Shown here: piece by piece, positions 1-64,000 of the stretch | How the letters are laid out: each line of letters opens with the position of its first letter | Numbering within the stretch: position 1 is the first letter of the stretch | NCBI GenBank assembly: GCA_037013685.1 | Contig: CM072898.1 | Coordinates: 1,922,001-1,986,000, forward strand | DNA: 64,000 nucleotides | Direction of reading: 5' to 3' | Source: Acridotheres tristis | Lineage: Eukaryota; Chordata; Aves; Passeriformes; Sturnidae | Notes under the pieces: model-generated | Told to the model about the DNA's origin: nothing | Databases searched by the model: none | What the model saw: only the letters and a program-made list of their open reading frames with translations | Made by a program: the position numbers and the translations under genes

Positions 1-2597
1 TTGTGTGATTCTGATCCTAGTATTAAGAACAACTTACACAGCTGCTCCCTTGTAAATGTAACTTCTCTTGGCCTGGAACACAGCTGCAGGAATGCTGTAG
101 TGTGCATTTATGGCAACTGCTGGAGGGAGGAGCAAGAGAACAGGGAAAGCCTTTATCAAAGCAGGGCTCAGTTTCCCGTGCTCATTTGCATTTGTCTGTG
201 TTTGGAATGTGTAGGTGTCTCAAACCAGCTCCTTTGACTCATAATTATGATAGTTATTTTGTCAACTTAGTTGATAAATTAGTGGAGTTTCTGTGGCAAA
301 AATAGCCACCATAGTTTTGTTGTTGCTTAATAACTGCAAGTCTGAATTAGCATCATCTTACTTAACCATATTTAGGGTATAGACAAGCATTATCACAGCC
401 TCTAAGGAAGAATGAACTTATTTTCAGCAAGCACTAAATCCACGTGTGTGGGGGGAAAAGAAAGCAGATATACAAAAGACTTATATTCTCAGGATTTTGA
501 ATCCATTATATATATTATATATTATATATTATATATTATATATTATATATTATATATTATATATTATATATTATATATTATATATTATATATTATATATT
601 ATATATTATATATTATATTTCTTTAGTATTTTCCTTTTGCTCTATGTAAAACTACTTGTTTTGTTCCATTTGGTGAATGTCAAGGACATAGAAAATGGTA
701 TTTGGAAAAGATGACTTACTCAAGTTCCATAAATGGTGCTCAGTGGATTAAGATACACATTTCTGCAGTTTTGGTGATAAGTAAACAGTATTTTTCACAG
801 ATCTGGCATTTTAAAAACCAAAACCAAACAAATATCCTTCCAATGGAATACTTTTCCAATAGAAAGAACTTTCCTTCATAGAACTTGCCAGTTTGAGCTG
901 TGATGTAGAAATTTTCATTTTAAGATTTCGTGTAGTACAAAAAGCTGTAAGACAGAAAACGGTTTTTCATTTCCAGGCTTTCCTAGGACTGTACATTTGT
1001 CATTTGAAACAAACCACATTACTTTTTTGATAAATACTTTTAGAGTCTGAAAATGATGTCTCTCTTCAGATGCAAAACTGCTGATTAAGAATTTATAAAA
1101 TTGAAATTGATGACTTTTCATGTTTAAGGCTAAACTAGTCCCAACAATGTATTTTGTAATACTTTAATCATCACTAAGAACTTGATGAAGGAATGTTGCA
1201 ATAAGAACTAGCAAAAAGAATGTTGGTAACTCCAGTCTTTTGGAGTACAGAACTATCTGATAAAAAACTGTTCACAGATGTTTTCAGAAAGGTAAAAATT
1301 AACACAAGCTTTTATTTTGACTATGCCAGCACTTCAGAACTTAATGCTGTCCACAGGTAAAAAAAAAGCCAGAATCCATCTAGACTATTCTTAGATCTAA
1401 GGAACTGTCTGGCTTCCAGCCTCATCTTAAATAGACATGAAGATATTTCAGAGGGAGAACAAGCACTAGTGGGGATGTTCTGTTCCTAGACAGCTCTCAG
1501 ATAGCCCTTGCTTAATAACTTCACTGTCTTTTTTAATTTGCATCCAGCAAAACATTGTGCAGGTCTTTTCTGGATGTGTCAAATGAGAGCAAGGAAATGT
1601 ATTTTCTAAATGCAGTATGGGCTGTAGGGAGCCATCAGATGAAAGAGATTTCTGCTTTGCAAGCTGTGCATGATTGTTGGATGTTCTTCAGTCTTCACTC
1701 AATCTCTAACTGAGGCTGGCAAGCCAGCAGCTCAGTACTTCCCACTGCAATTACTGTGCATGTAGTCTAGACATCTTCCATAAATCCAGTCAGATTGCCA
1801 AGTTTTTTCTCAGGGAAGGAAAAAAGGCAAAAGAAAGAGAAGCTGTGGAAACTCAGTTACAGTGACTCATTATCAGCAGTCTTTTGAATCCAGCAATTGC
1901 ATGCTCTGATCAGTGGAGCATTTGAAACACTTTTGGATTAAGGCTTTCCTGTGTCTACTCAAGACTGTGCTTACTCCTTATTGGATGCTTGGGACACAAA
2001 AAGCATGTTGAGAATGGAAGAATTTTTAAATTACTGCTTTTTTTTCTGTAAATATAATTCTTATTCTGAACTTTTTGTAAATCAGGATCAGAACGTTTCC
2101 AGAATTGTTTCATCCTTGTAGGAAGGAGGCAGTTTTGGTGCTCTGTGTTCTAGTATGATCCAAGCTGGACACAGCTGATCATAGCTGGAAATCATGTGGC
2201 ATTCTGGTATTAACTACAGTGACTGTTCTGCTTTTTTTCATGTGTTTGGATATATGTACACATAGTGTCCACTTCATCAGTGTCTGCTGATGGATATTGG
2301 ACCTTTCAGCATAGACATGATCATAGTACAAACACCATTTCCCTGATGGAATGCAAGAGGCAGGTGTACTTCCATGTGATAATTATTATCCACCATGGAT
2401 GCTGTGTATCTCATCTTTGTAAAACATTTCCTGTTCAGTGTTCTTCACTGCTCCATGAAGACCTACCCACTGCTGGCTGTCATTTATCATCAGGGAGGGA
2501 ATGACTGTGTTATGCAGTATGGTCAAACGTAAAGGATTGAAAGTTGAGCAGAAATAGCTGAGTGCCAGCAATGGCCTTGTTGGTTTCTTTCATTCAG
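1..2597 (+). other. GARRE1: GARRE1 intron (5' end outside window)
   Basis: This stretch is non-coding and AT-rich, upstream of the first GARRE1 exon in the window. It contains the 7-bp AT microsatellite at 505-617. I see no recognisable exon, RNA gene or transposon; the short open frames here have no protein-like composition. Confidence 0.6.
505..617. repeat. AT-rich heptanucleotide microsatellite (TTATATA)n
   Basis: About 16 near-perfect tandem copies of a 7-bp unit, TTATATA, lie in the GARRE1 intron. The unit is nearly self-complementary, so the array could extrude cruciforms and is likely to be length-polymorphic. Confidence 0.95.
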
Positions 2598-2763
2598 TTG
2601 GCTCTGATCCAGAGTTTGCTCGCTATGTTGCTGGGGTGAACCAGGCTATGCAACAGAAGAGGCAAGCACAGCATGTCCGGCGTCCGAGCACCACGCGTGG
2701 CAACTGGCCTCTTCCTGATGATCCTCACAAAACCTGGCCCTTCCCTGAGTATTTCACCGAGGG
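2598..2763 (+). CDS. GARRE1: GARRE1 coding exon (fourth from the end)
   Basis: The acceptor is a pyrimidine-rich tract ending CATTCAG and the donor is GG|GTAAGG. The exon is 166 nt, enters with two bases of a split Val codon and leaves with two bases of a Gly codon. It encodes GSDPEFARYVAGVNQ, an Arg/Gln-rich patch and the Trp motifs NWPLPDDP and KTWPFPEYF. Confidence 0.85.
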
Positions 2764-5700
2764 GTAAGGCACTGGACAGGCTCTGTGTTTGTATTGTGTA
2801 AGTTTATTTTGCACCCAGGCTTGGCAGAATGTGGGAATACCGTGTGTGTTTTCAGTTGCTGCTGCATCTGTGAAAGCTGCATTTCACTGTTAAGAGTGAG
2901 CAGTGTGATCCCCCACCTGCTTTGCTGATCCCAAGGCATCGACATGCTTGATGTCATCTCTATGGATACTGACTGTGATGCCAACAGAGGAAATAAGCAA
3001 TCTACAGCACAGGTGTATTCAGGACAGTTTCCTTTGAGTATTATGAAAACAGCTTTAAGACCTAGTTTTGATGAAAAGTGATGCTGTCAAAGTTGCAGTG
3101 CCTGACTGAATTCAGTTTTTCAGATTTTAGCCACTTAATCTTGCTACTAAAAGGCAGGTACCTCACAGTAGGTACATTTGTAGTTTTTAATCTCTTCCAA
3201 GTCATAACTATTTACTATACAGGAAGTGTTTCAAGATTCTCTGTCCATTTGTTCATAATTTAAGAGCTGTGACTCTCTAGTGTAAAACCAGTAGGATGAA
3301 TGTGTTCTAGCTCAGTTTTGGCGTAGAAAAGTCAAGTATTTAGTGATTCCAAACCCAAGCATCACTTGTTTCTCCTTCCTGAACAGGAGGGGTGCTGCTA
3401 ATTGATATAATAAATTTATTAAAATACATACAAAGAGGCTGTAACAGAGCAGTTAATGTGACCACTCAGAACTAGTGAGAGTATTTGTATTACTGGCACA
3501 CTTTACCAAGTACTGCAATTCTGTGTTCTGAGGTATCACTTGTGATTCAGCACAACTGTGGCACACAGTCTGGACCAGGCACTGTAAATAACAGTAATAA
3601 CTGTAAATAACTAATACAACTTTGTGTCTTGCAGTGATGTGACAAACAGCTGGTCTGGTACTCAAGGAGACTCTGCCAGCTCAAGTGATGAGACCTCCTC
3701 AGCTAATGGAGACAGTTTGTTCTCCATGTTCTCAGGGCCAGACCTTGTTGCTGCTGTAAAGCAGAGGAGGTGAGCAAAATGAACAGAAATAGACCACTTT
3801 GTAAGATTCTTTTTGTTTATGTATAATTTCATTTGAGTAGCCAGACAAAGGAAATTCCTGACAATGACACAAGTCTCCACAAATATGAGTTTGTGTCCTA
3901 CACTGGTGATGTGGAGTGGGGGATTCCTGAAGTGAGTTGTATTAGCAGCTTTCTTTCTCCTTGTACAAACCAGCAGCTGTGCAAACAGCCAGCCATTCAC
4001 TGAGGGTCAGTATGGCTGGAAAAGATGTGATGCTTTCCCTCTTCCCTGAGAGTCTCCTTTGGATGGCACTCCCTGGGGCTTGCCGAGGTCCTCACTGGTT
4101 TTGCAGTGCCTGGCGTGGTGCCTTTCCTGCCTCAGCTGCAGCCCCATGGCACTGGGGAGAAGCTGCTGCTGAGTGAGGACTTGGCTCACCTCAGCTGCTG
4201 CTCTTCTGCGAGTGAGAAATACACACCTGCTTAGTCCTCTGTTTCTCACAGCAGGAAGAGGAGGCCAAATTGTCTTTGTAAATAATTTCAGTAATAGAAA
4301 AACTAAGCCAGGGTTTTCAGCTACGAACAGTTCACTTCTATCAGTACTGGGAATTACATCAATTCTCCTTTTCTAAAGGGCTGGAGGCTTGGTGTCTTTG
4401 GAACCTCAATGATTCCACAGCAGAGGGTAGTAGTAACAAAAGGCACAAGATGAAGCATGAATATTAACCCAATTCCAATCTGGGATTGTTCCCTCAAACT
4501 ATTTTTCAGTCTTTTCTAAAAATGAAGTGGCCAAATATTCTGGCTTTGTTTACAGTCACAGATTAATCTGAAGGCATTATATAGATACAAGATTGTCTGC
4601 TTCTTGGTGAATGAAGAAAAAAGTGCCAGTTTCTCACAGATTCTACCTGGATAGCTATTTTTGTATGCATCATCAGAAAGGAGTAAGAGTAGCCATTTTC
4701 CGAATCTTTACACTTAGCCAAAACTGTAGGGAGGGAACAAAAACTGAAGTTCAGTGAATGTTAAATTGAAATTAATGGGAAAGAGCCATCTCAAACAGTC
4801 ACAGAAAAAGTCGTAATTACTTGTTTTTTTAAAAGAAAAAAGCAGCAGGGAAAGAAAACAAACACATCAAAGTGACTTAACATCCAAACCAAGTAGATAG
4901 CTGGAGACTGATCATGGATCAAGAAAAGTCTGTGGTTTATACACTGCTCTAAATAGCAGAAGAAAGTTTCCAAAGAGGGTGCTTCATTGACCAAAAACCT
5001 CAGCTAAGTAACAGTACTACTGTGTCCTGTTACTTGTAGGAAGAGCAGTGTCCTGACAACATACCAGAGCTAAAGCTGGGCAGTAAGAGGGGGTAGAAGG
5101 GTTGAGTGTGCTAAAGCTGACCTGCCAAGGGCTGCTTACCCATGGGAGCCCGAGTGGAACATGCTGATTGGTTTTTTTACAATAAGGATGAAATAAAAGA
5201 TTCCTCTTTAATCTAAATCCATGTCCTTAATTGCTCCTCCTAAAAAACAAAACAAAGCAAAAACAAAAAAAAACCCTCACAAAACAAACTAAAACAAAAA
5301 AAAAACCAACCAAACAATGAAGACCAAAAACCCAAGAAAAAAAAATCTTCCAGAATGCACAAGGATTTCTATTTGATAACTAGGTGTTAGGTTACAAATT
5401 TAAACTGAAGGTGAAACATTTTTCTTCAGTAAAATTACTGTGCTTCAGCAGATGTTTCAGTTGCTCAGCTGTTCGTGTTATCTCTAAGGTTATTTCAGAA
5501 AAGACAAAAACTCAAAAGAAACCTAGCCGCAAGAGCAGATAGCAGAAGAAAAACCACAATTTCTGGCAGATTTCTTGAAAGTGGGCAAAAGTCTATCCCA
5601 GTTTCCTTTCACCTCTACAAAAACGTTGAAGCTGTAGCTCCAAGAACTAGTGAGAGTTTCTGTATTGTTGCTTTTACCTGTACTGAACAAAAAGTACATG

Positions 5701-6646
5701 AAAACCAGATGTTTCTGAAAACACATATACTGAAAACAGTATTGCAGGCTGCCTGATCTGTGCCAGTGGCAGATGAATGAGGCTGACTCATTTAAAACCA
5801 AAATGTGAATGTCTCTCTCTTTCTGGGCAGAAAACACAGCAGTGGTGAACAGGAGCCCAGCACACTGCCATCACCTCCACTTCTCTCTGCAGCAGATGAC
5901 CGCAGTCAGGTGAGCTCAGCTGGCTTTGCTTAGTCCTTTCTCCTGCTGGCATCTGGGGTTGAGTCTCCATGAGGCAGTCAACTGGAAAAGCATCTGGATC
6001 TCCAGATTGCTTACTTCAGTGAAAAGCTAAACCATCTGCACTCAAATAGAATGCTATGCTTTTGTCAAAGTCACCAAGCTTAATACATTAAAATTGGAAG
6101 TCACTTCTCCCTTTTAGTGGGGCCACTGTCTGTCAAGCTGAAGTAAATGTTTTTAACGGGCAGTTATTTTAAGAATTGAGAACCTCATTATCAGTTTGGC
6201 TTTCAAATAGAAACCGCTCTTGTGAAAGTATCTTGAGGTGATAAGGTGACATGTTAAGTAGTGTCTCAAAAACGCAGCTTTCTGTTGTTAAACCAAACCA
6301 CTCCCAACTGCTTTTGTTTTCTCAGGATAACAAGACCAAAACGTGGCCTCCCAAGGCCCCGTGGCAGCACACATCCTCTGTGCCCAGCACGCTGCCCAGC
6401 CAGAGCACGTCCCTGTACCCCATGAGCAGCCCTGTGAGCCAGTGGAGTGACACCATGCAGATGCTCCAGTCGCCCATGTGGGCCAGTGACTGCGCCCCGG
6501 CAGCCGCCATCTCCTCCAGCTTCGCCTACGCGCAGCAGCAGCAGCAGCAATCCCAACAGGCTTCCCAGCACAAACAGATCAACAAGGGCTTTAAATCCTT
6601 CCCAGTGAAGCACGAGCGCAGACCATCTTACCTGCACCAGTACTGA
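2598..6646 (+). CDS. GARRE1: GARRE1 (KIAA0355), C-terminal four coding exons (5' part outside window)
   Basis: Four exons (2598-2763, 3635-3769, 5831-5909, 6326-6646) join in one frame to give the last 233 residues of a protein I recognise as GARRE1 (granule associated Rac and RHOG effector 1; about 1070 aa in human). All junctions are GT-AG with phases that match. The segment is a disordered tail. It begins GSDPEFARYVAGVNQAMQQK, carries Trp-containing patches (NWPLP, KTWPFPEYF, NSWSG, KTWPPKAPW, SQWSDT, PMWASD), a short Gln run (QQQQQQSQQ), and ends HERRPSYLHQY-stop. The family is reported to act downstream of Rac1/RhoG and to associate with RNA granule and CCR4-NOT components; that is knowledge, not seen here. 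The gene is convergent with SS18L2. The N-terminal two thirds must lie left of the window; I found no further coding exon in 1-2597. The identification rests on recalled family sequence and on its position beside LSM14A. Confidence 0.85.
2764..3634 (+). other. GARRE1: GARRE1 intron
   Basis: This 871-bp intron runs from GTAAGG to CTTGCAG. I see nothing else in it. Confidence 0.8.
3635..3769 (+). CDS. GARRE1: GARRE1 coding exon (third from the end)
   Basis: The acceptor is CTTGCAG and the donor is AG|GTGAGC. The 135-nt exon encodes DVTNSWSGTQGDSASSSDE, an acidic/Ser-rich stretch, and the hydrophobic motif LFSMFSGPDLVAAVKQR. The phases fit both neighbouring exons. Confidence 0.85.
3770..5830 (+). 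other. GARRE1: GARRE1 intron
   Basis: This 2.06-kb intron is bounded by GTGAGC and GGGCAG. A GC-richer patch lies at about 4010-4240, and an A-rich low-complexity tract of A/C runs at about 5235-5345. No exon is recognisable. Confidence 0.8.
5831..5909 (+). CDS. GARRE1: GARRE1 coding exon (penultimate)
   Basis: This is a 79-nt exon between TTCTGGGCAG and CAG|GTGAGC. It encodes KHSSGEQEPSTLPSPPLL followed by SAADDRSQ, a Ser/Pro-rich disordered link. Confidence 0.82.
5910..6325 (+). other. GARRE1: GARRE1 last intron
   Basis: This 416-bp intron runs from GTGAGC to TTTTCTCAG. No other feature is seen. Confidence 0.8.
6326..6646 (+). CDS. GARRE1: GARRE1 last coding exon with stop codon
   Basis: The exon follows TTTTCTCAG and runs 107 codons to TGA at 6644-6646. 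It encodes DNKTKTWPPKAPWQH, a Ser/Pro-rich stretch, Trp motifs SQWSDT and PMWASD, a CAG/CAA-coded Gln tract, and the basic C-terminus INKGFKSFPVKHERRPSYL plus HQY. Confidence 0.88.
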   Translation, partial: DNKTKTWPPKAPWQHTSSVPSTLPSQSTSLYPMSSPVSQWSDTMQMLQSPMWASDCAPAAAISSSFAYAQQQQQQSQQASQHKQINKGFKSFPVKHERRPSYLHQY

Positions 6647-7301
6647 CTGCTCTTCATACTGGAACATGCAGCACAGGGCCAAATGGAAATCACGTTACTT
6701 TGATTCACAGTGCTGTGTTGGCTATATCCTGTTTCTCTCTTGATGTGGGATTGAGGGGGTTTGGGTGAGATAGACAAACTCTTGGATTCTGAGTTACAGT
6801 GCTGAGCAAATATGGCCAATATGTTTGGTGTACATGAAACAGCCCAAAACTGTGATGTAGAAATGCTTTTAAAAATGCGTAATTGCCTTTACTTTCAAGA
6901 CATTTTTTTTTCTAAAAAGAACTGCTGAAGGACTACCATACAAGAAACACTGTATTTTATAGCTATTTTTCATATAGATTTATAGTTAAAACATCTTACT
7001 GAAACACATTGAATATGTTGAAGCAAATATATAGTGGTCACTTTGCTCAACACTGTTTGTGTTTAAATTTATAAAGGACAAGCTGTAGAGCCTTTGTATT
7101 CTCCATTACAGCCTGTGGGCAGCTTTTTTAAAATGAAGTGCAACAGCAGCTTTTCCTGTGCCACACAAGCGAGTTCTTTTGGGAACTGCTGCAGAAACTG
7201 TTGCAAAACTGAATTTTGTGGCAGTTTCCTTACTCTAGGTGAAGATCAGCAGAACCACTCAGCCTTGTGTTGCCAACGTTACCTGAGCTGCTTGATGTAG
7301 A

Positions 7302-7812
7302 TGGCACCTGTGTGGGCAGTGGGACCCTGGCTGTCACACACCTGTGTGGGCAGTGGGACCCTGGCTGTCACACACCTGTGTGGGCAGTGGGACCCTGGCT
7401 GTCACACACCTGTGTGGGCAGTGGGACCCTGGTTGTCACACAGCTGTGTGGGCAGTGGGACCCTGGCTGTCACACACCTGTGTGGGCAGTGGGACCCTGG
7501 CTGTCACACAGCTGTGTGGGCAGTGGGACCCTGGTTGTCACACAGCTGTGTGGGCAGTGGGACCCTGGCTGTCACACAGCTGTGTGGGCAGTGGGACCCT
7601 GGTTGTCACAGCTGTGTGGGCAGTGGGACCCTGGCTGTCACACAGCTGTGTGGTCAATGGGACCCTGGTTGTCACACCTGTGTGGGCAGTGGGACCCTGG
7701 CTGTCACACACCTGTGTGGGCAGTGGGACCCTGGCTGTCACACAGCTGTGTGGGCAGTGGGACCCTGGTTGTCACACCTGTGTGGGCAGTGGGACCCTGG
7801 TTGTCACACAAA
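7302..7812. repeat. 34-bp minisatellite, 15 copies, in the GARRE1 3' UTR
   Basis: The core TGTGGGCAGTGGGACCCTGG recurs at 7311, 7345, 7379, 7413, 7447, 7481, 7515, 7549, 7583, 7615, 7649, 7681, 7715, 7749 and 7781. Twelve intervals are 34 bp or close to it, and three are 32 bp after loss of one CA. Units differ mainly at ACACAC versus ACACAG and CTGGCTGT versus CTGGTTGT, and these variants are interspersed. Because 34 leaves remainder 1 on division by 3, long open frames arise in all three forward frames; none is a gene. Confidence 0.97.
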
Positions 7813-8675
7813 CGTTGTCCTGTGGCTGTGTGTGGCCAAAGGCAATATCCACACGGTGCTCCTGCAGTGTGTGAAAGCAAAGCCTAAGAGACTACTTGCA
7901 TTTATTTAAAGTCTTATTTCAGATGCTACAGTTGATTAAAAATTGTGAGCTGGCTCAGAAGATACTAAAACCGAAATGTGGGGTAGCATTTAGTTAAAAG
8001 AACATTATTTTTTTTAAAAGGATAAAGTAATTATTTGCAGTCAATATGTGCCATTAAGTGAACCTGTGGAATTAGGAATAATCTTCCAACCAAAGTGGAT
8101 TGGGGCGAGTGACTGGTGCTTACAAATTGAAGAACAATGGTAAATATATGTATACCTATCCCACTGTATATGAATTGAGATTACAGAAGATTCTTTATAT
8201 AGTTAAAGCTTATTTAAATTTTCATATTTCATCTTTGAAAGAGTCTAAAAACCACAATATTTTCTGGTATAAGAGTTTTGACAGTATTAATCTTATTTTT
8301 GTATTTTTCTTAAGTCATATCATTCTAATATGTTAACTACTAGGTTCTAACTACATAATTTTTCAATGAAGATAAAGCACATTTTTTGGTTTTGGTTTTA
8401 CAAACTAAGTACATCTATATCTAAAGATACCAAAAAATAAATACATTATATATATATATGTATAAATAAAAAGTATACACAACACTAAAACTATTAAACA
8501 TTTGGGTATTTAAAACCCATCCACCTTTTTTGTTTGTATGGTGACGGGCTCTATTTGCAGGCCCAGATTGTTACCTTTTGTGCTGTTTGAGGATGCCAAT
8601 GTTGCCTGTATTTATGATATTGTCACCATGTTTTCTGAAACTTCATACTTACCATGTTTACAAAGATTTGTTTGC

Positions 8676-8683
8676 TGTACATA
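8676..8683 (+). promoter_or_regulatory. Pumilio response element (TGTACATA) in GARRE1 3' UTR
   Basis: This is an exact match to the UGUANAUA consensus bound by PUM proteins. It lies in a stretch that looks non-repetitive, and would be in the mRNA only if polyadenylation is distal to 8.68 kb. A single 8-mer can occur by chance. Confidence 0.3.
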
Positions 8684-9325
8684 GACTTTTTACAGTAATG
8701 TGCTTTGCACAATCAGTGTGGCTTCTGTCTGTAAATTGTTAATGGTCTGTACTACTATAATTTTGAAAACCCTCCACTGAAAATGTTAGTGGTTATTTAA
8801 CTTCATGAATGGTTTCGAGTTTCCTAAATCTTGTTGTTTAGATCTAATATTAAATCCCAAATTTGGTTGTACTTACTTGGTTATTCATACTAAGACCAAA
8901 ATGGAAGTTAATGAAAACAACTTAATTTTGAACTTTTTTTCTAACAAGTGCCAAAATGATTGCTATAGTTTTTGCAGTTTATTCATAATTACAAATGCTG
9001 GCAAGTTTCTGGACCTACATAAGTGAATTGTGAAAACAAAGAAAGTTTGTCTGCATTTTGACCACGTGGGTGCTACTCTGTCCTTTGCTTCCGATTGTTC
9101 TGAACACTGGTAATTTTAAGAATTGTTGCACTTGGCAAATGAGTCTTGCCCTTAAACTTCACTTACACTGCCAAGTGCAAGGGTTTGGTGCTTAGTTAAC
9201 TTACCCTTATTGCAGTGCTTCTTGTGAATAGCTAATGCTTCTGAACTGGAACTGTACAGTTTGTATTTTAAAGCTTCTGTAAAAGTAAACTATTTGCTTT
9301 ATTAAAGATATACATTTAATAGGTC

Positions 9326-10040
9326 ATACCTGTTTAAAATATGCACCTTGCTGAAAACGAGCAGCACCTTAAACTGTAACTTTGGTTTGTAAACAAAGAT
9401 CTTATTTCATTAATATGGGATTATTTAACAGTTTGAAAATTGTCAACTGCTTACTTACTGACTCTATCATATAAAAATGAACTTTATGCACAGTCTAATC
9501 TTTAAAGCTGCTTTCTCAAGTGATGGCACAGAAGAACGTGATACAGACAAAGCCTCAGCAGGGTCTTTGAACCAGTAGTGCAGGTGAACATTGCCAAAAT
9601 CACGTTCCTTGAATTTTTAGGAACCATGGGGTAAATAATTTTGATGGCAGTAAGCAGAAAGTAAACTCTGTCCCCCTCCCTGCTGTGATCAAGGGTATTA
9701 GATTAATGTGTGTTAATTGTGGCACTGGAATGCTGTATGCAGGGTGTGCAAAGCTGCTTTCTTCCTTCCTGGATAGGAGTACACAAGCATGCAGCTGGCC
9801 AGCAGTGCTGACAGTACCCAGGAAGCACACTGAACCCATTTAGATTATGCAAGAATTTACTTGTTTACAGAGCATTTCAAGCACGGAGAAAAAGCTTGCT
9901 AAAATAATGGCTTGATTTCTCCCCTGCACATAATTGCTGAGTGGTGCAGCAATCCCACCAATCCTAGGACAGTTAACATTTCTGTTCGACCAAATCACAG
10001 AGCAGCTCTTTCGTTAATGTATTATATTAATTCAGAATAT
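9326..10040. other. Convergent intergenic gap between GARRE1 and SS18L2
   Basis: This is unique-looking AT-rich sequence between the presumed 3' ends of two convergent genes. I see no gene, repeat or RNA feature in it. Confidence 0.5.
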
Positions 10041-10044
10041 ATTG

Positions 10045-10479
10045 CAATTTACAAAGAACATCTTTATTTAGCACAGTTGTTCTGATACAGGATACAAAAG
10101 AGTCTACTGCTTTTAGATATGGAGCATATGTCCAGCTTTGGAATTGCCCAATACGTTGGAAGTAGGAGTCACGTAGTGTAACATTTACCTTGTTATGACA
10201 GAACCATACTCATGAAATGGGCGTGCTGTCCTGAAGTACACTGAGTTTTTCAGAGGGAAAAGGGAATGTGATAATTCTCATTCTTAAACTGTGTTAGTTA
10301 CAGTAACAGGGGGAAAGCTGGCTGAATACTACACTGAAAACAACATTAATATTTTAAACACGGAAGTACAGATCACTTTTTGCCTGAATTTTTCAAACCC
10401 AGACTTTCTTGGCTCTCAAAGTGGGACTCTAAACTATTTCTACTCTGAAAGCAGCACTGCTCACGTCCAGGTATTGCAG
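10045..10479 (-). other. SS18L2: SS18L2 3' UTR with poly(A) signal
   Basis: An AATAAA hexamer on the minus strand at 10068-10063 is the first strong signal after the stop. The cleavage point about 20 nt beyond it is inferred. Confidence 0.6.
10063..10068 (-). terminator. Poly(A) signal AATAAA of SS18L2
   Basis: The canonical hexamer lies on the minus strand about 410 nt past the SS18L2 stop codon. Confidence 0.6.
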
Positions 10480-10567
10480 TCAGTCTACAGGCTTCTGCGT
10501 GCCGGGCGGAGTGGCATCAGCAATTGTAGCTAAATAAATGAGGTTTCTGTGCAGGATATGCTGGTAC
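10480..10567 (-). CDS. SS18L2: SS18L2 exon 3 with stop codon
   Basis: The acceptor has a clean pyrimidine tract ending CTTATAG. The exon completes Gln and encodes YQHILHRNLIYLATIADATP and a short variable tail ending KPVD, with TGA at 10482-10480. Confidence 0.95.
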
Positions 10568-11453
10568 CTATAAGAGGAGGAAAAGGAGGAAACATAGGAT
10601 CTGGGAGACATTCCTTTCTAAACAACTACTCCTGCTTGCACTCGTGTACTCTTATCAGTATTTGCAGTTAGAGAAAAAATACCAAACTAGAATAATAAAT
10701 CTGGGAAAACGTGTTCTTATTCTGAATCCCGGTACAAGGCACTGAACTGCACTCGGTAGCCGAGCCTGTGTTACTAGCCAACTTCCATGGGAAGTAGTAC
10801 ATTCAGCTCGACCCTGAAAGCCGCAGATGGGCAGCGGAGCAGGACAGGGCTGGTGTGAGCAGCTGCAGCGGCTGCCCCGCACGTTCTGGAGCTGTCCTGC
10901 TGTGACAGCGCTCGCTGTGCCACACATGGGCAGAGCGGGCGACACAGGAACACTGAGCAAACACCCTGACCAAGGCGGCCGGGTCGCTCCCTGCTTTCTA
11001 CGTGTCTGAAAACGATTCTGGGGAAACCCTTTTGTAAGCCCAGACGCATTTTCCTGTTAGCAGTAGGAAAGCTCTCGGAACTCGAGCTTCGCTCCGCTCC
11101 CGTTACCGACACCTGGACCCCAGCGCTCCGCCCTCCCCGCCCACGTGAGTCACTTACTGCACGCAGTCGGTGGCGTGACCCTTGCTCTGGTACTCCACGA
11201 TGCACCGGATCAGCTGATCGTTCTCCTCCAGCAGCTGCGGCACAGAGCGCCGTTACCGCCCGCCCGCCCGGCTTCCGCCCCGCCCCGGCCCCGGCTCTAC
11301 GCCAAGCAGGCCGGAAGAGCCCGCGCCACCGTCCGGCTCAGCCTGGGCCCGGTCCCGGCTCCGTCCCGGCCCCGTTTCGCTCACCCGCTGCAGCGTGTCC
11401 TGGTTGACCTCCGCCTTCCCGCGCAGCCGCTCGGGCACGAACGCCACGGACAT
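10480..11453 (-). CDS. SS18L2: SS18L2, SS18-like protein 2 (complete, three exons)
   Basis: Three minus-strand exons (11453-11385, 11234-11158, 10567-10480) join at GT-AG sites into a 77-aa protein, the same length as human SS18L2. It starts MSVAFVPERLRGKAEVNQDT, continues LLEENDQLIRCIVEYQSKG and YQHILHRNLIYLATIADAT, and ends QKPVD-stop. This is the SNH (SSXT N-terminal) domain almost alone; it lacks the QPGY-rich tail with which SS18 and SS18L1 act in BAF chromatin-remodelling complexes. In SS18 this domain docks to BRG1/BRM, and whether SS18L2 does so is less clear. The start ATG lies in a GCCGCC-ATGT Kozak context inside a CpG island. The gene is tandem to and immediately downstream of LSM14A, and convergent with GARRE1. 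The position is notable because human SS18L2 is, to my knowledge, on chromosome 3p. Confidence 0.95.
10568..11157 (-). other. SS18L2: SS18L2 intron 2
   Basis: This 590-bp intron runs from GTAAGTG to CTTATAG. It is moderately GC-rich as the tail of the promoter CpG island. Several open frames on both strands here are composition artefacts. Confidence 0.85.
11158..11234 (-). CDS. SS18L2: SS18L2 exon 2
   Basis: The 77-nt exon lies between GCCGCAG and CA|GTAAGTG. It encodes LLEENDQLIRCIVEYQSKGH then ATDCV, the amphipathic core of the SNH domain, and leaves a Gln codon split across the intron. Confidence 0.95.
11385..11453 (-). CDS. SS18L2: SS18L2 exon 1 (coding part)
   Basis: The ATG is at 11453-11451 with a strong Kozak context. 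The exon encodes 23 residues from MSVAFVPERLRGKA to NQDTLQR and ends at CGG|GTGAGC, phase 0. Confidence 0.95.
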
Positions 11454-11569
11454 GGCGGCTCCCGGCTGAGGGGGCCCGGCGGCCCCGCCCCCCGCGCACG
11501 CGCACGGCTCTGCCGGGACCGCCCCGAGCCCGGCCCGGCCCTCCCGCGCCGCAACAAACAAGCGCCGCC

Positions 11570-13349
11570 GTGCCGCTTTTACTGAACAGTTTATTCTGGT
11601 TTAAAATTAAAAAACAGAAAGCCTGGGCGGGAGGGGCGGGGCGACGCAGGGTTTGCCCCGCCCGCGGCTCCCGGCCCGGGTATTTACAGCTGGAACACCT
11701 CAGACAGTAAAGAGTTATTGCAACAGACAGCACTTGCCTCTACGGTCAAAAATCTCAACCGGTGTTCAGAATCATGACTTGTGGATCCCAAAAGGCAGTT
11801 GTTAAACATGCGAAAACATTACTAAACAATATTATCTAACTTCTACAGCTGTCAAATACTTGACCTTAATAAGGAAACCAATTACAAAATACTTCGTTGT
11901 AGTGCTATACAAAAGTTATAAAATTAAGATTCTATCAACCACTTTTAAATACTCCAATTTTTCAACAGTGCAGTTTTTCACGTCTTTATCACCACTGAAC
12001 ATTTTGAAGTAAAAAAAAAAAAAATAAATCAGCAAATTAGATCAAAGTGATGTAATCTTTGGATCCCTTTATTCCTGTGGCCTTCATATACATACACAGA
12101 CACAAATGACCAGGTTTCTATTTCAGCATATCAGAAAGTTGCAACTAGTTACCCAGAATTGGCAAAAAGTCCGTACTGTCATTTATGACTTCGTGGTCTT
12201 AGAACCAGAGTCTCAATGTCTCCAAGCTACGGTCTATCAAAATGCAAACAACTTCAAACACTAAGAATTCTTTAAATTGCTCATGTCTACAGGTATTACA
12301 ACAAAGTCAACGTTTCAAGAATTGACAAATGGAGACAGACTTTTATCCCAGGCATTCTAGGAGAATCACCAACTCGTGTGCCTGGTCCATTATTTAAAAA
12401 AGTTAATATTTCTCACTAAGTAAAATTAATTGCAAATCTTGACATATGAAAATTCCTTTTCTCCTTTTTTTGAAAATATCTCCTTAACTTGGTCAAATCC
12501 TGTGATATGCCAGAAACTACAAAATCAAATTCTTGCAAGAGCAGTGAAGCGTGTATCCAGTCTCATGTAATGGAAGAACATTTTCAAAACTTCATTATAG
12601 TCCAAATATAAAATCAAACATTTAAGCTTGAAAAGCTGCTAAAGAAAAAAAACCCCCAACTAATTCAGTGTTCTTCAGCATATCAACTTTCTGCAATAAC
12701 AGTATGTTTACCGACTTAAAAATGTTTATTCTTTAAAAAATTAGTTGCTTTTTATACAGCTATACAAAGTTTGTAATGTTTCTTTGGCAATGGGATATAA
12801 TGGAATTTTACAACTATATAAAAACTTTCCTTTGCCTAAGAAACAGTATTTACTGTGTGTACATATCTGACTGACAAAGCAAGTTTTCTACTGTCCAGCA
12901 CCCTAGTTGATACAAGAACAACTACCTCAAAAGGGATTTTACAGGATTTCCAAAAAACAACCTTCGGTGGGTCAAAACACTCACAGTATCGACGGCCTTC
13001 TGCATACCATTGTCCTTACAACTTGAAGCAATTATCAAATACAGTTTAGTAATAAGAAAAATCCTTTCAGTGGTGAAAAAATACTTAAACTCCATCGAAG
13101 TACTGCTTATAATTAACTATACATAAGAAATTACTTATCCTTCTGTCTCAAATATATTTAATGCTTACTGTTTTCAAAGATGGCCATTTCTCAAAAGTAA
13201 CTGCATTACACCCCTTTGAAATTAAATAGTTAAATCCCAGTGCTGGTGACAAGTATACAGCAAATTAACTTCATTCTTTGCAGAGATCAAAACTAATTCT
13301 CTGATTCAAGAAGATCTAGACGTTCACCTGGTTTCAGCTTTCCTGTAGA
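11570..13349 (-). other. LSM14A: LSM14A 3' UTR (extent approximate)
   Basis: AT-rich sequence after the TAG carries AATAAA on the minus strand at 12730-12725, 12073-12068 and 11595-11590. Use of the last would put cleavage just upstream of SS18L2. I cannot tell which signal dominates. Confidence 0.6.
11590..11595 (-). terminator. Most distal candidate poly(A) signal of LSM14A (AATAAA)
   Basis: The canonical hexamer lies on the minus strand 137 bp before the SS18L2 ATG. Alternatives lie at 12073-12068 and 12730-12725. Confidence 0.45.
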
Positions 13350-13373
13350 CTACGCAGCAACTTTGTTGTCTTT
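13350..13373 (-). CDS. LSM14A: LSM14A exon 10, short terminal coding segment
   Basis: Only 24 coding nucleotides follow the TTCTCTCTAG acceptor: KDNKVAA and a TAG stop. This is the C-terminus I know for the main LSM14A isoform. If intron 9 were retained, the frame would instead add 23 residues before a stop. Confidence 0.93.
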   Translation of the reverse strand, partial: KDNKVAA

Positions 13374-16300
13374 CTAGAGAGAACAAAAGCACAGTGTTGA
13401 AATCCATCTTGCAAAACAAACCCTGCAAACTAATCTGGGCAACAGCCCTGGGAGCAGTTGTACTGTGCTGTATTCCCCATGTCCTGCAGCAGAAAGGAGA
13501 CCTCTGGAGGAGATCAGGTTGGCATCTGCTCAAACCCCCTCAGTCTGGCACTGAGTAGAGCAGCTCATCACTCTGAATACGAGCACAGCACAAATGCTCA
13601 GCCCTTACACCACCTCCTACTCAACTGGAAGGCAGCAAAACTCTTCTTCAGAAATTCAAATTGCTAATCTTCAATCCCTCATTTCCATTCACGTTCAGCT
13701 GCCCAAAATTCCTTTAAGTCATAGGACTAACTGTTGCAAACTAATCAAGGAACAGCTGAGGGATGTCTCACAACAGAGAGAAATGTGGTGTGATGAAACC
13801 CATTTTTTTAGTTTAAAAATTTTAACATTTCTATCCAAAGTCAGAGATTCTTGTTTGCAAAACTCTTAACTGCTCATGCAATAAACTGGCAGAAGGTGTT
13901 GTTCTGTCCCAGTCAGCACTCTAAAAGCCTAGTTTATCTGAACCAATCTGGATAGTTGTCTTTGTTACTGATTTAACCAGTACACTATAGGATTTGTGCC
14001 GACTCATTCACAAAGAATTGAAAAGTTTGTTGCACACCGGAAGCAAGTGAAATTATTCCCTCTCATTGTTTATATTTTACAATTTTTCTTGGAAAAATGC
14101 TTGCAATTTACATTTCTAATACCTGCATTCCATCTGTAGAACTTTTTTCCCCTTCTTTTTCTTCTCCTCCCCAATACCAGCTATCAAATAGCTCAGAGCA
14201 CGTGACAAAAAGGCAACCTTTATTTTTGGTTGCTGTTGATAGTACAATGATGCTATGTAAGTAAAACTGCAGCAATAATGAACTTTCAAAAAAGCAGCTC
14301 AGAGCCCCTGCTCAAGAAATTCTAGTTCAACATCAAATCTAGAAGCAGATTTTTGAGCGCTCCTTTCCCCGAGCAGTGGATTGGGTCAGAGTGAATGAAG
14401 TGCACTTTACCCTATATTCGAAGTCGGCGAACTCCCGGCCTCCACGGCCTCCTCGGAAGGCGCCGCGGAAGCCGCGGGGGGCGGGGAAGCCGCCCCTGCC
14501 GCCGCCCCGGCCCCGGCCCCCTCGGAAGCCGATGACGCCCCTGCCCCTGTAGCCGCCGCGGCCGCGGTTGGGGCGCAGGGGGATGCCGAAGGTCTCGGCG
14601 TTCAGCCGCCGCTCCTCGGCCCAGGTGGGTCGCCGCTCCCTGCAGCACAGAACCAACACGGATGGCTGTGAAACACTTGGGAAGGGAGGGAGAGGCGCCA
14701 AAAAGCCCGAGATGCAAAGGAATACATTAATCACACGGTAAATCTCCACAGTATCGCTTCCACAAGAACCCAGGTGTCTGCCACAGTTCACTGGACTCAT
14801 CAATGAACATGTTACAGAGTCATTAATTAAATATTAATAATGCTCCAAGAGATTGCCATATTGAAGAGCACGCTCTGTATCCTCTGCACACAGTATAAAG
14901 CAAGCACAGTTTAAAGCAAGAAACAGTTTACAGATACAGCTGTTATTTTATCTGGCTGTCAGTACAACCAAAACTCCCCCTCCTGCAAGTCAAAATAGGT
15001 CAGCAACCCACATCATCGTGTCTAATAAAAAGGCAGCAGCAAAAGATAAGCTTTAATTTCCCTGAAATGCTATCTTCCCATTTGAGCAACACTACTGGCC
15101 AAGACAGTTATGTAATCTGCTTAGAAACCATTATCAAAGCAGGGTAATAATTGATTTAACTAAAGAGTTAATTTAAGAGCAAAGCAAAACAAACAAATCC
15201 CCACACATCTTAGTAAATCTGGAAACGCGGCTCTAGACCTTGTGCAGTAAGTTCTAAAAGTATGGCTCTAAAACATCTTAAAATACCTTCCTGTGACCAT
15301 ATTGCACTTGCCTGCAAAGAAATTCTGTGCTTCTTATTCCTGTTTTATTTTTGCCAGCTGCATGTGGAAATAAGCTCTAATCACCTTTGATTCAGAGTTG
15401 ACTAATGAGTAGCCCTGACAGTACCTTATGATATAAACATGCATTAAGCAGACTAACAAGCTTCTCCTTGCAGGCCATACCTATTGTCATCACAGGAAAT
15501 GTTATCAAAGAAGGATTTGGTTTTGTCATAGTAGCAATTGGGTCCAAGTGGATCTTCCTCATCAGCATTCCCTTCGCTGTTTTGGGTATCAACACCTGAG
15601 TCACCTTTGTCTTCTCCATTTACCGGCTTCTCTGGTTTCTCAAGTTTATCTTCTGGAAAATAAAAAGTAAACAAAAGCCTAAAAAACCCAGCACTATTAA
15701 CTTATTCCCAGTCAGAGAGGAACTATATTGAATGCTACAAAAATAATTTAATGTGGAAGTCAAATAATTTGACATGTAAATCAGGATGTATTGCTGCTGC
15801 TGTCTGGAGGTTTCTATGCTTCCTGTGGGTTTAGTTAACAAAAAACCCTGGTACAGAACAGATTTGACAGCCATCTATTTTCTCTCCTCTTTAGCTACCT
15901 CCTTCCCAGGCTTAAGAGCCTCATTCAGTGAATCCTCCTAAAAGCCATCCCATGGTTTTATTCATCCCCATTGTCCTTCTCCTTTGTCTTCTGCTTTTGC
16001 TGTTATTTCCTTTGAGATGCAGGGCCAGCATTCTGACTTTATGATGTATTTATTTCCTTATAATACCTCCAGTTCAACTTACTGTTTTAACTGGTACTGA
16101 AAGCAAATCTGATGGTTCAACACCAGCATCTATTACAATCTTTAAATCTCATTCCTAAATGTCTACAGCTTAAATCTCACAATGCTGTGAGATTCCATAA
16201 ACTTCAGCTAACCAGCTCAACCTTTCCACACCACACACAAGAATTATCACACTCACAAACATTTCTATAGCTATTTATGGTTAGCTTTCTCTTTTCTCTT

Positions 16301-19300
16301 TATTATTCTGAAAAAAACAGTATCAACAGCAAATCAACTCATTGAAAAATGTTCCAGAAAAACAGGCAAGCACCACAGGACAAATCTTATGGGACTCAAC
16401 TGGTGCTTTGACTCTGCAGTGTCATCTGACCATTTATTCCCATCTTTTGTTTCCTAGGTTTTAGCCAATCATTCACTGAAATAGGGAACTCACTATATTA
16501 ACCTGCAACAATTTTGTCCAAAAATAGTAGCAGCGGTGTAACAAACAGGTGGCTGGTCACAGAGAATGAGGCAATCAACACAGAAGCCTGCTAGAAAATA
16601 AGAGCTGGCAGCATGGTTTCTAACTACTCCTGTGCTCCTCTGGAAAAGGATAAAAGCCAGGAAATGCTAAAAACTTTCAAACAAACTCTCCTGCATACTA
16701 CAGTGAAGTTCTGATCCCAAACTCCTTTGCTTTTGGTCTATAACTGACATTAAAATTTTTGGTCTAACAACTGAAAACCTAAAAACATGGATTTTTTCTG
16801 TTATTGCATCCTTTCCAGAACTTCTAGTTAAGTAATCTGCATTTTAACAGAGACTTGTTAGAACTTCAGAGATTATATCTGCTAGTTAAAATTAATTAAA
16901 AACTCAAACGCTATTCCAAGTATTTAATTAACATATGATTATTTATTATTTAATTGGTTTTAAAATTTATTTTTTAATGACTGCAAATAAGACTTAATAG
17001 TATATGCCTTTTAAGAGTTGTTCTCCAAGGTACGATCAAAATAGCAACATAGTTTTTCCATGCTTAAATCTAAAGCAAAAATTGATTTACCTTTTAATTT
17101 AAGTTTATTATGAAATTCTCTATCAATTTCCTCCTTGTTGAATTGTGCATTTGCACTTTCAAAGTCGAAGTCCTTCTCAAACTTCATTGGACCATCTCTC
17201 CTAATACCAAATCTTCCTCGGCCCCCTCTGTGACCTCCACGGCCTCTCCGTGCTGCAGGTGCACCTGGAACTGAAAAAAGGGAAATTGTTTGGTTTTGCT
17301 TTGTGGATTGGCTTTTCTGTGAGGGTGGTGGAGGGTGTTTTGTTTTTTGGTTTGCTTTCTAATTCCTGGGGTAACAGGTTGGGACTTCAGAAGTGCAGGA
17401 AGAGAATGCCTGCTGTTTAAAGGCCCATCAGAGCAGCTTCTAATTCGTAAATTCACTTACAGTAATGATGGCAGTGACAGAGAAAGCATAATAGTACTAA
17501 ATTTGTGTGTTAGAAGACTCTCTAAAAGTCATTAAAAACTTTTGGAAGAAGAGTTAAAATATTAGTGGCTTTTCAGTCAAGTATTTTTCTAGAAAGGCTT
17601 TTATTTCATGCTATTATGTTTATAAATCCCTGAATAGTCCTTGATTTACATTTTTATTTAAATTGATTGCTTAGTATAAAGCAACAAGAAGAGATTTTTC
17701 TCTTTAATGGTGACTTCATTTGCTTGTATTCTTCTGGCTCAATGCAAAGTTGTTACCCCTTTGAAGCAAAACGTGAAAGAATTTATGCATTTTAGCAAAT
17801 TTAAAAAAAACTTATTGGTCTGAAAGCAACGATAGCTATTTCTCAAAACATGATTTACCAATTTGTCGTTTGTTTTCATTTCTGAGTTCATTTTCTGATC
17901 TTGAAACCTTGTGTGCTTCAGCTAAAGTTGGAAATAAAAACATGATTTGTTTATCCAATTAGGTATTTTTGATCATACTTTTGTATATATAGTTCAGATT
18001 TTTAAAAAAATCCAAACCTATAAATGTAAACCACATGTTTAAATCATAAAAAGAAAAAAAAGTAATTTAGAATATACGCTTAAATTTAAAAAGAAATGGG
18101 TATCTAATCCAGGTCTCTGCTGGCCAGCCTACCAGTAATAGAGAGCAGGAAAATTCCTATGTATTAACCTTTAAAAGAGCACTTTGTATGTATATGGAAG
18201 GAACTAAGCTGTATGAAAACTAACCAAAGCTACCTCGTCTGTGCTCTTGGTTCTCTAGGGATTTTTGGCTTGCAGACACCAAAGGTCTGGTTTGTACAGG
18301 ACTCCTCCTCCCAACTGGTGCTGGAGTGGGCAGGTGGGCTGAAGCTGTTTGTACAGCTTGTTCCATGGTGGGGCTCCTTCTCAAATGGTCCATCTGAGGG
18401 CTTGAACGACCTGGGGAAAAACATAAAACAACCAATCCCCACAGGGTTATTTCTCGTCTTCAAAGGTGAATTACTGGAGTTACTGGTCTCAACCAATCTA
18501 GACTGACAGGTTTATCTGCCTTACCAGTCAAGACAGCTGTGTCAAAAAAAAAAAAAAAAAAGAAAAAAGGAAATAATGGGTGAATAATGGGTAGGACACT
18601 CCATCCCTACCAACCCATTAATGATGTGCATTTAGCTATGGAATGGAACTTTGGCATTGATTACTGATTGGAGATAAAAATGCTCCTTCTGCCTCCCTGG
18701 GATGCAGAAAGGGAAGTGGCTGCTCCCAAAGGCAGCAGCAGCTGCTCAGGCACTGCTGCAGGATCCCTGCTGCCAAGGACAGCAGGGAAGGAGCTGGGGG
18801 AGCTGCCCCACACAGCCCTGCTCACACACGGCCACAAGCACCTTCAGAATGGAGACATTGTCCAGCCAGATAAGTTTACAACATCAACTAGGTAAATCTA
18901 CTGAGAAATTAGAGTAAGACTCAAGTCCCAGTAAATAGAAGAACAAGGTTCTATCTCATTATAAAACTGAAATAAGGAAAACAGAAAAATAAACCAAACC
19001 CACAAAAACCCATGAACAAAACAGAACAAAACAATAAATCCAACCATACCACACTTGCAATCTAAAAACCAAAAAATATTTCTAAAAGCAAACCGTCAAA
19101 AAAGCCTGTTGGTGGCCCACAGGAAATGTGGCAGAATGCATGTTTACCTAGAGCATGTCATACATATCCACATATGTCCACAAACAATACAGGTTTTAAA
19201 ACTATAGAAAAGCAAACTACTATTTCAGCAAAGAAATGCTCGGCATACTTTTGCCCCTTGAATTAATCTATTTTTGGCAACCCACTCAACTAGTCCTAGA

Positions 19301-22300
19301 AACACTCCTAATGGGTATACAAATCTCAGCTGGAAATTAGGAAAAAAACCTGTTTGCTATAAATTGGCTATTGCCTTTTAACATGACTGTATAATTTAAA
19401 AGCAGCATTAGGAATGTATCTTGGCACACATTTCAACAGCAAAGAAAAGTGGAAGAGCAGGAAGTAATGGGGTTTGGGTTTTTAAGGAACAATGTTAACA
19501 GCATTTGCATGAAGGGTGAGGGTGAAGGCTCTCAATGTTAAGTTTCTTTCTTCTTTGCCATTCAAATATCATCCAGAATCTCATTTTTCCAATATTACAT
19601 AAACTATCCATACAGTTCCTGTTACTATTAAGCTGACTTAAAATTCATGTCACCACCTCTACAGGAAATCAGGTCTGTTGTTAATATCATCTATGTAACT
19701 ATACATGAATAGAAGAACTACAGGTAGGAATAAAGATTTTAAAATTTAAAGCTGAAGGACTGCCCATTTCAATCAGTATGAAATATCTGCAGTTCTGTCA
19801 TGTTATCAATAAGACTAAATACTGAATTTCCACATGTACCTGTTTGCTAACATTATTTCACTTAATTAAGTCCTACTTCTCAGTACACATGCTTTAAGGG
19901 TAACAATGGACGTGTTACTACCTGCAGCACTCCAAGATGTAGAGAAAACACATTTAAAGAGCAAACAAAGCCTATTAGTGTTTCCTGGGTTTAATACCAA
20001 GTGCTTTCATGAGAGAATTCAGCTGTTTGGTTGGCATTTCTAGCAACCACCAAAATCAAAGACACAACTGGTCAAAAAATGACTGAAGTCAGGAAAAAAG
20101 ATTTTACCTTGAGACATCTGTGTTTTTAGTGATCTTGCATCTGCTGTAAATGCAGAACCAACTGCAGTGCTTTGGGACATGCTAGCACTGCCTGAAGAGT
20201 CTGTTCCAAAGGATGTTAAAGAACCTCCTGCTTTGAAAGAAATAATATAGTTGTAAAATCTGGTTTAGACTTTTTTTAAAAATTAGCATTAAATGATTAG
20301 TGAAGCTTAATTAGGCACTTATTCCAGAGTTCGTGTAAGTCTGCCCTTTAACACATGTATGCACATAAGATGGTAACACTAATATCTTGATTTTTTACTC
20401 TAAAATGACAAATACTTCTAACTTCATCCTCACAAGTATTAACAAAACACAGACATCTTACAGAACCATACATATTATCGGTATATATTTCCACTTAAGA
20501 TCCTTTCAGCAAAAATATGACTGCCACATCTCATTAATTGGTATCAAATTATGGCCAATTCTACAGCCCTTCTTTCGCACGGCTAACATTTTCAGTACCA
20601 GGAGTGACACTGCTGCCATAACAGTTACGAGACTGTAAGTTCCTATGAGAAAAACTAAACTGTGAAATAAACTCTCGGGGAGGAAGGAAAGTTGGCTGGT
20701 GAGTTTCAGAGAGAATGTGCAGTATAAAGGAGCAACTAGCCCATGCAGCTCACAAATACTTCCAGCATCTATTTCCCACCTAGCCAACACCTCATGAACA
20801 GCTGGAGGATTGTGCTGGCACATGATTGCTGAATAATCCAAATCCTTAGTTCAGGCACACAGCACCTGGTCAACCCAACAGCACAGCTATGGGGCTTCTC
20901 TGGAGAGGCTGCCTCTACCACTTGTGAAATACAATGAATGCTTGTCCCTCTGAAATAGGTGTTTAGTTCTCAATCGTAATTGTTTTGATTTAAGATGCAA
21001 AGACTACGAAGAACTCTCCAGCTAAACTGCAGAACTAACAAAGATGGAAGACTCAATGTGCCTTAGGAAAAGACACTGATGGAATTCGAAGCAGTGCTTA
21101 CAGTCTGTGCACACACAGAGCTTCAGTCCCAGGAGAACACTGGATAACCAAAGTGAACCTACCAACTCCCACAGCGCCGAACTGCTGCCCCACCAGCGGG
21201 CTCGGGCTGAACTGACTGTACGCAGGCATCCTGCCAAAAGGACCATAGGACCCCACAGACTGGAATGAAGATGTAGTCGAAGATCCTAGCGAAGACTAAA
21301 GACAAAACACACAACACACTAGCAAAAATTCGCATTTACACAAAAAATTAGGAAATAGTTCTGTGAGGCAAGAAATGTAGAAACTCTAAAATAAACATTT
21401 TTACAAGAAGGTACAGCTTAGAAAGCACTTTCACCCTTCCACCATCACAGACCTGTGGAAACAGTACCACAAAATTTTGCAATCTTTTCCCTATAACCTC
21501 AGACACCAGACTGTCTCGTCCAACACACACATACAAGCTTTGTTTGCAAATTGAGGAACTGTCCTATCTTTTTCCTTGAAGTTTCTAACCCCACAGGTAC
21601 AATAAGACACCCAAGCATACTGGAGGAGGCTGGGGTTATCACTATTATTGAGGTTCACAGTAATGCAACTTCACCACTCTTGACTACAGCTGACAGCAGG
21701 CCTTGCACCAAATTTAATAAACGTCCTTGGAGAAATGCAAGAGCACCTCATATGGAAGTTCCAAAATTTTATCCTACACAATAGATAAAGCAGTAGAACC
21801 ATATTACATGGGATTATCAATCTCCATTTGAAGCAAGAGATCTCCTTTTGCTCTCAGGGATGATGTTAAGATACCCCATAAGCACAATCAAAAAGCCAAC
21901 AAATTCCTGAGAAAACTATTTATCAGTCTGTTTACTTCAAATGACAGACGAATTAAATGTGAAGGCTTCAAGTTGTAAGTTGCTTTCCTCTCAGGAACCA
22001 AGTATTCACTATTCAAATAACTGCCTTATACTATGAAGCCTGTTTAAAAACACAAAGCTAGATGAAACACTTTAAAGTTATAATTAGCAAAAAATGTTGA
22101 ACATTAAAATAAAACAAACAAGCAAACAAAAGTCACTAATGATCTGGAGATATTTCAGCATCTATTCAGTTTGATTTATACCAAGTCTGATCTTCCCAAG
22201 AACTATGTGTCCTCCTAAGCCAAGTCCCTTTCAAAAAAGGCATCAAGACCTACAAAACATCATTAGTAGACTTTGAAAAGACAGCAGCTTTGGTATGTAG

Positions 22301-25300
22301 TGCACTGTGCTAGAGTCAGATTTCAACTTTCATTTTCACAGTTAAAGACCGTGAAAGGAGAAAATCCTTCCAGAGTTCTTTACATTGGGTTGTGAACCTT
22401 ACAGTGATAAACACTTCAATTTTTAAACACTCAGCTAGAGAGCACTTAAGCTAGCAAGTTACCTCTTCAGTAACTATTATTTAAAACTGTTTTGACTTAC
22501 CTGAACAATAGCAGGGTCCTGTGGCAAGGAGCACTGAGGTTTTGGTGGCTCACAGACAGTCAGGTCTTTAATGTCACTGCCACGGAATATAATGTACTCG
22601 AAGACTTCATCGCGAGGGGGGATGGGTCTGTCCGTGGGCCTGTCCTCTGTTCCAAAGGAGCGAACTGCAAAGGTGGCAAGGGAGAAAAACAATGAAACGT
22701 CCCACATTCAACAAAAGAGTTTCAAATATACTGCACAGACCAACAGCTTCAAATAAAAATTACAAAATTTAATTGAGGAAAAAAACCCTTAGTGAATAGG
22801 CACCATATTCTTTATCATTATCAACTCTCCTCAGACAAACAAGTAATTGTAGCTAAAACATCGGAGTTAAAACCCAAGCTGAAAGACTGAGACATCACTT
22901 ATGCTATCAATTACATGTTGAATATTTCAACTGTTTTGTGAGGGTAAGGGGAAGCAGCAAGGCAGGTTTTTTTGGCTGGTAAGTCAACCCTAGGAATCAA
23001 GGAATACGAGTTTACATACTTCATATTCTGTATTTGCAAAACAGGAAAAATATGCTAATATTACTAGAATCTGGAATATTAAAAATTATCAAATCTGAAT
23101 TTCTCAAGAGATTCAAAATTTAATAAAACAACAAGTATTCTGTGATATTTATATACAATTTTCACTATGCAAAATGCATTCTTCTTGCTGGTGTAAGGTT
23201 CAGATAATGTCATATGATCTCTGTCAAATTAAGCAAACTCACTGGGGCATAACTATCTTCCTAGTGTGCACACAGCAAGACATTAAATTCCTTGTATGAA
23301 TTCCAACAGCTTTCTGACTGCACAGCAATGAAGCAATCCAGATCTTTCTTCTGCACTATGTATAATCACTACCACTGTACAGAGATACCATCACTTTGCT
23401 GTCACTGCCCTTTCAGAAACTCTTCCCCACCCTTAGACTGCCAACCTTGGGTGAGTATCAAATGAAACAAACAAATAACTGAAGAAGAGATTTGTCTCCA
23501 AGAGCTAGTTCTGTAAGCAAAAACTACACAATGGATTGAAACCAGAGAGGGGAAAAATCAAAACCCCAAAATCATGACACAGTCACATTCAATCACAATC
23601 TCATCAGCCTGGAGCAGCTTTAACAATCCCTTAAAACCATTTTTGCTCCAGCCTTTTAGAAAGTGTTTGCTTGCTTTGCAAGGTATAGGTTATGCTGAGA
23701 AAAAAAAAAAAAAAAAAAAAAAAAAAGGTGTATTTTGCTTCAATTTACCAGAATTAGATTTCTCTCCATTTTCAGATGCATCAACATTTTGGGGACATCA
23801 TTAGGCACTTATCTGCAGCCACAGAATCATTAGTCAAGAAAACCAGAGTCTCCCATAGAGATGTATAAAGTGATACTGAGTCATTTCTCAGGCTGCACCA
23901 GCCATCTTCCATCACTGCTGCTTCTTGAGATACTGCACAAACAGAGCTTAACAGTCAGGTATTAAAATCTTTTTAAGAAGCATAATTCAGGGGCAAAGAG
24001 ATTATGTCCACACTATAAAGAAAAATAACATGAAGTGGTTACAATTATTTTGTTCATGTATCATTTCGTGAGCTGACTTTGCTTATCTGTTCTGTTTCTG
24101 CGCAGCTGAAAGTCTGCTCTGGTACCACAAAGTGTGAGCGATGTAAAAAGGCACACACTTTAGTTAATGTCAGTCCTTGTTAGAAGAGGAATCTGTCTTC
24201 TTTTCCTCTACAGTGTCTGGAGCTTAAGAATTTGCAGAAACTAACTCAAAGAAATGCACTGTAGCTTAATAACATTATCAATGGGTCATGTGTATTCCTG
24301 GATCAATTAATTCTGTTGCTTTTTATTCACCAGGCTTTTCTATTTCACTGTCTTGATCGTGGATCTACCCTCAATTTCTGGCCATCTTGTACTCTGTGTA
24401 TCAGGTAACTAATAAATTATCTTGGACTTTCATTTCATCATTTGACCTGCTGCCTTGGTAAGTAAACCCAAAGTTGATTTTGTACTGCTTCTCTCTGTCC
24501 CACACCGAAATGGTTTCTCTAGTAGCCATTTTGTTTACAAACAAACACAAAAATGGCCAGAGTATGATAGCAAGTTACCAAAGGATTTTACTTTCTAGCT
24601 GAAGTGAAGAAACTACTCTATAGCAACACCACAGAGAAAGGGTAGTAAGTTAGAGGGCTGCATCTTGCCTTTACATGGAAATAAAAATCTGATGAACTGT
24701 GGAAAAAATGCACTTTGGAAATATTTTTCTAAAGTCAGAACTACATGACGCAGGTAAGTATTTTAATATTAATACTAATGCCCCATGACACATATAGGAA
24801 CCATTCTAACACCAAGTAATTACCTTCCTCCATTCTAAACCAATTTAAAAAAAGGGAACCACCAGACTTTCATTTACTGACACGCTGAAAGATGTAAAGG
24901 GATTTCAGTGTGTGTTAAAAAACAATGTTTTTCTCCACACCATGAAATTACCCTACCATCAAAAGGAAGTTTTTCAATGCCAAAATTTAGAACTCATCTT
25001 TAAGCGATCCAACTGTCTATGCAGCCAACCCAAGACACTAGTATGGTTGCCAATGGTTTAGCAATAAAACACATCAAGACTTGCTACAAAAATTTAACTC
25101 TTCCTTTACTTCTCCCCTGCCCCAAATCAAACTGGTTTTAGCACAGCCGTCTGCAAAATATAAGCACAATTTCATCCAACGAAGATTTGCTCTGCTGAAG
25201 AGGGGTAAGCAAACTCCCCAGATTTGCAGTTCAGACTCAGCCTCTCACCACAAGCAACCAAAATAACCACCCCAAGCCCGGTTTCCTTTTAAAGCAGGAA

Positions 25301-28300
25301 CCAGAACTGCCTATGTGGTGATCTCAGGAAGGGCTATTAAATGAGTCCTGTCAGTTCCTTCAGAATACTGTTAAGGAGTTGAAAGTTACTTTGTGTATAT
25401 TGCAAAGGCATACCTATCTTTACAGTTTCTGTTTTCCTCACTTAGATTAGGATTTAACACAATCTGAGCTCATGAAAGTAAGAGGTCTAATATTAAAAGT
25501 GGCCAGTATAACAGAATTTTAGAAAGAAATAACTTTAACCCTGTTTTCTCATGCTCAGAAATACTAAGTTGCCAGAGTATCAAAAGGCCAAGGTGTTGGA
25601 GCAGCAGCAGGCTTAGAGCTCTATCCAGCTCTGTCTCTTGGGGAATTTCCTCAGACTACCTCCTTCCTTCAGTAGTTCATATACAGCAAAATACTGAAGA
25701 GTGAGAGGAGATGAAAATAAACATGTGAAAGACAATCTTACAACCGCAGTAAATCTAATTCATCTTACCTTGTCGATTTCAGGGTAGTTTCTTTTGTTTT
25801 TGAAAGAGCTAAACTGGCTTAAGGACTTGCAAACAAAGGGAGAAGCAGTACATGCTAAAAGCAAACTTATTTTTTGTCAGTGTCAGTACACACAATTAAG
25901 TAGCTAGCTAAAATAACTCTCTCTCTTAAGCCTATTCATATATAAACTTATGCCCTCGTAGTTCCACAACTTCATATTACAATGTTGTGAGCAAATTTTT
26001 GTACATATTTTGACTGTGATATTACCACTACATTTCGATGTATATTACCGTATTATACTATTGTAGCATTTAATGGCAACATTGCAACTTTCCCGGCCAG
26101 TTAATAGATATGATTACTTGTTGATTAACACAGGGAATCTGTGCAGAATGTTAATCAGAAGTGAAGCTATTGACTCTGCTAGCAAGAGGACTTTGGTGAA
26201 TTACTGCAAACAGTTCAGTCTGTGCACAGCACTGACACTGTCCTCACTCCCTGAGGAGCACACACACAGAAACCAGCTCTTCCCTGCTCCTAAGGCACCC
26301 AGGGCGAGCATGACAACTAAAATGAGACCACCACAAGTGAACAAGTGATTTCAATTGCCACCTCTCTCCAAACATCACCACCCTTTCACTGCAAACGTGC
26401 TTTGATGCTTGCACAGCACACCGAGCTCATGCCAGGCTCATTTCTCCAGAACAATTAATTCAGCCTGCATTCCCCTACTTGCAGGGAGATGGATGAGGGC
26501 AGTAGGCAGGAGTGGGCTTTGACAAGAGGAATTTTCCTGCTGTGACATACTGTGCACAAGTTTGGTTTAGCACACGTGCCCTAACCTTCAAGACATGCAA
26601 GGAGCATATTACTTGACTGACTTAAAATATACATTCATAAAAATTTGACAGAAATGTAACCCTTCCCTTTCCTGCTCGCACCCCTGAATGAGCTCAAGCC
26701 TTCCGAAGATTTTAACTTTTTTCTGTCTGCATTTCTGAGTCTTTCACCCACAATTAATGTTCTGTAAGTCTAAAAGGCAAGTTTTCCTTTTGATGTATCA
26801 TTATACCATGGACAACACTGTCACAGATGTTGAAAATGCCAGAAGCTATTAACTACTCTTAAAACTACCAAAAGCTGTTTCATTAATGTCTATCAGTTAT
26901 AATGGTTCCAAATGCAACTCTCAATGGTCCAAGAGTTGCTAAATGAGAACTGATGCATTATAGCAGAGCCAATGTATAATTTTGCTTCTTATAATCACAT
27001 ACCTAAGGATTCCGTTGTTGAAAGAACAAAGCTTCTTCTGACCCAACATGGTTGTTCTTACACAGCCTACCTGCATTAAAAATAACTCTCTCTAAGTCAG
27101 TGCCTTGAAACAGAAAAGCATTGTGTATAACTAATATGAAAGATCACATCTCCTTTTTAATGCCACCCTTAAGATCAAGCACTGTGATTATTCTGTAAAT
27201 GCCCCAGGTAGGGCAGCAATCATTTTCCAGCAAGAAAACTCACTATGGCTTGCAAACGCCTCTTAAATTGCTTGGGCTTAATGTTTTAAAAATTAATAAT
27301 GCATTTTAAAAAAACTAAGCATTACCTAGAACCATTAACTATAAGGACATTTTAAGTTATTTTAACTTGAGGCTTGACAACAGGAGTGGGTGGGTTTTGG
27401 TTCCAGACACTGTCCGTGAAAAGCTGTCGATCCAAAGAAAACACGAGCACCAATAACATTTAAGAACCTCAAATGTCTGTACAGCTTACTTAGTGTTTGG
27501 AATCCACTATGGATGATGTTTCCCCTGTTATTTATGTAACTATACACTTAAACACTTTGTGAAAGGATGCATCACTTCACCGTATCAGACTCCAGTTTAG
27601 ATTAAAAATGTTATGCTCAATATTTAACTGTTCCTATCTTTAATTGTGAGATAGAGGCCCCATGTTTTGCTGAGTGAAAAGATCACAACGTTGTAAACAA
27701 AATGCTGATTAGAGAGCTAGAGCAGACTGCCCCCAGTAAGGGAGGACTACAGTCTGTGCTGGCAACTGAAAAAACTTATTTCTGACTGAAACCCTAGACA
27801 ATTTAAAGCAAATGAAGGCATTCCATGAATACAACTTAATGAGATTAATCTCTGACTTTGGTCTAGCCCACACAAATCCTACAGCTGGGCAAATCTGTAG
27901 TTATTCAAGAACAGATTCTACCTCTACTTTTGCACTTTATATCACATTTCAGTAACGTCAATTAGAATATAAATAATGATAAGGTGCCCTGCATTCAATT
28001 CAGGGAACAGTCACGTCACACAGACTACACAGCTGAGCAACTGAAAGTATAAAGTCTTTTGCGTGGTTTTTTTTGTTTTGGTTTTTTTTGTTGGTTATTT
28101 TTTTTGTGTGTGTCTCTCTGCCAAAAAACATGCCATTTGTGGTCAAGACTCACACCAAACAGTTCTGGTTTGACTTCCAGACTCAGCACAAGAAGAGGTA
28201 ACTATTACTTGATCATCATATTTACAGCTAAAGTTCAGCTTCTTTGACAAACAGGCCAGTAACTAAGCACACTTGCTGTCTTACATATACACTGTCATAT

Positions 28301-30196
28301 ACATTCAATGGCCTAAGCCTTCAGAAACTTAAATACTCGAGTGGAGCATTCTGTTCATGAGCACAGAGAACTGCTCTACAGGCTAATATGGGTGTTATCA
28401 GCTCCAGATTAATCTCACGATTTTTGGTTCCATGTGGCCTAGAAATACTGGTTTATTCTCTTCTGAATCATAACACTACTAGGAAACACACACATTCTTC
28501 AGCTAACTCAGCCAAGTTTTATTAAAGTAAATTCAATGGTTTAGATTTACATTTCTGATGAGAGCTACGAGAAGAGAGTAGCTCAGACTTGTAACTGTAG
28601 TTTGATCAGTCTTAAATATGTACACTTTGGCAGACACACCACAACATGACTTAATCACTCTTGAGAAGTCATGCAAAATTGGCTTGGTCAGCATTAAATC
28701 AGTCTAATTTTGGACAAGACTATCACAAGGTCCTCAAGGATAGGATTCTTTTTCTATGTGCTTTTACACAAACCTTAACAATCACAGCATGCAACTGGAA
28801 TTTCTGGACATTTATTTTTAATCACATTATCCAGCTTTTACTTGTATAAACCAAAACCAGCTGTCCTTTCAAAGTAGATAATGCAATTCCAGACAGGCAA
28901 TTTAACCTAAAGAAAACTTTAAAAATAAGTAAAAATCACATAATGAAAGCTAACTGCCCGGTAAACGAACTGTACAAGCCTAGGACCGAACTCACTGTAA
29001 GGTGCTTCAAAGCCGATATATCACAATTTACAAAACAGCAGTAACCTATTTCTTAAACAATAACGGGGGAGTGCTGTTTGCGAGGAGGGAAGGCCTTAAA
29101 GTGACACAGCGCACAAACAAGAATGACCACAAAGGCCAGCGAAAGCGAACACACTCCTGGTATGCACCAGCACCCACGGCAGCTGTGCAGAACGGAACAG
29201 ACCGGCGCTAAGCCTTTCCTATCAGCCAGGAACCGAGCTCTGGAATCCTCTCTGTTACAAATATTTCATTTGCACAAGCAGCAATTTTTCCTCTTACCTA
29301 ACGGCTGGACAGGCTCTCTGCTTTTACACACGAATTTAGATTACTTAGCAAGACTTCACAGATGCAAGAAATGTAAAGGAGAAAAATACTGATACACATA
29401 TATATCTCTTCTGGCCGATAACATTCTCCTACCACTTCGAACTACACTGTGCCATATACCTCCAAAATTAACATCTTATGTTCAGCTGTTGTCCGTAATC
29501 CAGCACTCAGGATTCCCTTCAGACTCGAGCTGTCTGCCGTCCTAAGACGCAGAGCAATCCAGTCATGTACCCCTGTAGGTCTGTAATTCTTAACAATGCA
29601 AAGAAAATCTCTTTCTAGCTTCCCCTTCCTACTCCCTCTCACGCACTAGCTCTGGAGCGCTTCCACCGCCACGGGTTTCATACTTGCACTGCACCAGGAA
29701 CACCTCTGAGCAGTTCCCGGCGCGGTACCGCTCCCGGCTCGTCTCTGCGCGGCTCCTTCCCGGAGCAGGGGGAACGGGGGGGAGCGGGGCCTCGCAGCGC
29801 TGTCGCTCCGCCGCTCTCACGGCCAGACCCTATCTCGCTTCCACTTCCCCCACAGCCGCCCCGCCGGGAGGACGGCGGGACGAGGCGGGCTCTCCGCCGG
29901 GCCCCGCAGGCTGCAGGCCGCCCGCCGGGGCCCCTCAGTGCCCGGACAACGCCGCGGCTCCAGGTCCTCGTTCGATGCCGGTCCCGCGGCCTCGATCCCG
30001 TCCCGCGGCCGCGCTCCTCGCCCGCCCCTCCCCGAGCGCCGCCGGGCCCGTTCCTCCAGCCGGCCGCGTCCTTACCCTTGGCCAGCGCCACCGTGGAGTT
30101 CTCGGTGTCGATCGTGTACAAGATCCCCTCATAGCGGATCTCAGCCTTGGAGATGAGGCTGATCTTACTCCCGATGTAGGGCGTCCCCCCGCTCAT
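13350..30196 (-). CDS. LSM14A: LSM14A (RAP55A), P-body scaffold protein, complete coding region
   Basis: Ten exons join in a continuous frame to a 460-aa protein (human about 463): 30196-30076, 22664-22501, 21295-21163, 20227-20108, 18410-18234, 17921-17859, 17270-17091, 15652-15481, 14639-14411, 13373-13350. All junctions are GT-AG. Domains: LSm fold at residues 1 to about 80 ([20 protein letters not shown], then FRGSDIKDL), a Ser/Pro-rich linker, an FDF box at about 288-320 ([20 protein letters not shown]), an FFD box at about 360-376 ([13 protein letters not shown]), a TFG box at 378-397 ([14 protein letters not shown]), and an RGG-rich tail. Family members bind DDX6 and 4E-T, repress translation and nucleate P-bodies. 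[21 protein letters not shown] and the other diagnostic segments match LSM14A rather than LSM14B. An in-frame ATG eight codons upstream (30220) is ignored because the family starts MSGGTPYIG. The gene is head-to-head with the TAF4-type gene and tandem with SS18L2. Confidence 0.98.
14411..14639 (-). CDS. LSM14A: LSM14A exon 9 (TFG box and RGG repeats)
   Basis: The exon encodes [18 protein letters not shown] and an RGG/RGR-rich tail ending FADFEYR. It is GC-rich compared with its surroundings because of the Gly/Arg codons. The donor AGG|GTAAAG ends exactly on a codon. Confidence 0.97.
15481..15652 (-). CDS. LSM14A: LSM14A exon 8 (FFD box)
   Basis: The exon encodes [20 protein letters not shown], an acidic linker, then [17 protein letters not shown], the FFD box that binds the EDC4/4E-T side of the P-body network in the family. 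Confidence 0.98.
17091..17270 (-). CDS. LSM14A: LSM14A exon 7 (FDF box)
   Basis: The exon encodes a first Arg/Gly patch ([17 protein letters not shown]) followed by the FDF box [19 protein letters not shown], which binds DDX6-type helicases in this family. It leaves LKLK plus one base at AAAAG|GTAAAT. Confidence 0.97.
17859..17921 (-). CDS. LSM14A: LSM14A exon 6
   Basis: This is a 63-nt exon encoding [20 protein letters not shown] plus Ile. The acceptor is CAACTTTAG and the donor is G|GTAAAT. Confidence 0.95.
18234..18410 (-). CDS. LSM14A: LSM14A exon 5
   Basis: The exon encodes [20 protein letters not shown], then [17 protein letters not shown] and SLENQEHRR. The MEQAVQT segment is shared by LSM14 proteins. 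The acceptor is TTTTCCCCAG. Confidence 0.97.
20108..20227 (-). CDS. LSM14A: LSM14A exon 4
   Basis: The exon encodes [20 protein letters not shown] through SLKTQMSQ. It lies between AAAGCAG and CAAG|GTAAAA, and its phases agree with exons 3 and 5. Confidence 0.93.
21163..21295 (-). CDS. LSM14A: LSM14A exon 3
   Basis: The exon encodes [20 protein letters not shown] followed by [16 protein letters not shown], a low-complexity Ser/Pro/Gly linker. The acceptor ends TTTAG and the donor is G|GTAGGT. Confidence 0.93.
22501..22664 (-). CDS. LSM14A: LSM14A exon 2
   Basis: The acceptor is CTTTGCAG and the donor is CAG|GTAAGT. The exon encodes [14 protein letters not shown] through [15 protein letters not shown] to AIVQ, the second half of the LSm domain and its conserved C-terminal extension. 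Confidence 0.98.
22665..30075 (-). other. LSM14A: LSM14A intron 1 (7.4 kb)
   Basis: This is a large first intron between GTAAGG and CTTTGCAG. It contains an A27 run at 23700-23726 and a T/G-rich tract at about 28064-28113. I see no exon, RNA gene or recognisable transposon, and short open frames lack any coding signature. Confidence 0.8.
23700..23726. repeat. Poly(A) tract, 27 nt
   Basis: An uninterrupted A run lies on the plus strand in LSM14A intron 1 (T run in the transcript). No retrogene body is visible next to it. Confidence 0.9.
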
Positions 30197-30780
30197 GGCG
30201 CTCTTCTCGGTCAGGGACACCCCTTCGCCGCTGCCGAGGGCTCCTTAAGCCAGGCACAAGCAGCCAAGAAACCCCAATCCTGAGTCGTAGTAGGCGCTGT
30301 CCACCTGCCGCCCCAAGCCGCCGCTCCCCGCACAGCGGAGCCCTCGGCACAACCCTCAGCGGAGCGCTCAACACGGCCCGCGCCCCGCGGCTCCCAACAT
30401 GGCCGCCGCCTTCATCTTCCCTCACAGCGCCCCCCCCGCCCGGCCCGCCAGGTGCATGCCGGGAGCGCGGCTGCTCTCGCGAGAGCTGCGAGCGGGGACG
30501 CTGAGTTGCGGCGGGAACGTCAGGGAGCGGTATCGGGGTCCCGCGCGCGGTGGCGGGAGCGGAGCTTCGGCCCCGCTCGGCTGTGCCGTGCCCAGCCCAG
30601 CCCGGCCCGGCCCGGCCCGGCTCAGCCCCGCAGCCCCAGCGTTCCCCCGGCCTGGCCGTCCCGTGTCGTCGCTCGGCAGCCCCGGCCCCGGTGCAGCTCG
30701 TGAGCTGTGGTGTGATGGGAGGTTTCGGGGTGTTTGAGGGGCCCGGCGGTTGCACGGCCAGTGCTGGTGCCCCCATGAGC
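29640..30780 (-). promoter_or_regulatory. CpG island and promoter region of LSM14A
   Basis: Dense CpG sequence covers LSM14A exon 1 and about 0.6 kb on each side. It includes tandem GGCCC blocks at about 30601-30620 and a YY1-like AACATGGCCGC at 30396-30406. The large open frames on both strands here are composition artefacts. Confidence 0.75.
30076..30196 (-). CDS. LSM14A: LSM14A exon 1 (coding part)
   Basis: The exon encodes residues 1-40, the first half of the LSm domain, ending STVALAK plus one base of a Val codon at G|GTAAGG. It lies inside a CpG island. Confidence 0.97.
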
Positions 30781-31006
30781 AATCCCATATAACATGCGGT
30801 GACAAGGAAGGAGGCTGCTCTGGGGCCGCTGCTCAACCTCCTCGGGGAGGCGGAGAGGTTTACAACAGCGTAGAGATCAGCTACACCCCGTGTTACATTA
30901 ATTTCCTTACACAGGATGTGAGGGAGGAAGGATTCCAGGAAGGATTGAAGGTCTGGTGCACATCTTCCTAACGCTTCTCTCATCTGCCTCTCAAAACTGG
31001 AGAGGG

Positions 31007-31114
31007 TGGTTTTTATGGAAACATAATTTAATGTCACAGTATTAGAAAAATGGACACTAAAATTTATTTCATTGTCAGGACTAGTTCCAGAATCAAATGT
31101 CTACTTCCCATTCT
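31007..31114 (+). repeat. Copy 1 of a ~107-bp direct duplication
   Basis: Shares GGTTTTTATGG, then TTAGAAAAATGGACACTAAA and GTCAGGACTAGTT.CAGAATCA in the same order and spacing with 33487-33592, with scattered substitutions and short indels. Family unknown. Confidence 0.85.
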
Positions 31115-31242
31115 ACATTTTTAGAATTAGGGTTCCAAAGTCATGTGGTTGGAAGAGGAAATAGAAATTGACATTTTTCTGAGCTCGGGACACAACAGAT
31201 GAGCATTGCAGAGGAGAAATCAAATGGAAAACTGCCAGGGTT

Positions 31243-31650
31243 TATTTTTCAAAGAATCCCAGGATGAAAGGGATGGCAGTGGCTCATCTGGTGCCACCTC
31301 CCTGCTCCAGCAGGGCCATCCCAGAGCACAGGGCACAGCAGTGTGTCCATGTGGCTCTGGAATATCCCCAGGGAGGAGACTGCACAGCCTCTCTGCACAC
31401 TCTGCTCAGGGCTGGGCACTGCCCAGGGCAGAAGTTGTGCCTCCTGTGCAGGGGCAGCTCCTGGGCTCAGCCCCTGCCCGTGGCTCTGGGGCCATTGCTG
31501 GGCCTGGAGCAGAGCCTGGCACTGCTCTGAGCCTGCCTGCACACAGGGACACACAGACATACAGGGAGAGACAGACACGGACAGGGACAGACAGACAGGG
31601 CTGAAGGCCCCTCTCAGCTGTCTTTAGGCTGAACAGCCTTAACAGCCTTT
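31243..31650 (-). mobile_element. CR1 LINE fragment, reverse orientation
   Basis: The plus strand reads like the reverse complement of avian CR1: CACCTCCCTGCTCCAGCAGG, then GGAATATCCCCAGGGAGGAG, CAGCCTCTCTGC and finally AGGCTGAACAGCC. It is diverged and without coding capacity. Recognition is from memory of the CR1 consensus; subfamily not assigned. Confidence 0.7.
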
Positions 31651-31994
31651 TCCGAAACAACTTGTAAGTTTCTGGAAGAGAGAAGTTGGCCAGAATGAGT
31701 AACAAAAACAAAACAAAAACCAAAACAGACAAATAAAAAACCTGCACAAATGCCTAGGAATAGAAAACTACCCCCTTGAAGCACTTAAGGGTTAAATTGT
31801 AACCTTGATGACAAATATTCCTAAGTCTCACCATCAAGTCCTGTCTAGGTTATTAAACATGTATTTATAATTAACTTTGCAAGCTCCAAAATTCCTGTAA
31901 GACATATTTAAAATGAAATTAATTTGCAACTGAAGTACACGAAACTAAATTTACACATATTCTGCCTTCCAAGCCAGGGACCCAGGTTTGGTGA

Positions 31995-32335
31995 AGGATG
32001 TAGGGCAGAAATCTTATGAAGACCAGCTGATGGATCTGGGGGGGCTCAGCCTGGAGAAAAGGAGGCTCAGGGGGAATTTCTGGCTCTGCACACCTCCCTG
32101 ACAGCCAGGGGGGTCGGGCTCTGCTCCCAGGGAACAGGGACAGGAGGAGAGGAAATGGCCTCAGGCTGGGCCAGAGGAGGCTCAGGTTGGATATTGGGAA
32201 ACATTTCTTCATGGAAAGGCGTGGTCAGGCTGCCCAGGGCAGATTCCCAATCCCTGGAGAGAAAAACATGTGGATGTGGCACTTGGGGACGTGGGTTAGT
32301 GGTGGCCTTGGCAATGCTGAGAGGATCTTAGACAT
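31995..32335 (+). mobile_element. CR1 LINE fragment, forward orientation
   Basis: It contains the CR1 landmarks CAGCCTGGAGAAAAGGAGGC, GAGGAAATGGCCTCAGG, TTGGATATTGGGAAACATTT, CAGGCTGCCCAGGG and GATGTGGCACTTGGGGAC in the expected order with small deletions. It is a 3'-region remnant without an intact reading frame. Confidence 0.85.
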
Positions 32336-33486
32336 CCTTTTTAATCTACACCTATGAACAGCTAGGACAGCTCTTAGTTCTCTAGTCATCTTTATGCTCT
32401 CCAATTTTTGTATACTATGTTGTACTTAAAATGAGCAGCTGGAGGAATATTTTTATAGTGTAAAGTGAATTTCAATAACATAGATAAAGAATTCTCCATT
32501 TTAAGAAGTTAACTTAAAATCTTACCTGAATTGGTAGGTAGCATCTTGATATTAAACTTAATATAATTAAATTGTATATTTGAAGGCACTGAAAGTGTGT
32601 ATTTGAGACAAACCCATGACACATAAGCAGGAGAATAGTGCTCCTTTCTAAGCATTTCACTTCTGTAGAAGACAATAGGTTACTCATCCCCATGCCCTGT
32701 TGTCACTCTGTGCAGCTGAACACGGCAGGGGGACTTTGCTGTGTATTGAGTTATTAATGACAAACTTGGGCTCTAAGCAGGGCACAGGCCTGAGCAGTGC
32801 TGAGAACTGAAGAGCAGCTCAACAAGTTCTGTGATGGATTTTCTTCCACAGGCAATTTTGAAACCATGGTTAGAAGTTAACGTTTCTAAAGACCATTCTC
32901 TATCTTAAACAAAAAATAATTCAGGAAAGATTGTATCTTAAAAGATCAGATGAGATGATCACAATGGTGTCTTAGATTTTTCTTTTTTTTGGTATTCTGT
33001 ATATATGTAACTCCAAGAAATGAAAGAGAAACAAATATATTCAGAAATATTTTTTCTGATGAAATGCATGAAAATATTTGGAAAACATTTTTATAATAGA
33101 AAGAATACAAAAGTTCACAGAGATTTTGTACTTTATCAGAAGTATTATTCCCTATGTAAAAGCTCAAGCCTAAAGGCAGTTTCAGCAACAAGTTTATAAA
33201 CATTCTTAGGTATCCTCACCTTTTGACTTGAAGGAAGTCCAATGTGAGTCAGTATACATCATATTTTATTAAATAAAAGATTCTATTACCCTTCCTTACC
33301 CTGTGTGCTTATATATATATAATGGCTCGATTTAAAAGAAATGAGTGGGGAGAAATATTAATTAATGTTTTACAGATTACCCATGCACAATGTACATTCA
33401 AATTGTAATACTTGCCATGTTCTCTGTCCAGTGGGAAGGCAACTTTTTTCGTCTAAAGTTACAAAGCAATTCAGTTTCCTCCAGGC

Positions 33487-33592
33487 TGGTTTTTATGGGA
33501 ATACCCAGTTTAATGTATTAGAAAAATGGACACTAAAATTTGTTTCATAGTCAGGACTAGTTGCAGAATCATTTATCTACCTTTCCATTCTC
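33487..33592 (+). repeat. Copy 2 of a ~107-bp direct duplication
   Basis: The direct-orientation partner of 31007-31114, about 2.48 kb away. The two copies flank both CR1 fragments. It could be a local duplication or two members of an unrecognised interspersed repeat. Confidence 0.85.
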
Positions 33593-34849
33593 TTATGAAA
33601 ATTCTGGACATGGTCATATGCAAATGAAGTTCAGGAGCAAGGCAACTATGTGAGGACTGCATGGCACATTCTCTGATAGAATTAATAGTCTATGACTCAA
33701 AAAAAAGTCATATTAGATAGATTTCTATTTTTTCCAACCCAAATAATTACTCTTTATGCAATTGCAAATTGAATCGTAATATCTACTATGTTTTAATTAA
33801 ACTTCTAGATAGAAGCATTTGTTAAAAATCCAAATTTAATTTAGCTGTAGCACTCCACAAAAGTAATGCTCATTTTCTGAGCAAATTTTTTATGTATAGA
33901 TCTCTTGTGTACATTTAATGCTGCTTTTCATAAACACTGCTGTACTTTCCCATTCATGCACTGCACCAGCTCCTGCTCATACATCCTACCACACCTTTGG
34001 ACCTTCAGTAATTTCACTGGCTGTTTTCTTGAAGAAACATGCACTGGTTTAATTTCAGGAGACATTTAAACTTATCCTAATTAAACTGGTACGACCTATA
34101 TTTAATGCATTTAAAAAGTGGTTTCTTTTCATACATCATAAACTTGCTCCTAAACGCAATCAGGAGAAACTATCCTGAATAAAAATGTAACCTCCTTCGA
34201 GAGGAAACAGCAGCCAGGAGCAGCTTGTGACTCCAGCGGGTCGCACACGGCAGGACTGAGCACATGGAGCCAGGACTGGAGAGGAGCTGAGCCAGCCCCC
34301 ACTCCTTCCACCAGGGCATGGAACAACTGAATATCCTTATTCACGGAGACACCTTTTCCAGTTTTTTGGAAAGCCCCGAGAGATCGCAAAACGAGGAATG
34401 ATTCACCATTTCAGACCAGAGAGCAGCAGCATCCCAGTTTTGCAGACACTCGTGCAGACCAGCAGAGACAGATCTGGAATCCGAGCTGCTGCCGGGGTCA
34501 CAAATCCACGGTTATCCCTTCTGTGTTATCCGTACGGGAAAGAGCTTTTATTTGGAGGGGTCTATCGAAGACGCTGTGCTGTCATTAGTTTAGAAAACGA
34601 TGATTTAGGTCCACTGTCTTTCTCTTAAAAGTTATTTCAGAGTGTGTGAGGAAGTGCTGGTGGGAAAAAGGCACACAGAATTGCGATAACAAAAACATTA
34701 GCAACAAAATTAACTACCTTGAATTTCCCGGGAAACAGGAACAGCACGCCAGGGCAGCAGCTCTGGCGATGGAAGGAGCCTTATTTTTGTTTTCCAAATC
34801 TTCTGCCAACAGCGTCCCGGTTAGGAAACCGTATCACTGCAGCCGATCT

Positions 34850-36400
34850 GGTCTGGCTAGAGCGAGTAGCTCCGGACAGCGGCAGGTGCAAAGCAGAGCA
34901 GCGAACCGCGATCTGTCCGTGCTTGGAGTCTGGGACAGCTCCCTCCGCTGCACGGACGGGCCGGGCGGGGCAGCCGAGGCTCGGTCGCTTCTCCTGGCGG
35001 GACGGGACCGCTCCCTGCGGACAGGCGGGGCAGGGAGGCTGCTCCACACCGAGTCCGTCCCTACGGCACCTCCCTGCACCCGCTGCCGCCCCGCGGCTTC
35101 CCGAGGGGCAGTGCCGCCCTCCCCCAAGATGGCCGCACCTGCCGAGGCGCTCGGGCGGTCCCGGCGCCGGTTCCGAGCGCGCTCCCGCCCGGGTGCCTCC
35201 GGTGCAGCCCCGGGGCGGGGCGGAGGCGGTGGCCCCTCCCATGGTGCCCCGCGCGCGGCACAGACCCGCGCATGCGCACAGCGCCGCCGGCTCCCAGCTC
35301 AGCGCAAGATGGCGGCGGGCGCGTCGGACCCACTGGAGGAGATGCTGCTCTTCTCCGAGGAGGTGGACGAGAAGGCGCTCAGCGACCTGGTGGGATCCCT
35401 GGAATCGCAGCTGGCCGGCGGCCGCGGCCCCGCCGAGCCGCCCCCGCCCAGGACCTCCGCCCCGTCCCAGGAGCCGCAGCCGCAGCAGGGGAGCCTGGCG
35501 GGGGGCAGCAGCCCCGGCCGGCAACAGCACGGCCGCCCTGCGCCCCCTCCCGCGCCCGGGGCAGGGGAGGCGGTGGCGCGCCCCGGCAGCGCGGGGAGCC
35601 GAGCTCCCGCCCAGGGGCCTCTCCCGTCCCCGTCTACCCCGGCGGCGGCGGCAGCGGCGGCGGGGAGGGGAGCGAGTGTAAACAGTAGTAGTGTGCAGCA
35701 ATCACATGGAGCGGCTCCCGGCGGCGGCAGCCCCGCCGCTCCCGCCCCGCCGCAGCCCGCCGCCCCTGCCCAGCCTGTCAACAACCATGTGGCCGCTGCA
35801 GCCGCCGCCGCGCGGGACGCGGGGAGCCCCGGCCCCAGCCCGCCCGCCGCCGACGGCGCGCCCGGGGCCGCGGGGGGCGGCGGGACCCCGGCGGGGGGCG
35901 GCGGAGCGGCGGGAGCGGCCGAGGGCGCCGCCGCTGCCCCCGCGCCGCGCCCCGGCGAGGCGGCGCCCAACGGGGAGGGCGCGGGGGCCCGGGCGGGCGC
36001 GGCGCCGCCCGTTAGCGGGCACGGCGGGGCCGCCGCCGCGCAGCCCCAGCCCGCGCCCGGCGCGCTGCCCGCGGTCACCGCGCTCGGCGCCTCCGCTAGC
36101 CCCGCGCCCGCACCGCCGGCCCCGGGCTCGGCCCCGCCGGCCCCCGTGGCCCCCGCCGCGCCCAAGCCCGCGGTCACCGCCAAGGCGGGTGCTGCCCTGC
36201 CCGCCGCCCCCCAGGCCGTGTCGCCGCGGCCGGCGCTGGGCGCTGCCCCCCGCATTGTGGCCCCGCAGCTGATCGTGCGGCCGCCGCCGCAGACCACCAT
36301 CCAGCTGCCGCCCGGCTTCACCATCCCGCCCGGTAAGTGCTGCGCAGCGCTCCCGGCAGCGCCGCTCCTCTCACCTTCTTCTCTTGGCCGAGGGCTTTTG
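34850..36400 (+). promoter_or_regulatory. CpG island and promoter region of the TAF4-type gene
   Basis: Very high GC and CpG density spans the upstream flank and all of coding exon 1. Two YY1-type motifs, AAGATGGCCGC (35126-35136) and AAGATGGCGGC (35306-35316), each contain an in-frame ATG. The transcription start is not visible. Confidence 0.75.
35309..36332 (+). CDS. TAF4-type gene, coding exon 1
   Basis: The start ATG at 35309 was chosen because MAAG and DEKALSDLVGSLESQL align with the TAF4 N-terminus. The exon is 1,024 nt, mostly Ala/Pro/Gly-rich, ending FTIPP plus one base at G|GTAAGT. The frame stays open upstream, and another in-frame ATG at 35129 would add 60 residues. Confidence 0.9.
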
Positions 36401-39400
36401 CTTTCCCCCAAAGCTGTCGTGTCCCTGCTGCTGGAAACCAAAGAAGAGGCACCTGTCTGAGGGCACCGTCTGACGAACAGGCTGCCGCTAATTAGGGTGT
36501 AACTGGTACGGCTAATGCCGAGTAATTGCGGCTGCTGTGGGGTGAGTTACTGGTTTTGTCCTGGGGAGAGCGGTAGTTACAGTGAGTTACCCTGTGATGG
36601 TGTAGTTGGACACCGGATAAAGAGCTGGAGCGATAGCGAAGAATATATGGGTTTTAAAGGACTTTATCTTCTGCTTTACGCTTGATAGTTCTGAAAAGTT
36701 TTTCTACTTGAAAGAATGTTTTGTGCTGTGAACCAGGTGGTAAATGTGTGTAATCTAAAATTTATCATTTCAGTAATTGTGAAGTTCACGTTTTGTGAGG
36801 GTAGTCTTCACATCACCAGATTTTTTTTCCAACTCTGAAGCGATTGTGTGCTCTTTGTACTCCTCGAAGTTTCATAACTTTATTTACTAACAATTTGAGT
36901 TCAGCAAGGTTGCTAGCTTCCTTCATCCAGCATCCTTCATCCTCATGATTCATACTCTTAATCTGTATATTGTTTCATCTGAAGGGCACTGTGGTCCTCT
37001 ACTTAGATTTTCATGTTGCAAAAACTTTGGTATCTTCATGCCTTCTTGATTTAGGAGCTGATTCAACATTTAAGCTAATTCCTTTTTTTTTTTCCTAGTA
37101 TCGTGCTAATATCAATAGCATGTTAAGATGTGGACCTATTGATGTAGTCTGAAATAACTTAGTTCTTCCAACTTGTTTCTTGCAATATTTGATATTTATT
37201 AGCTAAGTAGAGCAGCAATGTGATGGTGTAGATGTTTGCTTCTCAGTGGACTTTTAGTAGTTGTGTATTTGGCCCTAGTTTATGAAAAATCCTCCAGAAT
37301 CTGATGCTCCAAACATACAAATCTTGGTGGTTTCATGAAGACCCAACTAACTTGAAACAGATAAGTTGCTGTTCAGACTGTGTGCCTTTAACCTTTACCT
37401 CCCCTTGTTAATCTGTTGAAGGTTACTCTATGCAGATGTTAATGTGCATTGTAACTTTTCGCACAGTTTCTGAAGTTCACTGTGTCAATATTTTGATCTG
37501 TTACTTTCAAGCAGAAGTGGGAAAACTGAACCTTGAAAACAGTTGGAGCCAGGTTATAGAAAATGCTATGGAAATAATACGCCAGAAAGTTTTAATTTAA
37601 ATTTGATTTTATTACAAGGTAGTTGGAAATCCATTAAATTTGCATAAACATAAAGATAGTATGTTCTAAAAAGAAGTTATGCAGAAAATACAATGTCAGT
37701 TTTGGATTTTTAACTTAGTGGATAATTAATCTGAAACTCTCATATAGCAAACTTCTATATAAAACAGAAATTTAGAATCAGTTTTTGAGGACAGGTATTA
37801 TTATTGTAGCAGATAATGGTCATAAGTTGCATATTTCATCTTTATGTGACTGACAGGAAGGTAAAATTAAACTCATAATTTAACTGGATTCTGGCATGTA
37901 CTAGCTGCTCAGTAACAGGAATTTGTAGTCCTCCAAACTGAATTAAAATATAATGTTAACACATGAATATTTATTAATTTATAGTAGTAATTGTGTCTGC
38001 AGATTTGATTGAGACTGTGGCACATGTTGCAATTCATTTGTCCTTTCCACTCAGTTTTTCTCTATTCAGGATTAGGTTTAGCAAATCCGAAGATAAATTA
38101 AGAACACGCCTGTGAATCTGTGTAATGCAAATAGAACATGTATTTTTTAATGTGTGGTAGGCATTATCCTGTGAGGATTTTTTTATAAGGTTCACAACAT
38201 AATCAGGCAGGTGATAACCAGTTTGGCCAGTTGGCATATTGGTGTGTCCAGATGGTTTAGGAATGTCATATGCCAAATATATCATCTGCTTGCAGGATTT
38301 TCTGCAAATATAAACTGTGAAGCTTGGTGCTGAAATGGCTAATGGACCTTAAAAGTTGCTTTTTAGATGAGTTTTTAATGAGTTTCACTCTTGGCTTTGA
38401 AAGAGAGTTGTTATTATGGCTTTTGGATGTGGTCCTTGCTGTAGCTCTGTATGCTTGTTACCTTAAACTTTGATTTCCATGAATCTGTAGTTTATGGTGG
38501 CAGAAATTTGCCTTCTGTTTGTGTTTCTAGCAGGAAAGCACTCAGCTCTGTGAGTGAGGGCTTTTATGTGTGCTGCAGTTCTCTCACATGTTCATCCCAC
38601 AATTGGGATTTGGTTTTTCCATGTCAGACTGAAAGAAAGGCTTTCTTGCTATAGTGTTCTGAAATTTGTCTTAATAGTGTTTCAGTTTCTTTATCCTCAG
38701 GGTATGCTGCAAAGTGTGTCCCTTTAGCAAGGTGTTGGGTTTTTTTTCCCCGGGGAGTTAACAATTAGAATTGGATGTAAGCTTTTACCTTTTAGAAGTG
38801 GATATAAGAGTTTACCTTCTTCATTTTCCTTTGAAAAGTTAAAAAAGTATATTAAGCAATTTGCACTTAGAGAAAAGTTGTAGAAACAGTGTCTACTGAC
38901 CCTGTTATCAGCAGATTAAAAGTGATTTCATAGTTTTTTAGGTTTTGGTTCTCTAGTTGTTGCAGACAAGATGTTTTCCTATTTATTTGACTCATTGTAT
39001 CCTATCTAGGTTAAATTATTAAAATGTATTCTGGAACTGACTTGGAAATTATTTTTAAAAATCTGTCTGGAGAACTGCTTCTTAGTTCTGAGTGAACTGT
39101 AGGAAGAACATTACATGCTTTGCAGTGACCTTGAATGTGTGAAACTCCAGGATCCATGGACCAACTTAGCCATTGTTTCCCCCTTTCCAGCTTGCTGGCT
39201 ACAAAACTTTGGGCACAGATTGATGGCAATGGCTCTGTTGTCTAGAAGGCCTCTATTTGTGAGGTGTTTTACAAGAAAATAATCTGAAAAAAATTGTCAT
39301 TTACTTCCAGAAGGTGTTAGAAAACACTTGCCAATTGTCTAAAATTGCTGCAGTGTACCATAGTGTGCTGAGGAGTCGTGTTGGTTCTCTGGGCCTGACA

Positions 39401-42400
39401 GTGTTTGTTGTTCATGTTGAAATCATAGGTAGTGCCTCCCAAAGAGGTGATGGTGGCTACCAAATAGATTAAACTGTTAATGCTCAACGTTAAGTGAATC
39501 TCAAATACTGTATACTCAGAAGTGTGTCTGGCCTAATATTTGCATGTACTCATAAGCTGTTGTTTAGTGAAGCTCTCTGGGCATTGTCCCTGGTATGCAC
39601 ATACTCAGTTATATTCCCAGCAGCTGCATTGTCCTTACAGTCTTTACTTTTAATGAGCATTTATTTCTAATTTTGTTCTCCTGACCCTGACTAGACTGCT
39701 AGAAACCACTGTCCCCCAAACAGTCAAGTGGCTGCTTTTTTCATCACTGCTTTCCCTAAACTGCAGTTACTTAAATTCCAAACTGAATTGGGTGTGCTAG
39801 TGGGGACTCCTTTTTTTCTTTGCAATAAAATCTCCTGTTACATGAGAATCAAAAAAGGTAGACTATAGAGAATAATGTAGAGTGCTATACATGGATTTTG
39901 CTCTGCATTCTGTGGTTCTTTGTGTGTTACCTTGGCTGTTGTTTGCTGTGCAGTGACTGTTCCCTGCCCCCCTAGGGATGGTCCTGGTGCGCACGGATGC
40001 CGGACAGCTCGTCATGGTGCCCCAGCAGGCTCTGGCACAGGCTCAGATGCAGGCTCAGGTGCAGACACAGGGACAGGGTCCTGCCAGCATGTCACCCAGG
40101 CTTTCTGTGCCCACCACTGGCCCTGTTTTTCGCCTGTCAACAGCTCAGGTATGTGTGGCTTCATTTCACTTTGGTGCATTATGTCTTACACATTGTTACC
40201 TCATTTGTTTCTGCAGCCGTGCTGTCTTTCCCCTTCTGTTGTGAAAATAGGGAATACTTATTCGAATGTTGTTTATTTTATGAGACCTAGGATTTTTTTT
40301 TAAATTTAAGGAAAAAATCTGCTTTAGAGAGTCTCTTAAGACCTGTGAGAATGAGAGATGATTGGAGGCTGCAAAGCTCAGTCTTAGTCTGGACTGTATA
40401 TCACTGGTTTAGTAAGTGTCCCTTGCTGCTCTGAATCAGAAGTACTGTGATATCCCAGGATGGCTGATTTCACTGGACATTAGAAAAGAGAAAGCTAATC
40501 ACATTCTATCCAAGGATTTGCAATAATTTTTAAATAACTTTAAAAATATACTTTCTTCAAAAGAAAGATTGATTTGATTCTTCTAATTTGCTTCTGGGTG
40601 TGATCTGCCTACACTGAAAGTTTTGCCTGTGTTGTGAGTACATTTCCCTTTTTCTAGGGATTGGTAGGATAGAGTGCTTTCCTATCTCAAATTCATCAGT
40701 GGAATGTGTTGATTTGAACTTGGGGCTGATTTATTTCCTAGGGTGAATGTGGGGTAGTCTTGTGTTTTTTGGTTTGTTTTGGTTTTGGTGTTTTGTTTCT
40801 GTAGGGGTTGTTTTTTTCTTTTGTTTTGTTGTTTATTTAAATTTCTTTGAAGGCTGCATTGGTTCAAAAGTTTCTAGAGAGACAATTTAGCTTTGGGCCG
40901 TTTAGGGCTAGAACTGAGCTATTTCACTGAAATGCAGAGGCAAATATGTTTGGATGTTAGTACAGGGCTGCTGTGCCATAGTAATAAGAGGTGGAGTTTA
41001 AGGTAGTTTTTTCTAAGGTCTGGATTTGCAGAATAGATAAGTAATTCTGTATGGAAAGATTAAAAAGGTGCCTTTACAACTCTTTAGTTGTTGTAGAAGT
41101 TGCTTGAAATAAGTTCAACAGGTATTTCCCAATATTTATCATTTCATTACTTTCCCTTTATATGCTTTATGTATTGCACTGTATTTATAGTCTAAAAGAT
41201 TTTAAAGTTTAATTCAAAACTGAAAACGATGATAAACATTTCACAAGAAAAGGAAGCTGGAATAAATTTGGAGAATTGAAAATAGTAACATGAGGCAATC
41301 TATAAACCACAAAGTAGCCGACTAGAATGTAAGTTTTAGAAGTGAATGTACCTAGGAAGACTGTAGCTCATTGTCAGGAAAGACATAAATGAAAGCCTGG
41401 AATCACTTGGAAAAACTTTATGCTCTCAAAAGAGAGGTAAATGCAGAATTGGATGAAATTTGTTAAAGAACTCGTTGCAGAAAAGGCAGCCATATAATGT
41501 TTAAATTTCTGGTATCTGGAAGAATAAGACCTGTAGAAACCTTCAAAGAGAAATGTATTCCAGGAAAATAAGCACAGAGATAAGCCTGTGTTCATTTACA
41601 GATTTATTTTTTTACTAGTTTGAACAAAATTGCAGCCAGTTCCTGAATTTGTACATCTGTCTTTGGTTGTTGGGGGCTTTCTTTGTGAATAACTGCACTT
41701 CTTTAGTAATTACTACAAGCAGAAGTTCTAGCAGTGGCTCCTGATACAAGTGTGTAGTGTAAGTGCAAAACAGGTGTGTGATGGGACTGTACCAACAGTG
41801 GGATCTAAGTCTGCTAGTTTTAGCTGTTTCTTCCACACTGTTAGTTTTCTATATGGCCAGCATACTGAATTAAAACTCATTATGGAAGTATTCATAAGAG
41901 ATATTAAAAAATCGTTTGTAATTTGAGGACTTCTGAGGAATAAGCTTTACTGCACATGGAATCTAATGAAGTGTGCAGAAGTGTAGACCCCCCTGCTTGG
42001 CTCTGGGTTCAGTCTGGGATTTGGATCCCAAAATCAGCCTTAAGATGTGTGCACAGCAAATGTAGATCATGATGATCTTAGGCAGCTGTTCTCTACTTGT
42101 ATGAAGCAGTTAATGTTGCAGAAGGAGTATAACCCTATTTGATGGATTTATATAAAAATAAACCCATGAGAATACTGCATGTTCAGGTGTTTGTAGAGTC
42201 AGCTGAAATCTGGAGGAGTTCAGGTATTAGAAAGTTGTGTTTGTTTTTGTACAGATTTCTGCCCAGATGAATACCCCACTGCACTGGACACTTGTTTTTT
42301 CCTTTTTTTTTTTTTTGCCTTTACACTACCAAGTGCTAGCACCCTGGCTCAGAATAGAGGAAGTCAGCAAGGCCTTAGGAATGATCAATATCTTGCAAGA

Positions 42401-45400
42401 TGGAAAAGTTTGATTATTTTAGTGTAGGGGGATTAGAATCATGATATTGTAGCTTTTCAGGATTGATCTCCTTTGAAAATCTCAGTGGTAGCTGCCCAAA
42501 CTGTACTGCATCATTTCTCTATTTGTTGTAATTAACAGAGTTAAGAAATAATTAATATTGCCCTTGGGAAATTTGCATTGAACTTCCCTGATTCTGCACT
42601 TGATCTTCAGAGTCTTCTTTCGTTGTGACATACTTATGTTTTGTATGTTTGACCTTAGAGTGTTCTTTAAAAATTGTGGTTGGCAGCCTTTTAAAACAAG
42701 GTTGTAAAGATATAAATTCTAAAACTTTATCTAATCAGAACTAGACACAGGACTTTTATTTGATTAGGTGGATGGTTTATAACCAGACTGTTCATTGTTT
42801 TTCCAGATGAAATGTTCAATGATAAATATTATGCTAAAGTTTTAGAAATGCCAGTTATTTGAGTAGTCATTATAATGAGTCAATTCAGGGATCTGGTTCT
42901 ATGTACTGAAAAATAATTTTTTCAGGGAGTTTTTAATTAAGCTGTTTTATCTCTTTCTGGTGGTCAGAAAGCTGAATTCAGTGAATTAAAATTTCCAGAA
43001 GAAATTTTAAATTAATAAAAAATAATGTCCCCTAGGTTTTTGTTTATATAGAGTATGAATATTCAAGAGTTATGATGTCCACTGTGACTGAAACACAGGA
43101 AAATTGTGGTGCCATTAGCTCAAGACAGAATATAAACATAAATTGCCTGAATCCTGCAAAGTGGTGTGTGAGATGGATGAACATGGCAGGCTATGGAGTT
43201 TTAACCTTTCTTTCTGATATTAGTGGGATGGTTGGTATTTTACTGTGCAGAGCTCATCTTAATTACTGTATCTTTATTCAGTTATTTTAAGATAGCTTTA
43301 TTTGGATTAAAATGCAGAGTGCTTTAAATTTGTAGATCTTAGCATTGTATTTTTGTCACTGAGTTTGTGTTCTACCCTTCTTCTCCCTATGTAGAAAGTC
43401 AGTACAGGTGGAAACTTGCAGTTCATAAGGTATTATTTCCTAGAATCTTAAGGATTTTAGGAAATAATATCTTATGAAGAATGCGTCAGAAAAAGACAGG
43501 GCTTTCATACTTCATGGCTATTCTGGTTGCTGTTCTGCAGATTGTCCTGATTTTTAGCCTAATGACAGCCATTCAGGTGTCACAAGTTACTCAGCTAAGT
43601 GATTGTTTTCATTTGTTTATACACTTTAATTATTGTGATGAGAAAGTCTGTTGTGAGCTATGCAGCTAGATGTAAAATACAGGATATTAAATAACATGCC
43701 AAAGAAATTGCAAAAGCTGGCAGTTACTTTTGGCAACTCATTAAGAAGTGTTGACAGTGCTAACTGGAGAACATAAAATGGATGTGGAATTACTTTTTTT
43801 AAAACTAGAAGAAGGAGTGTCTGAAAAACTACCAAGTGTTCATCTAAATTTGAAAGTTCTTTGGTTCTCTCCCCTTGACAACTGTAATTTCTCCAGTCTC
43901 AAAAAAGGAGGGGAAAATAAGGCAATGTTTTAAATGTTCTGAAATAAGATTGACTTGATCAATACATACAGAACTGTTCAAATTTTAAGCTACTTCTGCA
44001 GCCTGGATACTACTGCAAGATTTTTTTTTCCATACCTAGGGTTATCATTTGCTCACAGATATTTTGGAAGAAAAATGAGCCAGGTTTTCCCTGAAAATTC
44101 CTCTAGCTTCAGCAGCTGGGCTGATATCCAGGACAGTATGTGAGGAAGGAGCCACTTTCCTCTGGGAACAATGGAAGCTGCTGAGATAAGGAAAGTGTAG
44201 TGTGTTTCCTCTGAGGAATTTGTGTAAGGGCTTGAGTAAAGGCTTTCCCTAAAGTCTGTGGCTCTGTCCTTACATATTGTGTTGTTGAAGGTTCAGAAGT
44301 TAAATATCTGTATACAGTAGCACTTACTGTTGCAGGGAATTGATAGAGCCACCCCTCTTCCCTTCCCAAGTTTAAAAAAGGTGTGTTTGGATTGCAGTGC
44401 CAAACACAGGAGTTCAGAAAGACTAAGGTCCTGTTGGTCCTACCTTGCTGTGTCCTGTGGGTGTGCAGTGAATTCCAGTCCTTCCACGACGAATGCTTCA
44501 GCTGGGCAGTCAAGGCACACGATTGAGTTACACAGCAGACTTAAATCTGATGTTTTTTATTCTGTAATTGCTTGCATTTGCTATTTAAGTTGTTTGATTT
44601 CTGCTGTTTATAGTATCTTTATCTTGTTCTTTGCAGCTTTCAGGAGTAGAGGCAGATGTACAGCTTTGGGTAGCTTTGTGTTATATTCTTGGGACAAGAG
44701 AGGCAAATCCATTTTGAAAGAGAAGTCTTGGGTTCTTCTTGACTCTTAGATGGGGTAATCTTTGATTAACATTTAGTTATCCCCCTCTTAATTACTGCTG
44801 TGTAGAGCATGAATAAAATCTGATTGTTTCCATTCTTAGTGGGATTCTGGAAAACTGGCACGTGGGGATAATCACGTACCTTGTAAGGGGGAGCTCAGCT
44901 GGGATCAGTTTAAGGCTGAGCTCAAAGGAGCTGGAGCATGGAGCGTGTCCCAGGGGGGCTGGACCCGTGTCCCGGGGGGCTGGACCCGTGTCCCGGGGGG
45001 GCTGGACCCGTGTCCCAGGGGGGCTGGACCCGTGTCCCGGGGGGACATGGACCCGTGTCCCGGGGGGACAGGGACCCGTGTCCCGGGGGGGCATGGACCC
45101 GTGTCCCGGGGGGCATGGACCCGTGTCCCAGGGGGGACAGGGACCCGTGTCCCGGGGGGCAGGGACCCGTGTCCCGGGGGGCTGGGCAGGGACCCGTGTC
45201 CCGGGGGGCTGGGCAGGGACCCGTGTCCCAGGGGGGCAGGGACCCGTGTCCCGGGGGGCTGGGCAGGGATCCGTGTCCCGGGGGGGGGGACAGGGACCCG
45301 TGTCCCGGGGGGCTGGGCAGGGACCCGTGTCCCGGGGGGCTGGGCAGGGACCCGTGTCCCGGGGGGCTGGGCAGGGACCCGTGTCCCGGGGGGGGACAGG

Positions 45401-48400
45401 GATCCGTGTCCCGGGGGGGGGACAGGGACCCGTGTCCCGGGGGGCTGGGCAGGGTCTGCAGCACAGGCCCCACAGACGAGCAGTGACACACATCCAGCCC
45501 AATCATCAGAACCTGAACGTAACAACAGTACAGAGAGCAGTGACTGAGAAGTTCCTGTAGCACAAAGATGTATTTGATATTTTAATGATTTTTACCATTT
45601 ACTGTATTTCTGGTATCTTTAAAATAGTCAGGAAAAACATGTGTAAGTGCAATTTTACCAAATAACAGTTTTAATTTAGTTCTAATTATGAGATTGTATA
45701 GAATTGTAGTGAGGATGTTAATGGTTGGACTCATTGACCTTTGGGACCTTTTCCAACCTAAATGAATCTACAATTCTGTTCTATTAACTACTCCTAACTG
45801 CAGTTTTTCTCTGTTTAGAGAAAAATTGCACAATACTCAGGTATATTAAAAGTATTTTTCATATCAGTGCAGCTACAAGAGGCTTGGTTTTGATTTTTTA
45901 TTTTTTAAATTATTACCTCAGGGTTTATATGGAAATACTTGGTCTTCCCTGATTATTATAATAATATTTATAATGCAATAATAATAATTTATAATATAAT
46001 TTATAATTATAATAATAATTTATCGTTTGTAATAATTGATACAAGTTTGTTGTACTGTGAGAGTGATAATGTGCTTCTTTTGAAAAAAATGATTTGGATG
46101 TTTTAAACTCAGCTGTGCATAATTTTAATTTAACTTTTTACTTTTTAACCTTTTACTTTTTGATTTACATTAATTTTAGCTGAATATTAATAAATTTTTA
46201 ATGTCGCCAAATTTTAATCAGCGTTAGAATATTAGTTAAGGTACAGGATTTTTAGGAAACAAGCCACAATTTGTTAGAACTTAAATTGATCTTAGAAGAA
46301 TTCTGCTCTGGCCAAACAGTGTGGGTTTGCTTGCACTACTATATTCTTCAGAGATAATAAACAAATTCAGAAGTCTTCTAAAACTGGTAATTAGATTGCA
46401 TTAAATTTTTGCCTCCATAGATATCTCCATATCTATGTTTTGAATCAGACTTGTGAAATTGTGAAAAATAAGGAGGTGCTGCCATCTAGTTTTCCTTTGC
46501 TGTGTTTCTTTTGTTTATCTGCATTTTTCATTTGTACACTTTATGGCTTTTCATGCCTTTGTGTTTTTTTCACTGGCTTTTAGTATCTTAATACTCAGGT
46601 GGGCTTACATTCATAACCAAATAGCAAAAAAAGTTGCTTATTTCAAATTATTTTTTAATTGAAATTATGCTAGTTACAAAATTTAAGTGCTGCTGTAAAC
46701 TAAGAATATGAAGCGAATATCAGACAGGAAAGACCAGTGTTAGCCTGGCTTGTAATACTTTATTTTTGAATATCTGTTGTTGGAACTTCAAAGCAGGTGA
46801 AAGAATGTATATTGGACTTTTCATGGGTCTGCTGCTGAAAATGAATTTGTCTTCAGAGTTTACAAATGTTGTGTTTCACGTTTGATTCAAAATGTGTGTT
46901 CCATTATAAAGTTTTGTTGTCTATTTTTAGTGATCAGAAAAGGCAGTTATACGTGAACTTTGATGGTTTAGTGTTTTGTTTGTGTTGTCTAAACAGTGAT
47001 TTTTATAAATGTATTTTTAAATTTATTTTTTTAAATGGCAGTTTTTTCTAGCTTTGTTTTTTCTTGCTTCAGGCATTTTTCTAAGTTCTGCTCTTTGGAA
47101 TTTGAAGTTTCTGTCATGAACTTTACTGTTTTCTGTGTTTCAATACTCACTTTCTTTTAAGTTTCACTTTGCCATCTGTTTTGAAAATGAAAAAAAAAAA
47201 GTTTTTTGAGGGTGTGCCAAGAGCTGCATGCCCTGCTGTGGTTGTGGCCATGTTTTTGTGGTGGCACACGCTCTGAGCAGCAGCAACAGCCCAGGCTGTG
47301 CCTTCATTTGGTGCTCAGGGCAGTCTGAGCTGGGCTGATGGCTCCCAAGCTGCTGTTCTTGCTAAAGCAGAGCCTTTCAAATCTGAGATTGGTCTGGTGA
47401 TACACTTTTGCCTGGGTTTTCAGCATTGTTTATATTTCTATGGCAGCTTTGTTGGTTTTTTTTCCTCATTTATTATTATTGACTTTTGTTTTTCTTTCTG
47501 TTTTTCACATTCTTTCTGCTTTTCTGACAAATGCTTGTTTTACTGTTTGGAGAAATTTTAAGCAAATAGATCTTTGTTGTTGCTGAGGTGCACTGCCATT
47601 ATCATCAGATAAGCTATTCCATACTCTTTTTTTTTTTTTTTTTTTTATAGATGTCTTTTGGGCTTCTTTGCAGTGTTCTGGGGAGCACATTTGTGGTAGA
47701 AGGGCAGATGGGTTGGGAGGTCAGAGGGAGTAAGAAATGTGTGGTGTTTACTGTGCTTTAAGCACAAAACTGTTTTCCTTCTTGATGAGTGATTCTTTTC
47801 TGTATTAAGCAGCCAATAGGTTTTCAGTACTTACAAATGATACTGTTTACATTTTTGTAGCATTAACACAGCTCTAAAACTTAGGAAACACTCAAATATT
47901 AATAAGGCTGTAAATTTAAACATGCAAAGATTAGGATGTGCTGTAAAGGAGGTTCCTAAGCACAGTCACAGTGGTTCCCATGTGCATGTATATTATGCTG
48001 CATGACCAAATACTACTATTATTTTTAATTTCTACAGTGTGTAGGCTGGACAGTCCTAATTAATGAAGATTTATATAATATTTTTTCCTCCACTGTTCAA
48101 TGGGTTGCTTCAGGCTTACTTGCTGCCCCCCTCTGCAGTGGGAATTAATAACCAAGCAGGTTTTTTTGTGAAGCTTATCCCTATAACAACTTTCTCAACA
48201 ATGCAGTTAAGGGGATTACTGGCCTCCTTTTGTAAGCAGGAAATGGAGCCTAATTGTCTCTACTTAAAATACGAAATGAAAAATGCTGGTTAATTTATTG
48301 TGTTCAGTTTGACTTCATTGCCTTCAGTTGCTGCCGTGGCCACTCCTGGTCACAAATTCCACGTTGCAAGTTGGGCACTCAGAAATACATTGCATAAGAG

Positions 48401-51400
48401 TATTGATTACAGTGGATTATCTCTATTTCTGGCAGCACTAAGCACTAGATGCAGGAGTTGAAGTGACAAAATTCAGCTGGTTTTTATTCACCAGATATTT
48501 TGGATGAAACCTAGTGATTGCAGGAGGTTCAGCTACTTCACCAGAGAGGAGAAAGTACTTTGATAAGTATTTGCTTCAGCAGTAGGGGTTTTGGACTTAG
48601 AACCCCTGGTTTCTGAAGGTTTTTTCTTGTGGCCCCAAACTCCTCTGCCTGTCATGTGTAATTGCTCTCAGTTCTGTGTCTTCCTGCCCTATTATCCCAA
48701 AAGGGTCATTGTGCACATGAGGAACAGAGCAACATGTCCCTGCTTTGGGTTCTGATGCTGCACTTGGTGACACTGTGGTGGCAGTAAGGTTCTGCCTCTG
48801 TCTGACCTGTTAGACATTCTGTTTCCAGTAACTTTCTGTAATTGTGTGCAAATGTCAGGCTTGTAAAGGGATAATACTTTAGGTCAGTTTCACTGTATTT
48901 TTGCTAGGCTGAAAAAAAATCAAATCTGTGATAGAAAGTTTCTCTGCATCTGACATTTAAGTGCCTGTTCTTGTGAACTGTAACCAGAGGAATTGAGAGG
49001 CAGTCAATCAATATGTGAAGTTTCTCCATGAACTCTTCAGAAGTTTGAGTCTCAGGAAGCCGAGTTTGCTAATGGGGAGTGTTATGATGGATTAATAGCA
49101 GCCATGCCTGGAGGAAAGGTTGGATGAGGTAGTTACTGAAAAATTATGTGGTAGTTGACCCTGGCTGGACACCAGGTGCCCACCAGAGCCTCTCCATCCT
49201 TGCCTTCCTCAGCTGGATGGGGAGAGAAACTGTAAGGAAAGTCTTGTGAGTCAGGATAGAGATCCCTCACCTGGTACTGACAGAAAAACAGACTTGATTG
49301 GAGGAGAATTAATTCATTACCAATCAAATCAGAGTTGGATAATGAGAAATAAAATCTAAATCTTAAGAAATCTTCTCCTCAGCCTTCCTTTCTTCCTGAG
49401 TTTAACTTTACTCCCAACTTTCTCCACCTCTCCCCCAGTGGTGCAGGGGGATGGGGAATGGGGGCTGTGCTCAGCTCATCCCAGGTCATCTCTGCTGCTC
49501 CTTCCTCCTCAGGGGAAGGGCTCCTCACACTCCTCCTGTGCTCCAGTGTGGGGTCCCTCCCACAAGAGACAGTGAGCTCCATGAGCTGCTCCATCCTGGT
49601 CCCTTCCCATGGGTGCAGTCAGTCCTTGAGGAGCTGCTCCAGCCTGATCCTTCCCATGGGTGCAGTCAGTCCTTGAGGAGCTGCTCCATCCTGGTCCTTC
49701 CCATGGGTGCAGTCAGTCCTTGAGGAGCTGCTCCATCCTGATCCTTCCCATGGGTGCAGTCAGTCCTTGAGGAGCTGCTCCATCCTGATCCTTCCCATGG
49801 GTGCAGTCAGTCCTTGAGGAGCTGCTCCATCCTGATCCTTCCCATGGGTGCAGTCAGTCCTTGAGGAGCTGCTCCAGCCTGGTCCTTCCCATGGGTGCAG
49901 TCAGTCCTTGAGGAGCTGCTCCATCCTGATCCTTCCCATGGGTGCAGTCAGTCCTTGAGGAGCTGCTCCATCCTGATCCTTCCCATGGGTGCAGTCAGTC
50001 CTTGAGGAGCTGCTCCATCCTGGTCCTTCCCATGGGTGCAGTCAGTCCTTGAGGAGCTGCTCCAGCCCAGGTCCCCTGTGGGGTCACAGCCTCCTTCAGG
50101 CACCCCCTGCTCCCGTGGGGGGCCCTGCAGGGGCTGCAGGGGGATCTCTGCTCCATCCTGGAGCCCGGGGGCTGCAGGGGCACAGCTGCCTCTCCCTGGG
50201 CTGCACCCCGGGCTCGGGGGAGCCTCAGCTCCAGCCCTGGAGCAGCTCCTGCCCCTCCTGGGCTTTGCAGAGCTGCTCCTCTCCCATCCCCTCACTCCTC
50301 TCACCCAGCTGCAATCCCACGGGGATTTCCTCTCCCTTCCTAAATGTCCCCCAGAGGTGCTGCCACTGTCACTGATGGGCCCAAATTTGGCTCTGCTGGA
50401 CGCAGGGGAAGCTTCTGGCAGCTTCTCACAAAGCGACCCCAGCACCAAAACCTGGCCATGCTAAGCCAGTGCAAGTGAGCTCCCAGATTTGACCTTTGGC
50501 TTCTGCCCGTGTCTGTGATCCCACTTCAGTTTTCTTTGTTAAACAGTGCCTTGATTGTTCAAGGTATCTCAGATGGTATCTTAGCATGGTCTGTTGAATT
50601 TATAAGAAGTCTTCTAGATTAATGATTAGAAATAAAATTGAATTTCATGTCAGATTTTTCAGACCTTGTGAAAATTGCGTTTTGCATAACACTTAGTGAA
50701 GCCATGTATTGGATGATGTAAAGAGGTGTCACAATCTCTAGAAAACCTTGGCTTTTGTGTTAGTGTTTGTTCAAATGCTATTGGGATATTTTCTTCTTTT
50801 TGGTTGATGGTGGCCAAATTTATTGACAGGAATGATCATGAAAAATGTGTGGAACTTATTTGTCAGAAGTGAGCTCTAGTGCAGAGCCTGTGCTGCTGGT
50901 ACCTGGAGTGTTGGTCATTACGTGGTTTTGTAGTGCAAAATACAAGTGTAACCCAAACCTGCTCCCAAGGATTTGCATATTAACCCTCTGGCAGTTTGAC
51001 TTCATTTGGTAAAGCTGTGAATATGCAATGCAATCTCTAAAATTGGTACAGTCCTGCCTTGACAAATAATCTTTGGCTATTTTGACTGTTTTCTCCATAT
51101 TCAAGTGACTTGCTTTTTCAAATGCAGCCCTGTGTATTCGTTGAAGTACAGAAACAGCTTGTTTGTGCACAGCAGGTGCAATGGATTGTCTCCCAAGCTT
51201 TGCCTCCCTGTTCATGTTCCTAGAGCTCTGGGGAGAAGGAAAGTAGAGATGTTGTTTAAGGAGTGAATTTATAGGACACTGAATATTTCTGCACTGTGAA
51301 CAGTTCCAACGTGCTCTGACTGCCTAAGTGGAAGTGACTTGTGGCACCCTGAAATGGGAGTCCCTTGTGTTACCTGTGTGACTTGGGCAGGCAGAACAAA

Positions 51401-54400
51401 CCTTGGGACACCCCCCCAGCCCAGGCTGTCCCTCCTGAAATCCTCCTTGCCTCTGCAGCACTGTGCTGCACAGAGCCAGCTCAGCTCTGTGTGCAGATGC
51501 ATCCTGCAGTGTCCCCTGGGCATCAGGAGCAGGTTATGGACTCTGCTCATTCATGGTCTGCCTTCCTGCCTGTTCGTGTCTGAGCACAGGGCAAAAGGCT
51601 CTTCAGTGGTACTTCTGCGTTTTTAGGGAATGTAAAAACATCTGATTTATCTAATACTAATAATAGTTACATTTGAAAATGTATTTCTTTCTAACTCTTC
51701 TGGTAATTGCAGAATTTAATAGCATCCTACCCAGTCTCAGTAGCTTTTCCTTAAGCAACATCATGAATTCTTTTAGATTCTTCCAGTAGGAACTTGACAA
51801 CATTGAGTTATGATTTTTTTGTTAAAGTACTGTTCGTAATTTTTGTTTTCTTTTTGACATATTTCTCATGAGATCTGTTTACAAGTTTCCTTCCATAGAA
51901 AACACAGCTTTTTCTTTCTAAATCATTTTTATCAGTTCTGGAAGCATTCATGTTGGGTTTGAGTGTCTTCTGGCAACTTGTAGCTGTCACTTGAAGATCA
52001 TTTCCATGATACTTAAGAATTTCTCCAGGCTAGTCCCTCATTATGTTTCTCATCTCCTCATTTCTTATTTACTTTTTTAACCCTTCTGAGTTTTGGAGCC
52101 AGGTTTGTAAAACCATTGCATTACTTTGTTTGTGGTTCTTTGGTGGCGAGGGATTTGTTCATACCCAGCACAGTAGTGGATTTTATTGCCATTTTCTATC
52201 AAAGGCTTCTGTCACTATTGATTTTTAAAACCAAGGGTGAATTTAGTCTTCAAGTTTCACAGTTTGCTGCTGAGGTCTGGCACATTGGAATACATTCTTA
52301 GTTGAATATTATAATAGTGAAAATTTGTATTTTAATTTTATTTTCACGTATGTTCCTGTGTTGAATAATGGGCATTTATTAGCTGAGAAAAATTCTCTAG
52401 CTTGCAGTCTCACTCTGTATTTGTGAATTTCTGGCTGTAGGTTCTTGCCTGGAAGCAAGTAGCTGCCAGAACTGCCCCTGGCTGTCTGCTTGTTTCCTAA
52501 AGCCTCATTTCTGGAAGCCCAGACTGATAACGGGGCAGATATCACAGGCATGCTGCCTTCTTAGGCTGGAAATTGATTATAAGCAAGTCAACAAGATACA
52601 CAATATTTATGTTTTAAGTGCAGCACTCATGGGGTAGATATAATTTCATTCAACCAGTATTTTAAAATACTTGGTCATTTTTATAGTGAAGAAAGGAGGT
52701 GTAGGGTGTTTAAAACAGAAAAAGCTTATATGGTCCTTCTTCCAAAAAACCAGACAGTTCTTCCTCTTCATGATGATGCTGTTTATTGTCTCCAGGCTGT
52801 CTCAGGATGGAAGGCATCCCTAGTCAAGATTTTAAAAATCTTGAAAGCTACACAAACAAAAGAAGGGGTTTGTTCAGATGTCAGGTAGATTTATTTGATT
52901 TGGTTTTTTTCCTCCTTTTTTTCCCCCAGTACAGAAGATTGATATCCAGTAGATGATGTTGCTGGACTGATTTGTAAGGAATGCTTGGGGCTCTGAATGC
53001 CTGCCTGGGCTTCTGTTCCTTTTGGAGATATTTTAGAGTAGACTGCATGTTTTTTGGAGAAGTATTTTATGTAGGTTGAATAGACAATGTAAGGATTTAA
53101 AATAAGCAATTGTTTATAAAATATGAATTTTAGAGACTTACAAATTAAAATTTAAATCAAGGAAAACTAGTTTTATCTTGTGAGAAACAACATCAGCCAT
53201 GATATATTACTCTATCCACTTGGAAAATTTGTCTTTTTCAAGTGTGTGAATGCATATCTTAATAAATGCAAGTTCTAAGACACCAATGTGGCCTCTGTTT
53301 TTAGTAATGTGTGGTTCTCATTTTGTCATAATTGCCATATTGTATGATGCATTTCATTTATAATGGTATTTATATTCCTGCAGAATTAAGTAACTTCTGT
53401 GGAGACACTTTTTAATTCCTAAATCTTGTCCTTTTTTGAGGTGGCAAGAGATTTCAGGCTTGCATTGAAAGTAAATCACAAAATAAGTAATATGTTTGCT
53501 AAATGAGATACATTTCCTGAGCTACAGAATGTAGTACTGACTGAAAAGCTGTAGGTCAGTCATTTTCCTTTGTCTGCACTTCACATTGCAGTTGCTGTCT
53601 GGGTACAGAGCCTGTGTTCTATGACAAAGGTTCTCCCAATGCTTAGATTTCATTTCTCTGCAAGTTTATTTCTTTATAATTCCATCTGAAATTATTTTAA
53701 GGATATTTTTCTGCTTTCTGAATTTTCTGTCCATATTGATTTTCATAAAGAAAAAGCACTAGAACAGGCCTGTAAATACCAAGAGGACCAATATGTGCTA
53801 CTGGTAATGATAAACTCAAATATTGATGAGTACTGACACATACATTGATGCATTAAATCAGTTGTAATATTTAACATCAATTTTTTTGCAGGTCACTTTT
53901 GTTTTTTCTAGTCTTTTCCATACAGCTGTACGAGTAGTAGATTTTAGGAGAAACATTGCAAACCTATCATTGAACATGAGAAAACTTAATTTTTCCAGTA
54001 TTTGTGAATATATATATAAAAGCACATTACTAGCTTTGATTTTTTTTTTTTCGCTGCATTAATAACGATTATTCTTGTAATCGCCATTATTAAAAAGCCT
54101 TGGAGATGAAGTTACTAAAGGAGAAAAGAAAATAAAACGCTTTGCTTTCCTTTTTTCAGCAGGCGCCGTCCGTGGGCAGCCCCAGCGTGCGCCTGGGGCT
54201 GCCGGTGCAGGCCAAGGTGGTGCCGGCCCCGGCCCCGGCCGCGCCCGCCAGCGCCACGGCCACGCTGCCGGCAGCCGCCCTGCTGCCCCACACCACGGTC
54301 AGTGCCACACGGAGGGGACATCCAGGGCACAGACATGCGGGAGGTGTTCCCTGGGTGGGTGTCTGGAATAGCTGTGGCTGTCCCTGCATCCCTGGCAGTA

Positions 54401-57400
54401 ATTATGTCGAGATGGACACGACTGCATCGCCATCAGTCCTTTATTAAAAACTTCACGTGCCTTCTCTCAATGAACTTCTTTCAGGCAACTCTGACTCCTT
54501 CTCTCAAAGGCAGCTCCACACAGCTCTGACTTTGTCTCCTCTCTGCATGACTGACTAAACCCCAACCTGTCCCTTTCCCAGCCACCTAACCCTGTCTGTC
54601 CTCACACAGCATCTTCTTACCTTGTCTGTCCCTGACACCACCACATGTCCCTTCCTCAGAGCACAGCCAGCACACTCCGGGTCTCAAGCTCCAACCCAAA
54701 CTGTAACTTGTGGCCAGCTAGCCACTCTTTTATACCACCCAAACTCACTGGGCAGGCACAGATGTTTGCACTGCTCAGTAATCAGTACAGCTGGAATTCA
54801 TTGGGAAAAAATGCACTATGCTTACAACCTATCTTCCCACAAAAGACCAGGTTGGATGGGGCTTGGAGCACCCTGGGACAGTGGAACTGGATGAGCTTTA
54901 AGTCCCTTCCATCCCAAACCATTCTGTGATTTTATGATTTACGTGGTTTTTTGAAAGTGAGAATTAATATTTTTTTCGCTATAAAATATTAATAGGTATC
55001 AGTAGCTACGACGAGCGCTCAGAATTTGTTCAAGACAACAGTAGCAACTGGAACTTCAGCTCCTCAGCAGGCTGCAGTGATGAGTGGTGGGCAGAGCCAG
55101 GGCTCAGCCCAGCCCCAGGGCCAGCCAAGGCTGCCACTCCCTCCTCACACGGCAGCGCAGGTGCCAGCACAGCCCCTGGTCATCCCCAGCTCTCCTGTGC
55201 CTGGAACTACAGTAGTGTCGCAGGCAAGTGGGAAATCAGTGGAAACATGGTTTTATTAGGACTTTAGGAACTCCTCCTGTACCTTCAGAAGTAGGAAGAG
55301 CTTTTTCTTCAAGCAGGCACGTATCTCCCAGTGGAACAAATACTTGACAAACAGGAAGACGCTTCCCCTGGTTTTGGCTGAATGGGATCCAGATTCTGAG
55401 AAGGGAGGAGGAACAGTTGTGATGAGCTTTCCCCCTGCTGCCATGTGTGTGGCACTAGTGACAGAGCTACTGTTCCTGTAGCCAGAATCTTCACTCTATG
55501 GACTTCATGGTTATCCTGTTGCTGGGCCTCAAAACTATGGTTACACTGAAGTGTGACGTTTCTGTTTCTTGGAGCAATTACACCATATAAAAATAATGGC
55601 TTGGTTTACTACTAATGAAAAAAAGACTAGATATGATGATGTTTGAAGACTTTCTTCTAATTTGATTTTACTGCTGTAGATGCTTTGTACAAAAACATAC
55701 TGAATCAATAATTTAACAAATTAAGATAGCTTGGGGAACGTTTGTACATTGTCTAATGGGCATCTCAAAGCAGAATGCATCTCAAGCAAATTGTTGTGTT
55801 ACTTCTCATATTTAAGGTTATTTGTACCAAAGCAGACTGTAAAATATAACATGTATTTCTTTCATTGATTTTTTTTGTTGTTGTTATTTGCGAGATATGA
55901 TGCTCAGTTACCTAAAGAAGGTAAGAAAGTCTCAGGTAACAAGCAATAATAGTAAAACAAATTTCATATATAGCCTGTCTGAATCAGAAAAACTTCATAA
56001 TTTTCCTTATTTGTAGTGGTCAGAGCATGCTTTGATTGTGATAGAAAAATAGTATGGAGCTAATACTTGTTTTCTTTGGCTTTTGCAGGAAATGCAAGAG
56101 AATGTGAAAAAATGTAAAAACTTTTTAGCTACCCTTATAAAACTTGCTTCTCATAACTCACCATCTCCAGAAACATCCCGCAATGTGAAAGCTTTGGTTC
56201 AAGATTTGCTGGTAAATATTTAGTTACCTTTTATTTTGTCAGTTTAATAGATAACTTCTTATTTATGGATGCTGAAAACTATTGCTTTGATTCTTAACAA
56301 TTATTTTGGCTGTAATGAAAGGAGTTGGGCTTCATCAAAATGCAATATTCTGTACATGATATATATTAAAAAAATCTATTAAAGGCGGCCTTTGTTTTGG
56401 TTTTTGAAAGGGAAAATACAGCAAAGTTTTTAGTAGGCACTTATCAAAGCCACTCTTGTTTTGACGAGTAATATTTTGGTTGTTTCTTTAGCAAAAGACA
56501 AGATTTTTCCTTGAGGATTCAAGTTAAGTTTTTTTTTTTAAATTCCAAACTCTGATCTTCTCTGAAACAAGAAGCTCATAATTTTTGAAGCACGTAATGA
56601 GTACAGATAGAATCCTTTCACAACGTGATGTGGAGTTTCTAGGACTGAAGGAAAAGTATTTTCCTGAGCTGCTGATGTTCAGCTGCTCTGCAGACAGATG
56701 TCCCTGTCTGGTGCCTCGGTGGCACAGGGGTTTCCAGAGGCAAAGCTGTGTTGGAGTCCTCGGGGCCAGAAAAAGGCTGGGCTTGCTGCAGTCTCCAGTG
56801 CAACAGATACTGCAGTGAATTGTGTAAATGAGCTGCAGACAGAGGTCACTGGAGCTGGGAGAAGACTTAAGCTTCTTAAAAGAAATGTAATATAGTCTAT
56901 GAAAAACTTGGGTTTAAAAGTAGTTGCTATACATTTCTTTGAATTCATTGCCAGAGAAATCTGTGTGTTTTAGACAAGCCTAAGACTGTTTTCAAGTGTG
57001 AGCCATTCAACAATCACATTCAGTGATTCCAGTGAAAACTTGTTTTCATTTTTAAAGACTCGAAAAGAGTAAATAAGTAAAGGTACCTGCTTACGGTATT
57101 TTAAACAAAGTACCAACACACATATATCATAAATATGTATATTGAAGCTTGTTCTGTATCAGATAGGAAAGCTAATTATTGTTTTTATTACAACCTGAAC
57201 TTTTAACTAATGATACTTTAGAAGTATCATAAAATGCACCCAAGTTAGAATTCTCTAGAATTACTACTAAATAATGATTGACTATGTATTTGATATAAGT
57301 GTGTATTTTGTGAGTATACATACAAATTCATAGAGGAGAAAATTTTATATCTACTTATAAGCATGCTTTATCTAATTGCCATGCTTTACATATATAGTTT

Positions 57401-59947
57401 TAAATATATGGATTCTGCAAGTTAAATTGTATCATCAGAATTGGTTTTGAAATTATTACAAAGGCTGACAAATTTTGTATTTGTAAGGTTACATCAACAA
57501 CCTGTTATTGAAAAAGAAAGAAATCACTATGTACATGTTAGCAAGAGAGTGGAGTCCCAAAAGAGACTTGAGTGTTTCTGGGCCCTCATTTTGTCTTAAG
57601 TTGTGCATCCCCAAAGGAATTCCCTGAATTTTGAGTGGCGTTTTACATGTTTGAATGCTTGGCAGGAGGATCTTAGAGAGGAATTAAGGGACTTCAGCTC
57701 TGAAAGTTTCTGATGTGGCAGCCTCTTTAGCTAGAGAGACATGTGTATACAGTAACTGGGAAAAAGGCAACCAAACAACTGAACTGAGATGTTGATGCTT
57801 TTTTTTCTTCACCCTGAAGGATGCAAAGATTGATCCAGAAGAATTTACAGGCCGCCTTCAAACAGAACTCAAATCATCTCCTCAGCCATATCTTGTACCT
57901 TTCCTTAAGGTAATGTGAATATTGTTTGGTTAGATTTATTTCAGTGCAAAATTTCATTACATTAAGTCTTAGAATATCCTTTTTTATTAGTGTTATTTTC
58001 ACTGTAGTCCAGAGCAGGAGTACACTTCCTTTACTCCTGAATGCTCCCCATTTCTGCCAAGATCCTTCTGGCTGGAGGCCCCGTGCAGGCTGTGCCTGTG
58101 TCAGGCCAGGCAGGTGCTGCTCACAGCCTCAGTGGCCCTGGGCTGCCCCAGGCACAGTGGGGAGGAACAGGGAATTCCCACTGGAAGGAGACCTTGTGTG
58201 TTTGGGACCTTGGCTGAGTTTGAAAAACATGTATTTGTCATCCAGAGCTGATGTGGAGTTCACAGCTTGAGTAGCCCTGATCTAGAACGTTGCAGTAATT
58301 AGTTAAAAAAAACCCCAAACAGTTACTCCCTAGTTTGGAAACCATCCATTGGCTATTCTGTAGTGATCCTTTACTTTTAGAATTAATACATTTTCTGTGG
58401 TAGTAGGTAATTTTTTGTGAAGAAGAAAAGCATTCACATTTCAAAGAGTCCCAAGTCATTTTTTACAGAATACTTCAAGCACTTTAATAAGCTGTTGCCA
58501 TACTGTTTTCCTAAGTTGTATTTGGGTCGTTGATAACTTTCAAACCACGTGTAACAATGATTATGAAAAACTGAACTGGATCAAGTGTTGATTAGATGAT
58601 TCTGCTTCTAATCTGGAACTAATCAACAGTAGAATTTCTGATGTGATACCAGATAGATTTATTGTATGGTCCTAAGTTAGTGTATGTGTATGTAAATTTA
58701 ATTGGTTCTGTAAATCAGCTACAATAACTTCCATATGCAGGATAATATGCAAACATAAAAAACATGTTCAAGTCCCAACAAAACCATGAATATGATTTTT
58801 AAAGTATTTTTTGTCTAGTTCAAAACTTCTCTGTTTAGGGCTGATTTTTCTCTCTCTTGTCTCCCTGCAACTTTGCTTCAGAACTTCTGCTCCTGTTTTT
58901 ACAAGTTAACATTAACTCTTGTTTGTGGCTTTTATTGCAGTCACTTCTAGCATCATGATTAAGTTTTGATTTATATCCTTTCTTTGAAGTCCTTTCTGGG
59001 TAACAGGCATTAAGTTTTTAAATCAATATTAGAAGTTTAGAAAGAGCTGTAGCTTGGGCTAAACACTGTTGCATTCTACAGCTGCCTAGGGGAGCACTTC
59101 AAAAGAACACTTCTGCCACTTAAAAAGTAAAAAGTTTGTTCAGGAAGGTACAGTACAGCCTTTTTGAAGTATGTTTTCCTTGAAATGATATGTGCAATAG
59201 TACAATTTTTAAATCCACTCATAATACGTTACTTCAGAAATAATACAATAAACAGCTACTGCTGTAGGGCACTGAGAGTGAAATCATCTGGTTCTAGGTA
59301 CTGGAGGTGTGTTAGGAGGAGTAAATTGGTGCAGCTTGCTGGGAATAGGGTTTTTCCATGGTTCTGCCTTATCTGCTTCTATTTCTTGCCTGTCCAAAGA
59401 CCCAAGCTACAAGTTCTAGATAGTCTTGAGAAGAAGAGTGTTATGTTTTTCTGCTACAGTGGAATTAAGGGCACGCTAAAATCTACAGGGTTGCTAAATC
59501 TAAATTGAAAGCTTATTAAAAACTGAACTTTCTCATATAAAATATGCTAAATCTCAGTTCTGTTTGGTGAACAGGCAGTTAGTAAAATTGGAAAGAAAAA
59601 ATTCTTTTAATTATGTTTACAGCAAATTTCAAAATGCTTTTTATCAATCCGCCAAATTTGATGTTTCATAAACTTTCTTCTGTTTGTAGAAAAGTCTACC
59701 TGCACTGAGACAATCCTTACTGAATAGTCAGCATTTGGTTTTGCAAGGCCAGCCGTCTCAGCAGTCACTCCAGCAGAGCAAGCTCTCACAAGTTATACCT
59801 CAGTCTGCCTCGGGAAGCATCTCATCTGTTGTCACCACGCAGACAATAGGAATAAGGCAACCAAACAACATTTGCACAGTGTCTGTATCAAATACAGTGC
59901 AGCCTCCTCAGGTTAAGGTGGTACAGTCAAATCAGAGTTCTCAACTG
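35309..59947 (+). CDS. TAF4-family TFIID subunit, probable third TAF4 paralogue (N-terminal 678 codons; 3' end outside window)
   Basis: Seven exons (35309-36332, 39976-40148, 54160-54297, 54996-55223, 56089-56211, 57820-57909, 59690-59947) join in one frame. The N-terminus MAAGASDPLEEM and VDEKALSDLVGSLESQL strongly resembles TAF4. About 280 residues of Ala/Pro/Gly low complexity follow, then TTIQLPPGFTIPPGMVLVRT and QLVMVPQQALAQ, a coactivator-binding stretch of TAF4 proteins. A TAFH/NHR1 domain occupies residues about 522-610 (ENVKKCKNFLATLIKLAS, LVQDLLDAKIDPEEF, SSPQPYLVPFLKKSLPALRQ). TAF4 pairs with TAF12 through a C-terminal histone fold, which must lie to the right of the window. Some segments match TAF4 better (MVLVR, SLPALRQ), others TAF4B (TTIQ, LLDAKI, LKSSPQP), and it sits beside LSM14A, unlike either human gene. 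It may already be annotated as TAF4-like in bird gene sets. Confidence 0.9.
36333..39975 (+). other. TAF4-type gene intron 1
   Basis: This 3.6-kb AT-rich intron runs from GTAAGT to CCCCCCTAG. It has T-rich tracts, and I recognise no repeat or nested gene. Confidence 0.8.
39976..40148 (+). CDS. TAF4-type gene, coding exon 2
   Basis: The acceptor is a CCCCCCTAG tract and the donor is CAG|GTATGT. The exon encodes GMVLVRTDAGQLVMVPQQAL and a Gln-rich run (AQAQMQAQVQTQGQG), then Ser/Pro-rich sequence. It matches the MVLVR-QLLMIPQQALAQ block of TAF4. Confidence 0.92.
43422..43478 (+). ncRNA. Candidate RNA hairpin (26-bp stem, 5-nt loop), function unknown
   Basis: Arm 43422-43447 (TTCATAAGG.. to ..AGAATC) pairs with 43453-43478 (GATTTTAGG.. 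to ..TTATGAA) over 26 bases around a TTAAG loop. The only two non-Watson-Crick positions (43430/43470 and 43443/43457) are G:T, so RNA from the plus strand would be fully paired by G:U. It is sense to the host intron. It could be a miRNA-like hairpin, a palindromic MITE remnant or neutral; the loop is short for a miRNA precursor. Confidence 0.35.
44938..45461. repeat. G-rich minisatellite with self-complementary core, ~21 copies
   Basis: The unit GGACCCGTGTCCCGGGGGG is separated by CT, CAT, ACAGG or CTGGGCAGG spacers, giving periods of about 21-28 bp. Each GGGAC-CCGT-GTCCC core can fold on itself, and the G6-G9 runs could form quadruplexes on the plus strand. The long open frames here on both strands are repeat translations. 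Confidence 0.95.
45700..45790 (+). mobile_element. CR1-like LINE 3' end remnant
   Basis: It contains GGTTGGACTCATTGACCTTT, CCTTTTCCAACCTAAATGA and ends ACAATTCTGTTCTAT, resembling the last part of CR1 with its ATTCTRTG tail. Short and diverged. Confidence 0.65.
45950..46030. repeat. AT-rich low-complexity (ATA/ATT) tract
   Basis: Irregular runs of ATAATAAT and TTTATAAT in TAF4-type gene intron 2. Confidence 0.85.
49583..50065. repeat. 47-bp minisatellite, ~10 copies
   Basis: GTGCAGTCAGTCCTTGAGGA followed by GCTGCTCCATCCTGATCC and TTCCCATGG recurs every 47 bp, beginning at 49613, 49660 and on to 50036. Copies are nearly identical, varying at CCATCC/CCAGCC and TGATCC/TGGTCC. A GC-rich non-repeated stretch follows to about 50460. 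Confidence 0.95.
54160..54297 (+). CDS. TAF4-type gene, coding exon 3
   Basis: This GC-rich 138-nt exon follows TTTTTTCAG and encodes QAPSVGSPSVRLGLPVQAKV, an Ala/Pro-rich run and LLPHTT, ending ACG|GTCAGT. The acceptor is a CAGCAG tandem (NAGNAG). The phases are 0/0. Its protein sequence is poorly conserved, so support comes mainly from frame, splice sites and coding-like GC content. Confidence 0.75.
54298..54995 (+). other. TAF4-type gene intron 3
   Basis: This 698-bp intron ends in a CR1 3' tail (54838-54945). The C/T-rich part before it (about 54400-54830) has a repeat-like look, possibly more transposon, but I cannot name it. Confidence 0.75.
54838..54945 (+). mobile_element. CR1 LINE 3' end remnant
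   Basis: It reads GGTTGGATGGGGCTTGGAGC, CCCTGGGACAGTGGAACTGG, ATGAGCTTTAAGTCCCTTCC and ends ATTCTGTGATTTTATGATTT, the typical CR1 terminus with short 3' repeats. An internal segment is missing relative to the consensus. Confidence 0.85.
54996..55223 (+). CDS. TAF4-type gene, coding exon 4
   Basis: The exon encodes VSVATTSAQNLFKTTVATGT, a Gln/Ser/Pro-rich stretch and PGTTVVSQ. The acceptor is TAATAG, and the donor is the non-canonical GC type CAG|GCAAGT; only this keeps the frame into exon 5. Start coordinate is accurate to about 2 nt. Confidence 0.8.
55224..56088 (+). other. TAF4-type gene intron 4 (GC-AG intron)
   Basis: The intron starts GCAAGT rather than GTAAGT and ends TTTTGCAG. The nearby GT (GTGGGA, four bases later) would shift the frame and hit a stop. 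No other feature seen. Confidence 0.8.
56089..56211 (+). CDS. TAF4-type gene, coding exon 5 (TAFH domain, first half)
   Basis: The exon encodes EMQENVKKCKNFLATLIKLA, then SPSPETSRNVKALVQDLL. The VKKCKNFL and TLIKLA segments are hallmarks of the TAF4 TAFH/NHR1 domain. It lies between TTTTGCAG and CTG|GTAAAT. Confidence 0.95.
56212..57819 (+). other. TAF4-type gene intron 5
   Basis: This 1.6-kb AT-rich intron splits the TAFH domain. No recognisable repeat or gene inside. Confidence 0.8.
57820..57909 (+). CDS. TAF4-type gene, coding exon 6 (TAFH domain, second half)
   Basis: The 90-nt exon encodes DAKIDPEEFTGRLQTELKSS and PQPYLVPFLK, a near-identical block in TAF4/TAF4B. Acceptor CTGAAG, donor AAG|GTAATG. 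Confidence 0.95.
57910..59689 (+). other. TAF4-type gene intron 6
   Basis: This 1.8-kb intron has a GC-richer patch at about 58050-58220 that I cannot identify. The rest is AT-rich and featureless to me. Confidence 0.8.
59690..59947 (+). CDS. TAF4-type gene, coding exon 7
   Basis: The exon encodes KSLPALRQSLLNSQHLV, completing the TAFH domain, then a Gln/Ser-rich linker with VVTTQTIGIRQPNN and QVKVVQSNQSSQL. Acceptor GTTTGTAG, donor CTG|GTAGGT, phases 0/0. Later exons are not in the window. Confidence 0.9.
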
Positions 59948-62900
59948 GTAGGTACTCTAGTATAAAAAAGGATTTCTTAATGAACTGTGTAGCAGTTTTC
60001 AGTGTCACTTTCCTTGCAGCTTGTTTGGGAAAATTCTTTTTTGTTCGTATGATGTTATGTGATGTGTGGTAGTACCTCATTTTCTGTCGTTTTACATGTA
60101 TGCTCAACCATTACTTTAGATCAGATTATTTACATAAATTTAAGGAAGTGCATTCTTGGTCTTTTTGTCTGTAATAGAGTGGTTGTTGTATGAGCACGGT
60201 GGAATTTGACAGAATTACAAATGTAGAACAAAAAGCTTTCCAAGATTTACAGGCAAGAGTATAATGTTGAGTATGTCATTAGATATGCTGCTTTGCTTTC
60301 AAATTAAAATTAACTCTCTCATTTTAAACTCTTCTGCACATAGTTATAAAATCTTGTAGAAGAGTAGCTGTGCTGTACCAGGGTGTTTTGTTCAGCAGTA
60401 ATGCCATTCTGTTACTCGCTGAACTGTATCTTTGTGCACAGTGGAGTATTAAGTGCTTAGAATCATTAATTTCAGAGGCACTGTCAGTGAGGCAGCTGTA
60501 CAGCCAGGTAGTCACTGAGAGCATGGGGACTTTATCCTGCTCTTACACAGGATCTTGTGTGTGTGTTTGCACTTGTAATTAAGAGGTGTAAGGATTTTTA
60601 CAAGGCCTTGAGTTTATGCAGGCATTACTACCCTTTTTGAGATTTTCCTTGTCTGTTGTTTGTGTGTATGTGTGAGTAAAGTACTTCACTTAGGTTTCAG
60701 ACTCATATAGAGAGGTTCCAGAACATGTGTCAAATCGGTAGAAATTCATATTATCAAGGCCGAGAAATGCAAATGTGATAATGTAAAACCTTACAGTCGT
60801 CTATCCTTGAGTTTATAGGCTCTATAAAGCATATAAATAATTTGTAAGGTGTGTGGAGAGAGAATATTTCTTTTGCTTTAATTTAAAAGTAGCAATGCAT
60901 GGTTTGAAAATACCTGAACTATCTTGAACCTTACAAACACTTACTAGTGGTTAAATTATTAACTTAAAAATGAAATTAATATAATGTAATAATCCTTTAG
61001 TGAGCATAGTTTTAATGTGTAAAAACATCTCGAATGATGAGATTTCTGACTGTTATTTGTATTACACACAGGACAGTTGGGTGGTTTTCACCTTAACTCG
61101 GCTGCTTCAATGCAAGTCCAGGCCCTTGAATTGTTTCTTTTTCTGAGATGGCTTCTACTCACCCTGTCTGGATTGTTGTATTGATTAGGAAAGTGTTCCT
61201 TACACTTTTTGTGACATCTCTTTGATTTGTCCATGACTGAATGGACAATAGCTTTGGCTCTTCTAGGCAGAAACTGGTGATAATTACAGGCAGTAGGTGG
61301 AAAAATTACTCCCTGTCCCAGGTTAAGCAAATTTCTGCCTGTAGCTGACAGATTGCTTATAGGTAGAAATGTCCCTGGCTAGTAAGTCTGGCCTAATGCC
61401 ACAATCTAATGGCCTACTGCCATTAACATGGCTTTTTCCATGTTGTGCAGCCTACCTTAAGTGCTCCTGTACCCACTAGGCACATTTCATTCACTCCACC
61501 TTTTGAGAAACACTGATGTAGGGCAAAAATGGGTAAGACCACAGGAATTCTTACTCTTATGATTACAGTTCTGGTGGAGTATTTTCTGGTTGGGATAAAG
61601 CCAAATTTCTGGGAGAGGCGTGTTCTGCTTGTCTCATGTTGACAGGTACTCTAAGTGAGCAATTGTGGTATTAACCTGAGTAGAGATTAACAATGTGAAA
61701 GCTTTTCTGACATACCTGTGTCACTGGGGGGCTGAAAACTGCTCAGTAACATTGTGGAGATCAATCTGATGAGCAAGAGAAGCTGGTCTGTAAGGAGGTC
61801 ACAGGTCTAGGGCTGAATTTTCATTTACTGGGTACCTGAAATGACCACTACATTTTCAAAAGGTCACAAACTGCACAAAGCAAAACTATGGTTGATACTG
61901 TTTCTTTTCTGGAAAAGATATATCTAAAAATATATAAATAATAGGGAGAAGACATTAAAAATCATAATTTTATTTCCTTTAGTGTGAAACTGACTTTTCA
62001 TATTTATTTTAAATTTATCAGTCATTAGTTAATAGAATCAAACATTACATTAACCAGGCACTTAATGACCCTCTATACAGACAAAAGCGGCATCAGACAT
62101 CAAGAGTTACTGCATCAAAAAATCTTAGCACAGCAGCCATCAACTCAGGTGCCAAGCAGGCATGAGAGCAGCAGCTCCATATCACCCCAGCAATTGCTGA
62201 TAAGTATTGATTTTTTTGTAGTGACAGTGATCACAGTGTCACAGTTCTCAGTGCTCCCCGAAATCAGAGCACAGAGCTGCTGGCCATCTTGCCTTGGACT
62301 TGTCCAGAAGAGGAAGATTGCAGCTGGCTTGCCTGAGGGTAGCCAGCACTGATGGAAGAACTGGCTGAGCTCCAGCTTTTCCAAGCCTGAAGCTCATTGG
62401 AGAGAGTTCCAGCTGGCTTTGCAAACTGCCCAGCTGCAGAAGGGCAAGCTTCTTTTAGAATGTAGATCTTTTCATACCAGCCAGTTTACAGGAGTCCAGT
62501 TTCCCTTCAAACCTGAAGGGTCTGCTAGCTGTTCCTTCCTTTGCTTTTCCTGTTTCTCAAAGGTGGCAGCTGTGGTGATGCTTTCTCTTACACTGAGCCA
62601 AGTTGCCACATGAAAATCCTGTGTACACTGTCAGCGTGCAGCACAGCTTGCACAAAGGCTTTGAAATGTACAGTGTTAGTGGACATGAAACAGGAGACTT
62701 TTAATCTGTTTTGTAAAGTACTGGAATCATCTTCCAAACTATGAAAAACAATGCTTTATAAAGCTAGATAGGGCTACTTCTACAGAAAGAAAAGGGAAAT
62801 AATCTTAGGCTAATATTTTATTGATGAGACACTAATGAGATAAGCCAGCCATCAATTTTTTGAATTGTTCTAAGTGCAATGTTCAAAGTTTGTCTAAATT

Positions 62901-64000
62901 GCCATCCTTAGAGTCCATGTGCTCTGTGTTGCCTTATCTGTGCAGACATTGCCTGTCTTGTTTTGGGTGTTGCAGCATGTAAAATTTGTATGAATAAGAG
63001 AGATGTTCTTTACACATGTTGAGGTTCCAAGTAGCTTGATGGGTAGTGGAGATGGATTAGCACTTAATGAATTGTGTTGGCACTGACTGCATCATAAGGA
63101 GGAAACACTCCTGGAGGTTAGAGCCAAGTATTAAACTTGAATGATAAAAAATTCCAGTAAGAAAATCAGTGATCCATCTTAATTAGAACAAATTTAATTA
63201 TATACAGAGCTGTATAAAGATTCATGTAGGTCTAGAATTAGGAGGGATGTATGGAAATACATCTGCACTGTTACTGCTGCACTAATTGTGCACAGTGTCC
63301 AGAGGGTAGGCTCTGCCATATTCTAAGTTACATTAGAACAGGATTTGCTCAAACATTTACTGACACTTTCCCTGCACTGTCACAGTGGTTGGAGTCTCTC
63401 AGAGTTGAGATAGAGTAATGGAATTCGGAAACAAGATACAGCAACAGAATAAGAATTATGTTATATGGGGATGTTCTGCTTGGCTTATTAATTCTCCACT
63501 GAAGCTTTTCTGGCATCACTTTTCTGTTCATGAATGAATGTAATTTGTGCACATTTTTGTGAAATTTTAGGAAATCATTTTCTTTTTGTCTTGTCTGCAA
63601 GGCAGCTTAGAAATGGAAGAGTAATAGATGGCTGTTTGGATAAAAGGAGTATTTTCTATTAATTAACTAATAAAGATCTAGCCACTGACATGGAATTTGG
63701 TGTGCAGTAACATTTAAATAAAAATAGCTGTTGAGCAGTAGATATCTGGGATCCATTAACAAGAACAAAGCCTATACTTGACAAATTGTATGCCTATTTG
63801 AAACACAGCCTAGTGGTTTTCTAAGTTGTTATCATGGACTTTATTTTCAGAATTTTGTGGGCTGTACCTTAATGTAAGGAGAATATTGTCACTGATTGGT
63901 GTTTGGAAGCCAGTAACAAAAGGCCAGGCTTGAAAGCAAAGATTAAAAGAAGAGCTTAAGAGAATTAAACACACATAACTTGGTCAAACACTGATTAAAA
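59948..64000 (+). other. TAF4-type gene intron 7 and beyond (incomplete)
   Basis: No further TAF4 exon is recognisable. The linker before the TAF4 histone-fold region is poorly conserved, so a short exon could be missed. The TAF12-binding domain and 3' UTR must lie to the right. Confidence 0.6.

What the first reader, a model, noticed from the sequence alone, without database searches (positions are those of the whole stretch)
35309..59947. Possible third TAF4 paralogue, absent from the human gene set
Seen: seven in-frame exons encode a TAF4-type N-terminus (SDLVGSLESQL), the MVLVR/QLVMVPQQALAQ block and a complete TAFH domain. Known: humans have TAF4 (20q13.33) and TAF4B (18q11.2), and neither is beside LSM14A and GARRE1. 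The protein mixes TAF4-like (MVLVR, SLPALRQ) and TAF4B-like (TTIQ, LLDAKI, LKSSPQP) features, as expected of a separate branch. Inference: a third vertebrate TAF4 gene kept in birds and lost in mammals, which would allow alternative TFIID composition.
Basis: partly seen in the sequence, partly recalled or inferred. Interest (0 to 1): 0.75.

Follow-up and report, generated by a model that had tools for sequence, protein, structure and literature searches.

The report
Third vertebrate TAF4 gene, not in mammals
This bird carries a third, intact-looking version of TAF4, a building block of the machine that starts gene transcription; it seems to descend from the ancient vertebrate genome duplications, is kept from sharks to birds, and did not turn up in any mammal, lizard, snake or frog among the relatives that our search listed.

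Summary
Seven in-frame exons at 35309-59947 encode 678 residues; residues 330-678 are 100% identical to a predicted 1008-aa "TAF4-like" protein of the common myna. Seven more exons lie beyond the window, so residues 1-954 of 1008 were located without stops; the last exon was not reached. The same genome has TAF4 and TAF4B on other large contigs. In a 47-row tree TAF4, TAF4B and this gene (here TAF4C) are three clades with supports of 99-100; TAF4 and TAF4C each hold cartilaginous fish, ray-finned fish and tetrapods. The three genes sit in matching blocks (SS18-type, proteasome alpha, LSM14, TAF4) with the same orientations and different losses. TAF4C is therefore a third ohnologue, not a bird novelty. 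Of the 120 best relatives listed (of 2259), none is named as mammal, lepidosaur or frog. Databases already hold it, named TAF4-like, TAF4 or TAF4B. Nine searches of an open paper library found no description. Its place in TFIID is inferred, not shown.

The parts
35309..36332 (+). TAF4C coding exon 1 (start codon, EVDEKALSDLVGSLESQL motif, GC-rich Ala/Pro-rich stretch, ends phase 1)
   Evidence: 2 residue differences from myna protein P0001, both in the low-complexity part (compared by eye)
39976..40148 (+). TAF4C exon 2 (MVLVRTDAGQLVMVPQQALAQ block)
54160..54297 (+). TAF4C exon 3
54996..55223 (+). TAF4C exon 4 (GC donor GCAAGT)
56089..56211 (+). TAF4C exon 5, first half of TAFH (41 codons; the corresponding exon matches in TAF4 and TAF4B are about as long)
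57820..57909 (+). TAF4C exon 6, second half of TAFH (30 codons)
59690..59947 (+). TAF4C exon 7 (KSLPALRQ and the Gln/Ser-rich linker); exons 8-14 lie outside the window at G000:C16:1991191-2057834
14537..30196 (-). LSM14-family gene (LSM14A), head-to-head neighbour; start codons 5.1 kb apart
10483..11453 (-). three-exon 77-residue SS18-family gene (SS18L2-like), third member of the same paralogous block
   Evidence: PF05030 SSXT 102.2 bits; the name SS18L2 is recalled
   Evidence: positions; no Pfam match for the one piece tested; name recalled

Best explanation
The gene is a third TAF4 (called TAF4C here; not an official name), an ohnologue of TAF4 and TAF4B born in the genome duplications before living jawed vertebrates split. 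Shown: three separate clades, three matching gene blocks in one genome, an open reading frame that carries TAFH and most of the histone-fold/C-terminal TAF4 domain, and conservation from sharks to birds. Inferred: the protein pairs with TAF12 through its histone fold, enters core TFIID in place of TAF4 or TAF4B, and offers its own TAFH groove and linker to activators, giving a third kind of TFIID. It was probably lost independently at least in the lines to mammals, lepidosaurs and frogs, where TAF4 and TAF4B suffice.
For: Tree: 47 rows, 359 columns, each clade 99-100 by both supports; TAF4C holds cartilaginous fish, ray-fins, coelacanth, amphibians, turtles, a crocodylian and birds, and TAF4 holds cartilaginous fish, ray-fins and tetrapods. 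102 of 102 usable rows form one clade among 288 rows (72 of 360 rows dropped by my motif cut, 18 of them). Own genome: C25 = TAF4 (matches 91-100% to Catharus TAF4 outside the N-terminus and one 66% match), C3 = TAF4B (TAFH exons 94-95% to quail TAF4B, all matches 55-96%), C16 = this gene. Blocks: C25 SS18L1-type(-) PSMA7(+) LSM14B-type(-) TAF4(+); C16 SS18L2-like(-) LSM14A(-) TAF4C(+); C3 SS18(-) PSMA8 relic(+) TAF4B(+). A passage of PMC3436827 lists KCTD1; PSMA8; SS18; TAF4B; ZNF521 as one cluster. TAFH also marks a second trio of loci on the same three contigs C3, C16, C25 (MTG/CBFA2T naming recalled). Domain identity: duck-turtle TAF4C 96.4%, thrush-turtle TAF4 96.4%, guineafowl-turtle TAF4B 89.7%. 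At least eight species have both TAF4 and TAF4C rows (names; clades).
Against: No expression, interaction or TFIID data. Among rows marked 'lgn' (short contigs that look like transcripts; my reading), one bird TAF4 appears (P0165) but no TAF4C among the 120 rows, a weak hint of low or narrow expression. The last exon (residues 955-1008) was not found in the DNA I could fetch (to C16:2070000); it rests on the myna prediction. No outgroup was available, so the order of the duplications, and that they are younger than the split from invertebrate chordates, are open. Songbird TAF4C is on a longer branch (0.055, against end branches of 0.003-0.01 for three other birds), and the myna is only 91.9% identical to turtle, which may mean relaxed constraint. 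TAF4B rows came only from mammals, birds and turtles, so TAF4B's own age rests on the blocks, not on the tree. Absence in mammals, lepidosaurs and frogs rests on a list of 120 of 2259 matches.
Confidence: 0.93

Rival explanations
1. A lineage-specific duplicate of TAF4 or TAF4B in birds or sauropsids (segmental or retroposed).
For: Birds and turtles make up 83 of the 120 listed rows, many named just 'TAF4-like'.
Against: Shark, chimaera, bichir, eel, coelacanth and salamander rows fall in the same clade; bichir, conger and chimaera have a separate TAF4. The gene has introns, at about the same TAFH positions as TAF4 and TAF4B, and its LSM14 and SS18-type neighbours are duplicated with it.
Confidence: 0.02
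2. A decaying or non-functional copy in this bird.
For: No transcript evidence seen; longer songbird branch; last exon not located.
Against: No stop or frame break in the 14 exons read; usable splice sites at each junction read; in the myna protein P0001, 253 of 271 C-terminal and 90 of 92 TAFH residues are identical to duck; the window TAFH is 70 of 80 identical to shark TAF4C.
Confidence: 0.05
3. A real, expressed protein that works outside TFIID, for example as a TAF12 partner or an activator-binding cofactor.
For: At six of the 12 sites that separate TAF4C from TAF4 the TAF4C residue differs from the commonest TAF4B residue too: Q576, L602, A809, W856, E874, A905 in P0001 numbering; each TAF4C residue is in at least 95% of 21 rows, sharks to birds.
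Against: The histone fold and C-terminal domain used by TAF4 in TFIID are present and, between duck and turtle, as conserved as in TAF4; many residues are invariant across TAF4, TAF4B and TAF4C rows.
Confidence: 0.1

Closest known systems
TAF4 (TFIID subunit 4; human in PDB 30ff, 6mzm, 2p6v, 1h3o)
   Same: Same order of parts: N-terminal motif, MVLVR block, TAFH, histone fold, C-terminal domain; 69% identity over the two domains, myna TAF4C to thrush TAF4; same block with an LSM14 gene head-to-head.
   Different: Separate clade; 12 sites that differ at 95% or more; other contig; TAF4C not seen in mammals, lepidosaurs or frogs among the rows listed.
TAF4B
   Same: Same domains; TAF4B mostly shares the TAF4C residue at 6 of 12 diagnostic sites; its block keeps SS18 and a PSMA8 relic.
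   Different: 62.5% domain identity, myna TAF4C to guineafowl TAF4B; separate clade; TAF4B diverges more between birds and turtles.
Drosophila nht and Arabidopsis taf4b
   Same: Extra TAF4-type subunits beside the general one.
CBFA2T/MTG (ETO) proteins with NHR1
   Same: Related TAFH/NHR1 domain: ETO and CBFA2T1 chains match at about 1e-9; three further TAFH loci lie on the same three contigs (naming recalled).
   Different: The matches cover the TAFH part only; no TAF4 histone fold in them (recalled).

Membership tests
TAF4 family (TFIID subunit 4) | TAFH domain PF07531 | tested here: met
   121.7 bits against cut-off 27 in P0001; both TAFH exons lie in the window.
TAF4 family (TFIID subunit 4) | TAF4 C-terminal domain with histone fold, PF05236 | tested here: met
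   298.8 bits against cut-off 33 in P0001. In this genome exons for residues 679-954 were found beyond the window; the last 54 residues were not reached.
TAF4 family (TFIID subunit 4) | Heterodimer with TAF12 and presence in TFIID | not testable with these tools
TAF4 proper | Falls in the TAF4 clade | tested here: not met
   TAF4 clade excludes it, 100/99; TAF4 is on C25.
TAF4B | Falls in the TAF4B clade | tested here: not met
   TAF4B clade excludes it, 100/100; TAF4B is on C3.
Ohnologue from the early vertebrate genome duplications | Copies in matching multi-gene blocks on different chromosomes | tested here: met
   SS18-type, LSM14 and TAF4-type genes in the same order and orientation on contigs C16 and C25; SS18 and TAF4B on C3.
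Ohnologue from the early vertebrate genome duplications | Split older than living jawed vertebrates | tested here: met
   Cartilaginous fish on both sides of the TAF4/TAF4C split.
Ohnologue from the early vertebrate genome duplications | Split younger than the divergence from invertebrate chordates | not tested
   No lamprey, amphioxus or tunicate row was among those listed.
Retrocopy or pseudogene | No introns, or broken frame | tested here: not met
   14 exons found with open frame and usable splice sites; last exon not reached.

The most novel reading that the evidence does not exclude
Jawed vertebrates began with three TAF4 subunits and hence three possible TFIID types; mammals, the source of nearly all TFIID knowledge, kept only two. 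In a number of ray-finned fish, sharks and birds a gene now called 'TAF4' or 'TAF4B' is in fact TAF4C, so work on those species may concern a TFIID that humans do not have.
Probability: 0.6. Interest if true: 0.65.

Novelty: new member of a known kind. Interest (0 to 1): 0.55.

Why it matters
TFIID is the first factor to bind most protein-gene promoters and is usually described from human and mouse (recalled). A third TAF4, slowly evolving outside songbirds, kept for some 450 million years (recalled age) and apparently lost several times, makes a natural test of what each TAF4 does. It also exposes hidden paralogy: rows of the TAF4C clade are named TAF4 (Alligator P0030, zebra finch P0022, duck P0023), TAF4B (basking shark P0091, Anableps P0096) or TAF4-like (names, clade), so cross-species comparisons may mix genes.

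Tried and rejected
Rejected: that the gene is TAF4 or TAF4B itself; a retrocopy (introns); a bird-only duplicate; that marsupial 'TAF4-like' proteins are mammalian TAF4C. Sarcophilus P0185 and Macrotis P0240 fall with TAF4 (Macrotis on a long branch of 0.49). Dromiciops P0226 was in that tree but its row was not printed; it is 83% identical to the human TAF4 query over 89% of it.

Led nowhere: Antonova et al. 2019 on TFIID evolution is not held (one search was a wrong id), so I could not check whether it mentions a third vertebrate gene. Paper searches of the open library gave no description in what I saw: TAF4, TAF4B, ohnolog, chicken: 20 of 36 listed; 0 papers; 7, none on a vertebrate third gene by the listing; 1; 19; 1; 1; 20 of 38 listed; 3. 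Passages only were seen of PMC12871804, PMC7010400, PMC11423858, PMC9690401 and PMC3436827; of the rest, the listing. No KCTD1-like exon in the fetched DNA, so the far flank could not be compared. The genome search answered once.

Rows changed or dropped: Rhinatrema and the typed human TAF4B fell out by my cut and Mauremys P0048 was half length; Vombatus and Dromaius TAF4B went in without TAFH; 72 of 360 rows were dropped.

Full report
OBSERVATION. The window lies at G000:C16:1922001-1986000 of a 1.04-Gb genome. Seven exons on the plus strand join in frame from the ATG at 35309 to 59947. Exons 2-7 have AG acceptors; six exons have GT donors and exon 4 a GC donor. The spliced 678-residue product holds the EVDEKALSDLVGSLESQL N-terminus, the MVLVRTDAGQLVMVPQQALAQ block and a whole TAFH. 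The TAFH matches human TAF4 (2p6v) at 3.9e-32. This is far beyond chance.

WHOLE PROTEIN. Residues 330-678 are 100% identical to P0001, 'TFIID subunit 4-like' of Acridotheres tristis, 1008 aa. The window's bird is thus a common myna or a close relative (inference). P0001 has TAFH and the TAF4 histone-fold family domain, both far over cut-off. Mapping P0001 on the genome gave seven more exons beyond the window, C16:1991191 to 2057834, with usable splice sites and no stops, reaching residue 954. The last exon was not in DNA fetched to 2070000.

SAME GENOME, THREE GENES. TAFH exons occur as pairs on C16 (this gene), C25 and C3; three further loci lie on C3, C16 and C25 (I take these for the MTG/CBFA2T family, from recall). 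The C25 gene matches thrush TAF4 at 91-100% outside the N-terminus and one 66% match; the C3 gene matches quail TAF4B, with TAFH exons at 94-95% and all matches at 55-96% (first seen). The two TAFH exons code for about 41 and 30 residues in all three.

TREE. With 47 rows and 359 columns of TAFH plus C-terminal domain (IQ-TREE, PMSF), TAF4 (16 rows), TAF4B (10) and TAF4C (21) are three clades at 99-100 by both supports and in 100% of 200 bootstrap trees. A 288-row FastTree gave the same three groups, with 102 of 102 usable rows in one (72 of 360 rows were dropped because my motif cut failed, 18 of them). TAF4 and TAF4C each hold cartilaginous fish, ray-fins and tetrapods. Their split therefore predates living jawed vertebrates. 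The tree is unrooted; no statement is made on which two genes are sisters. My TAF4B rows are from mammals, turtles and birds only.

BLOCKS. tblastn of neighbours on fetched DNA: C25 has an SS18L1-type gene (-), PSMA7 (+), an LSM14B-type gene (-) and TAF4 (+). C16 has an SS18L2-like gene (-), LSM14A (-) and TAF4C (+), with no proteasome match found. C3 has SS18 (-), degraded PSMA8-like pieces (+) and TAF4B (+), with no LSM14 match in the 100 kb fetched. Order and orientation agree wherever a member is present. LSM14 and SSXT identities in the window rest on Pfam; the finer names, and the PSMA7, PSMA8 and SS18 queries, are recalled. PMC3436827 (passage only) lists KCTD1; PSMA8; SS18; TAF4B; ZNF521 as one cluster. 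From recall, human TAF4 is beside LSM14B, PSMA7 and SS18L1 on 20q13.33. This block evidence does not depend on the tree.

DISTRIBUTION. By my count of the names, the 120 rows are 49 birds, 1 crocodylian, 34 turtles, 4 salamander or caecilian, 1 coelacanth, 24 ray-finned fish and 7 cartilaginous fish: 0 mammals, 0 lepidosaurs, 0 frogs. The same database returns mammal, snake, lizard and frog TAF4 readily. Only 120 of 2259 matches were listed, so a very divergent copy in those groups is not excluded. At least eight species hold both TAF4 and TAF4C rows: Catharus ustulatus, Cariama cristata, Caretta caretta, Mauremys mutica, Lepidochelys kempii, Polypterus senegalus, Conger conger, Callorhinchus milii (names, clades). 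On the accepted tetrapod tree, absence in mammals, lepidosaurs and frogs needs at least three losses (inference).

CONSTRAINT. Over the two domains, duck-turtle identity is 96.4% for TAF4C, thrush-turtle 96.4% for TAF4 and guineafowl-turtle 89.7% for TAF4B. The myna itself is 94.7% identical to duck and 91.9% to turtle, and songbirds sit on a branch of 0.055 against end branches of 0.003-0.01 for three other birds: songbird TAF4C evolves faster. Shark-duck TAF4C is 79.4%, above duck TAF4C against thrush TAF4 (70.5%). Twelve sites differ between TAF4 and TAF4C at 95% or more in each; at six the commonest TAF4B residue is that of TAF4C, and at the other six TAF4C differs from both.

MECHANISM. 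Shown: an open, conserved gene with both TAF4 domains. Inferred from TAF4: the histone fold pairs with TAF12, the protein goes in two copies into core TFIID, and TAFH binds activators. Most likely TAF4C makes a third TFIID composition with its own tissues or promoters. Not shown: expression, TFIID entry, function. A weak contrary hint is that a bird TAF4 appears among rows from short transcript-like contigs, and no TAF4C does among those listed.

KNOWN OR NEW. The sequences are in public databases under automatic names, so the gene is not unknown as a sequence. The names are inconsistent (TAF4, TAF4-like, TAF4B for one clade). None of nine paper searches in the open library turned up a description of a third vertebrate TAF4 in what was listed (in only 20 hits were listed). 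Most subscription papers are not in that library, and a review of TFIID evolution, Antonova et al. 2019, could not be read.

VERDICT. The better statement is: a third TAF4 ohnologue of jawed vertebrates, kept widely, and not seen in mammals, lepidosaurs or frogs.

CHANGES ON CHECKING.

Noticed in passing
window 10483-11453 (-): A three-exon, 77-residue SS18L2-like gene lies where the SS18-type member of the block is expected, suggesting that SS18L2 is the truncated third SS18 ohnologue.
   Followed up: partly
G000:C3:104696944-104700114 (+): Between SS18 and TAF4B only three short PSMA8-like pieces are found, one with a stop; the testis proteasome gene PSMA8 looks decayed in this bird. The fetched C3 stretch has 1306 N.
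   Followed up: partly
P0026 and P0031: The kakapo has two TAF4C-type proteins listed on contigs of different length: a possible extra copy, or two assemblies.
   Followed up: no
C16, C25, C3: A second TAFH/NHR1 trio, probably the MTG/CBFA2T genes (recalled), lies on the same three contigs as the TAF4 trio, so two TAFH families may share one ancient chromosome set.
   Followed up: no
window 44953-45454, 49583-50064, 7305-7810: Long minisatellites of period 27, 47 and 34 (about 20, 10 and 15 copies); the first two lie in TAF4C intron 2.
   Followed up: no
tree: Songbird TAF4C (two rows) shows a stem branch of 0.055 against end branches of 0.003-0.01 for three other birds, a rate rise worth a selection test.
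   Followed up: no
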